Source: Crossaster papposus (taxonomy: Eukaryota; Echinodermata; Asteroidea; Velatida; Solasteridae). Taken from it: a DNA stretch of 64,000 bases. The translations under genes were made by a program, and so were the position numbers. Below are positions 1-64,000 of the stretch, piece after piece (the first letter of the stretch is position 1; the number at the start of each line of letters is the position of its first letter). Under the pieces are notes generated by a model. It did no database searches. It was not told the DNA's origin and saw nothing but the letters and a program-made list of their open reading frames with translations. Location: positions 496,001 to 560,000 of the forward strand of contig JBAIAA010000608.1 of assembly GCA_037893245.1 (NCBI GenBank), read 5' to 3'.

Positions 1-52
1 CAAACACAGTTATGCTATTTTATTTACCAATAATTGCCATTTTGAACTATAG

Positions 53-303
53 ATTCGGCCTGGATCGACAACTTTTACCTGCGCAACCACACGCTCCGCA
101 CACTTCAGCAAGTGCCGAGCCTGGTCACCTGTGGGGCGAAGTGCGCGACTCTCGGCGGCTGCCGATCGCTCAACTACCGCAGGGGGACCGGAGTGTGCGA
201 GCTGAACGCCGCGACTCAGGCCGACTTCCCCGGTGATTTGGTGGAGGGCAACGGCGGGGAAGATGTCGTCTATCTCGGACGGGCCTCACCGATAATTGTG
301 AAA
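53..303 (+). CDS. Exon of a secreted or membrane protein: PAN/apple-like domain (partial gene)
   Basis: Internal exon of a gene that starts before the window. It follows a T-rich tract and an AG at 51-52 and ends at AAA|GTAAGT (donor 304). It enters in phase 1 and leaves in phase 0, encoding about 83 residues. The peptide has the cysteine spacing of a PAN/apple fold (LVTCGAKCATLGGC, then LNY and VCEL), a domain that binds protein or carbohydrate outside the cell. Its phase joins cleanly to the EGF exon at 906, which is why both are placed in one gene. The start codon and any signal peptide are upstream of the window. PAN is the best family guess from cysteines plus the LNY motif; a divergent module of another type is possible. 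Confidence 0.7.
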
Positions 304-905
304 GTAAGTATTGGCAACGACTACCATCACAGAGATGTAGTCGAGTACTATCACATTAGGCCAAATAAAAAAAAAAACATGTTTGGCGTCACCGCTCGCT
401 TCCTTTTTGGGGGCCGCCTCCTTTTTTTCTTTTTTTTTCTTTTAAAAAAAAAAGATAAATTTAACCATTTTGGAAAAAAAAAAAAAAAAAAAAAAATGTT
501 TTTGTTTAAGATAATAACATTTTAAGATCGTAATTTAGACTTTAGCATCACTGTGTACATGCTCTGGAAATATTTTTTTATAATAGGAAGGCTAGGGTGT
601 GACGTGTAGTCGTGTACGGTGCATTGTGATACATGATCGACGCACATTAAATTTGATTTTTAATCGTGGGTGAACCATGTTTTAATTTTAAATTGGAAGA
701 TAGGGTGTGACATGTTCACTCGAATTAAGATGTGTTTTTAAAAAAAAAGGGCCTCCTCCTTCCTTAAAAAAAAAAAAGCATGACGCTAAACATGTTTTTT
801 AATTTTATTTGACCTTATCAGATTGGTGGTGGGATTGTGACACAGTCGGAGTTATAAGACCTAAGCGAGAGCTTGAAGCACATTCAATTATACTATATAT
901 TTCAG
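304..905 (+). other. Intron 1 of the PAN/EGF/TSR gene
   Basis: Non-coding interval between donor 304 and acceptor AG at 904-905. It is rich in A and T homopolymers and mostly occupied by an inverted-repeat element at 359-814. No other coding signal is visible. Confidence 0.65.
359..814. mobile_element. Harbinger-like MITE in intron 1
   Basis: A 456-bp element with imperfect terminal inverted repeats. The left end GGCCAAATAAA leads into ACATGTTTGGCGTCA; the right end, read in reverse complement, begins GGTCAAATAAA and leads into ACATGTTTAGCGTCA. It is flanked on both sides by TTA (356-358 and 815-817), the target duplication typical of PIF/Harbinger elements. It carries no transposase. The interior has long A and T runs and pyrimidine tracts. 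Confidence 0.55.
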
Positions 906-1047
906 ATCAAACAGTCTACAATTTGCCCGTGCTGCGACAACGAGTGTCAGCATGACGCGTACTGCGTACCTGGTGACGAGGCTACGACCGAGTACAAGTG
1001 TGTCTGCAGCAGCGGCTGGGCGGGAGACTACTGCGAAAACGCGATTG
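906..1047 (+). CDS. Exon: EGF-like domain of the PAN/EGF/TSR gene
   Basis: A 142-nt exon preceded by TATTTCAG and followed by the donor G|GTAATA. Phase 0 at entry matches the preceding exon; phase 1 at exit matches the next (G plus CC makes Ala). The peptide has six cysteines in EGF order (C-DNE-C-QHDAY-C, then YKCVC and a final C after SSGWAGDY). The GWAGDYC ending is the usual second half of an EGF module. EGF repeats mediate extracellular protein contacts; no clear calcium-binding consensus is seen at the start. Confidence 0.82.
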
Positions 1048-1087
1048 GTAATAATGGTCTCATTAGATATTTCTTGTTGCTAGGGTA

Positions 1088-1290
1088 TGAATAAGATTAA
1101 AACTGCTGCAAACTGCTTACTGTCTGGAATGACCTGAAATATACAAATCAAATACGGGCCTAATCTTCTTCAGAGACAAAATGGCTGCGTACATGAAACA
1201 AACATAAAGGGGGACACGTTAGCACGATGCACAACATTGTGGGGTGAATAAACACAAAAGAGAAATAACAGAGTCCAGTGGAACAATCAA
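1088..1290. repeat. Diverged copy of the 2012-2290 repeat
   Basis: Starts GAATAAGATTAAAACTGCTG and matches 2012 onward for about 70 bases at high identity. It then continues with GGGCCTAATCTTCTTCAGAG, a shortened version of the hairpin arms at 2073 and 2242. This suggests an interspersed family with two insertions in one intron, or a local duplication followed by decay. Confidence 0.5.
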
Positions 1291-2072
1291 CAAAAGGTGG
1301 ATTAGGCTAAGCGAATAAAAGATGAGGTCAGAGTGGGTAGAATCAAAGACAGAACAAGGGGGTAAAGGGGAATTGATTTAGGTGGGGAACAAAAACGGAA
1401 GGGGCAAAACCACAAGAAAGGGGTCCAGGGTGAAGATCAAAGGGAAGAACTAACAAAGAAGTATGACTAGGAGTAATTGAGAAGGGAAGGAAGGGGGGGG
1501 GGGGGGGGGGGGGGAGGAGTGGGCAATAAAGGGGAAACGGACGAGAGAAACCAGAGGAGTGAGAACAAACAAAAACAAACAAAAGAAATCCTGGCAGAGC
1601 GTTCATTGTGAGTATTTATTCAGGTTTAACACAACAGAGCTCAAGGATTTGAACATGGTGACCTATATATCATGGGATTATGACACTGCCCTATTTGATA
1701 ACTTAATCAGATTTAAAGGGACTGTGTATATACCTTTTGCAACTATCTAAAAAACAATCAAATATTGTTCAAAACCTTACTTGATGTACATGCAACTCCC
1801 TAGGGTGTGTGCAAACTCATATTGATTTTGGAGGATTAAGGACTGTTCGGGTTAATGACTCTAACACTTCATGTGAAATTATTTCTTCTGCCATCCTGCC
1901 ATTTTGAAGAAAATTCTAAAAGAAGTTAAAAACGCGTCCGAGTTATATACATGTATATATATTTTTTTAATTGTCTATTTAGTTGTTGATTCTAACTCAA
2001 ATACTTAACATGAATAAGATTAAAATTGCTGCAAACTGCTTACTGGCTGGAATGACCTGAAATATACAAATC

Positions 2073-2290
2073 AAATAAGTTAAGAGGGCCTAATATTTCG
2101 ATCTTAACAAGATCTTCCTCTGTTGTTCCACAGAGCTATGTACATGCCTTTACTTTTGTGTTTCTCCTGCCAGCTATGATGTGCATCATGCTGTATGTTG
2201 CCCTATTATTTGTTTGTTTCTTGTACACAGCCATTATGTCTCTGAAGAAGATCTTGTTAAGATCGAAATATTAGGCCCTCATAACTTATT
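2073..2290. mobile_element. Hairpin MITE with about 45-bp terminal inverted repeats
   Basis: The left arm AATAAGTTAAGAGGGCCTAA runs into TATTTCGATCTTAACAAGAT. The right arm (2242-2290) is its reverse complement with few changes. The interior of about 125 bases is non-coding. The flank 2012-2072 is shared with the copy at 1088, so the repeat family may be longer than the palindrome. No clear target duplication was recognised. Confidence 0.55.
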
Positions 2291-2305
2291 TGATTCAAAT
2301 ACTTA

Positions 2306-2625
2306 ACACTAGGAAAGGGCATGATGTGAGTTTACATTTAAAGTGGACACGGTCCTTATTAGCAGGATGTGATTTCAACAAAAGCTTTCCAAAATCACTC
2401 CAAATTAATGCTACAAATTCACATTCTGGGTTAATTATTGGGTGTCAATCCAGTGGAGGAGAATTTGAATCTTAACGACTTATTAAACACAGGATGTGAA
2501 TTTGGATTGAGGATGAGAATTGGAAGCATTTGGGTGTGATCTTGGAAATATTTTGTTGAAATCACATCCTGCTAAAGACTGTGTCCGCTTTGAATGCAAA
2601 ATAGCATCATGCCCTTTCCTAGTGT
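2306..2625. mobile_element. MITE with about 85-bp terminal inverted repeats (ACACTAGG ends)
   Basis: The ends ACACTAGGAAAGGGCATGAT and its reverse complement bound a 320-bp element. The inner arm parts (CAGGATGTGATTTCAACAAA and its complement) also match, giving an inverted repeat of about 85 bases with small gaps. There is no coding capacity. A target duplication could not be fixed with confidence. Confidence 0.55.
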
Positions 2626-3628
2626 AGGAACATTATTTGTTTTCTCAAATTTTACAGCATTCACACGAGAACTTCTGTTGAGAACTAATGTTGCTTCAAC
2701 AACAAAAATCCACAATCAACAATTTAGTGACCTGTAATAAGCACTTGGAGAGACAATCCCATAGAGATGTACATAAACTTAAAACAGTCCTAACTTGTTT
2801 ACCCTAACCCTTTTCTCTAAGATCTTCGAGATTTATGCTATTTATACCAAAATCTGTCGTTCTAGGACAAAAATAACTACCAAGTAGGGTAGCTAGACAC
2901 TTAGGGAGACACTGAATTGTCTCTATAAGTGCAACTATCTCCTTATTACCTGAAAACTTACGCTAATTTGTCTCCCCAAGTGCCTATTTGGAAGAATAAC
3001 CCCACCTTTGAATTTTTGTGTTTTTACATCATAGTATACTGAGCAACTCATATAAGCTGTCCAAAGATACCAACGTTATTTTCTGTAGCTCAAATAATTC
3101 CACATGAAATTGTACAGTGCGCCGCCAAAATTTCGCGATCTCATTTCAAGAAAAGAGCTTTAAAAATTATATGTGTGAGCGGCCTCCAACGGCAGTAAAT
3201 GTTGTCATTTGTGGGTATTTTTCCACAATTAGAATGCACACAGTGTGAATCTTAGATACTTTGGCCAATAAAATATACAGACAACTCGGAATCAATTTTG
3301 AAATTATTTTTCACATATGGGCAACTTCTGGTGTCGAATACTCGAAACAAGTAGGTTTTGGGGGACATTCCTCATTTAGCCTCAGTGGGTCACAAATAGT
3401 ATATACTAAAAGTATATAAAAAAAAAAAAAAAAAGTTTTCAAACTTTATGCTAATTCAGTACACTAATTACTCTACCATTAACGTTAATAACATAAACAA
3501 CTAAAAACATATTCGCAATCAATATTAATGTGCTTAATCGTTATCTACAACAAACAACTCCACATGCTATTAAAGGTATTTACGTTTTCCCCAAACCCAA
3601 AACTTTATTGTTGTTACACTCTACGCAG

Positions 3629-3790
3629 CCAAATGGTCGGAATGGTCCAATTGGAGTCCTTGCTCAGAGTCATGTGGTCCAGGGGAGCACACCAGGTGGA
3701 GGGAGTGCGCAGGCTCAGTCTACACCCCAGACTCCTGCCTCGGGGAGAGTGTTGAATTCAGGGGCTGCTGGAACCAGGCACCATGCGCAG
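3629..3790 (+). CDS. Exon: thrombospondin type 1 repeat (TSR) of the PAN/EGF/TSR gene
   Basis: A 162-nt symmetric phase 1-1 exon between TCTACGCAG and CGCAG|GTGAGT. The translation begins AKWSEWSNWSPCSESCGPGE: the tryptophan ladder WxxWxxW followed by CSxxCGxG, the signature of a TSR. Six cysteines are present (CS, SCG, REC, DSC, GC, PC). TSRs bind glycosaminoglycans and matrix proteins, and the tryptophans are common C-mannosylation sites. The single-module 1-1 phase is typical of exon-shuffled TSRs. No further exon was found downstream before the TRIM array, so the gene ends elsewhere or continues across a very large intron. Confidence 0.88.
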
Positions 3791-3792
3791 GT

Positions 3793-4042
3793 GAGTCCGC
3801 CCCGTGCCGTTCCTTGCTGTGCCGTTCCTTGCTGTGCCGTTCCTTGCTGTGCCGTTCCTTGCTGTGCCGTTCCTTGCTGTGCCGTTCCTTGCTGTGCCGT
3901 TCCTTGCTGTGCCGCACCGTGCCGCGCTGCGCCAGGCCGCGTCAAGCTATGTCGCGCCGTGCCTTCCCAAGCCGTTACTTTCCGAGCCGTTACGTTCTGA
4001 GTCGTGCCATACCGTTCCGCGCCATACCGTTCCGCGCTATAC
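3793..4042 (+). repeat. 15-bp minisatellite directly after the TSR splice donor
   Basis: About seven perfect copies of CCGTTCCTTGCTGTG (3804-3911) followed by degenerate units (CCGTTACTTTCCGAG, CATACCGTTCCGCGC). The last units, ending CTATAC at 4037-4042, were the target of the foldback element. The array resumes as CTATACCGTTCCGCT at 11552 on the other side. Confidence 0.85.
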
Positions 4043-4059
4043 TATGGTGGCTCTGAAGG

Positions 4060-5690
4060 GACATCGCACATCGCACATTTCTGCGCACATTTCTGCAATG
4101 TCGCCGATTTTATCGCACATTTCGGCGCCGATTTCTGCAATATTGCACATTTTATCGTACATTTCTGCGCCGAAATCTGCGATATTGCAGATTTTATCGC
4201 ACATTTCTGCGCCGATTTATGCAATATTGCACATTTTATCGTACATTTCTGCGCCGATTTCTGCGATATTGCACATTTTATCGCACATTTCGGCGCCGAT
4301 TTCTGCGATATTGCAGATTTTATCGCACATTTCTGCGCCGATTTCTGCAATATTGCACATTTTATCGTACATTTCTGCGCCGAAATCTGCGATATTGCAC
4401 ATTTTATCGCACATTTCAGCGCCGATTTCTGCGATATTGCAGATTTTATCGCACATTTCTGCGCCGATTTCTGCAATATTGCACATTTTATCGTACATTT
4501 CTGCGCCGAAATCTGCGATATTGCAGATTTTATCGCACATTTCTGCGCCGATTTCTGCGATATTGCACATTTTAACGCACATTTCTGCGCCGATTTCTGC
4601 GATATTGCACATTTTATCGCACATTTCGGCGCCGATTTCTGCAATATTGCACATTTTATCGTACATTTCTGCGCCGAAATCTGCGATATTGCACATTTTA
4701 TCGCACATTTCGGCGCCGATTTCTGCGATATTGCAGATTTTATCGCACATTTCTGCGCCGATTTCTGCAATATTGCACATTTTATCGTACATTTCTGCGC
4801 CGAAATCTGCGATATTGCAGATTTTATCGCACATTTCTGCGCCGATTTCTGCGATATTGCACATTTTAACGCACATTTCTGCGCCGATTTCTGCGATATT
4901 GCACATTTTATCGCACATTTCGGCGCCGATTTCTGCGATATTGCAGATTTTATCGCACATTTCTGCGCCGATTTCTGCAATATTGCACATTTTATCGTAC
5001 ATTTCTGCGCCGAAATCTGCGATATTGCAGATTTTATCGCACATTTCTGCGCCGATTTCTGCGATATTGCACATTTTAACGCACATTTCTGCGCCGATTT
5101 CTGCGATATTGCACATTTTATCGCACATTTCGGCGCCGATTTCTGCGATATTGCAGATTTTATCGCACATTTCTGCGCCGATTTCTGCAATATTGCACAT
5201 TTTATCGTACATTTCTGCGCCGAAATCTGCGATATTGCAGATTTTATCGCACATTTCTGCGCCGATTTCTGCGATATTGCACATTTTAACGCACATTTCT
5301 GCGCCGATTTCTGCGATATTGCACATTTTATCGCACATTTCGGCGCCGATTTCTGCGATATTGCAGATTTTATCGCACATTTCGGCGCCGATTTCTGCAA
5401 TATTGCAGATTTTATCGCACATTTTTGCGCAGAAATCAGCGATATTGCAGATTTTATCGCACATTTTTGCGCAGAAATCTGCAATATCGCACATTTTATC
5501 GCACATTTCTGCGCAGAATTCTGCGATATTGCAGATTTTATCGCACATTTCTGCGCAGAAATCTGCGACATCGCACATTTTATCGCACATTTCTGCGCCG
5601 ATTTCTGCGACATTGCAGATTTTATCGCACATTTCTGCGCAGAAATCTGCGACATCGCACATTTTATCGCACAATTTATCGCACATTTTT
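4060..5690. repeat. Left outer array of 42-bp repeats in the foldback element
   Basis: About 39 units built on ATTTTATCGCACATTTCTGC followed by GCCGATTTCTGCGATATTGC. A 210-bp higher-order repeat (five units) is visible: the variant TTTTAACGCACATTT recurs at about 4572, 4866, 5076 and 5286, with spacings of 294, 210 and 210. Units contain self-complementary cores (GGCGCC; TTTCTGCGCAGAAA). Because 42 is a multiple of 3 and the units lack stops, several frames on both strands stay open for up to 642 codons; these are not genes. Confidence 0.9.
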
Positions 5691-6205
5691 TTCAACATTC
5701 GAACGTGTGTTTGGCATTTGAATGTCGAATAAGGAGCTGGTAGTATGAATATTGAACGTCCAACGAGGAACTACGTGCAAACAGCTTCGTACAGTATACT
5801 ACACACAATCACTCCATTTCGAATGCAGAATACTATGGAACTATTGAACAAAATTCAAATAAAATTAACCACCAGGGAGATAAATGTCCATTCTTAATTG
5901 TTTTCTTTTCTTTTCGACTTTTGATTTATTTTTAACTCAACAAAATACACAAAACAAAACAAATTATATAATTGTTATTATTCAATTTGCACAAACTAAG
6001 TTTGAAGAATTTGCAATTTGAGATACAGTATTTATACTGGCAAAGGCTATCTTTTTTTAACATAATTGAATCTGAATAAATACTCAAGTGTAGGCACCCG
6101 ATGCTTAAATCTACAGTTAAAAATAATAACAAAATAATGCAAAGATTCAAAATAAAATCAGGATGATCAATATTGTATCCAAAACAATAGATTTATAACA
6201 TAATT

Positions 6206-6367
6206 AAGTTTAAACGCACATGAGCATGGCTTTCCCACCAGTTTTTAAATTAAATCCATTCCTTTTAACTTGTTCACACTCAAACAAAATATGCTTCATT
6301 GTCTCTGAAAGATTTGAACAAAAAGAGTAAGAATCATCATCCACAATTTTCCTTTGGAAAAGTCTAA
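6206..6367 (-). pseudogene. LINE reverse-transcriptase C-terminal relic (left arm copy)
   Basis: Mirror copy of the open segment at 9437-9598 in the right arm, read on the minus strand. A 3-base insertion sits near its start (GTCAGTCATT against the mate). The relic shows that the foldback arms captured a LINE fragment before the arms became inverted copies, or that both arms were homogenised afterwards. Confidence 0.45.
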
Positions 6368-7559
6368 CATTTGTCAGTCATTAACCCTAACCTTCCAAAA
6401 TCCTCCAGAATCCTCCTTGCAAAATGCAGGACTTTGCTGGGAGAATCACTAAGGTCACTTGGAAGTTAATGCATCGAAGGACTTTAGGGCTTTGGGGGTT
6501 TTTGCCACTGGAGGATAAAGCAGGATCCAGGTCATAAGGCCTAAACTCTGATGCTGAATGATTTGGCAGGATTAAGGTTACTTGGGTATTTATCCAAATA
6601 AGAATTTTGAAGGATTCAGGTTATTTGTTAATTTGTACTTTCACACTGCTCGTGCTCTATGTACATGCTCCATATAGCTTCAGTCAAGGTGTAAGTTATG
6701 TGTCAAGGATAGGAGACGTTAACAAACCAAGAGTCATGTGTGAAGAGTGACTGCAGACCCTTGTTGTAATACGTGCACTTATAGCACCTGTTTGTTCCAT
6801 GTTTGGGTGCTTTTATTTCAATGATAAACCAACTCATTGCAGGATTTCGCAGGATTCAGGCAGTGGTCACCAGTAACAAATAATGTAGGATTTTGCATGC
6901 AGGATTCAGGTTACATGGAGTTTTAACACTTTGGAATTGCAGGATTTTTCGGGAATCAGGTTAGGTTATGTGTAACAAAAATAGGGTAGGGAGTTAGGGT
7001 TTAAGAATTCATATTAATTTTATACTGGAATATTTAGGTTTTAAACTCTTTAATTACAAGATCTAAAAGTCAAAAAATAAATCTTACTCCATTCCTCTTT
7101 ATGAATGTCAAATTCACGACTAAATTTAGTCAGTACTAGAGGTTCGAAAATATACAATATAAAAAAGGAACACATTTGTTTAGTAGACCAACCTGCATTA
7201 TCATAATTATACATATATATATTATTTCATCTATAACCCAACACTGATTTATAGCAAAAACCACTTTCAAATGACCGGGATGGCAGAATTAATACCTTTC
7301 CAGTACATACAATAAATATCTTGGACCCCTCTATTTACCCAAGTCTCCAACGAAATAATGTTGCCATTGCACACAAAAAGATGGCTTTTATCTTATCTTC
7401 ATTCCCTTATCCAAGGTTTTGAATTGTGGTTTGAATAAAGGGAAATGTCCTCACAAAAACATACAGGCTGCATGTTATTAAATTAATTGAAAAAGAGAAT
7501 AAGGTTATACATGTACATGTACATGTGTATGTAAACACAGTATACTTGTACATGACATG

Positions 7560-8245
7560 TACATAAAGAGGTTAAGGTTATATACTACATGTGCATATAG
7601 TACATGTGCATATAGTACATGTGCATATAGTACATGTGCATATAGTACATGTGCATATAGTACATGTGCATATAGTACATGTGCATATAGTACATGTGCA
7701 TATAGTACATGTGCATATAGTGCATATAATACATGTGCATATAGTGCATATAATACATGTGCATATAGTGCATATATATATACATGTGCATATATAGTAC
7801 ATGTGCATATAGTGCATATATATACATGTGCATAGTACGGTACATGTGCATATAAAGTACATGTGCATATATAGTACATGTGCATATGGTACATGTACAT
7901 ATAGTACCGTACATGTACTATGCACGTGTACTATGCACATGTACTATGCACATGTACTATATGCACATGTACTATATGCACATGTACTATATATGCACAT
8001 GTACTATGCACATGTACTATATGCACATGTACTATATATGCACATGTACTATATATACACATGTACCGGTACTATATATGCACATGTACTATATATTCAC
8101 ATGTACTATATATGCACATGTATGCACTATATGCACATGTACTATATGCACTATATGCACATGTACTATATGCACTATATGCACATGTACTATATGCACA
8201 TGTACTATATGCACATGTACTATATAACCTTAACCTCTTTATGTA
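7560..8245. repeat. Palindromic core of ACATGTGCATATAGT repeats
   Basis: Left of the centre (about 7575-7900), 15-bp units of ACATGTGCATATAGT alternate with shorter and longer variants; right of it the reverse-complement units run to 8225. Each unit is itself rich in palindromes (ACATGT, GTGCAT, TATA). The junction near 7893-7918 (GTACCGTACATGTAC) is the dyad centre. The open frames here are repeat artefacts. Confidence 0.9.
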
Positions 8246-9436
8246 CATGTCATGTACAAGTACTGTGTTTGAATGTACATGTACATGTACATGTATAACC
8301 TTATTCTCTTTTTCAATTAATTTAATAACATGCAGCCTGTACGTTTTTGTGAGGACATTTCCCTTTAATTCAAACCACAATTCAAAACCTTGGATAGGGG
8401 AATGAAGATAAGATAAAAGCCATCTTTTTGTGTGCAATGGAAACATTATTTCGTTAGAGACTTGGGTAAATAGAGGGGTCCAAGATATTTATTTTATGTA
8501 CTGGAGAGGTATTAATTCTGCCATCCCGGTCATTTGAAAGAATATTTTGAAAGTGGTTTTTGCTATAAATCAGTGTTGGGTTATAGAGGAAATAATGTAT
8601 AATTATGATAATGCAGGTTTGTCTACTAAACAAATGTGTTCCTTTTTTGTATTCTAAAATTTTCGAACCTCTAGTACCGGTACTAGTACTGACTAAATTT
8701 AGTAGTGAATTTGACATTCATAAGGAGAAATGGAGTAAGATTAATTTCTTTGACTTTTAGATCTTGTAATTAAAGAGTTTAAAACATAAATCTTCCAGTA
8801 TAAAATTAATATGAATTCTTAAACCCTAACTCCCTACCCTATTTTTGTTACACATAACCTGATTCCTGAAAAATCCTGCAATTCCAAAGTGTTAAAACTC
8901 CATGTAACCTGAATCCTGCATGCAAAATCCTACATTATTTGTTACTGGTGACCACTGCCTGAATCCTGCAAAATCCTGCAATGAGTTGGTTTATCATTGA
9001 AATAAAAGCACCCAAACATGGAACAAACAGAAAGTGCAAGTATTACAACAAGGGTCTGCAGTCACTCTGCACACATGGCTCTTGGTTTGTTAACGTCTCC
9101 TATCCTTGACACATAACTTACACCTTGACTGAAGCTCTATGGAGCATGTGCATAGAGCATGAGCAGTGTGAAAGTACAAATTAACAAATAACCTGAATCC
9201 TTCAAAAAATGTATTTGTATAAATACCCAAGTAACCTTAATCCTGCCAAATCATTCAGCATCAGAGTTTAGGCCTTATGACCTGGATCCTGCTTTATCCT
9301 CCAGTGGCAAAAACCCCCAAAGCCCTAAAGTCCTTCGATGCATTAACTTCCAAGTGACCTCAGTGATTCTCCCTGCAAAGTCCTGCATTTTGCAAGGAGG
9401 ATTCTGGAGGATTTTGGAAGGTTAGGGTTAATGACA

Positions 9437-9598
9437 AATGTTAGACTTTTCCAAAGGAAAATTGTGGATGATGATTCTTACTCTTTTTGTTCAAATCTTT
9501 CAGAGACAATGAAGCATATTTTGTTTGAGTGTGAACAAGTTAAAAGGAATGGATTTAATTTAAAAACTGGTGGGAAAGCCATGCTCATGTGCGTTTAA
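9437..9598 (+). pseudogene. LINE reverse-transcriptase C-terminal (zinc-binding region) relic
   Basis: An open 53-codon stretch reads RLFQRKIVDDDSYSFCSNLS then ETMKHILFECEQVKR before a TAA. The pattern FC...ETxxHILFEC resembles the Cys/His region after the reverse transcriptase of L1/Tx1-like LINEs (family knowledge). The following sequence to about 9900 can be read in pieces as further C-terminal sequence with stops. This is the middle domain of the foldback arm, so it is captured, dead sequence. Confidence 0.5.
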
Positions 9599-10105
9599 AC
9601 TTAATTATGTTATAAATCTATTGTTTTGGATACAATATTGATCATCCTGATTTTATTTTGAATCTTTGCATTATTTTGTTATTATTTTTAACTGTAGATT
9701 TAAGCATCGGGTGCCTACACTTGAGTATTTATTCAGATTCAATTATGTTAAAAAAAGATAGCCTTTGCCAGTATAAATACTGTATAATTGCAAATTCTTC
9801 AAACTTAGTTTGTGCAGATTGAATAATAACAATTATATAATTTGTTTTGTTTTGTGTATTTTGTTGAGTTAAAAATAAATCAAAAGTCGAAAAGAAAAGA
9901 AAACAATTAAGAATGGACATTTATCTCCCTGGTGGTTAATTTTATTTGAATTTTGTTCAATAGTTCCATAGTATTCTGCATTCGAAATGGAGTGATTGTG
10001 TGTGGTATACTGTACGAAGCTGTTTGCACGTAGTTCCTCGTTGGACGTTCAATATTCATACTACCAGCTCCTTATTCGACATTCAAATGCCAAACACACG
10101 TTCGA

Positions 10106-11545
10106 ATGTTGAACAAAATGTGCGATAAATTGTGCGATAAAATGTGCGATGTCGCAGATTTCTGCGCAGAAATGTGCGATAAAATCTGCAATGTCGCAGA
10201 AATCGGCGCAGAAATGTGCGATAAAATGTGCGATGTCGCAGATTTCTGCGCAGAAATGTGCGATAAAATCTGCAATATCGCAGAATTCTGCGCAGAAATG
10301 TGCGATAAAATCTGCAATATCGCTGATTTCTGCGCAAAAATGTGCGATAAAATCTGCAATATCGCTGATTTCTGCGCAGAAATGTGCGATAAAATCTGCA
10401 ATATCGCTGATTTCTGCGCAAAAATGTGCGATAAAATCTGCAATATCGCTGATTTCTGCGCAGAAATGTGCAATAAAATCTGCAATGTCGCAGAAATCGG
10501 CGCAGAAATGTGCGATAAAATGTGCGATGTCGCAGATTTCTGCGCAGAAATGTGCGATAAAATCTGCAATATCGCAGAATTCTGCGCAGAAATGTGCGAT
10601 AAAATCTGCAATATCGCTGATTTCTGCGCAGAAATGTGCGATAAAATCTGCAATATCGCAGATTTCGGCGCAGAAATGTACGATAAAATCTGCAATATCG
10701 CTTATTTCTGCGCAGAAATGTGCGATAAAATCTGCAATATCGCAGATTTCTGCGCAGAAATGTGCGATAAAATCTGCAATATCGCAGAAATCGGCGCCGA
10801 ATTGTGCGATAAAATGTGCAATATCGCAGAAATCGGCGCAGAAATGTGCGTTAAAATGTGCAATATCGCAGAAATCGGCGCAGAAATGTGCGATAAAATC
10901 TGCAATATCGCAGATTTCGGCGCAGAAATGTACGATAAAATGTGCAATATCGCAGAAATCGGCGCCGAATTGTGCGATAAAATGTGCAATATCGCAGAAA
11001 TCGGCGCAGAAATGTGCGATAAAATCTGCAATATCGCAGATTTCGGCGCAGAAATGTGCGATAAAATCTGGAATATCGCTTTTTTCTGCGCAGAAATGTG
11101 CGATAAAATCTGCAATATCGCTGATTTCTGCGCAAAAATGTGCGATAAAATCTGCAATATCGCTGATTTCTGCGCAGAAATGTGCGATAAAATCTGCAAT
11201 GTCGCAGAAATCGGCGCCGAAATGTGCGATAAAATGTGCAATATCGCAGAAATCGGCGCAGAAATGTGCGTTAAAATGTGCAATATCGCAGAAATCGGCG
11301 AAGAAATGTGCGATAAAATCTGCAATATCGCAGATTTCGGCGCAGAAATGTACGATAAAATGTGCAATATTGCAGAAATCGGCGCAGAAATGTGCGATAA
11401 AATCTGCAATATCGCAGATTTCGGCGCAGAAATGTACGATAAAATGTGCAATATTGCAGAAATCGGCGCCGAAATGTGCGATAAAATCGGCGACATCGCA
11501 GAAATGTGCGCAGAAATGTGCGATGTGCGATGTCCCTTCAGAGCC
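10106..11545. repeat. Right outer array of 42-bp repeats in the foldback element
   Basis: About 34 units of the reverse complement of the left array, five fewer than the left arm. The order of variants differs: the TGCGTTAAAATG variant occurs only near 10846 and 11266, 420 bases apart. Thus the unique middle domains are near-identical while the outer arrays have drifted by unequal exchange or slippage. Confidence 0.9.
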
Positions 11546-11557
11546 ACCATACTATAC

Positions 11558-12217
11558 CGTTCCGCTCTAACAAAAATCACTTAATTTAATGCGAAAACCA
11601 ACTGTACAAGAACCGAAGCTGCAAATACTCAATTTAAAAACGCTTCGCATTAAGAATGAAAAATAGCGTCTATAAAATTAACCTTTTTTTTTTTACTGTT
11701 TCCATATCTTGTAATGCACGTTGTTTTAATTGTTGTTTGTTTCCCTCAAGGAAAAGAATCGTGGTATGTGTTAAACTAAATAACATTGTTGATCAGTTTT
11801 AAATTATGTTTTCATCTGGGTTTTTGTGTGTGCAATGTTAATTGACTTATATACAATTAGAATTGTTCGTACTGGTATCACGAAAGTCGTACATTTCGCG
11901 CCCCACAGGGTCTCGAGATAGGTGTAGCCTATATCGCTGCAACATCAACATGGACCGATGCCTCTGTTTATTGTTTAGTTATGACGAGTTGTCGCAATTC
12001 TGCACTGACTGACTCATACTCGCTGGGATATCTTGACAGAGGAACATTCTATAATTATACAGAATCCTCAAACAAACGCAATTAAGGCTAGTCCAATTGT
12101 GCGTCATGGCATGGTGCCTATACAAGATAACGAGGCGGAATCGTTAGGAACTGTCTGTCTATTCTGTAGTGTTTAGTGATTACAGATGGCTAATGAAATC
12201 GCACGACATTTTGTCGC
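11558..12217. other. Start of TRIM array: 3' flank of TRIM copy 1
   Basis: From about 11740 (CCCTCAAGGAA) this matches the 3' flank present beside every TRIM copy. It ends unit 1 on this side; the truncated TRIM 3' fragment seen in the later units is absent here. Bases 11558-11739 hold the last minisatellite unit and AT-rich sequence with no recognised feature. Confidence 0.6.
11967..11972 (-). promoter_or_regulatory. Possible polyadenylation signal of TRIM copy 1
   Basis: TTTATT on the plus strand reads AATAAA on the minus strand, about 245 bases beyond the stop. The same hexamer lies at the same relative place beside copies 3, 4, 5 and 6. Copy 2 has a changed sequence there (CTGTTAGTTGTTT). 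Confidence 0.4.
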
Positions 12218-14137
12218 TTACACCCGCTGGAAGATCTTAACTGACTCCCCATCAGCCACCACGAGGTCTCCGCTCGGTGTAAATGTCAAGCCTTGGAGAA
12301 CGGAAAATCCGCTAGCTACCTGCCCAATGAAGACTCCCTCAGGTGAATAATGGTGCACTTCACCGCAGCCGACTGAATATTCTTCGATATCAACGCAAAC
12401 ATAGATGTCCCCAGCATCATCGCAACACACGCCACATGGTTGTACAGGCTTTCCGTTAAACAATGTACTGACATTGAACACCTCATCTCCCGTATAGGTA
12501 GTGCAAATCAATTTGCACTCGTTGTAGTTTGTAAAGATCAAGCGTTCCCTGATCCAGATGGCCAAATAGTAGTCAACCATGTCATGTGAAATGGTTGTAA
12601 TCAACGACCCATCCAGTTGGTGGAGAGATATCACCTTTATCCCGATGTCTGACACTGCTATCCGATTCTTCTTGTCTACAACAATATCACACAGCTTACT
12701 CCCTGAATCAACGTCTGCATCATCCTGTGATGGTGCAAACTGGCGAATGAAGTTTAGACTGGAGTCAAACACCTTTACGTGCTGTTCATCAGTGACCAGA
12801 AGTAGGTCATCAGAGGTCACAGCTACTCCGCAAGGGTCATCCAACCTCTGCATATCAGCACGTGCTTTATACTCTCCACTGGGTGTAAACATTATCAGAT
12901 CCTGTTTGATACAGTCAATAACGGCTATGTCACCATTGGTTAGACACGCCACGTCCGATGCATACGAAAACATTTCACCTCCTGGACCACACTCGCAAAA
13001 CTCTTTTTTGAGCTGCCATTTTTCTTCCTGAAGTACTTTGCCCAGGTCTGTATCTGCCACGACATCTTGACATTTGATCCAGATAAATGAGAGCTCATGC
13101 TGCGCATTCTCCAATTTGAGCTCCCCCTGAAACTCCAAGTTGTGCATCACCTTTGGTTTGAGGTCTAAAAGCTCAAAGACGTCAGCTTGCTGCATCAATT
13201 CGTCGACTGTAGCTACGATTTGCTCGGCCTGCTCCATCTTGTCACGGTTGCTTTTCTGGATTTCCTCAAACTTCCCATCTCGTTCTTTCCCGATTTGTGT
13301 TACTTTGTCTCTGAGAAGGCGAGATTTGTCTCTGACCTTTGCAATCTCCTCTTCCTCTTTGGCAGTAATGTCTTTACAAGCCCGGGCCACCATGATTCTT
13401 AATCTGTTCCTGGCATGCGTCAGAGAAGCATCGGCGACTTTGAATTCTTTTCGTCTCTTGTCGAATCTTTGCAGAATCTCGCCGACGTCCTGACGGTACG
13501 ATTGTATGGCATCTCCGACTTCAATGTATTTATGCTCTTCTGTTCGATGATCTAACGCAGCACATTTACCACACACCAAGGTCTTACATGTCTCGCAGTA
13601 AAAACAGAGATCCTGGTTAGTGTGTTTGTTGCACTGCGGAGTATCTTTCTGCCGGGGAGCCATCGGTGTTACATCGAGTCTGTTTTGTTCTTTTCCAATG
13701 ATCCGATGGTTTCTTGTGGATTTCTTCCGCTTGTGGGCTTCTTGGCATTTGCTGCAGATTATTTTACAGCAGTCTAAGCACCTCGAGACGGCTTCTAAAC
13801 CCTCGCTGCATACCTCACATGTTGGAGCATCTGCTGGTGCGTGTCCTAGCAACTGCTCCTGCTTGTTGAATTCATCAACGAGGGAACTCAAGAAAAAGCA
13901 GTTGGGTAGACTCTGCAATCCAGTGTCTGGTACCGCAGTGGCCCGCCTGCAAACCGGGCAAGGAATCTCGTCTGCATTGGGTGGCTGGCTGCCGATGAGC
14001 TTGTGCAGGCAGTTCAGGCAGAAGCTGTGCAGACAGTCCAGCAGCTTGGGATCGGTGAAACGACAGCAACAAATCGGGCATTCCAAGTGTCCTCGACTGA
14101 TCCTACCCAGCATGGATTTGGCTGAAGCTTCCGCCAT
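12218..14137 (-). CDS. TRIM-NHL E3 ubiquitin ligase, copy 1 (intact, 639 aa)
   Basis: Single-exon TRIM protein, predicted to transfer ubiquitin through its RING and bind targets or RNA through its propeller. The RING starts CPICCCRF, followed by CLHSFCLNC and CPVCRR (C3HC4). Then come B-box 1 (CEVCSEGLE, CLDCC), B-box 2 (CNKH, CETC, CGKC, H, H), a coiled coil of about 110 residues and a C-terminal NHL-type propeller of about 255 residues. The chosen start is ATGGCGGAAG in AAAATGG context, shared with all copies. An in-frame upstream ATG adds 37 residues but crosses a conserved TATGTGCAG|GTTTGG that looks like a 3' splice site, so the long form is unlikely. The closest family is TRIM2/3/71-like class VII, without a filamin domain. 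Its propeller variants include GEMFSYAS, DIEEYSVGCG and SGFSVLQ. Upstream class A. Confidence 0.9.
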   Translation of the reverse strand: MAEASAKSMLGRISRGHLECPICCCRFTDPKLLDCLHSFCLNCLHKLIGSQPPNADEIPCPVCRRATAVPDTGLQSLPNCFFLSSLVDEFNKQEQLLGHAPADAPTCEVCSEGLEAVSRCLDCCKIICSKCQEAHKRKKSTRNHRIIGKEQNRLDVTPMAPRQKDTPQCNKHTNQDLCFYCETCKTLVCGKCAALDHRTEEHKYIEVGDAIQSYRQDVGEILQRFDKRRKEFKVADASLTHARNRLRIMVARACKDITAKEEEEIAKVRDKSRLLRDKVTQIGKERDGKFEEIQKSNRDKMEQAEQIVATVDELMQQADVFELLDLKPKVMHNLEFQGELKLENAQHELSFIWIKCQDVVADTDLGKVLQEEKWQLKKEFCECGPGGEMFSYASDVACLTNGDIAVIDCIKQDLIMFTPSGEYKARADMQRLDDPCGVAVTSDDLLLVTDEQHVKVFDSSLNFIRQFAPSQDDADVDSGSKLCDIVVDKKNRIAVSDIGIKVISLHQLDGSLITTISHDMVDYYLAIWIRERLIFTNYNECKLICTTYTGDEVFNVSTLFNGKPVQPCGVCCDDAGDIYVCVDIEEYSVGCGEVHHYSPEGVFIGQVASGFSVLQGLTFTPSGDLVVADGESVKIFQRV

Positions 14138-15055
14138 TTTGTCTCGCCAAACCTGCACATAGGTATTGTGACAATATCCATCACATAATTTAATTGGGAT
14201 AGTGTGATCTATTTTGACTAAGCCTCCCAGTACAGTTTCTTTTAACACCTACCCTAAAACGGGGCAACTTTGGGGCGATCGTTGATAGGAGTAATGTTTT
14301 TTGGGAGATTGATAAAATATCAAAAATAAATGCAGTTTGATATTATTTTCAACTATTTCTTGGTCATTAGGTAAATAAAAAATAAACAAAAAATACAAGT
14401 AAAATTATTAAAACAAAAAAATGATTGCCAAAATTACACCTGGGTGCTAAGGTTGGAAAACAGGACTGGAAAACTTCGACAGATCGGCATAAAATTGTGA
14501 CACCATTTTAATGTCAAACTGTTTGCCTACCATTTTGCATACCATTGGCACGATTTAAGAGTAGGATACATCATTGGTAATTGCTTGAATTATCATGAAT
14601 GGGAGGATTTGGGGGGGGGGGGGGGGATTGTATTTTATAGTAAATATCGTTCAACTGACCAAAGTTTTACAATCATAGACGTCGAGGAAAACAAGAAAAA
14701 CGGCGGTTTTTTTTCAACCGGCGTCGGGCAGTGTTTGTTATGTTTTTTGTTTTTTTTTCGCGATCGCCGTCCAGCGACTTTTTTCCAAAATAAAACTCAA
14801 TTATTTGATTTTGTTATAGAATATCTAGCGCAATCATTGTGCTTGATGCCTACAATCATTATTTACTTTCAAATAAGTAAGATATTTCTTAATAGTTTGG
14901 TAGTAGTTTTTTTCGATATCGGCAAATGGTGTATTGTACCTTTAACAACCATGAAATGTGCACTGTCGCCAAATACCGCTAATGTCCTATACACCTGAAT
15001 ACTCCAGTTTTATTGTACATGTACCTTCAAAATATCGCCCATGATACAAACATCA
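14138..15055 (-). promoter_or_regulatory. Class A upstream region of TRIM copy 1
   Basis: Non-coding. It begins with the conserved leader (reverse complement of GTTTGGCGAGACAAA) and is paralogous to the regions upstream of copies 4 (47600-48350) and 6 (60800-61150). It contains a 15-base G tract near 14610. No TATA box was identified. After the hAT, Ty3 and MITE insertions the same region continues at 18006, 24189 and 26512. Confidence 0.45.
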
Positions 15056-15805
15056 CTAACAAGCATGGGCGTCAATCCTGGGGGGGGGGGGGGGAGACAG
15101 GGGGACACGTCCCCCCCATATTTTGAAGGGTGGGGGACACAATGTCAAATGTCCCCCCCATGTTTTTGAACTCGTGTATCTCATAATAGGGCAATATGTA
15201 CTGTAGCGGAATCTGTCAAGAATAGCGGAGCGGCGGCATGATGACGGATTTAAACGGAGTCCATCCAAATCCAACAACGGCTGCGGATCCAACAGAACCG
15301 GACAAATTAACGCGCTACTGCGGGTTTGGCCGCCCTATGCAGGCGTATGTGTGCGCGCGAACTCGATCTTCACGTGTAGTTCGTACGTGTGCATATGTAC
15401 GTACGTGAACATACTGTTCGCCTGAAAACAGGCGTTATCTCGTCCAGACGTAATCTCACTTTTTCCTAAATTTATATTATCTGTTGCTGTAACATAGCCC
15501 CTGAAATCGATAATTCAGTAAATGATGTTTTGCAGCCATATTCATACTGTAGAACATGTAGGTTGTGTGTGGACTTCGGCTGTGGTTAAAATCTGTGTTT
15601 TTGGTAAAGTTTGTAGCCTAGTTTGAAAAAAGTTTTGTGTGTACAAAAGTTCAGTGAAGTGCGTGTGCCATTGGCTGTGCTTGATCGTGTTCAACTCTAG
15701 CGAACCTTCGCAAAGCTGACAATCAATCAAATCGCAGTATAACGCTGCGTTCCAATCGCGTCGTTTTTATCGTGTTCACCGTGAATTTCTCCACGTTCAC
15801 GATCG

Positions 15806-16395
15806 GGGCCCAATTTCTTGGCTCTGCTTACCGTTAGCGAAAAATCCCTGCTTACTATAGCAGAAAATTCGGTGCTTAGGCATAACAACAAAAAATGTTA
15901 TGTTGGCGTAACCCGACCGACACCTAAAAATACGGCCGACCCTGGATATATTTTTTTTCAAGGGACGAAATTTAATGATATAAATCTAGTTATAAATACG
16001 TTTGAAACCATTTCTGACCGTTTCTCATTGTTGTGTGTGTGGATTGTTAAAATATTGAACCTGGACACGCTATCGTGTATACCGGCTTAAACAATTAGAA
16101 AACATATCATTTTCATTGCTGGGAGGGGAAACAAAAACCAAACAAAAAAAAGAATCCCTACCTACCTACCCTATTTTTTTGGGCCCGTTACGCCAACATA
16201 ACAATTTTTTATGCCTTATGGTAAACGTATTTCACGCGTTAGCGAGGAATTTTGTTCTCTGAGCATGCGTACATCCCGTAACTAAGGATTCTGTGCTTAC
16301 AGGGTTAGCGCATTTTTTTCTGCTAGCGCGGTTAGCGGAAAATGGTGACCGTAAGCGCAGAATTCTGTGGTTAGCAGAGCTAAGAAATTGGGCCC
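15806..16395. mobile_element. Nested MITE with GGGCCCAATTTCTTGGCTC ends
   Basis: The left end GGGCCCAATTTCTTGGCTCT and the reverse complement of the right end (GGGCCCAATTTCTTAGCTCT) form terminal inverted repeats. Inner parts (GCTTACCGTTAGCG) also echo one another. It is inserted within the element at 15744-16901. Short open frames inside are not supported as genes. Confidence 0.65.
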
Positions 16396-16397
16396 TT

Positions 16398-16641
16398 GGG
16401 GCCAATTTCATAGAGCTGCTAAGCACACACATTTGCTTAGCATGACAATTTGTCCTTGGCAAAAACAAGGTTATAGACCAAATGTTCACCTGATCTTTAT
16501 TGTTCTGGATTGATAATCAGCTGTTTTTTGCTTAGCATGAAAAACACGTATAATTCATTGGCTGGTAACCTGTTTTTAATGAGCATGACTTTTTTGTGCT
16601 AAGCAATATTTTTTGCTTAGCAGCTCTATGAAATTGGCCCC
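16398..16641. mobile_element. Nested hairpin MITE with GGGGCCAATTTCATAGAGC ends
   Basis: A 244-bp element whose first 28 bases (GGGGCCAATTTCATAGAGCT, then GCTAAGCA) are repeated inverted at the right end. It abuts the previous MITE two bases away. The two share the GGxCCAATTTC start and are probably relatives that favour the same target. Confidence 0.7.
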
Positions 16642-17176
16642 AGTTTTTGGTTGCATTCCAAACGCTACTCACCAAGACGCACGCGCACAGTCGAGTTAGT
16701 CGTACGGCAAGGACATTCTCTATCGCTCAAGAACTCGTACATGAACCAACACGCATGCGCGATTATTTCATTCGTTTATGAAGTCGTGAACATGGAGAAA
16801 AAAATTCCACCTGGAGTTCACCACTGGTGAACACGAGTTACCAGGCGATTAGAACGCCATTATACGTGAACACGATAAACACGACGCGATTGGAACGCAG
16901 CATTAGAGTCAGGGGACCACTGCGCCCCCGGGTATGGGTATGGGTATGGGGCCCCCAGAAACACGTGGTTCTCCCTTCAAGTTCTCTCTTATATCGTGTC
17001 CGATGTAAACCACAGGGTTTTCTCGAGAACGGTAAAACATGAGGTTGGTTTCTTTTCAACCAGACATTTGAAATAGGATAAGTAAACATCCAAAACATGA
17101 GATTTTGGGGATTCCAAGAGAGCCCCTTTAGGTCTTCGCAGGAAGACGCTCGCCGTCTGGGCTTGTCATAATTATG

Positions 17177-17864
17177 CCGGTGTGGACGGTAATTCTGTCC
17201 CCCGGTAAAATTGTCCGGGGGGACAGAATTACCTAGGTAAAAGTGTCCCCCTAGAGCCGTTAATTCCGTCCCCCTCCAGTTTATTCTGTCCCCTCTCTAG
17301 GTAATTTTGTCCCCCAATGTTCCACACATAAGTGGTTATTTTGATGTTATTTCAATGAAAAGCCCACATGGTATTTATTATTTGGACTTCTCTTCCCTTC
17401 ATCGATTTATCATAATAAAAATAAAAATATAAATAACTGTATTAATTAAATCAACCGATCTACGTTTCTTCGCGAAATGGAAAATAGCAGTAATCAGTAT
17501 TTTCAGACTTCTTGCACGCGTACAAATTCTGTATACCCAGCACGAATGTGGCAGCACTTTTGACCACCTGTAATTTGTAGTACGTTACACATCCTACAGT
17601 CTGCCACAAATGATGCACCATGAAGGGGTGAACCTGTACTACACTGGTTGTTGCGTCTAGTGGGTGCTAGACTTGTGACGTTGCACGGGACAATTTTACC
17701 AGGGGGACACGTTTAACGTTGGGCAGGAAGACAGAATTACCTGGAGGGGGACAGAAATACCTAGGTAAATGTGTTCCCCCGGACAGATTTACCGGGTCAC
17801 GGCCTGGTAAGTCTGTCCGGGGGGACACATTTACCAGGGGGGACATAATTACCTTTCACATCGG
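17177..17864. mobile_element. Nested element with GGTAATTCTGTCCCCC subterminal repeats
   Basis: The left end CCGGTGTGGACGGTAATTCT and the reverse complement of the right end (CCGATGTGAAAGGTAATTAT) form imperfect terminal inverted repeats. Both ends carry many spaced copies of GGTAA(A)xTGTCCCCC in both orientations, as expected of transposase-binding subterminal repeats. It lies inside the hAT element and is non-coding. Confidence 0.55.
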
Positions 17865-18172
17865 CCGCATGATATGCTGTCTGTGCCAACATTGTGCACT
17901 CGGGTTGACGTTTGTATAATGTGCATGCTAAACCCCTCTAATAATTCTTGACTTCAGTAATGTCCCCCCCACATTTGAAATGGGATTGACGCCCCTGCTA
18001 ACAAGCACCTACCTTAATTGTTAGCTACCAGTAGTCACAATCCCAGCGAGACCAATTGAATTTGCTATCTCGTTCAAGTAACAGAGGCGTTTACGATCGT
18101 TCTCGACGTATCGTCTTTTTACCTGTAGACTAGGCCTATATCTACGTGGAAAATGGCGGCATTGTGTCGCAC

Positions 18173-18740
18173 TTTGGTGGTTCGGGGTTATTTTAATGTA
18201 CTTAAACCAAAAACCACCAAGGTTCATACTAAAATTATAAGATAATAAATAAGTCGCCTGCCCGAGGCGTACTGGAATAATATATATAATACTTGCTCGT
18301 TGGTTTCAGAGGGTTAATGTTAAATTAATACAGGACTTGCCCGCAACTGCCAAGGCTTACCAAAATAAAGAATGAAAACTCCAAGGGTAACGTCTGTTTT
18401 TAAAGTATAGACAACTATGTGGATTCGTCCTCCGTGAGGGGCAAACACCACCTAACCAGTATCGGAACCCACATAGTTGGTATATTAAAGCTTGCTATTT
18501 ACTATATCGACGTATTATTCCAGTCGTGCTCAATCAAATGAAGTTGTCGTCTCTGCGAGCTGGAGTGGACTGGGTACTCTCACGTAGCGCCTCACGCTTT
18601 TATACTGGTGATTACGTAAGGGCCAATTCAGAGGAAAAGAAAAGAAACACATGCGTCTTCTGCACGCACGAACTATTTTATTTGCTGAATAGTGGTCGCA
18701 TATTTGGGACCGTTTTAACAAAAAGGAGGAATTCACCACA
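18173..18740 (-). repeat. 3' LTR of the Ty3/gypsy element
   Basis: In element orientation it begins TGTGGTGAATTCC and ends ACCACCAAA. It is preceded (plus-strand 18741 onward) by a purine-rich stretch reading AGGTGGGGA in element orientation, a possible polypurine tract about five bases before the LTR. Confidence 0.9.
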
Positions 18741-18818
18741 GCTAGTCCCCACCTAGATCACCAACTCGGTGATCGGTAATAAACTATGTTTCAAAAATAG
18801 AAAAAACAAAAAATCAAA

Positions 18819-21800
18819 TCATTTTTCAGAAAGATATCTGCTTGGCCAGCGAACATGTCGCCCAGAACGGGTAAATCTGTCAGGATGTTCTGCTGGCTTT
18901 GTAGGTTTATCTTGTTCTACCATTGGACGCGAAGTTTGAGATGGTTGTATCTCATCAGTGTAGGCGATCTTAAGCCTGTCGATGCTAACAGTGTTATTTT
19001 TTCCATTGATGTCGATAATGAAAAATTTGTCTTTTCTGTCAAGAACACGAAATGGCCCATGGTAAGGGGGTTGTAGAGGTTTCCTAACTTTATCTATGCG
19101 TACAAAAACATGTGTGCATGAATATAGATCTTTATGCAATCGACTGAAAAGTTTGCTAGGTCTTGTACGTACTGGTTTTAATTCAGTCATAATACGGCGT
19201 AGACGATCGACATAACTGTTTGGATCTAGAACTTGAAATTCTTCCATTGGAACTATGAATTCACCTGGTAGTCTAAGAGTTGTACCAAATACTAGTTCTG
19301 CTACGCTGCAACCCAAATCTACTTTCAAGGATGTTCTTATTCCCATCAAAATTAATGGCAAAGACTCTGTCCAGCGATTTGGTTCAGTTTGAGCCTTGAA
19401 AGCCGATTTCAGTTGTCTATGAAATCGTTCGACTAAACCATTTGCTTGCGGGTGATATGCTGTAGTACGGATGCGGTTACATCCTAAGAGACGAGATAGA
19501 TTTCTGAAAAGACTAGATTCAAATTGACTACCTCTATCAGTGGTGATTGTTGCAGGTACCCCATAAGTAGCTACCCATCGTTCAACGAATGCTCTTGCAA
19601 CAGTTTCAGCAGTAATATTCGAAATAGGAACTGCTTCAGGCCATCGAGTAAATCGATCTATGCATGTGAGTAAGTAGTTAGATCCCTGAGATGGTGGTAA
19701 TGGACCAACTATATCAATGTGAATATGGTTAAAACGAGCGTCAGGTGTTGCGAAGCTACCTATCGGTGTCACAGAGTGACGATGTACCTTAGCACGTTGA
19801 CACTGTATGCAATGTTTGGTCCATGATCGAATATCTTTGTTAATGGATGACCAAACAAATCGTTGCGTTATTAAACGTTGCGTAGCTCTTATTCCTGGAT
19901 GAGATGTACCATGAATAGAATTAAATACACTTCGCCTAAATTCAGGAGGTATGTAAGGACGCGGTTGACCAGTGGATACATCACATGTAATAGTACCATG
20001 TGAAGTAAAAAGTGGCATTTCTTGAAATTTAAGATTCGACGATGTACGTAGCTTAAATAGCTCTTCGTCGGTCTTTTGTTTACAAGCTATTGCGTCGTAA
20101 TCCACTATACCGATTGATGTTGTGGAAGTCATAGCAATGTCGAGTCTAGAAAGTGCATCGGCTACAGTATTTTCACTACCTTTTACATGGCGTATATCTG
20201 TACTGAACTGAGAAATATAATCCAAGTGACGGATCTCCCTAGGTGAATAACGATCAGGCTTCGCTGTAAAGGCATATGTAAGTGGTTTGTGATCGGTTAA
20301 AATGCAAAAATCACGACCTTCTAGCAAATGTCTAAAATGGCGAATAGACAAGTATACTGCCAATAGCTCGCGACCAAATGTACTGTATTTAGTTTCTGCT
20401 GGTTGTAAGCGCTTTGAAAAGAAAGCAATGGGCATAACAACATTATCGACACATTGATGAATTGCTCCGCCGATTGCAACGCTAGACGCATCAGTCATGA
20501 GGCAAAGTGAGCTTTTCGCATTTGGGTGTACTAACAAAGTAGCTTCAGCAAGGCAGGATTTAGCTGTCTGAAAAGCTTTCAAGGCAGTCTCGGAAAGTAC
20601 GATTGCTTGATTTTTGGATTTAGGCCTACCTGACAAAAGGTCAGTGAGGGGTTGCAATATATCTGCACAGTTTGGAATGAATCTGCGGTAGAAATTAATC
20701 AATCCTAAAAATTCTCGTAACTTGCGGATAGTTTGGGGAATTGGAAAATCTTTGAGTACTTTGATTTTATCATTCAATGGCAAAATGCCATTGTTATCAA
20801 TGTAATGGCCAAGAAATTCCAATGAAGTTGCACCAAACTGACACTTGTTAGGATTGATTACCACTCCATATTGCCGCAAACGCTCAAACACTAGTTCGAG
20901 GTGTTGTCGATGTTCTTGTTCATCGATGCTAGCTATTAATACATCGTCTATATATGCATATACAAAGTCTAGTCCATTGAGTACTTGGTCGATGAATCTT
21001 TGAAATGTTTGTGCAGCATTTCTTAAGCCAAAAGGCATTCGAACATATTCAAAAAGACCAAAAGGTGTTGTGATCGCAGTTTTCGGAATGTCCGATGGTT
21101 CGATAGGAATTTGGTGATAGGCCTTAACCAGATCGATTTTAGAAAAGACTTTCTTGTTATTTAAAGTAGCAGTAAAGTCGTGAATGTGCGGAATTGGATA
21201 TCGGTCTGGAGTTGTGGCGTTATTCAAAGCGCGGTAATCGCCGCAAGGTCTCCAATCACCGGTTTTCTTCGGAACCATATGCAAAGGTGACGACCAAGCA
21301 CTCTCAGATGGGCGAATAATACCTAGTTCTAACATATGGTTGAATTCGGCTTTGGCTATCGGTAATTTGTTTGAGGCAAGACGCCGAGGTTTGGAATATA
21401 CTGGCGGACCTCTGGTATGGATATGATGTGTAACAGTGTGCTTGATAGCAGTTTCATCATAATTTGGTTTAGTTATTTCGGGAAACTGGTTAAGCAAAGC
21501 ATGATATACGTTGTCTGTTTCAGGAATTGAAAACATCGGTTTTGGAGAAACTACTGATGTTTTGCAACCACGAATCTCAAGTTCGGTTTGAGAATCGATC
21601 AGTTTTCTATTTTTCATATCCACTACCAATGAAAAATGCCTCAAAAAATCCGCACCAATAATCGGTATAGGAACTTCTGCGATAATGAAAATCCACTTAA
21701 ATGCACGTCTTAAACCTATATCAATGGTCATAGATCTTTCGCCATAGGTTGATATAATGGATTTATTTACTGCTTGTAATGTATACGGACTCGAGTTCTT

Positions 21801-21917
21801 TTTGTCTGTTCTAGTAGGTGGCAGCACACTAACTTCAGCGCCAGTGTCTATCAAAAATCTAGTGCCAGAGATTCTATCGGTAATGTAGAATAGACGACTT
21901 TTAGGTTTGCCAGACAC
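18819..21917 (-). CDS. pol: Ty3/gypsy Pol polyprotein (protease, RT, RNase H, integrase)
   Basis: A 1032-residue open frame. Residue numbers count from the codon at 21917, which is GTG. Aspartic protease DTGA is at 24-27. Reverse transcriptase carries YIDD at 322-325. RNase H acidic residues are D476, E517, D542 and D587. Integrase has an HHCC zinc finger (H669, H673, C703, C706) and the D,D35E triad D735, D794, E830, followed by a GPF-type C-terminal region. There is no ATG near the beginning: the frame is -1 relative to gag, overlaps its last roughly 35 bases and continues open through the gag stop. It is therefore probably made as a Gag-Pol fusion by -1 frameshifting, although no canonical slippery heptamer was recognised. 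All catalytic residues are present, so the enzyme set may be functional. Confidence 0.95.
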
Positions 21918-21928
21918 ACTTGTCGTCT

Positions 21929-22843
21929 CTAGTTGCTGGCGGTCCAGTTTTCCGGTGTTGCGGATTTATCCTTTTGTTCAACAAAAGTACAAGGTTTGAC
22001 GCATTTCAGCGCTTTGTCACCGAAACGCCAATGATACCAACATTCCGAACCTGATCGCGGCAGAGTTTTAGGTTGGTATTTAGGTCTGCTTCGAGAACGG
22101 GAGGAATTTCGATATTTGTTTTGAAACCGTTCCTTAGAACGTTCGCGATTAGGATACATTTGTTCGTGTCCACCTTTTGATTCATTAGAAACGACCAATG
22201 TTTGTACCAAGGCTGTTAATTGCGAAACTTGTGTTTGCAGATTGTCTAATTGCGATTTATAAGATGGGGGTACTACTGTTGACGGTGCAGCTGCAGCACC
22301 TAAAGTAAAAGTAGACACCGAGGACGGAACGGCTACTTCTAGAATCTTATCTGCAATAACGGCTAATTGGTCTAGATCAACTGCGTCACTAGAGGAAACT
22401 AAAATAAGCTGAACATTTTGTGGCAAACGTTGTAAAAATAACTGCCTTAAAATGTTATCCTCCAATAAATTGTTGCCAAGAAGTTGTTTCATACGTCGCA
22501 AAAGTTGAGTTGGTTTTCTATCTCCTAGTTCTTCCGAGATTAATAACTGATGCAAACGTTTTTGTTCCGATTCCGAGGTCCGTTTTATGAGCTCCGTTTT
22601 TAATTTGTCGTACGGATTTGTTTCAGGGGGAGAAATTAATAAATCTCGGATCTCTTGTGCGATTTCGGGTTGCAAAGATGAAACAACGTATGAGAATTTA
22701 GTTGACTGGCTAGTGATTTGGCGAGTCTGAAATTGAGCTTCTACTTGCGCGAACCATATTGTTGGATCACGTGGCCAAAATGGAGGTAATTTTAGGCTTA
22801 CAGCTGCAAGTGGCTCAAATTTGACACTGGGTCCTGCATCCAT
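21929..22843 (-). CDS. gag: Ty3/gypsy Gag-like protein with zinc knuckle
   Basis: Capsid-type protein of 304 residues. The start is set at the ATG at 22843; the frame is open two codons further upstream, from GTG. The N-terminal motif [20 protein letters not shown] is a recurrent opening of Ty3/gypsy Gag in invertebrates. Near the end CWYHWRFGD followed by KCVKPC forms a degenerate Cys/His knuckle for RNA binding. A basic Arg/Ser stretch (SRSRSRPK) precedes it. It ends TASN-TAG, where the pol frame overlaps. It begins 19 bases after the SGNH ORF stop, so re-initiation or leaky scanning would be needed on a shared transcript. Confidence 0.88.
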
Positions 22844-22862
22844 GATCACTATTTGTTACTAT

Positions 22863-23582
22863 TTATAATTGTTGCAGCGCAGTGTAGTCAATCATAAATG
22901 AACGATACATTTCCGAAAACCAGCGCTGTTTTAGTTTAAAGTCGCCGTGCAAACCGTCGTACAAGTGTGCGAAGTGGTTTCTTGCGTTGCGTGTTGTTTT
23001 ACCGCGACGAGTTCTCTTTTCCACTTTTCTTATTGTGTTGTGCCAAGACAGTGTTCTCAATACAATTCTACTCTGAGCAATGCTATTGTGTTGTATAATC
23101 CTCTCATTAACGTCGTCGGTTATTGCATTGTGATTACGTTGAAAACCCTGAATGTCGTTCTTTGAAAGGATTGGTACGCGTAGCTTTTTGCTTGCTTGGA
23201 ACTTAGCAAACGACATAGGAGGAATAGTGACAAAAGAAACCAAGGTATTTGGTCTTGCAGATACGATGGCGCCTTTGAAATTGTCCAATTCGGTAAATAA
23301 GCTCTCTGCTGTATGATTAGAAGGCTTCAATACGCGATATTCGTGCGTTATGTCGTATTCAAACTTAGTGAGGTCATTAATACCGGCTGCAAGACGTACG
23401 ACTACGCGATCATTGGCGTTATACGAACTTAATTTGCGAACAGTAGGTCCTACGAGATTATAAATTTTAGAACCGCGTATAACAACAAAATCAACTGTGA
23501 AAGAAAATGCTTTCGGTTCTGGCTTAGAATACTTTGAAAACTTGTGTCCCCTAGAATCGGCAACGAATAAATACCTAATCAT
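22863..23582 (-). CDS. Extra first ORF with SGNH/GDSL-hydrolase-like motifs
   Basis: A 239-residue protein starting at an ATG 34 bases after the 5' LTR, ahead of gag. It has the four SGNH blocks in order: VADSRG (candidate nucleophile Ser10), a Gly in VIRGS (Gly37), AGINDL (Asn69) and YDGLHGD (Asp209, His212). Such enzymes are esterases or lipases; related esterase domains occur in ORF1 of CR1-type LINEs, but I do not know them as a standard part of Ty3/gypsy elements. The reading frame is intact and compactly packed with gag, so it is treated as a component of the element. Fold assignment is from motif spacing only. Confidence 0.7.
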   Translation of the reverse strand: MIRYLFVADSRGHKFSKYSKPEPKAFSFTVDFVVIRGSKIYNLVGPTVRKLSSYNANDRVVVRLAAGINDLTKFEYDITHEYRVLKPSNHTAESLFTELDNFKGAIVSARPNTLVSFVTIPPMSFAKFQASKKLRVPILSKNDIQGFQRNHNAITDDVNERIIQHNSIAQSRIVLRTLSWHNTIRKVEKRTRRGKTTRNARNHFAHLYDGLHGDFKLKQRWFSEMYRSFMIDYTALQQL

Positions 23583-23596
23583 ATTACTCCTTAGGT

Positions 23597-23614
23597 TTTA
23601 TGTCGAGGTCACCA
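23597..23614 (-). other. Putative primer-binding site
   Basis: Two bases inside the 5' LTR the minus strand reads TGGTGACCTCGACATAAA. The leading TGG would pair with the CCA end of a tRNA. The tRNA species was not identified. Confidence 0.5.
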
Positions 23615-23616
23615 GT

Positions 23617-24184
23617 TTTGGTGGTTCGGGGTTATTTTAATGTACTTAAACCAAAAACCACCAAGGTTCATACTAAAATTATAAGATAATAAATAAGTCG
23701 CCTGCCCGAGGCGTACTGGAATAATATATATAATACTTGCTCGTTGGTTTCAGAGGGTTAATGTTAAATTAATACAGGACTTGCCCGCAACTGCCAAGGC
23801 TTACCAAAATAAAGAATGAAAACTCCAAGGGTAACGTCTGTTTTTAAAGTATAGACAACTATGTGGACTCGTCCTCCGTGAGGGGCAAACACCACCTAAC
23901 CAGTATCGGAACCCACATAGTTGGTATATTAAAGCTTGCTATTTACTATATCGACGTATTATTCCAGTCGTGCTCAATCAAATGAAGTTGTCGTCTCTGC
24001 GAGCTGGAGTGGACTGGGTACTCTCACGTAGCGCCTCACGCTTTTATACTGGTGATTACGTAAGGGCCAATTCAGAGGAAAAGAAAAGAAACACATGCGT
24101 CTTCTGCACGCACGAACTATTTTATTTGCTGAATAGTGGTCGCATATTTGGGACCGTTTTAACAAAAAGGAGGAATTCACCACA
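23617..24184 (-). repeat. 5' LTR of the Ty3/gypsy element
   Basis: 568 bp, identical in length to the 3' LTR with one substitution seen. It presumably holds the promoter; no TATA box was confirmed. It is followed on the plus strand by GCACCATACAA, the continuation of the interrupted unit. Confidence 0.9.
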
Positions 24185-24383
24185 GCACCATACAATTGTT
24201 TTTGCTCGTTAGAACCGCGGATGTACTTTGAGCTCTGATTGGATAGAGATTGTACCTGACCTGTGAACTGGGAGGTTTCGCGACTCGCAAATAATTTGTT
24301 TTGCACCGCAGCGAAGGGTTTCTTTTTGTAACACTGACAATTCCACTCTTGAAAGGAGACTCACAAATACAATGTACACAGCG

Positions 24384-24410
24384 CTAGGGTTAGGGTTAGG
24401 AGAAGGGTTA
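24384..24410 (+). repeat. Interstitial telomere-like repeat (unit 1)
   Basis: CTAGGGTTAGGGTTAGG followed by AGAAGGGTTAG. The matching place in unit 6 (61515-61542) has four clean TTAGGG-type units, so copy number differs between units. Confidence 0.75.
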
Positions 24411-25039
24411 GACCAGTGGTTGCGCGAATCAACGTTTCCCAGCGACAAGTATATGTGGGCGGTTCGCGACCGAGCGAAACAATGGTTATGACGACGATGC
24501 TGAATATTTTACTATATAGGAGTAGTATAGTGCCAATGTTTATGGAAGTTCTTTGTTTGTTGTTTTGTATTTTCATTTGAAGCAATATATGGGACAGATA
24601 GAACCCCCTCCTTTGTGGTCATTGTGCTTGCGGAATGGTGTGGTTTCTTTTTAGGTTTTTAGGAGAGGGGGAGGGTGCGTTAGGCAACAATAGTCTAGGG
24701 AGTGTATATGTATGGGGGAACTAAGGGGGGAGTCGCTCGGTCCCATTTCTTGCTAGGTACATGCATTTTGGTTGTGCCAATTCACCTACCAAACTTAACT
24801 ACAGCGAGCGTATAGAACGAAGCAAATTTTTTTTTTTATATTCTAGATGCTCTGGTGCAATCTGAGGCGATATCTGACCACTTTCCTCTGAAATTATGTA
24901 ATCGATTCTACCTCCATTATCGATACTACCGATTTTCAGGAGTTTCGGTTTGTTTTGCAGTGAAATAAGGTTTCCTCAGTAACCCCCCCCCCCCCCACCC
25001 TATCCACCAATGTGGTAGTTATGAGTATTGAGTAATAAG

Positions 25040-25215
25040 GCAAACACGTAAGCCAGACGTCTCATAAGTTCGACGCCTCATAATTATTTAAAGTCCGAAT
25101 TTTTGGACTTATGAGGCGTCGGACCTATAAGGCGTCGGACTTCAGAGCCTTTATTTGGTTGGGGGATGAGATTTTGTCGAACCTATGAGGCGTCGGACTT
25201 ACGAGAGGGTCCAGC
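25040..25215. repeat. Cluster of alternating GACTTATGAGGCGTC motifs (unit 1)
   Basis: Copies of CCGACGCCTCATAAGT occur in both orientations with short spacers, creating stems. Related clusters lie at 49310-49590 (longer) and 62410-62470 (shorter), so the array changes length between units. Confidence 0.6.
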
Positions 25216-25634
25216 TATGATTACAATGCTGCCTTACGTTATTCACAGACCTGACAACAATATAAATTTGTAATAAACTTTTCAGCTAATTTATCAACAA
25301 ATTATGGGTTTTTTGGGGCTGATGTTATTGTCGGATGCATGCAGTGTGCAAGATCAATTCTTCTCACCGCCAATTGTAAACATCCTTAGCGTTGATTCGA
25401 CTAATGATCTTTTATGGACAGAGTGGGCAGCCTGGCGGGACATCGGACTGCTTTATATTTAGCTTTTAACTTCTAGTTTTTTTTAATAGAGCTATGCATG
25501 TATGTGTAACTCAACCCAACAAAATGAGTCGCAAAATGAGTTGACAGCAATCAACGTTTTTGTCCAATTAATATCTGTATAATGTATTAAGGTTAACCCT
25601 TTCAATCCCACCCACTCACAGCTAACAGCGAGTA

Positions 25635-26511
25635 ATGGACCGATCCGGATTTGACCATAAGCCCCGCCCACCTTAGCAACGGCATGGCGACGCCATTACC
25701 TCGGTCAAGTTGCGCTGCACACACGATGTACATGTACATTACAGTCAGTAGGCCTACATGTACGTGTAGGCTAGGCGTAGAACACGTACAACAAAAATGT
25801 TGATTTAAACTTTAGGCGGGGACAAAATTACTATCAGTAAGCTAGCGGGCGAACTAGAAGGATGACCATTATTTTAAGGAACGGTATGAACAGTACATGG
25901 AGGATGGTTAAGTTGCAGTTGGGGGAAATGAAGCATGCATGCATGTCAATTTATATGGACGGTGTTGCTTGGTAAGTCACTACCGGTACTGGAATAAATC
26001 GCGTATTTTGTCACAACAGGATTAAACTATAGCCTAATTAATAGACTGCTATACATGTAGAGCATTACTATTAACTCTACATAGGCCCCTATCGATCCTA
26101 CCTTAAGACTGCACTGTCCTTGACCCTGTTTATCTTCTTGACATTCCCGCCGTTCACGTCACACGATCGAGTTCAACGGTAATTCTCATTTTCGAGATTT
26201 GTTTTGGTATTTAAAGGACAAAAATGATGTCGTAATCCGAGTACCAGCGTGTTATTTACATATTTCATGACCATTTAATGCACATTTTTGACAATTTTTT
26301 TAACTCCATACAGCCGTATTTTGATTGACAAATACGGTGCCTTTTCGTAACGAAGCCATTTGTTTGTGTACACGTTTCTAACCACATGTGATAGTTTGAC
26401 CGAGCTAATGGCGGACCACGCCTGTAGCAACCGTTGCTAAGTTACCTGAACAAAACTCGTAATCGTATTGGTCAATGCGCGCGTAGTGATTGACAGGCCG
26501 GATCGGTCCAT
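25635..26511. mobile_element. 877-bp MITE absent from the sister units
   Basis: The ends ATGGACCGATCCGG and reverse complement are bounded by TA on both sides. Inner inverted segments also match (TTAGCAACGG; GCCATTACCTCGGTCAA against GCCATTAGCTCGGTCAA), giving imperfect terminal inverted repeats over more than 100 bases. Units 2, 3, 5 and 6 read straight through here (GCGAGTAATTATTAAT). A TA flank suggests a Tc1/mariner relative, but the paralogous site differs by a few bases, so the duplication is not proved. Confidence 0.7.
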
Positions 26512-28145
26512 TATTAATGAAGTTCGAATGTGGAATTAGGAGCGTTCCGCTGGGGGCGCTATAGTACCGGTATGTGCATGCGCTTTTTCGACGGCATGCT
26601 CAACGCGCGTTGTATTGTATACACTATACAAAGCGCATTGAACATGCAGTCGAAATCTAAAGAAAGGGTGCTTGGCATCTATTCAACATCTGATGGTTTG
26701 ATCTTGGTAAATGTATACATGTATATGACATTAATACAAATACCTAGAACAGTTGATAGCTTCTGATTGGTCGAGACTCGATCACGCGGAGGGCATTGTT
26801 TTGTAGAAATGGTCCTGGCTTTGAAATATATGAGGACAATTCACTGTTGATTCCCTAAATAAAAAGGTATTTATTAAAGGGAATAACAGGGTGAGGACAT
26901 AGTCATTCACTGTGTGATAACGTACTGGGTAGGGGGTGACCGCCGGTAATAAACCTCGCCTTCGGCTCGGTCCATTGCTATTGGTCATCCCCAACCCGGT
27001 CCGTTATCACGCAGTACTGACCAGGTCCTCGCCCTGTTATGCCCTACATATTCTACGACTTCGAATTCAATTCAACATTTGCCGAGTCACAATTTGTATT
27101 GCAACCACAATCGGCATTCGAGCACGTTCTCATTCTAATCAGTCTACTGCAGCTACGCGCGTGCCACGCACTGAACTGACCAATAATAGTGTGCGCATCG
27201 CTCAAACGCTGGCGCGGAGTACGAACCAACGAACAGAAATTTCCAAAGACGCGTCTCTGAAACGCATCTTTTGAAATGAAATTCTTTTAATAATGTGTTT
27301 GTACAAAATGACAGCATGCCGGAAGGGATAATTTTACAGGGAGCTTTTAATGTCATTAATATACTTAAGCTACATTAAGTAAGCTTTTCAACAATAATTT
27401 GGGCGGCTACTTTTTGGATAACTGCAAATGGTATACTTTAGCTTTAACTTCTACTCTTTTTAAAGAGATGTACATGTATGCATGACTCAACCCAACAAAA
27501 TGAGTCGCAAGTTACCAAAGCTACTTTTGAGTAATAGACCTTTTAAAAATCTATGGCAGCAATCAACGTTCTCGCCCAAATAAAATCTGTATAAAATATG
27601 AAGGTTAAGTCTACCAGAGTGATATATAGGGCTTATGGGACTACCAAAATGAGGAGCAAAATGGATGTGCTGTTTATGCACATTATGCCTGCAGTGGTTG
27701 GCAGACTTCGGGCAAGGATGGACCGCTTCTTAGCTCACCATGTCCTTATCTGATTTTGTAGGAGTTTCAGCTTGGTAGAATGCGACTTAACAAACATTAT
27801 TTACAGTTGAGACCTATGCCTCCGATGTTCCAAAAACCACGCCGACCTTTTACGTTTTAGCCAAATGAATAATGTTTCAGCAAGCATAAATGTACAAATC
27901 ATACGAAATAGAAACATCTTTTTTGTCTTGTTAGAAGTTTGGTTATTAGTTACTGGACTTTTTCTACAGATATCTACACAATTCGCAAAAAACCCACAAG
28001 GCTAGTTCCCACTGTGCGTCTTGGCGCCAATGCTATAGAAAAAGAAGCCGAATGTCTGCGTTGGGGGCGCACTGCCTAAAAAAATGTGATCTTGTCGCCA
28101 TGGCAGATGGTTGATACATCACACGACATCTAAGGACTCATTTAC
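26512..28145. other. Distal part of unit 1: stem-loop region, hairpin and spacer
   Basis: No gene recognised. 26520-26670 contains GGCATGCTCAACGCGCGTTG and a near inverse (CGCATTGAACATGC), then the 156-bp hairpin at 26884 and a spacer conserved in all units. The spacer includes a short frame beginning MRSKMDVLF at 27649 that is kept, with breaks, in other units. Confidence 0.5.
26884..27039. repeat. 156-bp long hairpin, unit 1
   Basis: The left arm starts TAACAGGGTGAGGAC and the right arm ends with its near complement GTCCTCGCCCTGTTA. Stems of about 58 bases enclose a loop with CCTCGCCTTCGGCTCGG. Five units carry this hairpin at the same length. Confidence 0.75.
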
Positions 28146-28395
28146 TCACACATGTTGGAAGATTTTGACTGAGACCTTATCGTCAGCCACCATGAGGCCT
28201 CCGCTTGTCGTGAATGTCAGTTCATAGGAAGAGTGAATCTGCAGGCCACCCGCCCGATGGAGACTCCCTCGGGTGAATAATGATGCACTTCACCGCTGCC
28301 GACTGCATCTTCTTCGATATAAACGCAAATAAGATGTCCCCAGCATCATCGAAACACACGCTAGAGGGTTGTACAGGCTCCCCGTCAAACGATTC
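28146..28395 (-). pseudogene. Truncated TRIM 3' fragment, unit 2
   Basis: Matches the last propeller blades of the TRIM genes (GEVHHYSPEG-like region, DDAGDIYV-like region). It is decayed: several substitutions and a base loss (CAAATAAGATG), and it ends abruptly in ACGATTCGACGATTTTAACG. It lies about 430 bases beyond the stop of copy 2 and is paralogous to the fragments in units 3 to 6. Confidence 0.75.
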
Positions 28396-28830
28396 GACGA
28401 TTTTAACGATTTTAAATTATGTTTGTTTCTGTTTTTGGTGTGTGTGCAATGTTAATTAACTTTTATATAATTATGATTGTTATTGTTAATTACTGGTATC
28501 ACGAAAGTCGTATATTTCGCGCCCCACAGGGTCTAGAGATAGGTGTAGCCTAAAATCGCTGCAACATCAAGATGGACCGATGCCTCTGTTAGTTGTTTAG
28601 TTATGACGAGTTGTTGCCATTCTGCACTGATTGACTCATACTCGCTGGGATATCTTGACAGAGAAAAATATACAGAATCCTCAAACAATCGCAACTAAGG
28701 CTAGTCCAATTGTGCGTCTTGGCATGGTGCCTATGCTAGAAAACGAGGCGGGATTGCTATGAACTGTCTGCCTATTCTGTAGTGTTTAGTGATTACAAAT
28801 GACTAATGAAATCGCGCGATATTTTGTCGC

Positions 28831-30756
28831 TTACACCCGCTGGAAGATCTTAACTGACTCCCCATCAGCCACCACGAGGTCACCGCTCGGTGTGAATGTC
28901 AATCCTTGGGGAAATGAAAGTCCGCGAGCTACCTGCCCGATGAAGACTCCCTCAGGTGAATAATGGTGCACCTCACCTCTGCCTTTGCCGCCTGTTACAT
29001 CGACAATAACGGAAACATAGATGTCCCCAGCATCATCGCAACACACGCCAAATGGTCGTACGGGCTTCCCGTTAAACGATGTACTGACATTAAACACCTC
29101 ATCTCCCGTATAGGTAGTGCAAATCAATTTCCTCTTGTAGAAGTTTGTGAAGATCAAGCGTTCCCTAATCCCGATGGCCAAATAGCCCTCAATCACGTCA
29201 GGTGAAATGGTTGTAATCAAGGACCCATCCAGTTGGTGGAGAGATATCACCTTTCTCATTATGTCTAACACTGCTATCCGATTCTTCTTGTCCACAGCAA
29301 TTTCACACAGATAACTATCTGAATCAACGTCTACATCGCCCTGTGATGGTGCAAACTGGCGAATGAAGTTTAGACTGGAGTCAAACACCTTTACGTGCTG
29401 TTCATCAGTGACCAGAAGTAGGTCATCAGAGGTCGCAGCTAGTCCGCGAGGGTAATTCAACCTCTGCATACCAGCACATGCTTTATACTCTCCACTGGGT
29501 GTAAACATTGTCAGATTCCCTTTGCAATAGTCAATAACGGCTATGTTACCATTGGTTAGACACCCGACGCCCGATGCACCCTCAAATTTTTCATCTCCTG
29601 GCCCACACTTGCAAAACTCTTTTTTGAGCTGCCATTTTTCTTTCTGAAGTACTTTGCCCAGGTCTGTATCTGCCACGACATCTTGACATTTGACCCCGAT
29701 AAATGAAAGCTCATGCTGCGCATTCTCCAATTTAAGCTCCCCCTGGAACTTCAAGTTGTGCATCACCTTTGGTTTGAGGTCCAAAAGCTCAAAGTCGTCA
29801 GCTTGCCGCATCAAGTCGTCGACTGTCGCTACGATTTGCTCAGCCTGCTCCATCTTGTCACGGTTGCTTTCCTGGACTTCCTTAAACTTCCTATCTCGTT
29901 CTTCTCCAATTTGTGTTACTTTGTCTCGGAGAAGGCGAGATTTGTCTCTGATCTTTGCAATCTCTTCTTCCTCTTTGGCGGTAATGTCTTTACAAGCCCG
30001 GGCCACCATGATTCTTAATCTGTTCCTGGCATGCGTCAGAGAAGCATCGGCGACTTTGAATTCCTTTCGTCTCCTGTCGAATCTTTGCAGAATCTTGCCG
30101 ACGTCCTGACGGTACGATTGTATGGCATCTCCGACTTCTCTGTATTTATGCTCTGCTGTTCGATGATCTAACGCAGCACATTTACCACACACCAAGGTCT
30201 TACATGTCTCGCAGTAAAAACAGAGATCCTGGTTAGTGTGCTTGTTGCACTGTGGAGTATCTTTCTTCCGGGGAGCCATCGGTGTTACATCGAGTCTGTT
30301 TTGTTCTTTTCCAATGATCCGATGGTTTCTTGTGGATTTGTTCCGCTTGTGGGCTTTTTGGCATTTGCTGCAGATTATTTTACAGCAGTCTAAGCACCTG
30401 GAGACGGCTTCTAATCCCTCGTCACATTCCTCACATGTTGGAGCATCTGCTGGTGAGTGTCTAGCTAGCAACTGCTCCTGCTTGTTGAATTCATCAACGA
30501 GGGAACTCAAGAAAAAGCTGCTGGGTAGACTCTGCAATCCAGTGTCTGGTACCGCAGTGGCCCGCCTGCAAACCGGGCAAGGAATCTCGTCTGCATTGTG
30601 TGGCTGGCTGCCGATGAGCTCGTGCAGGCAGTTCAGGCAGAAGCTGTGCAGACAGTCCAGCAGCTTGGGATCGGTGAAACGACAGCAACAAATCGGGCAT
30701 TCCAGGTGTCCTCGACTGATCGTACCCAGCATGGATTTGGCTGAAGCTTCCGCCAT
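28831..30756 (-). CDS. TRIM-NHL E3 ubiquitin ligase, copy 2 (intact, 641 aa)
   Basis: Single exon starting MAEASAKSML. RING zinc ligands are C20, C23, C35, H37, C40, C43, C60 and C63. B-box 1 lies at about 108-136 and B-box 2 at C170, H173, C182, C185, C190, C193, H198, H203. The coiled coil covers about 208-325 and the NHL-type propeller about 385-641. It is predicted to act as a cytoplasmic ubiquitin ligase that dimerises through the coiled coil; the target is unknown. Propeller variants: DEKFEGAS, DYCKGNL, DIMRKV, TNFYKRK, IVDVTGGKGRG. The conserved downstream AATAAA is lost in this copy. Upstream class B. No defect seen in the frame. Confidence 0.92.
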   Translation of the reverse strand: MAEASAKSMLGTISRGHLECPICCCRFTDPKLLDCLHSFCLNCLHELIGSQPHNADEIPCPVCRRATAVPDTGLQSLPSSFFLSSLVDEFNKQEQLLARHSPADAPTCEECDEGLEAVSRCLDCCKIICSKCQKAHKRNKSTRNHRIIGKEQNRLDVTPMAPRKKDTPQCNKHTNQDLCFYCETCKTLVCGKCAALDHRTAEHKYREVGDAIQSYRQDVGKILQRFDRRRKEFKVADASLTHARNRLRIMVARACKDITAKEEEEIAKIRDKSRLLRDKVTQIGEERDRKFKEVQESNRDKMEQAEQIVATVDDLMRQADDFELLDLKPKVMHNLKFQGELKLENAQHELSFIGVKCQDVVADTDLGKVLQKEKWQLKKEFCKCGPGDEKFEGASGVGCLTNGNIAVIDYCKGNLTMFTPSGEYKACAGMQRLNYPRGLAATSDDLLLVTDEQHVKVFDSSLNFIRQFAPSQGDVDVDSDSYLCEIAVDKKNRIAVLDIMRKVISLHQLDGSLITTISPDVIEGYLAIGIRERLIFTNFYKRKLICTTYTGDEVFNVSTSFNGKPVRPFGVCCDDAGDIYVSVIVDVTGGKGRGEVHHYSPEGVFIGQVARGLSFPQGLTFTPSGDLVVADGESVKIFQRV

Positions 30757-32052
30757 CTTGTCTCACCAAACCTGCACATAGGTATTTTAATAATATCAAT
30801 CACCTAATTTAATTGAGATTTTGCTGTCTAATCCTTCCTAGTGTACAGTAGTTTCTTTCAGAAACTTTGAGCTCCTATCAGCAGGACCGGAATACCTTTA
30901 CCGATCGGCAGGAAATCGTGTGACCGTTTCAATCCCAAACTACTTCTCTACATGATTGTTGTAATTTAGGCACGTTATAAAGTGTTTTCGGATAAATACT
31001 TACCGGTAGGCCCCGTCTTCTCCAATTCTGTCATAAAATACAATTAAAGGTAACAAAACAGCACTTTCTCAATCATTAAGAATCGAAACTGCCATATTAT
31101 TATGAAATATACCTCAAGCAAGTGAATAATGGTCACAAGCATTAAAAAACAAACATGACGCCTGTATGCTGTCATCAGAGTTTTAAAAAGAATCTACGAT
31201 GTTCGGCTGACCATCGTCAGAACAGCATCAACTTCCGCACATTTCCCCCGGTTACACACTCGTGAACATTTCCCCCTAGTCTAGCTTTTCTAGCATCTGT
31301 AAACACAAAATTAAAGCAAACAAAAATAAGGCGCAAATGTTGTACATGTAAATCGCTTTATGGTCCTTATGGGGTGAACCAACAACCATGAACATGCACT
31401 GTGGCCAAACACCGCAGGTCGTATTAATACAAACTAGCAAATGCTATAATTATAGGAAGTACAAGCAAAAGGCAAAAGCATTTACTTGGGGGTAAAAGCA
31501 TTAAGGAAAAGCAAATGATTGAATTCGTATGAATACAAATATAACTGTGTAGGCCCTATATGCACAGCCCCGTCAGCGCACGCTGTGTGTGTGGCTGTCT
31601 GTACGTACAATGGACTCTATTGTTATGAACCACTCGGCTGTGCGATCAAAATGCAAGTACAAAGCATTTGCCACCATTTCTGTCAGCAAATGCTCAACAG
31701 TAAAACTGACTTGCCGTCCATACTTACTGTGGACATTCCTTTGCGTTCATGTAGTTAAGAAAAACGAAGATTTTTTGTTTACTCGCACTGTGAACATTCT
31801 TTTAACCCGATTTTGTTTTATAGTGAACCCCTTAAGTGTTCCTCTTTATTTTGGGACAGGTAACCCTAATTACCTCATAAAGCTGTGGACATGGGTAAGA
31901 CAACAAACCGTTCAGTGGTCCTCAAATGTGTATCCTTATGGAGACTCGTGTACAAAATGTTCAGAAAGTGAAGCACGTTTTTCAAAATGCTCCTATTTCA
32001 ACCACAATTAATTTCCTGGGTTGAAATTTCGACTCAATATACCCTATATTGT

Positions 32053-32095
32053 ACCCTAACCCAAACACTAACCCTAACCCACATCCTAACCCTAG
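32053..32095 (-). repeat. Interstitial telomere-like repeat (unit 2)
   Basis: ACCCTAACCCAAACACTAAC followed by CCTAACCCACATCCTAACCC: degenerate CCCTAA units on the plus strand, conserved at the same place in units 3 and 5. Confidence 0.75.
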
Positions 32096-32785
32096 TTTTG
32101 GCGTAATTTGAGAAAAAATCCAAAAATCTATTTCGTGAAATTACTTGTGGAGACCTATTCATCTATAGAAATTACCACGTCGAGACCATTTGACTCCCAT
32201 TGCCCCAATTGTGTTCAGGTCTCCACAGGGTACCGAATTTCAGTGAGAAACTCTCTTTCTGGATCATGTGGGCATCTTTTGTTAACAGGTCCACAAAGTA
32301 AATGCAGGCTAAGAGCAAACACACTTGATATTACCCAATCATGTCTCACACACCCGGAAACTCCGGTTTTATTTTCAACTTCGTAAAATAACCATGTTGC
32401 AACAATAAGTAACAACTAAACACCTACCTTAATTCAATTGCTACCGGTGACTCGTCACAATTCCAAAATTTGCCGTCTTTTAGTTAGGTTTTTGTCAGTT
32501 ATTGTCCATAGGTTTTCGACCACTTCGCATATACATGTATAAAGGCAAAGCAATAACGCACTCTCAACTGGCGACTGTACGCTTCGAGTTAAAACCAGTG
32601 CACTGAACAAACACTGGGTAGTATTTCTCATACCCGGAAAAATGTACTTGCATTTTTCGATGCACAGCTAAAGTTCACAAGTTGAAAGTTACAAAGGCGC
32701 GCACTTCCTGTTGGTGACTGCATTGTGCTACTATGTACAATGGTTATGGTGTTTTTTATGGAAGTTGTTTGTGTACATTTTTAGT

Positions 32786-33312
32786 TATATGAAATATTGC
32801 TGCCATATTTGGGCTGGTGCTCTAGCTTGTTTGTCATTTGTCTCTGCTTGACAGAATTCAGAGACGAATTTCAAATCTTGCCGGAGAGGACTTAGCTTCA
32901 TCTTTGCAACCCCTATCTCTCCGTCGTTCTGTAGCCTCTTTGAGCCTTTTTTAAATACAGATATCACTTTGGTAGGTGCTCTAGCTTGTCATTTGTCCCT
33001 GCTTGACAGAATTCAGAGACGAATTTCAAATTTTGTCGGAGAGGACATAGCTTCCTCTTTGCAACCCCTATCTCTCCGTCGTTCTGTAGCCTCTTTGAGC
33101 CTTTTTTAAAACAGATATCACTTTGGTAGGTGCTCCAACGGTCTTTCACTGGTCGTTCCAACTAGCCGCACCTTTGGTCGCACCACTCGTCTCTCTGTCC
33201 ATTCCCATTCTCGTACTGTAGTTGTCCCCAAAGTAAATACTCGGGAATGCTCATCCAGCTTCTTCTCTCGTACTGCTGTGCTTGGGAATGCGCCGTATTT
33301 CTAGCCACATGA
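32786..33312 (+). pseudogene. LINE RT C-terminal relic with internal tandem duplication (unit 2)
   Basis: The plus strand encodes pieces reading CCHIWAGALA, LDRIQRRISNL, SLQPLSLRRSVASLSLF, the familiar C-terminal stretch of jockey/R1-like LINE reverse transcriptases (family knowledge). A segment of about 165 bases is present twice in tandem. Frameshifts and a poly-T tract interrupt it; after the repeats, sequence to GAGGGCGCTGTAAG completes the fragment. Confidence 0.6.
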
Positions 33313-33601
33313 GGGCGCTGTAAGACGCCATTTTCTGGGTACCCAACACAGGCAAAATCGCGTTTATTGAAGTAGTTTTAGTAACTTTGTTTTATCTAAA
33401 AATTGAATATTAGAAAGAAAAACAATTCGGAGCTGTAAGAATATTTAAACTGACGTGAATTATCTCCTAATCACTTTTAATTATAGCCCCAAATACCACG
33501 AACACAGCGCCTTCAACGTTCAATAATACGGCCTAATCACTTCCTGCTTCTTGTTTCCCTTCCACTTATAACTTGTCCCAATTTAAGCGCAACATCAACA
33601 G

Positions 33602-33733
33602 TCATTTTTCTTCGTCTTGATCTTTTGTTTGTTGTTTCCTTCTTGCTTTCTTAGCCATCACCTTGAGTGGCCCTTTTTGAGCCTTGTGATTGGCGACTTT
33701 ACATATAATAACATGTTTAACATTAATCTTCAT
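33602..33733 (-). other. Small basic ORF (43 codons), unit 2
   Basis: The minus strand reads MKINVKHVIICKVANHKAQK then GPLKVMAKKARRKQQ and a short acidic tail before TGA. It is kept in unit 3 with two silent and one conservative change, and is cut by a stop in unit 5. The VANHKAQKG...KKARRK pattern loosely recalls small nucleolar ribosome-biogenesis proteins, possibly a retrocopy or exon remnant. Whether it is expressed is unknown. Confidence 0.25.
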
Positions 33734-33739
33734 ACGTAG

Positions 33740-35608
33740 AAAAGCCTGTTGGAACTAAAATATAATTGTGTAGCTTACTGTATACTAGAGTACATGTAAT
33801 TGTACACGTAAAGTTGGCGAGTCCGTACTTTTAGGAGGTTGCTCCCTGAGTAATGTAATGTATTGGTAATGTTCTAGCATTGCATTTGTTATAAGCTTTC
33901 GAATGAGACATCACACGAAAACAAAATCGGCCAATGGCGAGTAAATTATTAATGAAATTCGAATTTGGAATTAGGAGCGTTCCGCAGGGGGCGCTATTAC
34001 CGGTATGTGCATGCGCTTTTTAGACGGCATGCTCAACGCGCGTTGTATTGTATACATTATACAAAGCGCATTGAGCATGCAGTCGAAATCTAAAGAAAGG
34101 GTGCTTGGCAACTATTCAACATCTGATGAAGTTTGATCTCGGTAAATGTATACATGTATATAACATTAATACAAATACCTAGGAGAGTTGATAGCTTCTG
34201 ATTGGTCGAGACTCGATCACGCGGAGGGCATTGTTTTGTAGAAATGGTCTTGGCTTTAAAAAATATGAGGAAATTCACTGTTGATTTCCTAAATAAAAAG
34301 GTATTTATAAAAGGGAATAACAGGGTGAGGACCTAGTCATTCACTGTGTGATAACGTACTGGGTTGGGGGGTGACCGCTAGTATAAACCTCGCCTTCGGC
34401 TCGGTCCATTGCTATTGGTCATCCCCAACCCGGTCCGTTATCACGCAGTACTGACCAGGTCCTTGCCCTGTTACGCCCTGCATATTCTACGACTTCGAAT
34501 TCAATTCAACATTTGCCAAATCACAATTTGTATTGCGACCACAATCGGCATTTGGGACACGTTCTCATTCAGCCGACTGCAGCTACGCGCGTGCCACGCA
34601 CTGAACTGACCAATAATAGTGCGCGCATCGCTCCAACGCTGGCGCGGAGTACAAAACCAACGAACAGATGTTTTAAAAGACGCGTCTCTGAAACGCATCT
34701 TTGGAAAGGAAATTCTTTTATTTATTTTTTTTCTACAAAATGACAGCATGCCGGAAGGGATAATTACACAGGGAGCTTTTAATGTCATTAATATATTTAA
34801 GCTACCTTAAGTAAGCTTTTCAACAATAATTTGGGCGGCTACTTTTTGGGTAGCTGCAAATGGTATATTTTAGCTTTAACTTCTACTCTTTTTAAAGAGA
34901 TGTACATGTATGCGTGACTCAACCCAACAAAATGAGTCGCAAGTCACCAGAGCTACTTTTGAGTAACGGACCTTTTAACAATATTCAGTTCAATAGAAAT
35001 CTATGGCAGCAATCAACGTTTTTGCCCAAATAATATCTGTATAGTGTATTAAGGTTCGGCTACTAAGAGTGATATAGGGCCTATGGGCCTACCAAAATGA
35101 GGAGCAAATTTAATGTGCTGTTTATACACATTATGCCCGCAGTTGTTGGCAGACTTAGGGCAAGGATGAACCGCTCCTCAGCTCACCATGTCCTTATCTG
35201 ATTTTGTAGGAGCTTCAGCTTGGTAGAATGCGACTTAACAACAAATATTTACAGTTGAGACCTATGCCTCCGATGTTCCAAAAACCACGCCAATCTTTTA
35301 CGTTTCAGCCAAATGAATAATATGTTTCAGCAAGCATAAATGTACAAATCATACGAAATGGAAAAAAAAAAAATTCTCGTTAGAAGTTTGGTTATTAGTT
35401 ACTGGACTATTTCTACAGATATCTACACAGTTCGCAAAAAAACCACAAGGCTAGTTCCCATTGTGCGTCTTGGCATCAATGCTATAGAAAAAGAAGCCGA
35501 ATCGTTATCAATTGTCTGCGTTGGGGGCACACTGCCTAAAAAATGTAATCTTGTCGCCATGGCAGATGGTTGATACATCACACGACATCTTCCTAAGGAC
35601 TCATTCAC
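33740..35608. other. Distal part of unit 2: stem-loop, hairpin and spacer
   Basis: Paralogous to 26512-28145. Contains the GCATGCTCAACGCGC stem-loop (34020-34090), the 156-bp hairpin and the conserved spacer with a broken MRSK frame near 35096. No gene seen. Confidence 0.5.
34318..34473. repeat. 156-bp long hairpin, unit 2
   Basis: Same structure and exact length as the hairpin at 26884, with several substitutions, one being a C in the right arm (CTGTTACGCCC). Confidence 0.75.
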
Positions 35609-35880
35609 TCACACATGTTGGAAGATTTTGACTGAGACCTTATCATCAGCCACCATGAGGCCTCCGCTTGGCGTGAATGTCAGTCCATAGGAAGAGTGAA
35701 TCTGCAGGCCACCCGCCCGATGGAGACTCCCTCGAGTGAATAATGATGTACTTCATCGCTGCCGACTTCATCTTCTTCGAGATAAACGCAAACATAGATG
35801 TCCCCAGCATCATCGCAACACACGCCAGAGGGTTGTACAGGCCCCCCGTCAAACGATGTAATTACATTAAACACCTCATT
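35609..35880 (-). pseudogene. Truncated TRIM 3' fragment, unit 3
   Basis: Encodes a blade like those of the full genes (FNVITSFDGGPVQPSGVCCD, then DAGDIYVCVYLEEDEVG) and degenerates before the stop. It ends at a junction, CACCTCATT|GGTGCTG, that is identical in units 3, 4 and 5, so the truncation predates the amplification of these units. Confidence 0.8.
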
Positions 35881-36051
35881 GGTGCTGTTTTTTCCCTCAA
35901 GGAAGGGAATTGCGGTATGTGTTCAATTACCTTTTATACAATTTGAATTGTTCGTATTGGCATCACCAACGTTGTATATTCGGCGCAACACAGGGTCTCG
36001 AGATAGGTGTAGCCTAAATCGCTGCAACGTCAAGATGTACCGATGCCTCTG

Positions 36052-36057
36052 TTTATT
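36052..36057 (-). promoter_or_regulatory. Possible polyadenylation signal of TRIM copy 3
   Basis: AATAAA on the minus strand about 245 bases beyond the stop, at the position conserved among copies 1, 3, 4, 5 and 6. Confidence 0.4.
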
Positions 36058-36302
36058 GCTTAGTTATGACGAGTTGTCGCCATTCTGCACCGACTGACTC
36101 ATACTCGCTGGGATATCTTGACAGAGGAACATTCTATAATTATACAGAATCCTCAAACGAATGCAACAAAGGCTAGTCCCATTGTGCGCCTTGGCATGGT
36201 GCCTATGCTAGAAAACGAGGCGGAATCGTTATGAACTGTCTGTCTGTTCAGTAGTGTTTAGTGATTACAGATGGCTAATGAAATCGCACGACATTTTGTC
36301 GC

Positions 36303-38195
36303 TTACATCCGCTGGAAGATCTTAACTGACTCCCAATCAGCCACCACGAGGTCTCCGTTCGGTGTGAATGTCAGTCTTTGGGGATAGTAAAGTCCGCGAG
36401 CTACCTGCCCGATGAAGACTCCCTCAGGTGAATAATGGTGCACTTCACCGCTGTTGAATTCTTCATTGTTATCAACGGAAACATAGATGTCCCCAGCATT
36501 ATCGCAACACACGCCATAAGGTCGCACGGTACTGACATTGAACACCTCATCTCCCGTATAGGTAGTGCAAATCATTTTGCTCTCGTCGAGGTTTGTGAAG
36601 ATCAAGCGTTCCCCGATCCCGATGGCCAAATTGGTGCCGACCATGTCATGTGGAATGGTTGTAATCAAGGACCCATCCAGTTGGTGGAGAGATATCACCT
36701 CTATCCCGATGTCTGACACTGCTATCCGATTCTTCTTGTCCACAGCAATACCACACAGGCTACTCTCTGAATCAACGTCTGCATCATCCTGTGATGGTGC
36801 AAACTGGCGAACAAAGTTTAGACTAGAGTCAAACACCTTTACGTGCTGTTCATCAGTGACCAGAAGTAGGTCATCAGAGGTCGCAGCTAGTCCGCGAGGG
36901 TAATTAAACCTCTCCATATCAGCACGTGCTTTATACTCTCCACTGGGTGTAAACATTATCAAATTCTGTTTGTAACAGTCAATAACGGCTATGTCACCAT
37001 TGGCTAGACACGCGACGTCCACTGCATCGAAAATTTGTTCATCTCCTGGCCCACACTCGCAAAACTCTTTTTCGAGCTGCCATTTTTCTTCCTGAAGTAC
37101 TTTGCCAAGGTCTGCCACGACATCTTGACATTTGACCCCGATAAATGAGAGCTCATGCTGCGCATTCTCCAATGTGAGCTCCCCCTGGAACTCCAAGTTG
37201 TGCATAACCTTTGGTTTGAGGTCTAAAAGCTCAAAGACGTCAGCTTGCTGCATCAATTCGTCGACTGTCGCTACGATTTGCTCGGCCTGCTCCATCTTGT
37301 CACGGTTGCTTTTCTGGACTTCCTCAAACTTCCTATCTCGTTCTTCTCCGATTTGTGTTACTTTCTGTCTGAGAAGGCGAGATTTGTCTCTGATCTTTGC
37401 AATCTCTTCTTCCTCTTTGGCGGTAATGTCTTTACAAGCCCGGGCCACCATGATTCTCAATCTGTTCCTGGCATGCGTCAGTGAAGCATCGGCGACTTTG
37501 GATTCTTTTCGCCTCTTGTCAAATCTTTGCAGAATCTCGCCGACGTCCTGACGGTACGATTGTATGGCATCTCCGACTTCTCTGTATTTATGCTCTTCTA
37601 TTCGATGATCTAACGCAGCACATTTACCACACGCCAAGGTCTTACATGTCTCGCAGTAAAAACAGAGATCCTGGTTAGTGTGTTTGTTGCACTGTGGAGT
37701 ACCTTTCTTCCGGGGAGCCATCGGTGTTACATCGAGTCTGTTTTGCTCTTTTTCAATGATCCGATGGTGTCTCATGGAGTTCATGCGCTCGTGGGCTTCT
37801 TGGCATTTGGCGCAGATTATTTTACAGCAGTCTAAACACCTGGAGACGGCTTCTAATCCCTCGTCACATTCCTCACATGTTGGAGCATCTGCTGATGCGT
37901 GTCCTAGCAACTGCTCCTGCTTGTTGAATTCATCAACAAGGGAACTCAGGAAAAAGCTGCTGGGTAAACCCTGCAATCCAGTGTCTGGTACCGCAGTTCC
38001 CCGCCTGCAAACCGGGCAAGGAATCTTGTCTGCATTGGGTGGATGACTGCTGATGAGCTCGTCCAGGCAGTTCAGGCAGAAGCTGTGCAGACAGTCCAGC
38101 AGCTTGGGATCGGTGAAACGACAGCAACATATCGGGCATTCCAGGTGTCCTCGACTGATCGTACCCAGCATTGATTTGGCTGCAGCTTCCGCCAT
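36303..38195 (-). CDS. TRIM-NHL E3 ubiquitin ligase, copy 3 (630 aa, two in-frame deletions)
   Basis: Open single-exon gene starting MAEAAAKSML. All RING, B-box and coiled-coil ligands match copy 2. Two in-frame gaps shorten it: the TD of VADTDLGK is missing before the propeller, and about seven residues of SFNGKP are missing in a late blade (NVSTVRPYG). The second gap removes a loop between blades and could alter or weaken the fold. Other variants are DEQIFDAV, DCYKQNL, SDIGIEV and DNNEEFNSG; the last residue before the stop is Met instead of Val. Upstream class B. Likely expressed if the promoter works, but folding is less certain than for copy 2. Confidence 0.88.
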   Translation of the reverse strand: MAEAAAKSMLGTISRGHLECPICCCRFTDPKLLDCLHSFCLNCLDELISSHPPNADKIPCPVCRRGTAVPDTGLQGLPSSFFLSSLVDEFNKQEQLLGHASADAPTCEECDEGLEAVSRCLDCCKIICAKCQEAHERMNSMRHHRIIEKEQNRLDVTPMAPRKKGTPQCNKHTNQDLCFYCETCKTLACGKCAALDHRIEEHKYREVGDAIQSYRQDVGEILQRFDKRRKESKVADASLTHARNRLRIMVARACKDITAKEEEEIAKIRDKSRLLRQKVTQIGEERDRKFEEVQKSNRDKMEQAEQIVATVDELMQQADVFELLDLKPKVMHNLEFQGELTLENAQHELSFIGVKCQDVVADLGKVLQEEKWQLEKEFCECGPGDEQIFDAVDVACLANGDIAVIDCYKQNLIMFTPSGEYKARADMERFNYPRGLAATSDDLLLVTDEQHVKVFDSSLNFVRQFAPSQDDADVDSESSLCGIAVDKKNRIAVSDIGIEVISLHQLDGSLITTIPHDMVGTNLAIGIGERLIFTNLDESKMICTTYTGDEVFNVSTVRPYGVCCDNAGDIYVSVDNNEEFNSGEVHHYSPEGVFIGQVARGLYYPQRLTFTPNGDLVVADWESVKIFQRM

Positions 38196-39487
38196 CTTGT
38201 CTTGCCAAACCTGCACATAGGTATTTTAATAACAATCATCAACTAATTGAATTGAGACAATGCGATCTAATTTTTCCTAGTGTAGTTTCTTTCAGAAACT
38301 TTGAGCTCCTATCAGCAGGACCGGAATACTTTACCAATCGGCAGGAAATCGTGTGACCGTTTCAATCCAAAACTACTTGTCTACATGATTGTTGTAATTT
38401 AAGCACGTTATAAAGTGTTTTCGGATAAATACTTACCGGTAGGCCCCGTCTTCTCTAATTCTGTCATATAATATAATTAAAGGTAACAAAACAGCACTTT
38501 CGCAATCGTCAAGAATCGAAACTGCAATATTATTATGAAATACCTTAACTACAAGTGAATAATCGTCAGTCATTTAAAATAAATCATGGCGCCTGTATGC
38601 TGTCAGAGTTTTAAAAAGAATCTACGATGTTCGGCTGACCATCGTCGGAACAGCATCATCCTCCACATTTCCCCCGGTTACACACTCGTGAACACACCCA
38701 GGGTACTGTATTTCGCACCATGGGTACCGTATTTCGCACCGTAGCTAGTCTAGCTTGTCTAGCATCTGTAAACACCAAATTACAGCAAACAAAAATAAGT
38801 GGCAAATGTTGTACATGTAAATCGCTTTATGGTCCTTATGGGGTGAACCAACAACCATGAACATGCACTGTGGCCAAACACCGCAGGTCGTATTAATAAA
38901 AACTAGCAAATGCTATAATTATAGGAAGTACAAGAAAAAGGCAAAAGCATTTACTTGGGGGTAAAAGCATTAAGGAAAAGCGAATGATTGAATTCGTATG
39001 AATTATAATTGTGTAGGCCCTATATGCACAGCCCCGTCAGCGCACACTGTATGTGTGGCTGTCTGTACGTACAATGGAGACTCTATTGTTATGAACCACT
39101 CGGCTGTGCGATCAAAATGCAAGTACAAAGCATTTGCCACCATTTCCGTCAGCAAATGCTCAACAGTAAAACTGACTTGCCGTCCATACTTACTGTGAAC
39201 ATTCCTTTGCGTTCATGTAGTTAAGAAAAACGATTTTTTGATAGTGACCCCCTTAAGTGTCCCCCTTTATTTTTGGGACAGGTAACCCTAATTACCCCAT
39301 AAAGCTGTGGACATGGGTAAGACCACAAACCGTTCACTAGTCCACAAATTTGTATCCTTATGGAGACATCTCTTTGTTCTCGTGTACAAAATGGTTAGAA
39401 AGTCAAGCACGTTTTTCAAAATGCTCCTATTCCAACCACAATTAATTTCCTAAGTTGAAATTTCGACCCAATATACCCTATATTATA

Positions 39488-39529
39488 CCCTAACCCAAAC
39501 ACTAACCCTAACCCACATCCTAACCCTAA
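39488..39529 (-). repeat. Interstitial telomere-like repeat (unit 3)
   Basis: CCCTAACCCAAACACTAACC followed by CTAACCCACATCCTAACCC, same arrangement as unit 2. Confidence 0.75.
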
Positions 39530-40205
39530 TTTTTAAGTAATTTCAGTAAAATAAAAACATATTACGTGAATTTCTTGTGTACACCTATTCATCTAATGAA
39601 ATTACCCAATGGAGACTATCTGACTCACATTGTCCAAGATGTGTTCAGGTCTCCACAGGGTACCAAATTTAGAAACTCTCTTACTGGATCAGGTGGGCAT
39701 CTTTTGTTTACAGGTCCACAAACTGAATGCAGGTTAAGAGCACACACATTTGATATTACCCAATCATGTCTCACACACCCGGAAACCACGGTTTTATTTT
39801 CAACTTCGTAAAAACACTATGTTGCAACAATAAGTAACAATTAAACACCTACCTTAATTCAATTGCTACCGGTGACTCGTCACAATTCCAAAATTTGCCG
39901 TTTTTTAGTTAGGTTTTTGTCAGTATTGTCCATAGGTTTTCGACCACTTCGCATATACATGTAAAGGCAAAACAATAACGCACTCTCAACTGGCGACTGT
40001 ACGCTTCGAGTTAAAACCAGTTCACTGAACAAACACTGGGTAGTTTCTCATACCCGGAAAAATGTACTTGTATTTTTCGATGCACAGCTAAAGTTCACAA
40101 GTTGAAAGTTACAAAGGCGCGCACTTTCTGTTGGTGACTGCATTGTGCCACAAGTACAATGTACAATTGGCTATGGTGACATTTATGGAAGTTGTTTGTG
40201 TACAT

Positions 40206-40745
40206 TTTTAGTTATAGGGAATATTGCTGCCACATTTGGGCTGGTGCTCTAGCTTGTCATTTGTCCCTGCTTGACAGAATTCAGAGACGAATTTCAAATC
40301 TTGTCGGAGAGGACTTAGCTTCTTTATCTTTGCAACCCCTATCTCTCCGTCTTTCTGTAGCCTCTTTGAGCCTTTTTTTTTATACAGATATCACTTTGGT
40401 AGGTGCTCTAGCTTGTCATTTGTCTCTGCTTTACATAATTCAGAGACTAATTTCAAATCTTGTCGGAGAGGACTTAGCTTCATCTTTGCAACCCGTATCT
40501 CTCCGTCGTTCTGTAGCCTCTTTGAGCCTTTTTTTTATACAGATATCACTTTGGTAGATGCTCCAACGGCCTTTCACTGGTCGTTCCACCTAGCCGCACA
40601 TTTGGTCGCACCACTCGTCTCTCTGTCCATTCTTATTCTCATACTGTAGTTGTCCAGAAAGCAAATACTCGGGAATACTCATCCAGCTTCTTCCCTCGTA
40701 TTGCTGTGTTCGGGAATGCGCCGTATTTCTAGCCGCATGAGGGCG
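40206..40745 (+). pseudogene. LINE RT C-terminal relic with internal tandem duplication (unit 3)
   Basis: Reads YCCHIWAGALACHLSLLDRI in one frame, then a second near-identical tandem segment of about 165 bases, then degraded C-terminal sequence. An extra TTT insertion (GCTTCTTTATC) distinguishes it from unit 2. Confidence 0.6.
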
Positions 40746-41029
40746 CTGTAAGACGCCCTTTTCTGGGTATCCAACACAGTCAAAATCGCGTTTATTGAAG
40801 TAGTTGTAGTAACTTTGCTTTATCTAAAAATTGAATATTAGAAAGAAAAACAATTCGGAGCTGTAAGAATATTTAAACTGACGTGAATTATCTCCTAATC
40901 ACTTTTAATTATTGCCCCAAATACCACGAACACAGCGCCCTCAACGTTCAATAATACGGCCTAATCACTTCCTGCTTCTTGTTTCCCTTCCACTTATAAC
41001 TTGTCCCAATTTAAGCGCAACACCAACAG

Positions 41030-41161
41030 TCATTTTTCTTCGTCTTGATCTTTTGTTTGTTGTTTCCTTCTTGCTTTTTTAGCCATCACCTTGAGTGGCC
41101 CTTTTTGGGCCTTGTGATTGGCGACTTTACATATAATAACATGTTTAACATTAATTCTCAT
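41030..41161 (-). other. Small basic ORF (43 codons), unit 3
   Basis: Same frame, start and stop as the ORF at 33602, beginning MRINVKHVIICKVANHKAQK. It differs by K2R and two silent changes. Confidence 0.25.
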
Positions 41162-41169
41162 ACGTAGAA

Positions 41170-43036
41170 AAGCCTGTTGGAATTGAAAGATAATTGTGTA
41201 GCTTACTGTATACTAGAGTGCATGTAATTGTACACGTACAGTTGGTGAGTCCGTACTTTTAGGGGGTTGCTTCATGACAAATAGATTTTCAAATTGAATT
41301 GTTAATGTTCTAGCATTGTATTTGTTATGAGCTTTCAAATGAGACATGGCACGGAAACAAAATCGGCCAACAGCGAGTAATTATGAATGAAATTCGAATT
41401 TGGAATTAGGAGCGTTCCGCTGGGGGCGCTAGTACCGGTATGTGCTTGCGCTTTTTCGACGGCATGCTCAACGCGCGTTGTATTGTATACATTATACAAA
41501 GCGCATTTGGCATGCAGTCGAAATCTAAAGAAAGGGTGCTTAGCAACTATATAACATCTGATGAAGTTTGATCTCGGTAAATGTATACATGTATATAACA
41601 TTAGTACAAATACCTAGGAGAGTTGATAGCTTCTGATTGGTCGAGACTCGATCACGCGGAGGGCATTGTTTTGTAGAAATGGTCCCGGCTTTAAAAAATA
41701 TGAGGAAAATTCACTGTTGATTCCCTAAATAAAGAGGTATTTATTAAAGGGAATAACAGGGTGAGGACCTGGTCATTCACTGTGTGATAACGTACTGGGT
41801 TGGGGGGTGACCTCTAGTATAAACCTCGCCTTCGGCTCGGTCCATTACTATTGGTCATCTCCAACCCGGTCCGTTATCACGCAGTACTGACCAGGTCCTC
41901 GCCCTGTTATGCCCTACATATTCTACGACTTTGAATTCAATTCAACATTTGCCGAATCTCAATTTGTATTGCGACCACAATCGGCATTTGGGGCACGTTC
42001 TCATTCAGCCGACTGCAGCTACGCGCGTGCCATGCATTAAACCGACCAATATAAAAGCGTTCGCAACGCTCCAACGCTTGCGCGGAGTACGAACCAACGA
42101 ACAAGAATTACTAAAGACGCGTCTCTGAAACGCATCTTCAGAAATTACTTTTTTGTATTATTGGTTTTGTTCAAAATGACAGCATGCCAGAAGGGATAAT
42201 TTCACAGGCAGTTTTTAATGTCAATAATAATTATATTTAGGCTACAATAAGTAAGCTTTTCAACAATAATGTGCATGGCTACTTTTTGAATAGCTGCAAC
42301 TTTAGCTTTAAATTCTACTTTTTTTAAAGAGCTGTACATGTATGCGTGACTCAACCCAACAAAATGAGTCGCAAGTCAGTAGAGCTACTTTGGAGTAACA
42401 GACCTTTTAACAATATTCAGCTCAATAGAAATCTATGGCAGCAATTAACGTTCTCGCCCAAATAACATCTGTATAATGTATTAAGGTTAAGTCTATCAGG
42501 GTGATATATAGGGCTTATGGGCCTACCGAAATGAGGAGCAAAATTGATGTGCTGTTTACACACATTATGCCTGCAGTGGTTGACAGACTTAGGGCAAGGA
42601 TGAACCGCTCCTGAGCTCACCATGTCCTATCTGATTTTGTAGGAGCTTCAGCTTGGTAGAATGGGACTTAACAAACATTATTTACAGTTGAGACCTATGC
42701 CTCCGATGTTCCAAAAACCACGCGAACCTTTTACGTTTTAACCTAAATATTGTTTTAGCAAGCATAAATGTACAAATCATACGAAATTAAAACATCTTTC
42801 TTATCTCGTTAGAAGTTTGGTTATTAGTTACTGGACTATTTCTACAGATATTTACACAATTCGCAAACAAACACAAGGCTAGTTCCCATTGTGCGTCTTG
42901 GCGTCAATGCTATAGAAAAAGAAGCCGAATCGTTACTAATTGTCTGCGTTGGGGGCACACTGCCTAAAAAATATAATCTTGTCGCCATGGCAGATGGTTG
43001 ATACATCACACGACATCTTCCTAAGGACTCATTCAC
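41170..43036. other. Distal part of unit 3: stem-loop, hairpin and spacer
   Basis: Paralogous to 33740-35608. Contains the stem-loop near 41460-41525, the 156-bp hairpin, and the spacer in which the MRSKIDVLF frame at 42528 ends early with TGA. No gene seen. Confidence 0.5.
41754..41909. repeat. 156-bp long hairpin, unit 3
   Basis: Exact length match to the hairpins in units 1, 2, 5 and 6. Here the outer arms read GAGGACCTGGTCA and TGACCAGGTCCTC, a perfect 13-bp pair. Confidence 0.75.
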
Positions 43037-43308
43037 TCACACATTTCGGAAGATTTTGACTGAGACCTTATCATCAGCCACCATTAGGCCTCCGCTTGTC
43101 GTGAATGTCAGTCCATAGAAAGAGTGAATCTGCAGGCCACCCGCCCGATGGAGACTCCCTCGGGTGAATAATGATGTACTTCACCGCTGCCGACTTCATC
43201 TTCTTCGAGATAAACGCAAACATAGATGTCCCCAGCATCATCGCAACACACGCCAGAGGGTTGTACAGGCTCCCCGTCAAACGATGTAATTACATTAAAC
43301 ACCTCATT
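43037..43308 (-). pseudogene. Truncated TRIM 3' fragment, unit 4
   Basis: Same limits as the unit 3 fragment; encodes FNVITSFDGEPVQPSGVCCD and DAGDIYVCVYLEEDEVGSGE before degenerating. The terminal part reads ACACATTTCGGAAG instead of ACACATGTTGGAAG. Confidence 0.8.
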
Positions 43309-43478
43309 GGTGCTGTTTTTTCCTCAAGGAAGGGAATTGCGGTATGTGTTCAATTACCTTTTATACACTTTGAATTGTTCGTACTGGCATCACAAAAGTC
43401 GTATTTTTCGCGCCCCACATGGTCTCGAGATTGGTGTAGCCTAAATCGCTGCAACATCAAGATGGACCGATGCCTCTG

Positions 43479-43484
43479 TTTATT
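43479..43484 (-). promoter_or_regulatory. Possible polyadenylation signal of TRIM copy 4
   Basis: AATAAA on the minus strand at the conserved position, although this copy is interrupted. Confidence 0.35.
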
Positions 43485-44073
43485 GCTTAGTTATGACGAG
43501 TTGTTGCCATTCTGCACTGACTCATACTCGCAGGGATATCTTGACAGAGGAACATTCTATAATTATACAGAATCCTCAAACGAACGCAACTAAGGCTAGT
43601 TTTATTGTGCGCTTTGGCATGGTGCCTATGCTAGAAAACGAGGCGGGATCGTTATGAACTGTCTGCCTATTCAGTAGTGTTTAGTGATTGCAGATGGCTA
43701 ATGAAATCGCGCGACATTTGTTCGCTTATACCCGCTGGAAGATCTTAACTGACCCCCAATCAGCCGCCACGAGGTCTCCGCTCGGTGTGAATGTCAATCC
43801 TTGGGGAAAGGAAAGTCCGCGAGCTACCTGCCCGATGAAGACTCCCTCAGGTGAATAATGGTGCACCTCGCCTCTGCCGCCTGTTACATAGACAATAACG
43901 GAAACATAGATGTCCCCAGCATCATCGCAACACACGCCATATGGTCGTACAGGCTTCCCGTTAAACGATGTACTGACATTAAACACCTCATCTCCCGTAT
44001 AGGTAGTGCAAATCAATTTGCTCTTGCTGTAGTTTGTGAAGATCAAGCGTTCCCCGATCCCGATGGCCAAATT

Positions 44074-45998
44074 TATTTTATTTATTCCATTTCTTTACCC
44101 AGGGTGTGCCCAAACAGTTTAAAACTGGTTTTCATTGGGGCCCTGCATATACATCATCAAATAAAATAACAGTACATATTATAAATACAAGGATATTACA
44201 GGAATTCTAAACATTAATACTAATTCTGATTTACGAGATAGGCGAAAACCCGCCAAATAAAAAACCTTTTAGGTGAAAAATAAGAAGGGGAAATTCCTAT
44301 CCGGCTCCACATTATAGCGGCAACCAAGTTCTAACTCCGTAGATCAGCGCAATTGGCATAATATCTAACACTCAGATGGCATGTCGGAGCTCTGATTTAA
44401 ATGTGCTTAATGAGTCCAATGTTCGCAATTGTTCGGGCAGATTATTCCAAATATTTGCACCACTCACAGCGAAACTTGTGGCGTAGCATTCTTTTTTGGC
44501 GAAAGGAACTTTCAGTGCCGTGTGGGTTGATTGCCTTGTTTCGCGAATTACTGTAAGTGGTTTGAAAATATTTGTCATGTACAAAGGAGTCATTTTGTTG
44601 ATACTTTTGAAGACAAGAATAGCCTTTTTTGACTTGACTCTTTTTGAAAAAGGGGTCCAATTAAGACGAGCAAACATATCCTCTGAAGGGGTGAGGAAGG
44701 TACATTTAAGGATTATTCGCGCGGCTCTTTTGAGACATTTGTTTAACATATTATCGTGAGATATGTACCTTCCTCCCCACACAGTACAACAATACTCTAA
44801 TGTTGGCATAACTAGACTTACAAATAGTGTGTGCAAGCTGTGCTGAGGAATACAATCACGGATTCTTCTTAGTATACCTAATTTAGACACCACATTTTTT
44901 CTTACGTATTCGACATGTGGGCCCCAACTTAATGCTTCATCAATAATTACACCCAAACATTTATAAGACTTCACATTTTCAATACGACTACCAGCAATGC
45001 ATACATTTAAATTAACATTAGATATTTTCTGCCTAGTACCAATAAGCATGCATTTGGTTTTGGTGGCATTTAAAGCTAGCTTGTTTCTTCCGCACCAGTT
45101 GTGAAAACTAGTAAGAGCTGTATTTAAGCTACTTTCTATTATATTAATGTTGGAGGAGCTACACGTTAATGTGGAGTCATCTGCATACATAAATAAGTTG
45201 CAGTTTGGGGCAATACAAAATGGAAGGTCACTAGTATAAACAATGAATAAAAGTGGACCTAGTATCGACCCCTGTGGAACACCAGTGTTTACAGACAGGA
45301 CCTTTGATATGGTGCCGCCAATATTCACAGACTGACTACGTTCACTTAGGTACGACTTAAACCAATTTATTACAGAAGATGACATGTTCATCCTTTCTAG
45401 TTTCTTTAGTAAGATTTCATGATCAACACAATCAAATGCTTTACTGAGGTCTATAAACACACTGCCTGTAACTTGTCCATTCTCCATGGCCGCAAAACAC
45501 TTGTTTGTTAAGTCATGTAGGGTGCTTTCAGTTGAGTGCAGGGGTCTAAATCCCGACTGGCAACTAGGAATCAGATTGTTTTCATCAAGATATCTATATA
45601 CCGATGAGTGCACCCATCTTTCTAAAATCTTAGAGATAATTGGCAGTATAGAAATTGGACGATAGTTACCTGTACTACATTTATCTCCTCCCTTGTGAAT
45701 TGGTGTTACTAAAGCATGTTTCCAATCTTTAGGGTATCGCTCACATCTTATAGACAGGTTAACAATATGAGTTAAAGATTTAATGATATAAGGTGAAGCA
45801 ATTTTAATCATTTTAACACTAATTCCATCCGGACCTGTTGCTTTCCCAACCGACATGGATGATATTTGCTTTCGAACAAACTCTTCTGTAATGTTAGGTA
45901 CTACGCAATCTTCATCAACAGAATCAAATATAGAGGCGTCAGTATTGTCATCTATTTCAAGTTCACGCAAAGGGTAATTTCCAGCAGTACGCTTGCCG
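44074..45998 (-). mobile_element. 5'-truncated LINE inserted in TRIM copy 4
   Basis: A 1925-bp insertion in reverse orientation. Its 3' tail (minus strand) ends GGAATAAATAAAATAAA, a short A-rich microsatellite tail of CR1/Rex/jockey-type LINEs. The 5' part including the endonuclease is missing. Target duplication is at most a few bases (AAT). Confidence 0.88.
44372..45998 (-). CDS. LINE reverse transcriptase (5'-truncated ORF2)
   Basis: Open frame covering the reverse transcriptase and C-terminal region of a jockey/CR1-group non-LTR element. Motifs in order: KATGPDGIS, PIHKGGDK, YRPISILP, GFRPLHST, FIDLSKAFDCVDH, TGVPQGSILGPLLF, the catalytic MYADDST and the later NKLALNATKTK. The C-terminal half ends GANIWNNLPEQL. 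The endonuclease is absent. The frame continues upstream into TRIM antisense-free sequence, where the nearest ATG (46021) is host DNA, so no native start exists. Catalytic residues look intact but the element lacks its 5' half and is probably not autonomous. Confidence 0.9.
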
Positions 45999-47593
45999 AT
46001 TGTTGGTGCCAACCATGTCATGCGGTATGGTTGTAATCAAGGACCCATCCAGTTGGTGGAGAGATATCACCTTTCTCCCTATGTCCAACACTGCTATCCG
46101 ATTCTTCTTGTCCACAGCAATATCACGCAGTATACTCCCTGAATCAACGTCTGTATCGCCCTGTGATGGTGCAAACTGGCGAATGAAGTTTAGACTGGAG
46201 TCAAACACCTTTACGTGCTGTTCATCAGTGACCAGAAGTAGGTCATCAGAGGTCGCAGCTAGTCCGCGAGGGTCATTCAACCTCTCCATACCAGCACATG
46301 CTTTATACACCCCACTGGGTGTAAACATTGTCAGATTCTGTTTGATATAGTCAATAACGGCTATGTTACCATTAGTTAGACACGCGACGTCCGATGCACC
46401 CTCAAATTTTTCATCTCCTGGCCCACACTTGCAAAACTCTTTTTTGAGCTGCCATTTTTCTTTCTGAAGTACTTTGCCCAGGTCTGTGTCTGCCACGACA
46501 CCTCGACATTTGATCCCGATAAATGAGAGCTCATGCTGCGCATTCTTCAATTTGAACTCCCCCTGAAACTCCAAGTTGTGCATCACCTTTGGTTTGAGGT
46601 CTAAAAGCTCAAAGACGTCAGCTTGCTGCATCAATTCGTCGACTGTAGCTACGATTTGCTCGGCCTGCTCCATCTTGTCACGGTTGCTTTTCTGGATTTC
46701 CTCAAACTTCCCATCTCGTTCTTCCCCGATTTGTGTTACTTTGTCTCTGAGAAGGCGAGATTTGTCTCTGACCTTTGCAATCTCCTCTTTCTCTTTGGCA
46801 GTAATGTCTTTACAAGCCCGGGCCACCATGATTCTTAATCTGTTCCTGGCATGCGTCAGTGAAGCATCGGCGACTTTGAATTCCTTTCGTCTCCAGTCGA
46901 ATCTTTGCAGAATCTCGCCGACGTCCTGACGGTACGATTGTATGGCATCTCCGACTTCTCTGTATTTATGCTCTGCTGTGCGATGATCTAACGCAGCACA
47001 TTTCGCACACGCCAAGGTCTTGCATGTCTCGCAGTAAAAACATAGATCCTGGTTAGTGTGTTTGTTGCACTGTGGAGTATCTTTCTTCCGGGGAGCCATC
47101 GGTGTTACATCGAGTCTGTTTTGTTCTTTTCCAATGATCCGATGGTTTCTCGTGGATTTCTTTCGCTCGTGGGCTTCTTGACATTTGGCGCAGATGATTT
47201 TACAGCAGTCTAAGCACCTCGAGACGGCTTCTAAGCCCTTGCTGCATACCTCACATGTTGGAGCATCTGCTGGTGAGTGTCCTAGCAACTGCTCCTGCTT
47301 GTTGAATTCATCAACAAGGGAACTCAAGAAAAAGCTGCTGGGTAGACCCTGCAATCCCGTGTCTGGTACCGCAGTTGCACGCCTGCAAACCGGGCAAGGA
47401 ATCTTGTCTGCATTGGGTGGTTGACTGCTGATGAGCTCGTCCAGGCAGTTCAGGCAGAAGCTGTGCAGACAGTCCAGCAGCTTGGGATCGGTGAAACGAC
47501 AGCAACAAATTGGGCATTCCAGGTGTCCCCGACTGATCGTACCCAGCATTGATTTGGCTGCAGCTTCCGCCATCTTGTCTTGCCAAACCTGCA

Positions 47594-49309
47594 CATAGGT
47601 ATTTCAATAATATCCATCACCTATTTTATTTGAGACAGTGCGGTCTATTTCGATTAAGCCTCCCAGTACAGTTTCTTCCAAAACCTACCGTAAAATAGGG
47701 TAACTTTTGCTATTTGGGGGCAACTTTGGCAGATTGTTTATAGGAGTAATTTATTTTTGTTGTGAGATTGATACAAATAAAATGCAGTTTGATATTATTT
47801 TCTATTTTTGAGAATCATTTATAGGTAAATACAAGTAAACCATCAAATAACATGTATTGAAAAAGTTGCCTAAGTTATCCCATTTTTCGGTAACAAGAAT
47901 AGAAAACTTATGTTCGATCGCCAGGAAATTGTGACACCATTTTAATGTCAAACTGCTTGTCTACTGGATTTATGTAATTACCATTGGCGCAATTTAAATT
48001 GTTTTTAGATAAATAATTATCAAATTCTGTCATAAAATCACTTAAAGGTAATATGCAACATTTGGAATCATCAAGAAACCAAATTATTACGAATCACCTT
48101 GTTAATTACTTGACTGTAGGTGGATACAAATCCCAACCATTCAACAAAATCATCATGACGCCTGGTGTGCTGAATGTTTGTATCAATTTCCAACGATACC
48201 GCTAATGTCTCATACACCTGAAAACTCCAGTTTGATTGTACCTTCTAAATATCGCCCATGTTACAACAATCAGTAACAACCACCTACCTTGCTAGCTACC
48301 GTTAGTCACACTTCCAATGAGACCATTTCAATTTGATGTCGTTTTGTGTTGTCCATACTGTATATTCGACCACTTCACATAATTTAAATAACACACAAAT
48401 ATCGCACACTGAAATGGCAACTGTGCGCTTCAAGTAAATCTCAGTGCACTAAACGCTGGGTATTTTTCGTACCTGGAAAAAAAGGTGTATGGTTCGATGC
48501 ATAGCCGAACAAGTTGAAGACCACAAACACAATACACATAAAAAGGAATCACGGCGCGCCACAATGAAAATACATTGCTACTTGGCACTAAATTCATGGT
48601 TCGTTGTTCAGGTAACAAAGGCGTTTACTATCGTTCTCGACGCTCCGTCTGAATATAAATCCGCCTTTTTTATATTGACCTGTAGGCATATACCCACGAA
48701 CACCTGTGGAAAATGGCTGCGCTGTGTTACAATATACATGTATACATGTACGTACATGAATTTTTGCTTGTGGGAAGCGCTCAGATGTGCTGCGTGCAAT
48801 TCGAAAGGTCATAGGTACGCTACCCAGAATGCCGTGCGTTTTCTTTACATCAATCTATGTGGCGTGAATCAGCGTTTCCCAGCGCTCAATATATGGGCGG
48901 TGCGGGACCGAGCGAAACAATGGTTATGATGACGTTGCTGAATATTGTACTAGTGCCGATGTTTGTAGAAGTTGTTTAAGTTCCAACATTTCCATTTGTT
49001 GTTTTGTATTTTGGTTGTGTCCATTCACCTTCCAAACTTGACTCCAGCGAGCGCATAGCGCCAAGCCAATTACGGCATGGTCTCCGAGGCGCGCTTGAGG
49101 GCCCCGAAAACTGTTTGGATTCTAGATGCTCTGTGGTGCAATCTGAGGTGACATCTGGTTACTTTCCTTAATACAAAATTACGTAATACACGTGTACATC
49201 GATACTAACGATTTTCGTGAGTTTCAGGGTTTTTTAGCAGTGAAATAAACCCTGACCTCTCTATCTGCCACTGCGGTAGTCATGAGTTCGAGTAACCAGG
49301 CCAACACGT
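47594..49309 (-). promoter_or_regulatory. Class A upstream region of TRIM copy 4
   Basis: Aligns to the region upstream of copy 1 (AAGCCTCCCAGTACAGTTTC) and less closely to copy 6. Further out it carries GTGGGCGGTGCG and GACCGAGCGAAACAATGG, also found in units 1 and 6. No LINE relic or telomere-like patch of class B type is present. No gene seen. Confidence 0.45.
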
Positions 49310-49590
49310 GTGTTATGATAGAGCCGTATCGTAAGTCCGGACGTCCAATAAGTTCGACGCCTCATAAGTCTGAAATTTCGAAATGATGAGGCGTCGGATT
49401 TATGAGGCATCCGACGTATAGTATTCGGCCTCATAGCGCCGACGCTTCATAAGTCGGATGCCTCACAAGTCCGACGTTGGACGAAAAAGCTAATTTAAAT
49501 GTCTGACTTATGAGGCGTCTGACTTATGAGGCATCTGACTTATGGGGCGTGTGACTTATGGGGCGACGGACTTATGGGGCATCGCTCCAA
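49310..49590. repeat. Expanded GACTTATGAGGCGTC motif cluster (unit 4)
   Basis: About a dozen variants of GACTTATGAGGCGTC in direct and inverted order. The cluster runs straight into ATCGCTCCAACGCTTGCGCG, skipping the stem-loop and 156-bp hairpin found in other units. It therefore marks a deletion or recombination junction. Confidence 0.65.
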
Positions 49591-50564
49591 CGCTTGCGCG
49601 GATTACAAACCAACTAACATACATTTCCAAAGACGCGTCTCTGAAACGCATCTTTTGAAATAAAATTCTTTTTATAATGTGTTTCTACAAAATGACAGCA
49701 TGCCAGAAGGGATAATTTTACAGCGAGTTTTTAATGTCATTAATATATTTAGGCTACAATAAGTAAGCTTTTCAACAATAATTTGGGCGGCTACCTTTTG
49801 GGTAGCTGCAAATGGTATACTTTAGCTTTAACTTTTACTCTTTTTAAAGAGATGTACATGTACATGTCACTCAACCCAAGAAAATGAGTCGCAAGTCACC
49901 AGATCTACTTTTGAGTAATAGACCTTTTAACAATATTCAGCTCAATAGAAATATATGACAGCAATCAACGTTCTCGCCCAAATAACATCTGTATAATGTA
50001 TGAAGGTTAAGTCTACCAGAGTGATATATAGGGCTTATGGGCCTACCGAAATGAGGAGCAAAATTATTGATGTGCTGTTTACACACGTTATGCCTGCAGT
50101 TGTTGACGGACTTAGGGCAAAGATGAACCGCTCCTTAGCTCACCATGTCCTATCTGATTTTGTAGGAGCTTCAGCTTGGTAGAATGCGACTTAACAAACA
50201 TTATTTACAGTTGAGACCTATGCCTCCGATGTTCCAAAAACCACGCCAACCTTTTACGTTTTAGCCAAATGAATAATGTTTCAGCAAGCATAAATGTACA
50301 ATGCATACGACATAGAAACACCTTTTTTTTTTCTTAGAAGTTTGGTTATTAGTTACTGGACTCTTTCTACAGATATCTACACAATTTGCAAACAAACACA
50401 AGGCTAGTTCCCATTGTGCGTCTTGGCGCAAATGCTATAGAAAAAGAAGCCGAATCGTTACAAAATTGTCTGCGTTGGGGGCACACTGCCTAAAAAATGT
50501 AATCTTGTCGCCATGGCAGATGGTTGATACATCACACGACATCTTCCTAAGGACTCATATTCAC
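49591..50564. other. Spacer of unit 4 lacking the hairpin
   Basis: Paralogous to 34625-35608. It keeps the spacer with a 60-codon frame (MRSKIIDVLFTHVMPAVVDG, ending GASAW) at 50000-50182, the longest version among units. No homology to a known protein was recognised. Confidence 0.45.
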
Positions 50565-50836
50565 TCACACATGTTGGAAGGTTTTGACTGGGACCTTATC
50601 ATCAGCCACCATAAGGCCTCCGCTTGTCGTGAATGTCAGTCCATAGGAAGAGTGAATCTGCAGGCCACCCGCCCGATGGAGACTCCCTCGGGTGAATAAT
50701 GATGCACTTCACCGCTGCCGACTTCATCTTATTCGAGATAAACGCAAACATAGATGTCCCCAGCATCATCGCAACACACACCAGAGGGTTGTACAGGCTC
50801 CCCGTCAAACGATGTAATTACATTAAACACCTCATT
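50565..50836 (-). pseudogene. Truncated TRIM 3' fragment, unit 5
   Basis: Same limits as the fragments in units 3 and 4, ending at CACCTCATT|GGTGCTG. The reading frame is broken before the stop. Confidence 0.8.
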
Positions 50837-51010
50837 GGTGCTGTTTTTTTTCCTCAAGGAAGGGAATTGCGGTATGTGTTCAATTATCTTTTATACACTT
50901 TGAATTGTTCGTACTGGTATCACGAAAGTCTTATATTTCGCGCCCCACAGGGTCTCGAGATAGGTGTAGCCTATAAATCGCTGCAACATCTAAATGGAGC
51001 GATGCCTCTG

Positions 51011-51016
51011 TTTATT
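51011..51016 (-). promoter_or_regulatory. Possible polyadenylation signal of TRIM copy 5
   Basis: AATAAA on the minus strand about 250 bases beyond the stop, at the conserved position. Confidence 0.4.
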
Positions 51017-51263
51017 GTTTAGTTATGACGAGTTGTCGCCATTCTGCACTGACTGACTCGTGTTCGCTGGGATATCTTGACAGAGGAACATTATATAATT
51101 ATACAGAATCCTCAAACAAACGCAATTAAGGCCAGTCCAATTGTGCGCCTTGGCATGGTGCCTATATGCTAGAAAACGAGGCGGGATCGTTATAAACTGT
51201 CTGCCTATTCTGTAGTGTTTAGTGATTGCAGATGGCTAATCAAATCGAGCGACATTTTTTCGC

Positions 51264-53180
51264 TCACACCCGCTGGAAGATCTTAACTGACGTCCAATCA
51301 GCCACCACGAGGTCTCCGCTCGGTGTGAATGTCAATCCTCGGGGATCATAAAGTCCGCGAGCTACCTGCCCGATGAAGACTCCTTCAGGTGAATAATGGT
51401 GCACTTCACTGCTGTTGAATTCTTCATCGATATCAACGGAAACATAGATGTCCCCAGAATCATCGCAACACACGCCAGAGGGTCGTACAGGCTCTCCGTT
51501 AAACGATGTACTGACATTAAACACCTCATCTCCCGTATAGGTAGTGCAAATCAATTTGCTCTCGTCGTAGTTTGTGAAGATCAAGCGTTCCCTGATCCCG
51601 ATGGCCAAATTGTTGCCGACCATGTCATGTGGAATGGTTGTAATCAAGGACCCATCCAGTTGATGGAGAGATATCACCTTTCTCCCGCTGTCTAACACTG
51701 CTATACGATTCTTCTTGTCCACAACAATGTCACACAGGTCACTTTCTGAATCAACGTCTGCATCATCCTGTGATGGTGCAAACTGGCGAATGAAGTTCAG
51801 ACTGGAGTCAAACACCTTTACGTACTGTTCTTCAGTGACCAGAAGTAGGCCATCAGAGGTCACAGCTACTCCCCAAGGGTCATTCAACCTCTGCATACCA
51901 GCACATGCTTTATACTCTCCACTGGGTGTAAACATCATCAGCTGCTGTTTGGTATCGTCAATAACGGCTATGTCACCATTGCTTAGACACGTGACGCCTG
52001 ATGCCTCCTCTAATCCTTTATCTCCTGGCCCACACTCGCAAAACTCTTTTTCGAGCTGCCATTTTTCTTCCTGAAGTACTTTGCCCAGGTCTGTGCCTGC
52101 CAGGACACCTCGACATTTAAACCCGATAAACGAGAGCTCATGCTGCGCATTCTTCAATTTGAGCTTCCCCTGGAACTTCAAGTTGTGCATCACCTTCGGT
52201 TTGAGGTCTAAAAGCTCAAAGTCGTCAGTTTGCCGCATCAATTCGTCGACTGTCGCAACGATTTGCTCGGCCTGCTCCATCTTGTCACGGTTGCTTTTCT
52301 GGACTTTCTCAAACTTCCTATCTCGTTCTTCTCCAATTTGTGTTACTTTGTCTCTGAGAAGGCGAGATTTGTCTCTGATCTTTGCAATCTCTTCTTCCTC
52401 TTTGGCGGTAATGTCTTTACAAGCCCGGGCCACCATGATTTTTAATCTGTTCCTGGCATGCGTCAGTGAAGCATCGGCGACTTTGAATTCCTTTCGTCTC
52501 CTGTGGAATCTTTGCCGAATCTCGCCGACGTCCTGACGGTACGCTTGTATGGCATCTCCGACTTCTCTGTATTTATGCTCTGCTGTGCGATGATCTAACG
52601 CAGCACATTTCGCACACGCCAAGGTCTTACATGTCTCGCAGTAAAAACAGAGATCCTGGTTAGTGTGTTTGTTGCATTGTGGAGTACCTTTCTTCCGGGG
52701 AGCCATCGGTGTTACATCGAGTCTGTTTTGTTCTTTTCCAATGATCCGATGGTTTCTCGTGGATTTCTTCCGCTTGTGGGCTTCTTGGCATTTGGCGCAG
52801 ATGATTTTACAGCAGTCTAAGCACCTCGAGACGGCTTCTAAGCCCTCGTCACATTCCTCACATGTTGGAGCATCTGCTGGTGCGTGCCCTAGCAACTGCT
52901 CCTGCTTGTTAAATTCATCAACGAGGGAACTCAAGAAAAAGCAGTTAGGTAAACTCTGCAATCCAGTGTCTGGTACCGCAGTGGCCCGCCTGCAAACCGG
53001 GCAAGGAACCTTGTCTGCATTGGGTGGCTGGCTGCTGATGAGCTCGTTCAGGCAGTTCAGGCAGAAGCTGTGCAGACAGTCCAGCAGCTTGGGATCGGTG
53101 AAACGACAGCAACAAATCGGGCATTCCAGGTGTCCTCGACTGATCGTACCCAGCATGGATTTGGCTGCAGCTTCCGCCAT
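51264..53180 (-). CDS. TRIM-NHL E3 ubiquitin ligase, copy 5 (intact, 638 aa)
   Basis: Single-exon gene starting MAEAAAKSML, with all zinc ligands of RING and both B-boxes, the coiled coil and a complete propeller ending IFQRV. It differs from the others in the coiled coil (QAYRQDVGEIRQRFHRRR), in the linker (GFKCRGVLAGTDL) and in propeller loops (DKGLEEAS, DDTKQQL, LDSGRKV, DIDEEFNSS, LYDPRG). One expected DEQHVKV reads EEQYVKV. It is the most diverged of the open copies by eye. Upstream class B. Function is inferred as for copy 2. Confidence 0.92.
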   Translation of the reverse strand: MAEAAAKSMLGTISRGHLECPICCCRFTDPKLLDCLHSFCLNCLNELISSQPPNADKVPCPVCRRATAVPDTGLQSLPNCFFLSSLVDEFNKQEQLLGHAPADAPTCEECDEGLEAVSRCLDCCKIICAKCQEAHKRKKSTRNHRIIGKEQNRLDVTPMAPRKKGTPQCNKHTNQDLCFYCETCKTLACAKCAALDHRTAEHKYREVGDAIQAYRQDVGEIRQRFHRRRKEFKVADASLTHARNRLKIMVARACKDITAKEEEEIAKIRDKSRLLRDKVTQIGEERDRKFEKVQKSNRDKMEQAEQIVATVDELMRQTDDFELLDLKPKVMHNLKFQGKLKLKNAQHELSFIGFKCRGVLAGTDLGKVLQEEKWQLEKEFCECGPGDKGLEEASGVTCLSNGDIAVIDDTKQQLMMFTPSGEYKACAGMQRLNDPWGVAVTSDGLLLVTEEQYVKVFDSSLNFIRQFAPSQDDADVDSESDLCDIVVDKKNRIAVLDSGRKVISLHQLDGSLITTIPHDMVGNNLAIGIRERLIFTNYDESKLICTTYTGDEVFNVSTSFNGEPVRPSGVCCDDSGDIYVSVDIDEEFNSSEVHHYSPEGVFIGQVARGLYDPRGLTFTPSGDLVVADWTSVKIFQRV

Positions 53181-54483
53181 CTTGTCTCGCCAAACCTGCA
53201 CATAGGTATTTTAATAATATCAATCACCTAATTTAATTGAGATATTGCGGTCTAATCCTTCCTAGTGTACAGTAGTTTCTTTCAGAAACTTTGAGCTCAT
53301 ATCAGCAGGACCGGAATACTTTTACCGATCGGCAGGAAACCATGTGACCGTTTCAATCGCAAACTACTTCTCTACATGATTTTTGTAATTTAGGCACGGT
53401 TTAAAGTGTTTTCGGATAAATACTTACAGGTAGGAACTATCTTCTCCAATTCTGTCATAAAATACAAGGTAAAAAAACAGCCCTTTTTTTTTTCAAACGT
53501 CAAGAATCGAAACTGCCATATTATTATGAAATACCTTAAGCAAGTGAATAATAGTCGCAAGCATTTAACAAAATTCATGACGCCTGTATGCTGTCAGAGT
53601 TTTAAAAAGAATCTACGATGTTCGGCTGACCATCGTCGGAACAGCATCATCTTCCACATTTCCCCCGGTTACACACTCGTGAACATTTCCCCCTAGTCTA
53701 GCTTGTCTAGCATCTGTAAACACAAAATTGCAGCAAACAAAAATAAGTGGCAAATGTTGTACATGTAAATCGCTTTAAGGTTCTTATAGGGTGAACCAAC
53801 AACCATGAACATGCACTGTGGCCAAACACCGCAGGTCGTATTAATAAAAACTATCAAATGCTATAATAATAGGAACTACAAGCAAAAGGAAAAAGCATTT
53901 ACTTGGGGGTAAAAGCATTAAGGAAAAGCGAATGATTGAATTCGTATGAATAGAAATATAATTGTGTAGGCCCTATGCACAGCCCCGTCAGCGCACGCTG
54001 TCTGTGGCTGTCTGTACGTACAATGGAGACTCTATTGTTATGAACCGCTCGGCTGTGCGATCAAAATGCAAGTACAAAGCATTTGCCACCATTTCTGTCA
54101 GCAAATCCTCAACAGTAAAACTGACTTGCCGTCTATACTTACTGTGGACATTCCTTTGCGTTCATGTAGTTTAGAAAAACGAAGATTTTTTGTTTTACTC
54201 GCACTATGAACATTCTTTTAACCCGATTTTTTTTGTATAGTGAACCCCTTAAGTGTTCCCCTTGATTCTGGGACATGTAACCCTAATTACCTCATAAAGC
54301 TGTGGACATGGGTAAGACCACAAACCGTTCACTATAGTCCTCAAATTTGTATCCTTGTGGAGACATCTCTTTGTTCTCGTGTACAAAATGGTTAGAAAGT
54401 CAAGCACGTTTTTCAAAATGCTCCTATTCCAACCACAATTAATTTCCTGGGTTGAAATTTCGACTCAATATACCCTATATTAT

Positions 54484-54524
54484 ACCCTAACCCAAACACT
54501 AACCCTAACCCACATCCTAACCCA
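54484..54524 (-). repeat. Interstitial telomere-like repeat (unit 5)
   Basis: CCCTAACCCAAACACTAACC followed by CTAACCCACATCCTAACCC, as in units 2 and 3, with the last unit degraded (CCCAAATTTT). Confidence 0.75.
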
Positions 54525-55195
54525 AATTTTTAAGTAGCTTGAGTAAAATTTAAAAAAATATTACGTGAAATTTCTTGTGTACACCTATTCATCTAATGAA
54601 ATTACCCAATGGAGACTATTTGACTCCCGTTGTCCAAGATGTGTTCAGGTCTCCACAAGGTACCAAATTTAAAAACTTTCTTACTGGATCATGTGGGCAT
54701 CTTTTGTTTACAGGTCCACAAAGTGAATGCAGGTTAAGAGCACACACACTTGATATTACCCAATCATGTCTCACACACCCGGAAACCCCGGTTTTATGTT
54801 CAACTTTATAAAATCACCATGTTGCAACAATAAATAACAATTAAACACCTACCTTAATTCAATTGCTACCGGTGACTCGTCACAATTCACAAATTTGCCG
54901 TCTTTTACTTGTCATTAATGTCCATAGGTTTTCGACCACTTCGCACATGTATAAAGGCAACACAATAACACACACTCAACTGGCGACTCAGTGTACGCTT
55001 CGAAGTAAAACCAGTGCACTAAACAAACACTGGGTAGTATTTCTCATACCCGGAAAAATGTACTTATTTTTCGATGCACAGCTAAAGTTCAGTTGAAGGT
55101 TACAAAGGCGCGCACTTCATGTTGGTGACTGCGTTGTGCCACAAGTACAATGTACAATGGTTATGGTGATTTTTATGGAAGTTGTTTGTGTACAT

Positions 55196-55886
55196 TTTTA
55201 GTTATATGAAATATTGCTGCCACATTTGGGCTGGTGCTCTAGCTTGTTATTTGTCCCTGCTTGACAGAATTCAGAGACGAATTTCAAATCTTGTCGGAGA
55301 GGACTTAGCTTCATCTTTGCAACCCCTATCTCACCGTCGTTCTGTAGCCTCTTTGAGCCTTTTTTTTTTACAGATATCACTTTGGTAGGTGCTCTAGCTT
55401 GTAATTTGTCTCTGCTTGACAGAATTCAGAGACTAATTTCAAATCTTGTCGGAGAGGACTTGGCTTCTTCATCTTTGCGACCCCTATCTCTCCGTCGTTC
55501 TGTAGCCTCTTTGAGCCTTTTTTTTATACAGATATCACTTTGGTAGGTGCTCTAGCTTGTAATTTGTCTCTGCTTGACAGAATTCAGAGACTAATTTCAA
55601 ATCTTGTCGGAGAGGACTTGGCTTCTTCATCTTTGCGACCCCTATCTCTCCGTCGTTCTGTAGCCTCTTTGAGCCTTTTTTTTAAACAGATATCACTTTG
55701 GTAGTTGCTCCAACGGCCTTTCACTGGTCGTTCCACCTAGCCACACCTGGTCGAACCACTCGTCTCTCTGTCCATTCTTATCCTCATACTGTAGTTGTCT
55801 CCAAAGCAAATACTCGGGAATACTCATCCAGCTTCTTCCCTCGTATTGCTGTGCTTAGGAATGCGCCGTATTTCTAGCCGCATGAG
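55196..55886 (+). pseudogene. LINE RT C-terminal relic, three tandem segments (unit 5)
   Basis: The segment of about 165 bases that is doubled in units 2 and 3 is tripled here. The second and third segments share TTGGCTTCTTCATCTTTGCG and are nearly identical, so the third arose recently by tandem duplication. Confidence 0.65.
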
Positions 55887-56158
55887 GGCGCTGTAAGACC
55901 CCCTTTTCTGGGTACCGCGTTTATTGAAGTAGTTTCAGTAACTTTGCTTTATATAAATATTGAATATTAGAAAGAAAAATAATTTGGAGCTGTAAGAATA
56001 TTTAAACTGACGTGAATTATCCCCTAATCACTTTTAATTATTGCCCCAAATACCGTGAACACAGCGCCCTCAACGTTCAATAATACGGCCTAATCACTTC
56101 CTGCTTCTTATTACCCTTCCACTTATAACTTGTCCCAATCTAAGCGCAACATCAACAG

Positions 56159-56290
56159 TCATTTCTCTTCGTCTTGATCTTTTGTTTGTTATTTCCTTCT
56201 TCCTTTTTTAGCCATCACCTTGAGTGGCCCTTTTGGGGCCTTGTGATTGGCGACTTTATATTTAATAACATGTTTAACATTATTCCTCAT
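56159..56290 (-). pseudogene. Small basic ORF broken by a stop (unit 5)
   Basis: Same position as the ORFs at 33602 and 41030, but CAA has become TAA after GRRK, ten codons before the usual end, and there are more substitutions (MRNNVKHVIKYKVANHKAPK). This argues against strong constraint in this unit. Confidence 0.25.
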
Positions 56291-56299
56291 ACGTAGAAA

Positions 56300-58167
56300 A
56301 GCCTCTTGGAATTGAAAGATAATTGTGTAGCTTACTGTATACTAGAGTACATGTAATTGTACACGTAAAGTTGGCGAGTCCGTACTTTTAGGAGGTTGCT
56401 CCCTGAGTAATGTAATGTATTGGTAATGTTCTAGCATTGCATTTGTTATATAAGCTTTCAAATGAGACATCGCACGAAAACAAAATCGGCCAACGGCGAG
56501 TAATTATTAATGAAATTCGAATTTTGAATTAGGAGCGTCCCGCTGGGGGCGCTAGTACCGGTATGTGCATGCGCTTTTCCGAAGGCACGCTTAACGGGCG
56601 TTGTATTGTATACATTATACAAAGCGCATTGAGCCTGCAGTCGAAATCTAAAGAAAAGGTGCTTGGCAACTATTCAACATCTGATGCTTTGATCTTGGTA
56701 AATGTATACATGTATATAACATTAATACAAATACCTAGGAGAGTTGATAGCTTCTGATTGGTCGAGACTCGATCACGCGGAGGGCATTGTTTTGTAGAAA
56801 TGGTCCTGGCTTAAAAAAATATGAGGATAATTCACTGTTGATTCCCTAAATAAAAAGGTATTTATTAAAAGGAATAACAGGGTGAGGATCTAGTCATTCA
56901 CTGTGTGATAACGTACTGGGTTGGGGGTGACCGCTGGTAATAAACCTCGCCTTCGGCTCGGTCCATTACTATTGGTCATCCCCAACCCGGTCCGTTATAA
57001 CGCAGTACTGACCAGGTCCTCGCCCTGTTATGCCCTACATATTCTACGACTTCGATTTAAATTCAACATTTGCCGAATCTCAATTTGTATTGCGACCACA
57101 ATCGGCATTTGGGGCACGTTCTCATTCAGTCGACTGCAGCTACGCGCTTGCCACGCACTGAACTGACCAATAATAGTGCGCGCGTCGCTCCAACGCTTGC
57201 GCGGAGTACGAACCAACGAACAGAAATTTCAAAAGACGCGTCTCTGAAACGCATCTTTGGAAATGGAATTCTTTTATTTATTTATTTTTCTACAAAATGA
57301 CAGCATGCCGGAAGGGATAATTTTACAGGGAGTTTTTAATGTCATTAATATATTTAGGCTACAATAAGTAAGCTTTTCAACAATAATGTGCATGGCTACT
57401 TTTTGGATAGCTGCAAATAGTATACTTTAGCTTTAAATTCTACTTTTTTTAAAGAGCTGTACATGTATGCGTGACTCAACCAAACAAAATGAGTCGCAAG
57501 TTACCAAAGCTACTTTTGAGTAATATACATTTTAACAATATTCAGCTCAATAGAAATCTATGGCAGCAATCAACGTTCTCGCCCAAATAACATCTGTATA
57601 ATGTATTAAGGTTAAGTCTACCAGAGTGATATATGGGGCTTATGGGACTACCAAAATGAGGAGCAAAATTGACGTGCTGTTTACACACATTAAGCCTGCA
57701 GTGGTTGGCGGACTTCGGGCAAAGATGAACCGCTCCTTAGCTCACCGAGTCCTATCTGATTTTGTTGGAGCTTCAGCTTGGTAGAATGCGACTTAACAAA
57801 CATTATTTACAGTTGAGACCTATGCCTCCGATGTTCCAAAAACCACGCCAACCTTTTACGTTTTAGCCAAATGAAAAATGTTTCAGCAAGCATAAATGTA
57901 CAATTCATACGACATAGAAACATTTTTTTTTTCTCGTTAGAAGTTTGGTTATTAGTTACTGGACTATTTCTACAGATATCTACACAATTCGCAAAAAAAA
58001 CCACAAGGCTGGTTTCCATTGTGCATCTTGGCGCCAATGCTATAGAAAAAGAAGCCGAATCGTTACTAATTGTCTGCGTTGGGGGCACACTGCCTAAAAT
58101 AATATAATCTTGTCGCCATGGCAGATGGTTGATACATCACACGACATCTTCGTAAGGACTCATTTAC
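56300..58167. other. Distal part of unit 5: stem-loop, hairpin and spacer
   Basis: Paralogous to 33740-35608. Contains the stem-loop near 56575-56645, the hairpin and the spacer. The MRSKIDVLFTHI frame at 57654 stays open through GASAW. No gene recognised. Confidence 0.5.
56875..57030. repeat. 156-bp long hairpin, unit 5
   Basis: Same length and layout as in units 1, 2, 3 and 6; loop CCTCGCCTTCGGCTCGG unchanged. Confidence 0.75.
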
Positions 58168-58437
58168 TCACACATGTTGGAAGATTTTGACTGAGACCTC
58201 GTCATCAGCCACCATGAGGCCTCCGCTTGTCGTGAATGTCAGTCCCTAGGAAGAGTGAATCTGCAGGCCACCCACCCGATGGAGACTCCCTCGGGTGAAT
58301 AATGATGCACTTCACCGCTGCCGACTTCATCTTCTTCGAGATAAACGCAAACATAGATGTCCCCAGCATCATCGCAACACACACCAGAGGGTTGTACAGG
58401 CTCCCCATCAAACGATGTAATTACATTAAACACCTCG
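58168..58437 (-). pseudogene. Truncated TRIM 3' fragment, unit 6
   Basis: As in units 3 to 5, with a changed junction (CACCTCGATGGTGCTG). Encodes FNVITSFDGEPVQPSGVCCD and then degenerates. Confidence 0.8.
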
Positions 58438-58612
58438 ATGGTGCTGTATTTTTTCCTCAAGGAAGGGAATTGCGGTATGTGTTCAATTACTTTTTATACA
58501 CTTTTATTCGTTCGTATTGGTATCACGAAAGTCGTATTTTTTCGCGCCCCACAGGGTCTCGAGATAGGTGTAGCCTAAATCGCTGCAACATCTAAATGGA
58601 CCGATGCCTCTG

Positions 58613-58618
58613 TTTATT
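58613..58618 (-). promoter_or_regulatory. Possible polyadenylation signal of TRIM copy 6
   Basis: AATAAA on the minus strand at the conserved position beyond the stop. Confidence 0.4.
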
Positions 58619-58858
58619 GCTTAGTTATGACGAGTTGTTGCCAGTCTGCACTGACTCGTACTCGCTGGGATATCTTGACAGAGGAACATTATATCATTAT
58701 ACAGAATTCTCAAACAAACGCAATTAAGGCTAGTCCATTGTGCGCCTTGGCATGGTGGCTATGCTAGAAAATGAGGCGAGATCGTTATGAACTGTCTGCC
58801 TATTCTGTAGTGTTTAGTGATTACAGATGGATAATAAACTCGCACGACATTTTGTCGC

Positions 58859-60773
58859 TCACACCCGCTGGAAGATCTTAACTGACGCCTGATCAGCCAC
58901 CACGAGGTCTCCGCTCGGCGTGAATGTCAATCCTTTTGGATTTGAAAAGTCCGCGAGCTACCTGCCCGATGAAGACTCCCTCAGGTGAATAATGGTGCAC
59001 TTCACCGCAATCATCTTCATCGATATAAACGGAAACATAGATGTCCCCAGCATTATCGCAACACATGCCAGAGAGTCGTACAGGCTCCCCGTCAAACGAT
59101 GTACTGACATTGAACACCTCATCTCCCGTATAGGTAGTGCAAATCAATTTGCTCTCGCTGTAGTTTGTGAAGATCAATCGTTCCCCGATCCCGATGGCCA
59201 AATTGTTGTCAATCATGTCATGTGGAATGGTTGTAATCAAGGACCCATCCAGTTGGTGGAGAGATATCACCTTTCTCCCGATGTCTAACACTGCTATACG
59301 ATTCTTCTTGTCTACAACAATACCACGCAGGTCACTCTCTGAATCGACGTCTGCATCACCCTGTGATGGTGCAAACTGGCGAATGAAGTTTAGACTGGAG
59401 TCAAACACCTTTACGTGCTGTTTATAAGTGACCAGAAGTAGGTCATCAGAGGTCGCAGCTACTCCACGAGGGTAATTCAACCTCTGCTTATCAGCACATG
59501 CTTTATACTCTCCACTGGGTGTAAACATTATCAGATTCTGTTTGATATAGTCAATAACGGCTATGTCACCATTGGTTAGACACGCGACGTCCGATGCAAA
59601 CACAAATTTTTCATCTCCTGGACCACACTCGCAAAACTCTTTTTTGAGCTGCCATTTTTCTTCCTGAAGTACTTTGCCCAGGTCTGTGTCTGCCACGACA
59701 CCTCGACATTTGATCCCGATAAATGAGAGCTCATGCTGCGCATTTTCCAATGTGAGCTCCCCCTGGAACTCCAAGTTGTGCATAACCTTTGGTTTGAGGT
59801 CTAAAAGCTCAAAGTCGTCAGCTTGCCGCATCAATTCGTCGACTGTCGCTACGATTTGCTCGGCCTGCTCCATCTTGTCGCGGTTGCTTTTCTGGACTTC
59901 CTCAAACTTCCTATCTCGTTCTTCCCCGATTTGTGTTACTTTATCTCTGAGAAGGCGAGACTTGTCTCTGACCTTTGCAATCTCCTCTTCCTCTTTGGCG
60001 GTAATGTCTTTACAAGCTCGGGCCACCATGGTTCTCAACCTGTTCCTGACATGCGTCAGTGAAGCATCGGCGACTTTGAATTCCTTTCGCCTCCTGTCGA
60101 ATCTTTGCAGAATCTCGCCGACGTCCTGACGGTACGATTGTATGGCATCTCCGACTTCTCTGTATTTATGCTCTGCTGTGCGATGATCTAACGCAGCACA
60201 TTTACCACACGCCAAGGTCTTGCATGTCTCGCAGTAAAAACAGAGATCCTGGTTAGTGTGCTTGTTGCATTGTGGAGTATCTTTCTTCCGGGGAGCCATC
60301 GGTGTTACATCGAGTCTGTTTTCTTCTTTTCCAATGATCCGATGGTGTCTCATGGAGTTCATGCGCTTGTGGGCTTCTTGGCATTTGGCGCAGATGATTT
60401 TACAGCAGTCTAAGCACCTTGCGACGGCTTCTAAGCCCTCGTTACATTCCTCACATGTTGGAGCATCTGCTGGTGCGTGTCCTAGCAACTGCTCCTGCTT
60501 GTTGAATTCATCAACAAGGGAACTCAAGAAAAAGCTGCTGGGTAGACCCTGCAATCCATTGTTTGGTACCGCAGTGGCCCGCCTGCAAACCGGGCAAGGA
60601 ATCTTGTCTGCATTGGGTGGTTGACTGCTGATGAGCTCGTCCAGGCAGTTCAGGCAGAAGCTGTGCAGACAGTCCAGCATCTTGGGATCGGTGAAACGAC
60701 AGCAACAAATCGGGCATTCCAGGTGTCCTCGACTGATCGTACCCAGCATGGATTTAGCTGCAGCTTCCGCCAT
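58859..60773 (-). pseudogene. TRIM-NHL copy 6, frameshifted in the last propeller blade
   Basis: All domains are intact from MAEAAAKSML through GVFIGQVARGL. An extra A relative to the other copies (TTTGAAAAGTCC against AATGAAAGTCC) then shifts the frame; translation ends at 58893 after about 16 foreign residues (FKSKRIDIHAERRPRGG) instead of reaching the conserved IFQRV-TGA at 58859. The final strand that closes the propeller is lost. Translation as far as 58893 gives 626 residues, so a RING-active protein with a damaged propeller is possible. Variants: DEKFVFAS, DYIKQNL, YIDEDDCG, RLSGMCC. Upstream class A. Confidence 0.85.
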
Positions 60774-61514
60774 CTTGTCTCGCCAAACCTGCACATAGGT
60801 ATTGTGATAATACCCATCACATAATTTGATTAAAAAATTTAAAAAATCTCCTAAAAACGTATTTCTTACTTAATTTACCAAATGTGTGTGTTAGTTGTTA
60901 TTTGATCTATATAGGCCTACTCTGCCACAAAAACACACAAAAAACGAAGAAAAAATAACTCTTTGAGTTCCCCTTTAATAATTTGGTAATAATTTTTTTC
61001 GATATTGGCAAATGGTGTATTCTACCTTTAACAACCATGAAATGTGCACTGTCGCCAAATACCACTAATGTCCCCTACACCTAAAAACTCATTTTTTATT
61101 GTACATGTACCTTCAAAATATCGCCCATGATACACAAATCAGTAACAAGCACCTACCTTGCTAGCTACCAGTAGTCACAATTCCAGTGAGACCAGTTGAT
61201 TTTGCTATCTCGTTCAAGTAACAGAGGCGTTTACGATCGTTCTCGACGTACCGTCGTTTTACCTGTAGACTAGGCCTATATCTACGTGGAAAATGGCGGC
61301 ATTGTGTCGCACCATACAATGGTTTTTTCTCGTTGGAACCGCTGATGCACTTTGAGCTCTGATTGGATAGAAATTGTACGTGACCTCTGAACTGGGAGGT
61401 TCCGCGGCTCGCAAATTATTTGTTTTACAGCGCAGCGGAGGGTTTCTTGTCGTAACACTGGCAATTCCATTTTTAAAAGGAGACTCACAAATACAAAGTA
61501 CAGTGTACACAGCG

Positions 61515-61542
61515 CTAGGGTTAGGGTTAGGGTTAGGGTTAG
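61515..61542 (+). repeat. Interstitial telomere-like repeat (unit 6)
   Basis: CTAGGGTTAGGGTTAGGGTT continuing to four TTAGGG-type units, the cleanest of the five patches. Confidence 0.8.
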
Positions 61543-62263
61543 ATCAGTGGTTTTTCTTCACATAAATCTGTGTGGCGCGAATTAACGTTTTTCCAGCGCC
61601 AAGTATGTGGGCGGTGCGCGACCGAGCGAAACAATTGGTTATGATGACGTTGCTGAATATTGTACTAGGCTATATAGGAGTATATTGCCGATGTTTATGG
61701 AAGTTCTTTGTTCCAACATTCCCATTTGTTGTTTTGCATTTTCATATGAAGCGATATATTATGGGATGGATAGAACCCCCCTCCTTTGTGGTGGTCATTG
61801 TGCTTGCGGAATGTTGTGGTTTCTTTTTAGGGTTTGCGAGGGGGGTGTTATGCAACAATAGTCTAGGGAGTGTATAGGTATGGGGACTAGGGGGGGAGTC
61901 GCTCGGTCCCATTTCTTGCTGGGTACATGCATAGAAAAATAAGACATCTCCATGGTACATGCAACAATAGTCTAGGGAGTGTATTATGTATGGGGGAACT
62001 AAGGGGGGAGTCGCTCGGTCCCATATTTTGCTGGGTATATGCATTTTGGTTGTGCCCATTCACCTACCAAACTTAACTCCAGCGAGCGCATAGCACGAAG
62101 CCATTTTTTTAAATATTCTAGATGCTGTGTGGTGCAATCTGAGGCGATATCTAACCACTTTCCTCTGAAATGATGTAATCGATTCTACCTCCATTATCGA
62201 TACTACCGATTTTCAGGAGTTTCGGTTTGTTTTGCAGTGAAATAAGGTTTTCTCAGCAACCCC

Positions 62264-62340
62264 TCCCCCCTCCATCCTCCCCCTCCCCCTCCCCTCCCCC
62301 TCCCCCTCCCCCTCCCCCTCCCCCTCCCCCTCCCCCTCCT
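62264..62340 (+). repeat. CCCCTC microsatellite
   Basis: Pyrimidine-only tract of CCCCTC units, at the place where unit 1 has a plain C tract (24981). It is polymorphic between units and prone to unusual structure. Confidence 0.85.
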
Positions 62341-62409
62341 CTATCCGCCATTGTAGTAGTTATGAGTATTGAGAAATAAGGCAAACACGCGTGTTAATTA
62401 TGACGGGCC

Positions 62410-62470
62410 GTAACTCCGACGTCTCATAAGTCTCATAAATATGAGGCGTCAGACTTACGAGAGGATCACG
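62410..62470. repeat. Short GACTTATGAGGCGTC motif cluster (unit 6)
   Basis: A reduced version of the clusters at 25040 and 49310, with about three motif copies (ACGTCTCATAAGT; ATGAGGCGTCAGACTTACG). Confidence 0.55.
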
Positions 62471-62880
62471 TTATGATTACAATGCTGCAATTAAATTATT
62501 TACAGACCTGACAACAATATAAATTTGTAATGAACTTTTCAGCTAATTTACCAACTTCATTATGGTTTTTTTAGGCTGATGGTATTGTCGGGTGCAGTTT
62601 GCAAGATCAATTCTTCTCACCGCCAATTGTAAATATCCTGAGCGTTGATTTGACTAATGATCTTTTACGGACAGAGTGGGCAGCCTGGCGGGACACCGGA
62701 CTGCTTTAAATTTAGCTTTTAACTTCTAGTCTTTTTAATAGCATGTATGTGTAACTCGACCCAACAAAATGAGTCGCAAAATGAGTTGACAGCAATCAAC
62801 GTTTTTGTCCAATTAATATCTGTATAATGTATTAAGGTTAACCCTTTCAATCCCACCCACTCACAGCTAACAGCGAGTAA

Positions 62881-64000
62881 TTATTAATAAAATTCGAATT
62901 TGGAATTTTGGAGCGTTCCGCTGGGGGCGCTAGTACCGGTATGTGCATGCGCTTTCTCGACGGCACGCTCAACGGGCGTTGTATTGTATACATTATACAA
63001 AGCGCATTGAGCATGCAGTCGAAATCTAAAGAAAGGTGCTTGGCAACTATTCAACATCTGATGAAGTTTGATCTCGGTAAATGTATACATGTATATGACA
63101 TTAGTACAAATACCTAGGAGAGTTGATAGCTTCTGATTGGTCGATACTCGATCACGCGGAGGGCATTTGTAGAAATGGTCCCGGCTTTAAAAAATATGAT
63201 GAAAATTCACTGTTGATTCCCTAAATAAAAAGGTATTTATTAAAGGGAATAACAAGGTGAGGACATATTCATTCACTGTGTGATAACGTACTGGGTTGGG
63301 GGGTGACCGCTAGTATAAACCTCGCCTTTGGCTCGGTCCATTACCACTGGTCATCCCCAACCTGGTTCGTTATCACGCAGTACTGACCAGGTCCTCGCCC
63401 TGTTATGCCCTACATATTCTACGACTTCGAATTCAATTCAACATTTGCCAAATCTCAATTTGTATTGCAACCACAATCGGCATTCGAGCACGTTCTCATT
63501 CTAATCAGTCTACTGCAGCTACGCGCGTGCCACGCACTGAACTGACCAATAATAGTGTGCGCATCGCTCAAACGCTGGCGCGGAGTACGAACCAACGAAC
63601 AGAAATTTCCAAAGACGCGTCTCTGAAACGCATCTTTGGAAATGAAATTCTTTTATTTATTCTTTTTCTACAAAATGACAGCATGCCAGAAGGGATAATT
63701 TTACAGGGAGTTTTTAATGTCATTAATATACTTAAGTTACATTAAGTATAAGCTTTTCAACAATAATTTGGGCGGCTACTTTTTGAATAACTGCAAATGG
63801 TATACTTTAGCTTTAAATTCTACTTTTTTTAAAGAGATGTACATTGTATGCGTGACTCAACTCAACAAAATGAGTCGCAAGTTACCAGATATACTTTGGA
63901 GTAGCAAACCTTTTAACAATATTCAGCTCAATAAAAATCTATGGCAGCAATCAACGTTCTCGCCCAAATAACATCTGTATAATGTATGAAGGTTAAGTCT
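62881..64000. other. Distal part of unit 6, cut by the window end
   Basis: Stem-loop near 62945-63015, the 156-bp hairpin and the start of the spacer, paralogous to 26520-27610. This implies that the array continues past 64000. Confidence 0.6.
63250..63405. repeat. 156-bp long hairpin, unit 6
   Basis: Fifth copy, again exactly 156 bp, with scattered substitutions (AACAAGGTGAGG; CTGGTTCGTTATC). Confidence 0.75.

Follow-up and report, generated by a model that had tools for sequence, protein, structure and literature searches.

What drives the divergence among the tandem TRIM-NHL genes of the sea star Crossaster papposus? The question arose from a window of 64,000 nucleotides, in which six such open reading frames had been predicted; all six are present on the minus strand where they were reported, and every loop variant quoted for them was found in the sequence. 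The original prediction read the differences among them as selection on the loops that connect the propeller blades, on an otherwise fixed ligase.

A tandem array of TRIM-NHL genes

The six window copies are the start of an array of 26 TRIM-NHL copies, arranged in tandem on one strand over about 190 kb (C608:508221-698610, where C608 denotes the contig bearing this first array). The copies are single-frame genes, 21 of them intact and five broken. Other contigs hold at least 86 additional long TRIM-NHL frames among the matches listed. The window contains the following features.

12218..14137, minus strand: copy C1 (g01), intact TRIM-NHL coding sequence from ATG, 639 aa; propeller 12221-13042
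28149..28413, minus strand: relic, the decayed C-terminal piece of a second propeller, downstream of one of the copies
28831..30756, minus strand: copy C2 (g02), intact, from ATG, 641 aa; propeller 28834-29658
35612-35880, 43040-43308, 50568-50836 and 58171-58448, minus strand: further such decayed relics
36303..38195, minus strand: copy C3 (g03), intact, from ATG, 630 aa; propeller 36306-37106
43729..44073, minus strand: remainder of the C4 propeller, downstream of the LINE
44074..46001 (approximate limits), minus strand: LINE inside C4, with an RVT_1 match; break points from tblastn
44372-46021, minus strand: reverse-transcriptase open reading frame of the LINE (RVT_1)
~46002..47573, minus strand: 5' part of copy C4 (g04), RBCC and first half of the propeller; the LINE breaks the gene
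51264..53180, minus strand: copy C5 (g05), intact, from ATG, 638 aa; propeller 51267-52085
58893..60773, minus strand: copy C6 (g06), frameshift near the C-terminus; last ~27 codons in another frame, 58862-58948

Further along the array, g19 and g22 share an extra A within an A-run that shifts the frame near residue 377, and g16 loses the frame slightly upstream of this residue through a different change. These frameshifts may reflect either drift or assembly error.

Domain composition and fold

At least one Pfam RING model and the B-box model PF00643 scored above cut-off in all six window copies, and the B-box-like model PF22586 matched five of the six below its cut-off. The C3HC4 zinc-ligand pattern of the RING and the zinc-ligand pattern of the second B-box are each found in all 21 intact copies of the array. 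A putative coiled coil spans residues 216-370 (numbering follows C5), as judged from its position and a phmmer match to TRIM28 structures. The NHL model PF01436 scored above cut-off in four of the six window copies, and was missed in the truncated C4 and the frameshifted C6. AlphaFold predicts a six-bladed NHL propeller of 23 strands (pLDDT 83, pTM 0.85), for which Foldseek returned the NHL domains of TRIM2/3/71 as best matches (TM about 0.75) and also matched that of Brat. Pfam gave no SPRY/B30.2 match in the six window copies, and a filamin domain was absent among their matches. The predicted RING and B-box assign the copies to the TRIM (RBCC) family, and the predicted NHL propeller to its class VII. 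The copies are putative E3 ligases and may dimerise.

Substitution is uneven between the two parts of the gene

Selection was assessed in 17 of the 21 intact copies; the five broken copies were excluded, as were g20, g21 and g25 (99.9-100% duplicates) and g13 (76-78% identical). In this set dS was essentially the same for the N-terminal part (0.132) as for the propeller (0.120), and dN was 2.4-fold higher in the propeller (0.107 vs 0.044), giving dN/dS values of 0.33 for the N-terminal part and 0.89 for the propeller. It was thus fair to describe the RING, B-box and coiled-coil part as almost unchanged, and substitutions are not spread evenly over the domains. Such a gradient might also arise if gene conversion homogenised the 5' half of the genes and left the 3' half to diverge, with no special selection on loops. 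Recombination among the copies is indeed clear, as none of 300 permutations reached the observed value, but we reject this explanation as scarcely credible because dS is equal in both halves.

Site models (M8 vs M8a) gave 2dlnL values of 101.5, 66.3 and 98.1 for three propeller segments, with an omega of 6.0-6.8 for 13-21% of propeller sites. Recombination inflates the significance of such models: in null simulations, run with the parameters of the first segment only, the maximum 2dlnL was 2.95 in 12 plain replicates and 28.9 in 12 replicates with recombination. The observed propeller values still lie far above this range. The N-terminal part reached an M8 omega of 2.0 with a 2dlnL of 16.8, which falls inside the recombination null, and so we make no claim of positive selection there.

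Selected sites lie mostly on one face of the predicted propeller

On the predicted structure, the selected sites are mostly confined to one face. With loop classes taken from the AlphaFold strands, residues 386-392 placed in DA by hand and the tail (636-638) counted as CD, 20 of 70 residues in the top loops (DA and BC, one face) were positively selected, compared with 0 of 52 in the bottom loops (AB and CD; Fisher p = 6e-6). Strand A contained 7 selected residues out of 32, and the other strands 3 out of 99. The reported clustering of differences in the propeller is therefore above chance. In the structure-defined top loops pN/pS was 1.42 (bootstrap 1.02-2.25), and in the bottom loops 0.31; together with the M8 estimates, the top-loop value indicates that dN/dS is not below 1 at these loops. 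The variable sites had been described as lying between fixed strands. This stands for most of the 30 selected sites, with 20 in DA and BC loops and 6 on the same rim, among the opening three residues of strand A; it does not for the remaining four (415, 426, 440 and 517), which occupy other parts of the strands. In C5 the variable regions, all on the minus strand, are as follows.

52005..52016, minus strand: blade 1 DA loop, residues 389-392; 389, 391 and 392 selected
51942..51956, minus strand: blade 1 BC loop, residues 409-413; 409, 410 and 412 selected
51873..51884, minus strand: blade 2 DA loop and start of strand A, residues 433-436; 434 and 436 selected
51729..51746, minus strand: blade 3 DA loop and start of strand A, residues 479-484; 481, 483 and 484 selected
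51684..51689, minus strand: blade 3 BC loop, residues 498-499; variable in C608, not >0.95; 498 selected in the second array, C459
51612..51617, minus strand: blade 4 DA loop, residues 522-523; both selected
51558..51569, minus strand: blade 4 BC loop, residues 538-541; 538, 539 and 541 selected
51477..51485, minus strand: blade 5 start of strand A, residues 566-568; 566 and 568 selected
51411..51434, minus strand: blade 5 BC region, residues 583-590; 587-589 selected, length also variable
51336..51350, minus strand: blade 6 DA loop, residues 611-615; 611, 612 and 615 selected
51291..51296, minus strand: blade 6 BC loop, residues 629-630; both selected

We compared these sites with the RNA contacts published for LIN41 (PMC5908797). 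Of 30 contact-equivalent positions 17 were selected in C608, vs 13 of 223 others (p = 6e-11), using a template set by hand from those contacts after the variable columns were known, and with the register of blades 3-6 taken mostly from internal spacing, not direct alignment. At the template positions pN was 0.32, about three to four times the flanking divergence. The flank means of 7.5-11.9% rest on those pairs that could be aligned, namely 68, 48 and 44 of 231 upstream and 91 downstream. Template sites also showed about twice the pS found elsewhere (0.198 vs 0.097), an excess that selection alone does not predict.

The same measurements bear on relaxed constraint, in which exposed loops drift in a decaying array. 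The five broken copies and the decayed propeller relics adjoining the genes could be seen as such decay, but 21 of 26 copies are open, the bottom loops and the N-terminal part remain constrained, and the template pN is well above the divergence of the alignable flanks. We therefore reject relaxed constraint as very improbable. The data support the interpretation that selection acts on the blade-connecting loops.

A second array, on contig C459, is 45-49% identical to the first and shows the same pattern, more weakly. We used 20 of its 23 matches (two of the three omitted had shorter frames), 19 of them in the site models and all 20 in the pN/pS counts. Selected sites comprised 18 of 70 top-loop and 1 of 52 bottom-loop residues (p = 2e-4), 6 of 99 in strands B-D, and 14 of the 30 positions of the LIN41-derived template vs 16 of 223 others. 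The third segment (2dlnL 31.8) was barely above the recombination null, and 1 falls within the pN/pS intervals of both the template (0.99-2.71) and the top loops (0.81-1.95).

Loop variants are mixed between copies

The 21 intact copies carry 18 distinct loop sets, and the loops are nearly unlinked between copies. Codons vary more at positions 1-2 than at position 3 (18 copies, g13 kept). Hypermutation of the diversity-generating-retroelement type is unsupported, since selection on amino acids yields such a codon pattern and the relic fragments include no template-like copy. We also considered the relics as donors for gene conversion. Across 14 fragments compared, the best match to a gene was 80-84% DNA identity over 250-273 bp, the longest frame was at most 101 codons, and the relics were on average 92% identical to one another. 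With the longest exact tracts common to relic and gene only 29-56 bp, this role was rejected. New copies would arise by tandem and block duplication, and gene conversion or unequal exchange between copies would shuffle their loop variants.

Likely function and ligands of the propeller face

We consider it fairly probable that the locus is a germline repertoire of TRIM-NHL E3 ligases whose recognition face has been diversified, more likely for proteins than for RNA. Every gene would join a nearly invariant part made up of RING, B-boxes and coiled coil, for catalysis and dimerisation, to a C-terminal six-bladed NHL propeller. Positive selection would have diversified the DA and BC loops of one face across the six blades, and therefore the copies may differ in binding surface while sharing the ligase that carries it. 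Most likely they would recognise foreign or rapidly changing ligands inside the cell and then ubiquitinate them. An immune role is plausible, and proteins or complexes are likelier ligands than naked RNA.

The original prediction allowed that NHL propellers bind RNA or protein, and its RNA half is the weaker one in view of the charge of the top loops. Summed over the whole top loops, the net charge ranges from -18 to -2 in 19 of the 21 intact copies and is +2 and +4 in the others, whereas RNA-binding NHL faces have been described as basic (PMC5908797, PMC9070667). The propellers could still be RNA sensors, with the NHL face of each copy reading its own viral or transposon RNA in the manner of LIN41 or Brat. 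The overlap of variable positions with the LIN41 contacts and the fold match to the RNA complexes of Brat and TRIM71 fit such a role, and Mei-P26 is described as binding RNA with 11 of 15 Brat contact residues not conserved (PMC9070667). Net charge over the selected positions alone is negative in 12 copies, zero in two and positive in seven, the last of these being compatible with RNA, but the commonest residues at the selected positions as a whole are Y, G, D and E. On balance we regard RNA sensing as unlikely.

Relation to known recognition systems

The array copies share RING, B-boxes and NHL propeller with the class VII/subfamily C TRIM-NHL proteins (TRIM2, TRIM3, TRIM56, TRIM71, Brat, Mei-P26 and Thin), and resemble them in fold by Foldseek and in sequence. 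Class VII genes are single or few and mostly developmental. The copies described here are unlike them in forming tandem arrays, in their selected face, in their single frame and in lacking a filamin match in Pfam. Nematode F-box and MATH-BTB proteins are large families of ubiquitin-ligase adapters with selected substrate domains; they belong to another ligase class and use another binding domain.

Human TRIM2/3/71 NHL domains are described as differing from one another at the top opening (PMC9634614). The finTRIM, btr and trim35 genes of fish and primate TRIM5alpha are multigene or fast-evolving TRIMs, and hypervariable loops with positive selection at the ligand face are described for the B30.2 TRIMs of fish and primates (PMC3137616). 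The array copies too show positive selection at the loops of their putative ligand face. The recognition domain of those vertebrate proteins is B30.2/SPRY; because NHL replaces it here, the copies would work like finTRIM or TRIM5 repertoires and not be members of them.

In the fungal het-d/het-e genes, positive selection is described at residues on the interaction face of a propeller, four per repeat, with exchange between family members (PMC1805685). As described, these genes swap WD40 repeat units within and between genes; the array copies have six distinct blades and vary in the loops of paralogous genes. That self/non-self propellers are diversified by selection in fungi lends some weight to a repertoire directed at self ligands and serving some conflict unrelated to infection (for instance allorecognition, interaction between gametes, or germline or transposon control), and our results do not single out pathogens. 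However, the closest TRIM analogues, the B30.2 proteins of fish and primates, are tied to virus binding and defence in the account cited above (PMC3137616), and we hold self ligands to be improbable.

A recognition repertoire on a fixed ubiquitin ligase remains our preferred explanation. It is possible, though we advance this more tentatively, that the TRIM-NHL ligases of sea stars number in the hundreds, occupy several tandem arrays and together form a large intracellular recognition system, with a constant ligase and a multi-loop face mixed by conversion. Such a repertoire would be antibody-like and diversified in the germline, within a protein class hitherto associated with RNA binding in conserved developmental roles.

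Most of what is known about NHL TRIMs concerns conserved regulators of development. Diversified recognition repertoires are known for B30.2/SPRY TRIMs, and none for NHL TRIMs was among the papers listed in our literature searches. Tandem NHL arrays with selection on one propeller face suggest that NHL TRIMs are able to serve as variable receptors, and the selected sites single out residues whose part in ligand binding by NHL proteins merits testing. Echinoderms have large TLR, NLR and SRCR sets. If our reading is correct, the arrays would add to these a candidate intracellular recognition repertoire.

A tandem array of TRIM-NHL genes

The minus strand of the window contains six long single-frame ORFs (copies C1 to C6), each with RING and B-box Pfam matches, and four of the six reach the NHL Pfam cut-off. 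Reckoned from the ATG of MAEA, C1, C2, C3 and C5 are intact. The propeller of C4 is split by a LINE, and C6 carries a frameshift near the end of the gene. Units are spaced by ~5.6 to 7.6 kb from start to start, absent a large intervening element, and whole units share 88-92% DNA identity. Mobile elements and repeats in the window are:

4070-11524: imperfect palindrome, 7.2 kb, arms 92% identical, with 42-bp minisatellites as its ends (38 copies at 4070-5673; 33 copies at 10131-11524, opposite direction); its long ORFs on both strands were read as repeat artefacts
18173-24186: apparently young LTR retrotransposon in the C1-C2 interval, with 570-bp repeats 99.8% identical and ORFs for pol (RT, RNase H, integrase), DUF7041 and a 239-aa product without a Pfam match
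40243-40563 and 55233-55710: similar 158/159-bp tandem units, two and three copies, respectively
44372-46021: RVT_1 ORF of the LINE in C4

The window covers 496001-560000 of its contig (C608), on which the array continues to position 698610; it comprises 26 copies on one strand (numbered from g01), 21 of them intact (630-641 aa) and 5 broken. The pairs g10/g20, g11/g21 and g23/g25 are each 99.9-100% identical in DNA, and blocks have therefore been duplicated recently. In both g19 and g22 (L019, L021), an A-run at residue 377 is longer by one A, right ahead of a propeller frame that is otherwise open; a shared mutation, gene conversion or an assembly error could account for this.

Of 1388 first-look candidates in a propeller search of the 1.02 Gb assembly, 141 were scored, and every one of these matches. 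Those listed comprise 26 on C608 and 115 on other contigs. Among the 115, 86 have an open frame at least 600 residues long (two of the 86 flagged for a stop within the match) and are mainly on contigs C459, C669, C592, C628, C216, C445 and C255. The family is probably larger than the matches listed, since E-values of the last ones are still near 1e-63.

The same assembly includes a 5.3 Mb contig (C8; L029, L031, L032) with COX1-family matches on long standard-code frames that differ from the animal's mitochondrial COX1; the contig may derive from a bacterial symbiont or from contamination. On the mitochondrial contig (C1841, 16,330 bp), COX1 reads sensibly with AAA as Asn and ATA as Ile (echinoderm code), going by a visual comparison of its conserved residues. 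With 16S placed by Rfam and the remaining genes named by eye from ORFs, the order begins with minus-strand 16S, ND2 and ND1, continues with COX1, COX2, ATP6, COX3, ND3, ND4 and ND5, and closes with minus-strand ND6, which is the sea star order.

Substitutions concentrate in the propeller

The variable columns of the 21 intact proteins form about two clusters per blade, ~17 residues apart, over the six blades of the C-terminal NHL propeller. The least variable are the second clusters of blade 2 (450-453) and blade 3 (498-499; C5 numbering). Entropy was used to pick 29 hypervariable propeller columns. There the first, second and third codon positions have nucleotide diversities of 0.50, 0.40 and 0.24, compared with 0.054, 0.039 and 0.082 in the N-terminal part (18 copies). 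Pairwise counts over 17 copies gave a dN of 0.044 in residues 1-370 vs 0.107 in the propeller, with similar dS (0.132 and 0.120). This bears out the original observation that differences gather in the propeller rather than in the RING, B-box and coiled-coil part. Homogenisation of the 5' half was considered as the cause of the contrast, and is excluded because dS is equal in both parts.

Positive selection on one face of the propeller

The site models M0, M1a, M2a, M7, M8 and M8a were coded in Python and applied to the propeller in three segments with separate trees, since the segment trees look different and recombination is evident from a permutation test (observed 0.425 vs permuted 0.521; 0 of 300 as low). 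M8 gave ω of 6.8, 6.0 and 6.7 at 21%, 13.5% and 16% of sites, and 2ΔlnL against M8a was 101.5, 66.3 and 98.1. Simulations with the first-segment parameters reached at most 2.95 in 12 plain nulls and 28.9 in 12 with half of the sites on another tree. The C608 propeller signal is well above both; dN/dS at these sites exceeds 1, as expected. For the N-terminal part, 2ΔlnL of 16.8 falls within the recombination null, and we make no claim of selection there.

AlphaFold, given five window propellers with that of C6 shortened, returned a confident propeller (pLDDT 83.2, pTM 0.85, 23 strands), whose best Foldseek matches are the NHL domains of TRIM2, TRIM3, TRIM71, Thin and Brat. In a propeller, the DA and BC loops between strands A to D lie on one face (top) and the AB and CD loops on the other (bottom). 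The 30 sites with a posterior above 0.95 fall at 20 of 70 residues in DA/BC loops, 0 of 52 in AB/CD loops, 7 of 32 in strand A and 3 of 99 in strands B-D. Selection had been proposed at the blade-connecting loops; this holds for two-thirds of the sites, all in top loops, and of the ten in strands six are within the first three residues of strand A, on the same rim. By general propeller geometry, the selected loops would share one face. pN/pS is 1.42 (1.02-2.25) in top loops, 0.74 in strands and 0.31 in bottom loops (AB 0.54, CD 0.14). Having changed so little, the bottom loops provide the best control within the protein against relaxed constraint.

The RNA contacts of LIN41 named in PMC5908797 are Cys563, Arg564, Arg581, Ser582, Arg611, Lys628 and Asp629, together with Tyr658, Trp660, Arg676, Arg707, Phe722, Arg752 and Arg770. 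In an alignment to TRIM71 (8j72), the first contacts correspond to the residues on either side of P in PxGV and to the pair that follows VAD in a blade, and these positions were carried over to all blades as a 30-position template. Selected sites occupy 17 of 30 template positions vs 13 of the remaining 223 propeller residues (p = 6e-11), for a template set once variability had been seen and with blades 3-6 placed largely by common within-blade spacing. pN/pS at the template is 1.62 (1.12-2.56).

A second array shows a similar, weaker pattern

For the second TRIM-NHL array, on contig C459, we read 20 of the 23 propellers among the matches listed; all 20 are open, at 45-49% identity to the C5 propeller. 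Entropy is 0.91 in BC, 0.55 in DA, 0.67 in strand A, 0.21 in AB and 0.15 in CD. M8 against M8a gave 60.4, 70.3 and 31.8 (19 propellers), the last near the recombination null. Selected sites fall at 18 of 70 top-loop vs 1 of 52 bottom-loop residues (p = 2e-4), 5 of 32 in strand A and 6 of 99 in strands B-D, and at 14 of 30 template positions vs 16 of 223 others (p = 2e-7). The two arrays have 14 selected sites in common (p = 2e-7). Template pN/pS is 1.54, with an interval that touches 1 (0.99-2.71).

Origin of the variation and candidate ligands

The 21 intact copies of the first array hold 18 distinct loop sets, and nearest copies share 93-95% DNA identity (duplicate pairs and g13 set aside). 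The twelve loop clusters are nearly independent (mean sharing correlation 0.09 for neighbours, 0.03 for others). These combinations are explained by duplicated copies that mutate, come under selection and exchange sequence with one another. One observation does not fit this neatly: pS at the template positions (C5, 51291-52010) is 0.198 vs 0.097 in the rest of the propeller, about twofold. Any one of three causes might explain the excess: counting error at codons hit repeatedly, a mutation rate raised locally, or exchange with copies outside the sample.

The commonest residues at selected positions are Y, G, D, E and R. Top-loop net charge is negative in 19 of 21 copies; for the selected positions alone, 12 copies are negative, 7 positive and 2 neutral. 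RNA, perhaps varying from copy to copy, might be the ligand, but RNA-binding NHL faces are described as basic in PMC5908797 and PMC9070667, whereas the top loops here are net negative in most copies. We therefore favor proteins or complexes as the putative ligands.

Several related systems have been described. Loop-diversified TRIM repertoires are known in the B30.2/SPRY class (PMC3137616), whereas the recognition domain here is NHL. The fungal het-d/het-e family, like this array, has a propeller face under positive selection (PMC1805685). Diversity at the top opening of human TRIM NHL domains has been described (PMC9634614), and tandem TRIM expansions in animals were named as a subject for later work (PMC3503706). 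Among the literature titles and abstracts retrieved, from a library with few subscription papers, none concerned diversifying selection on a repertoire of NHL TRIMs.
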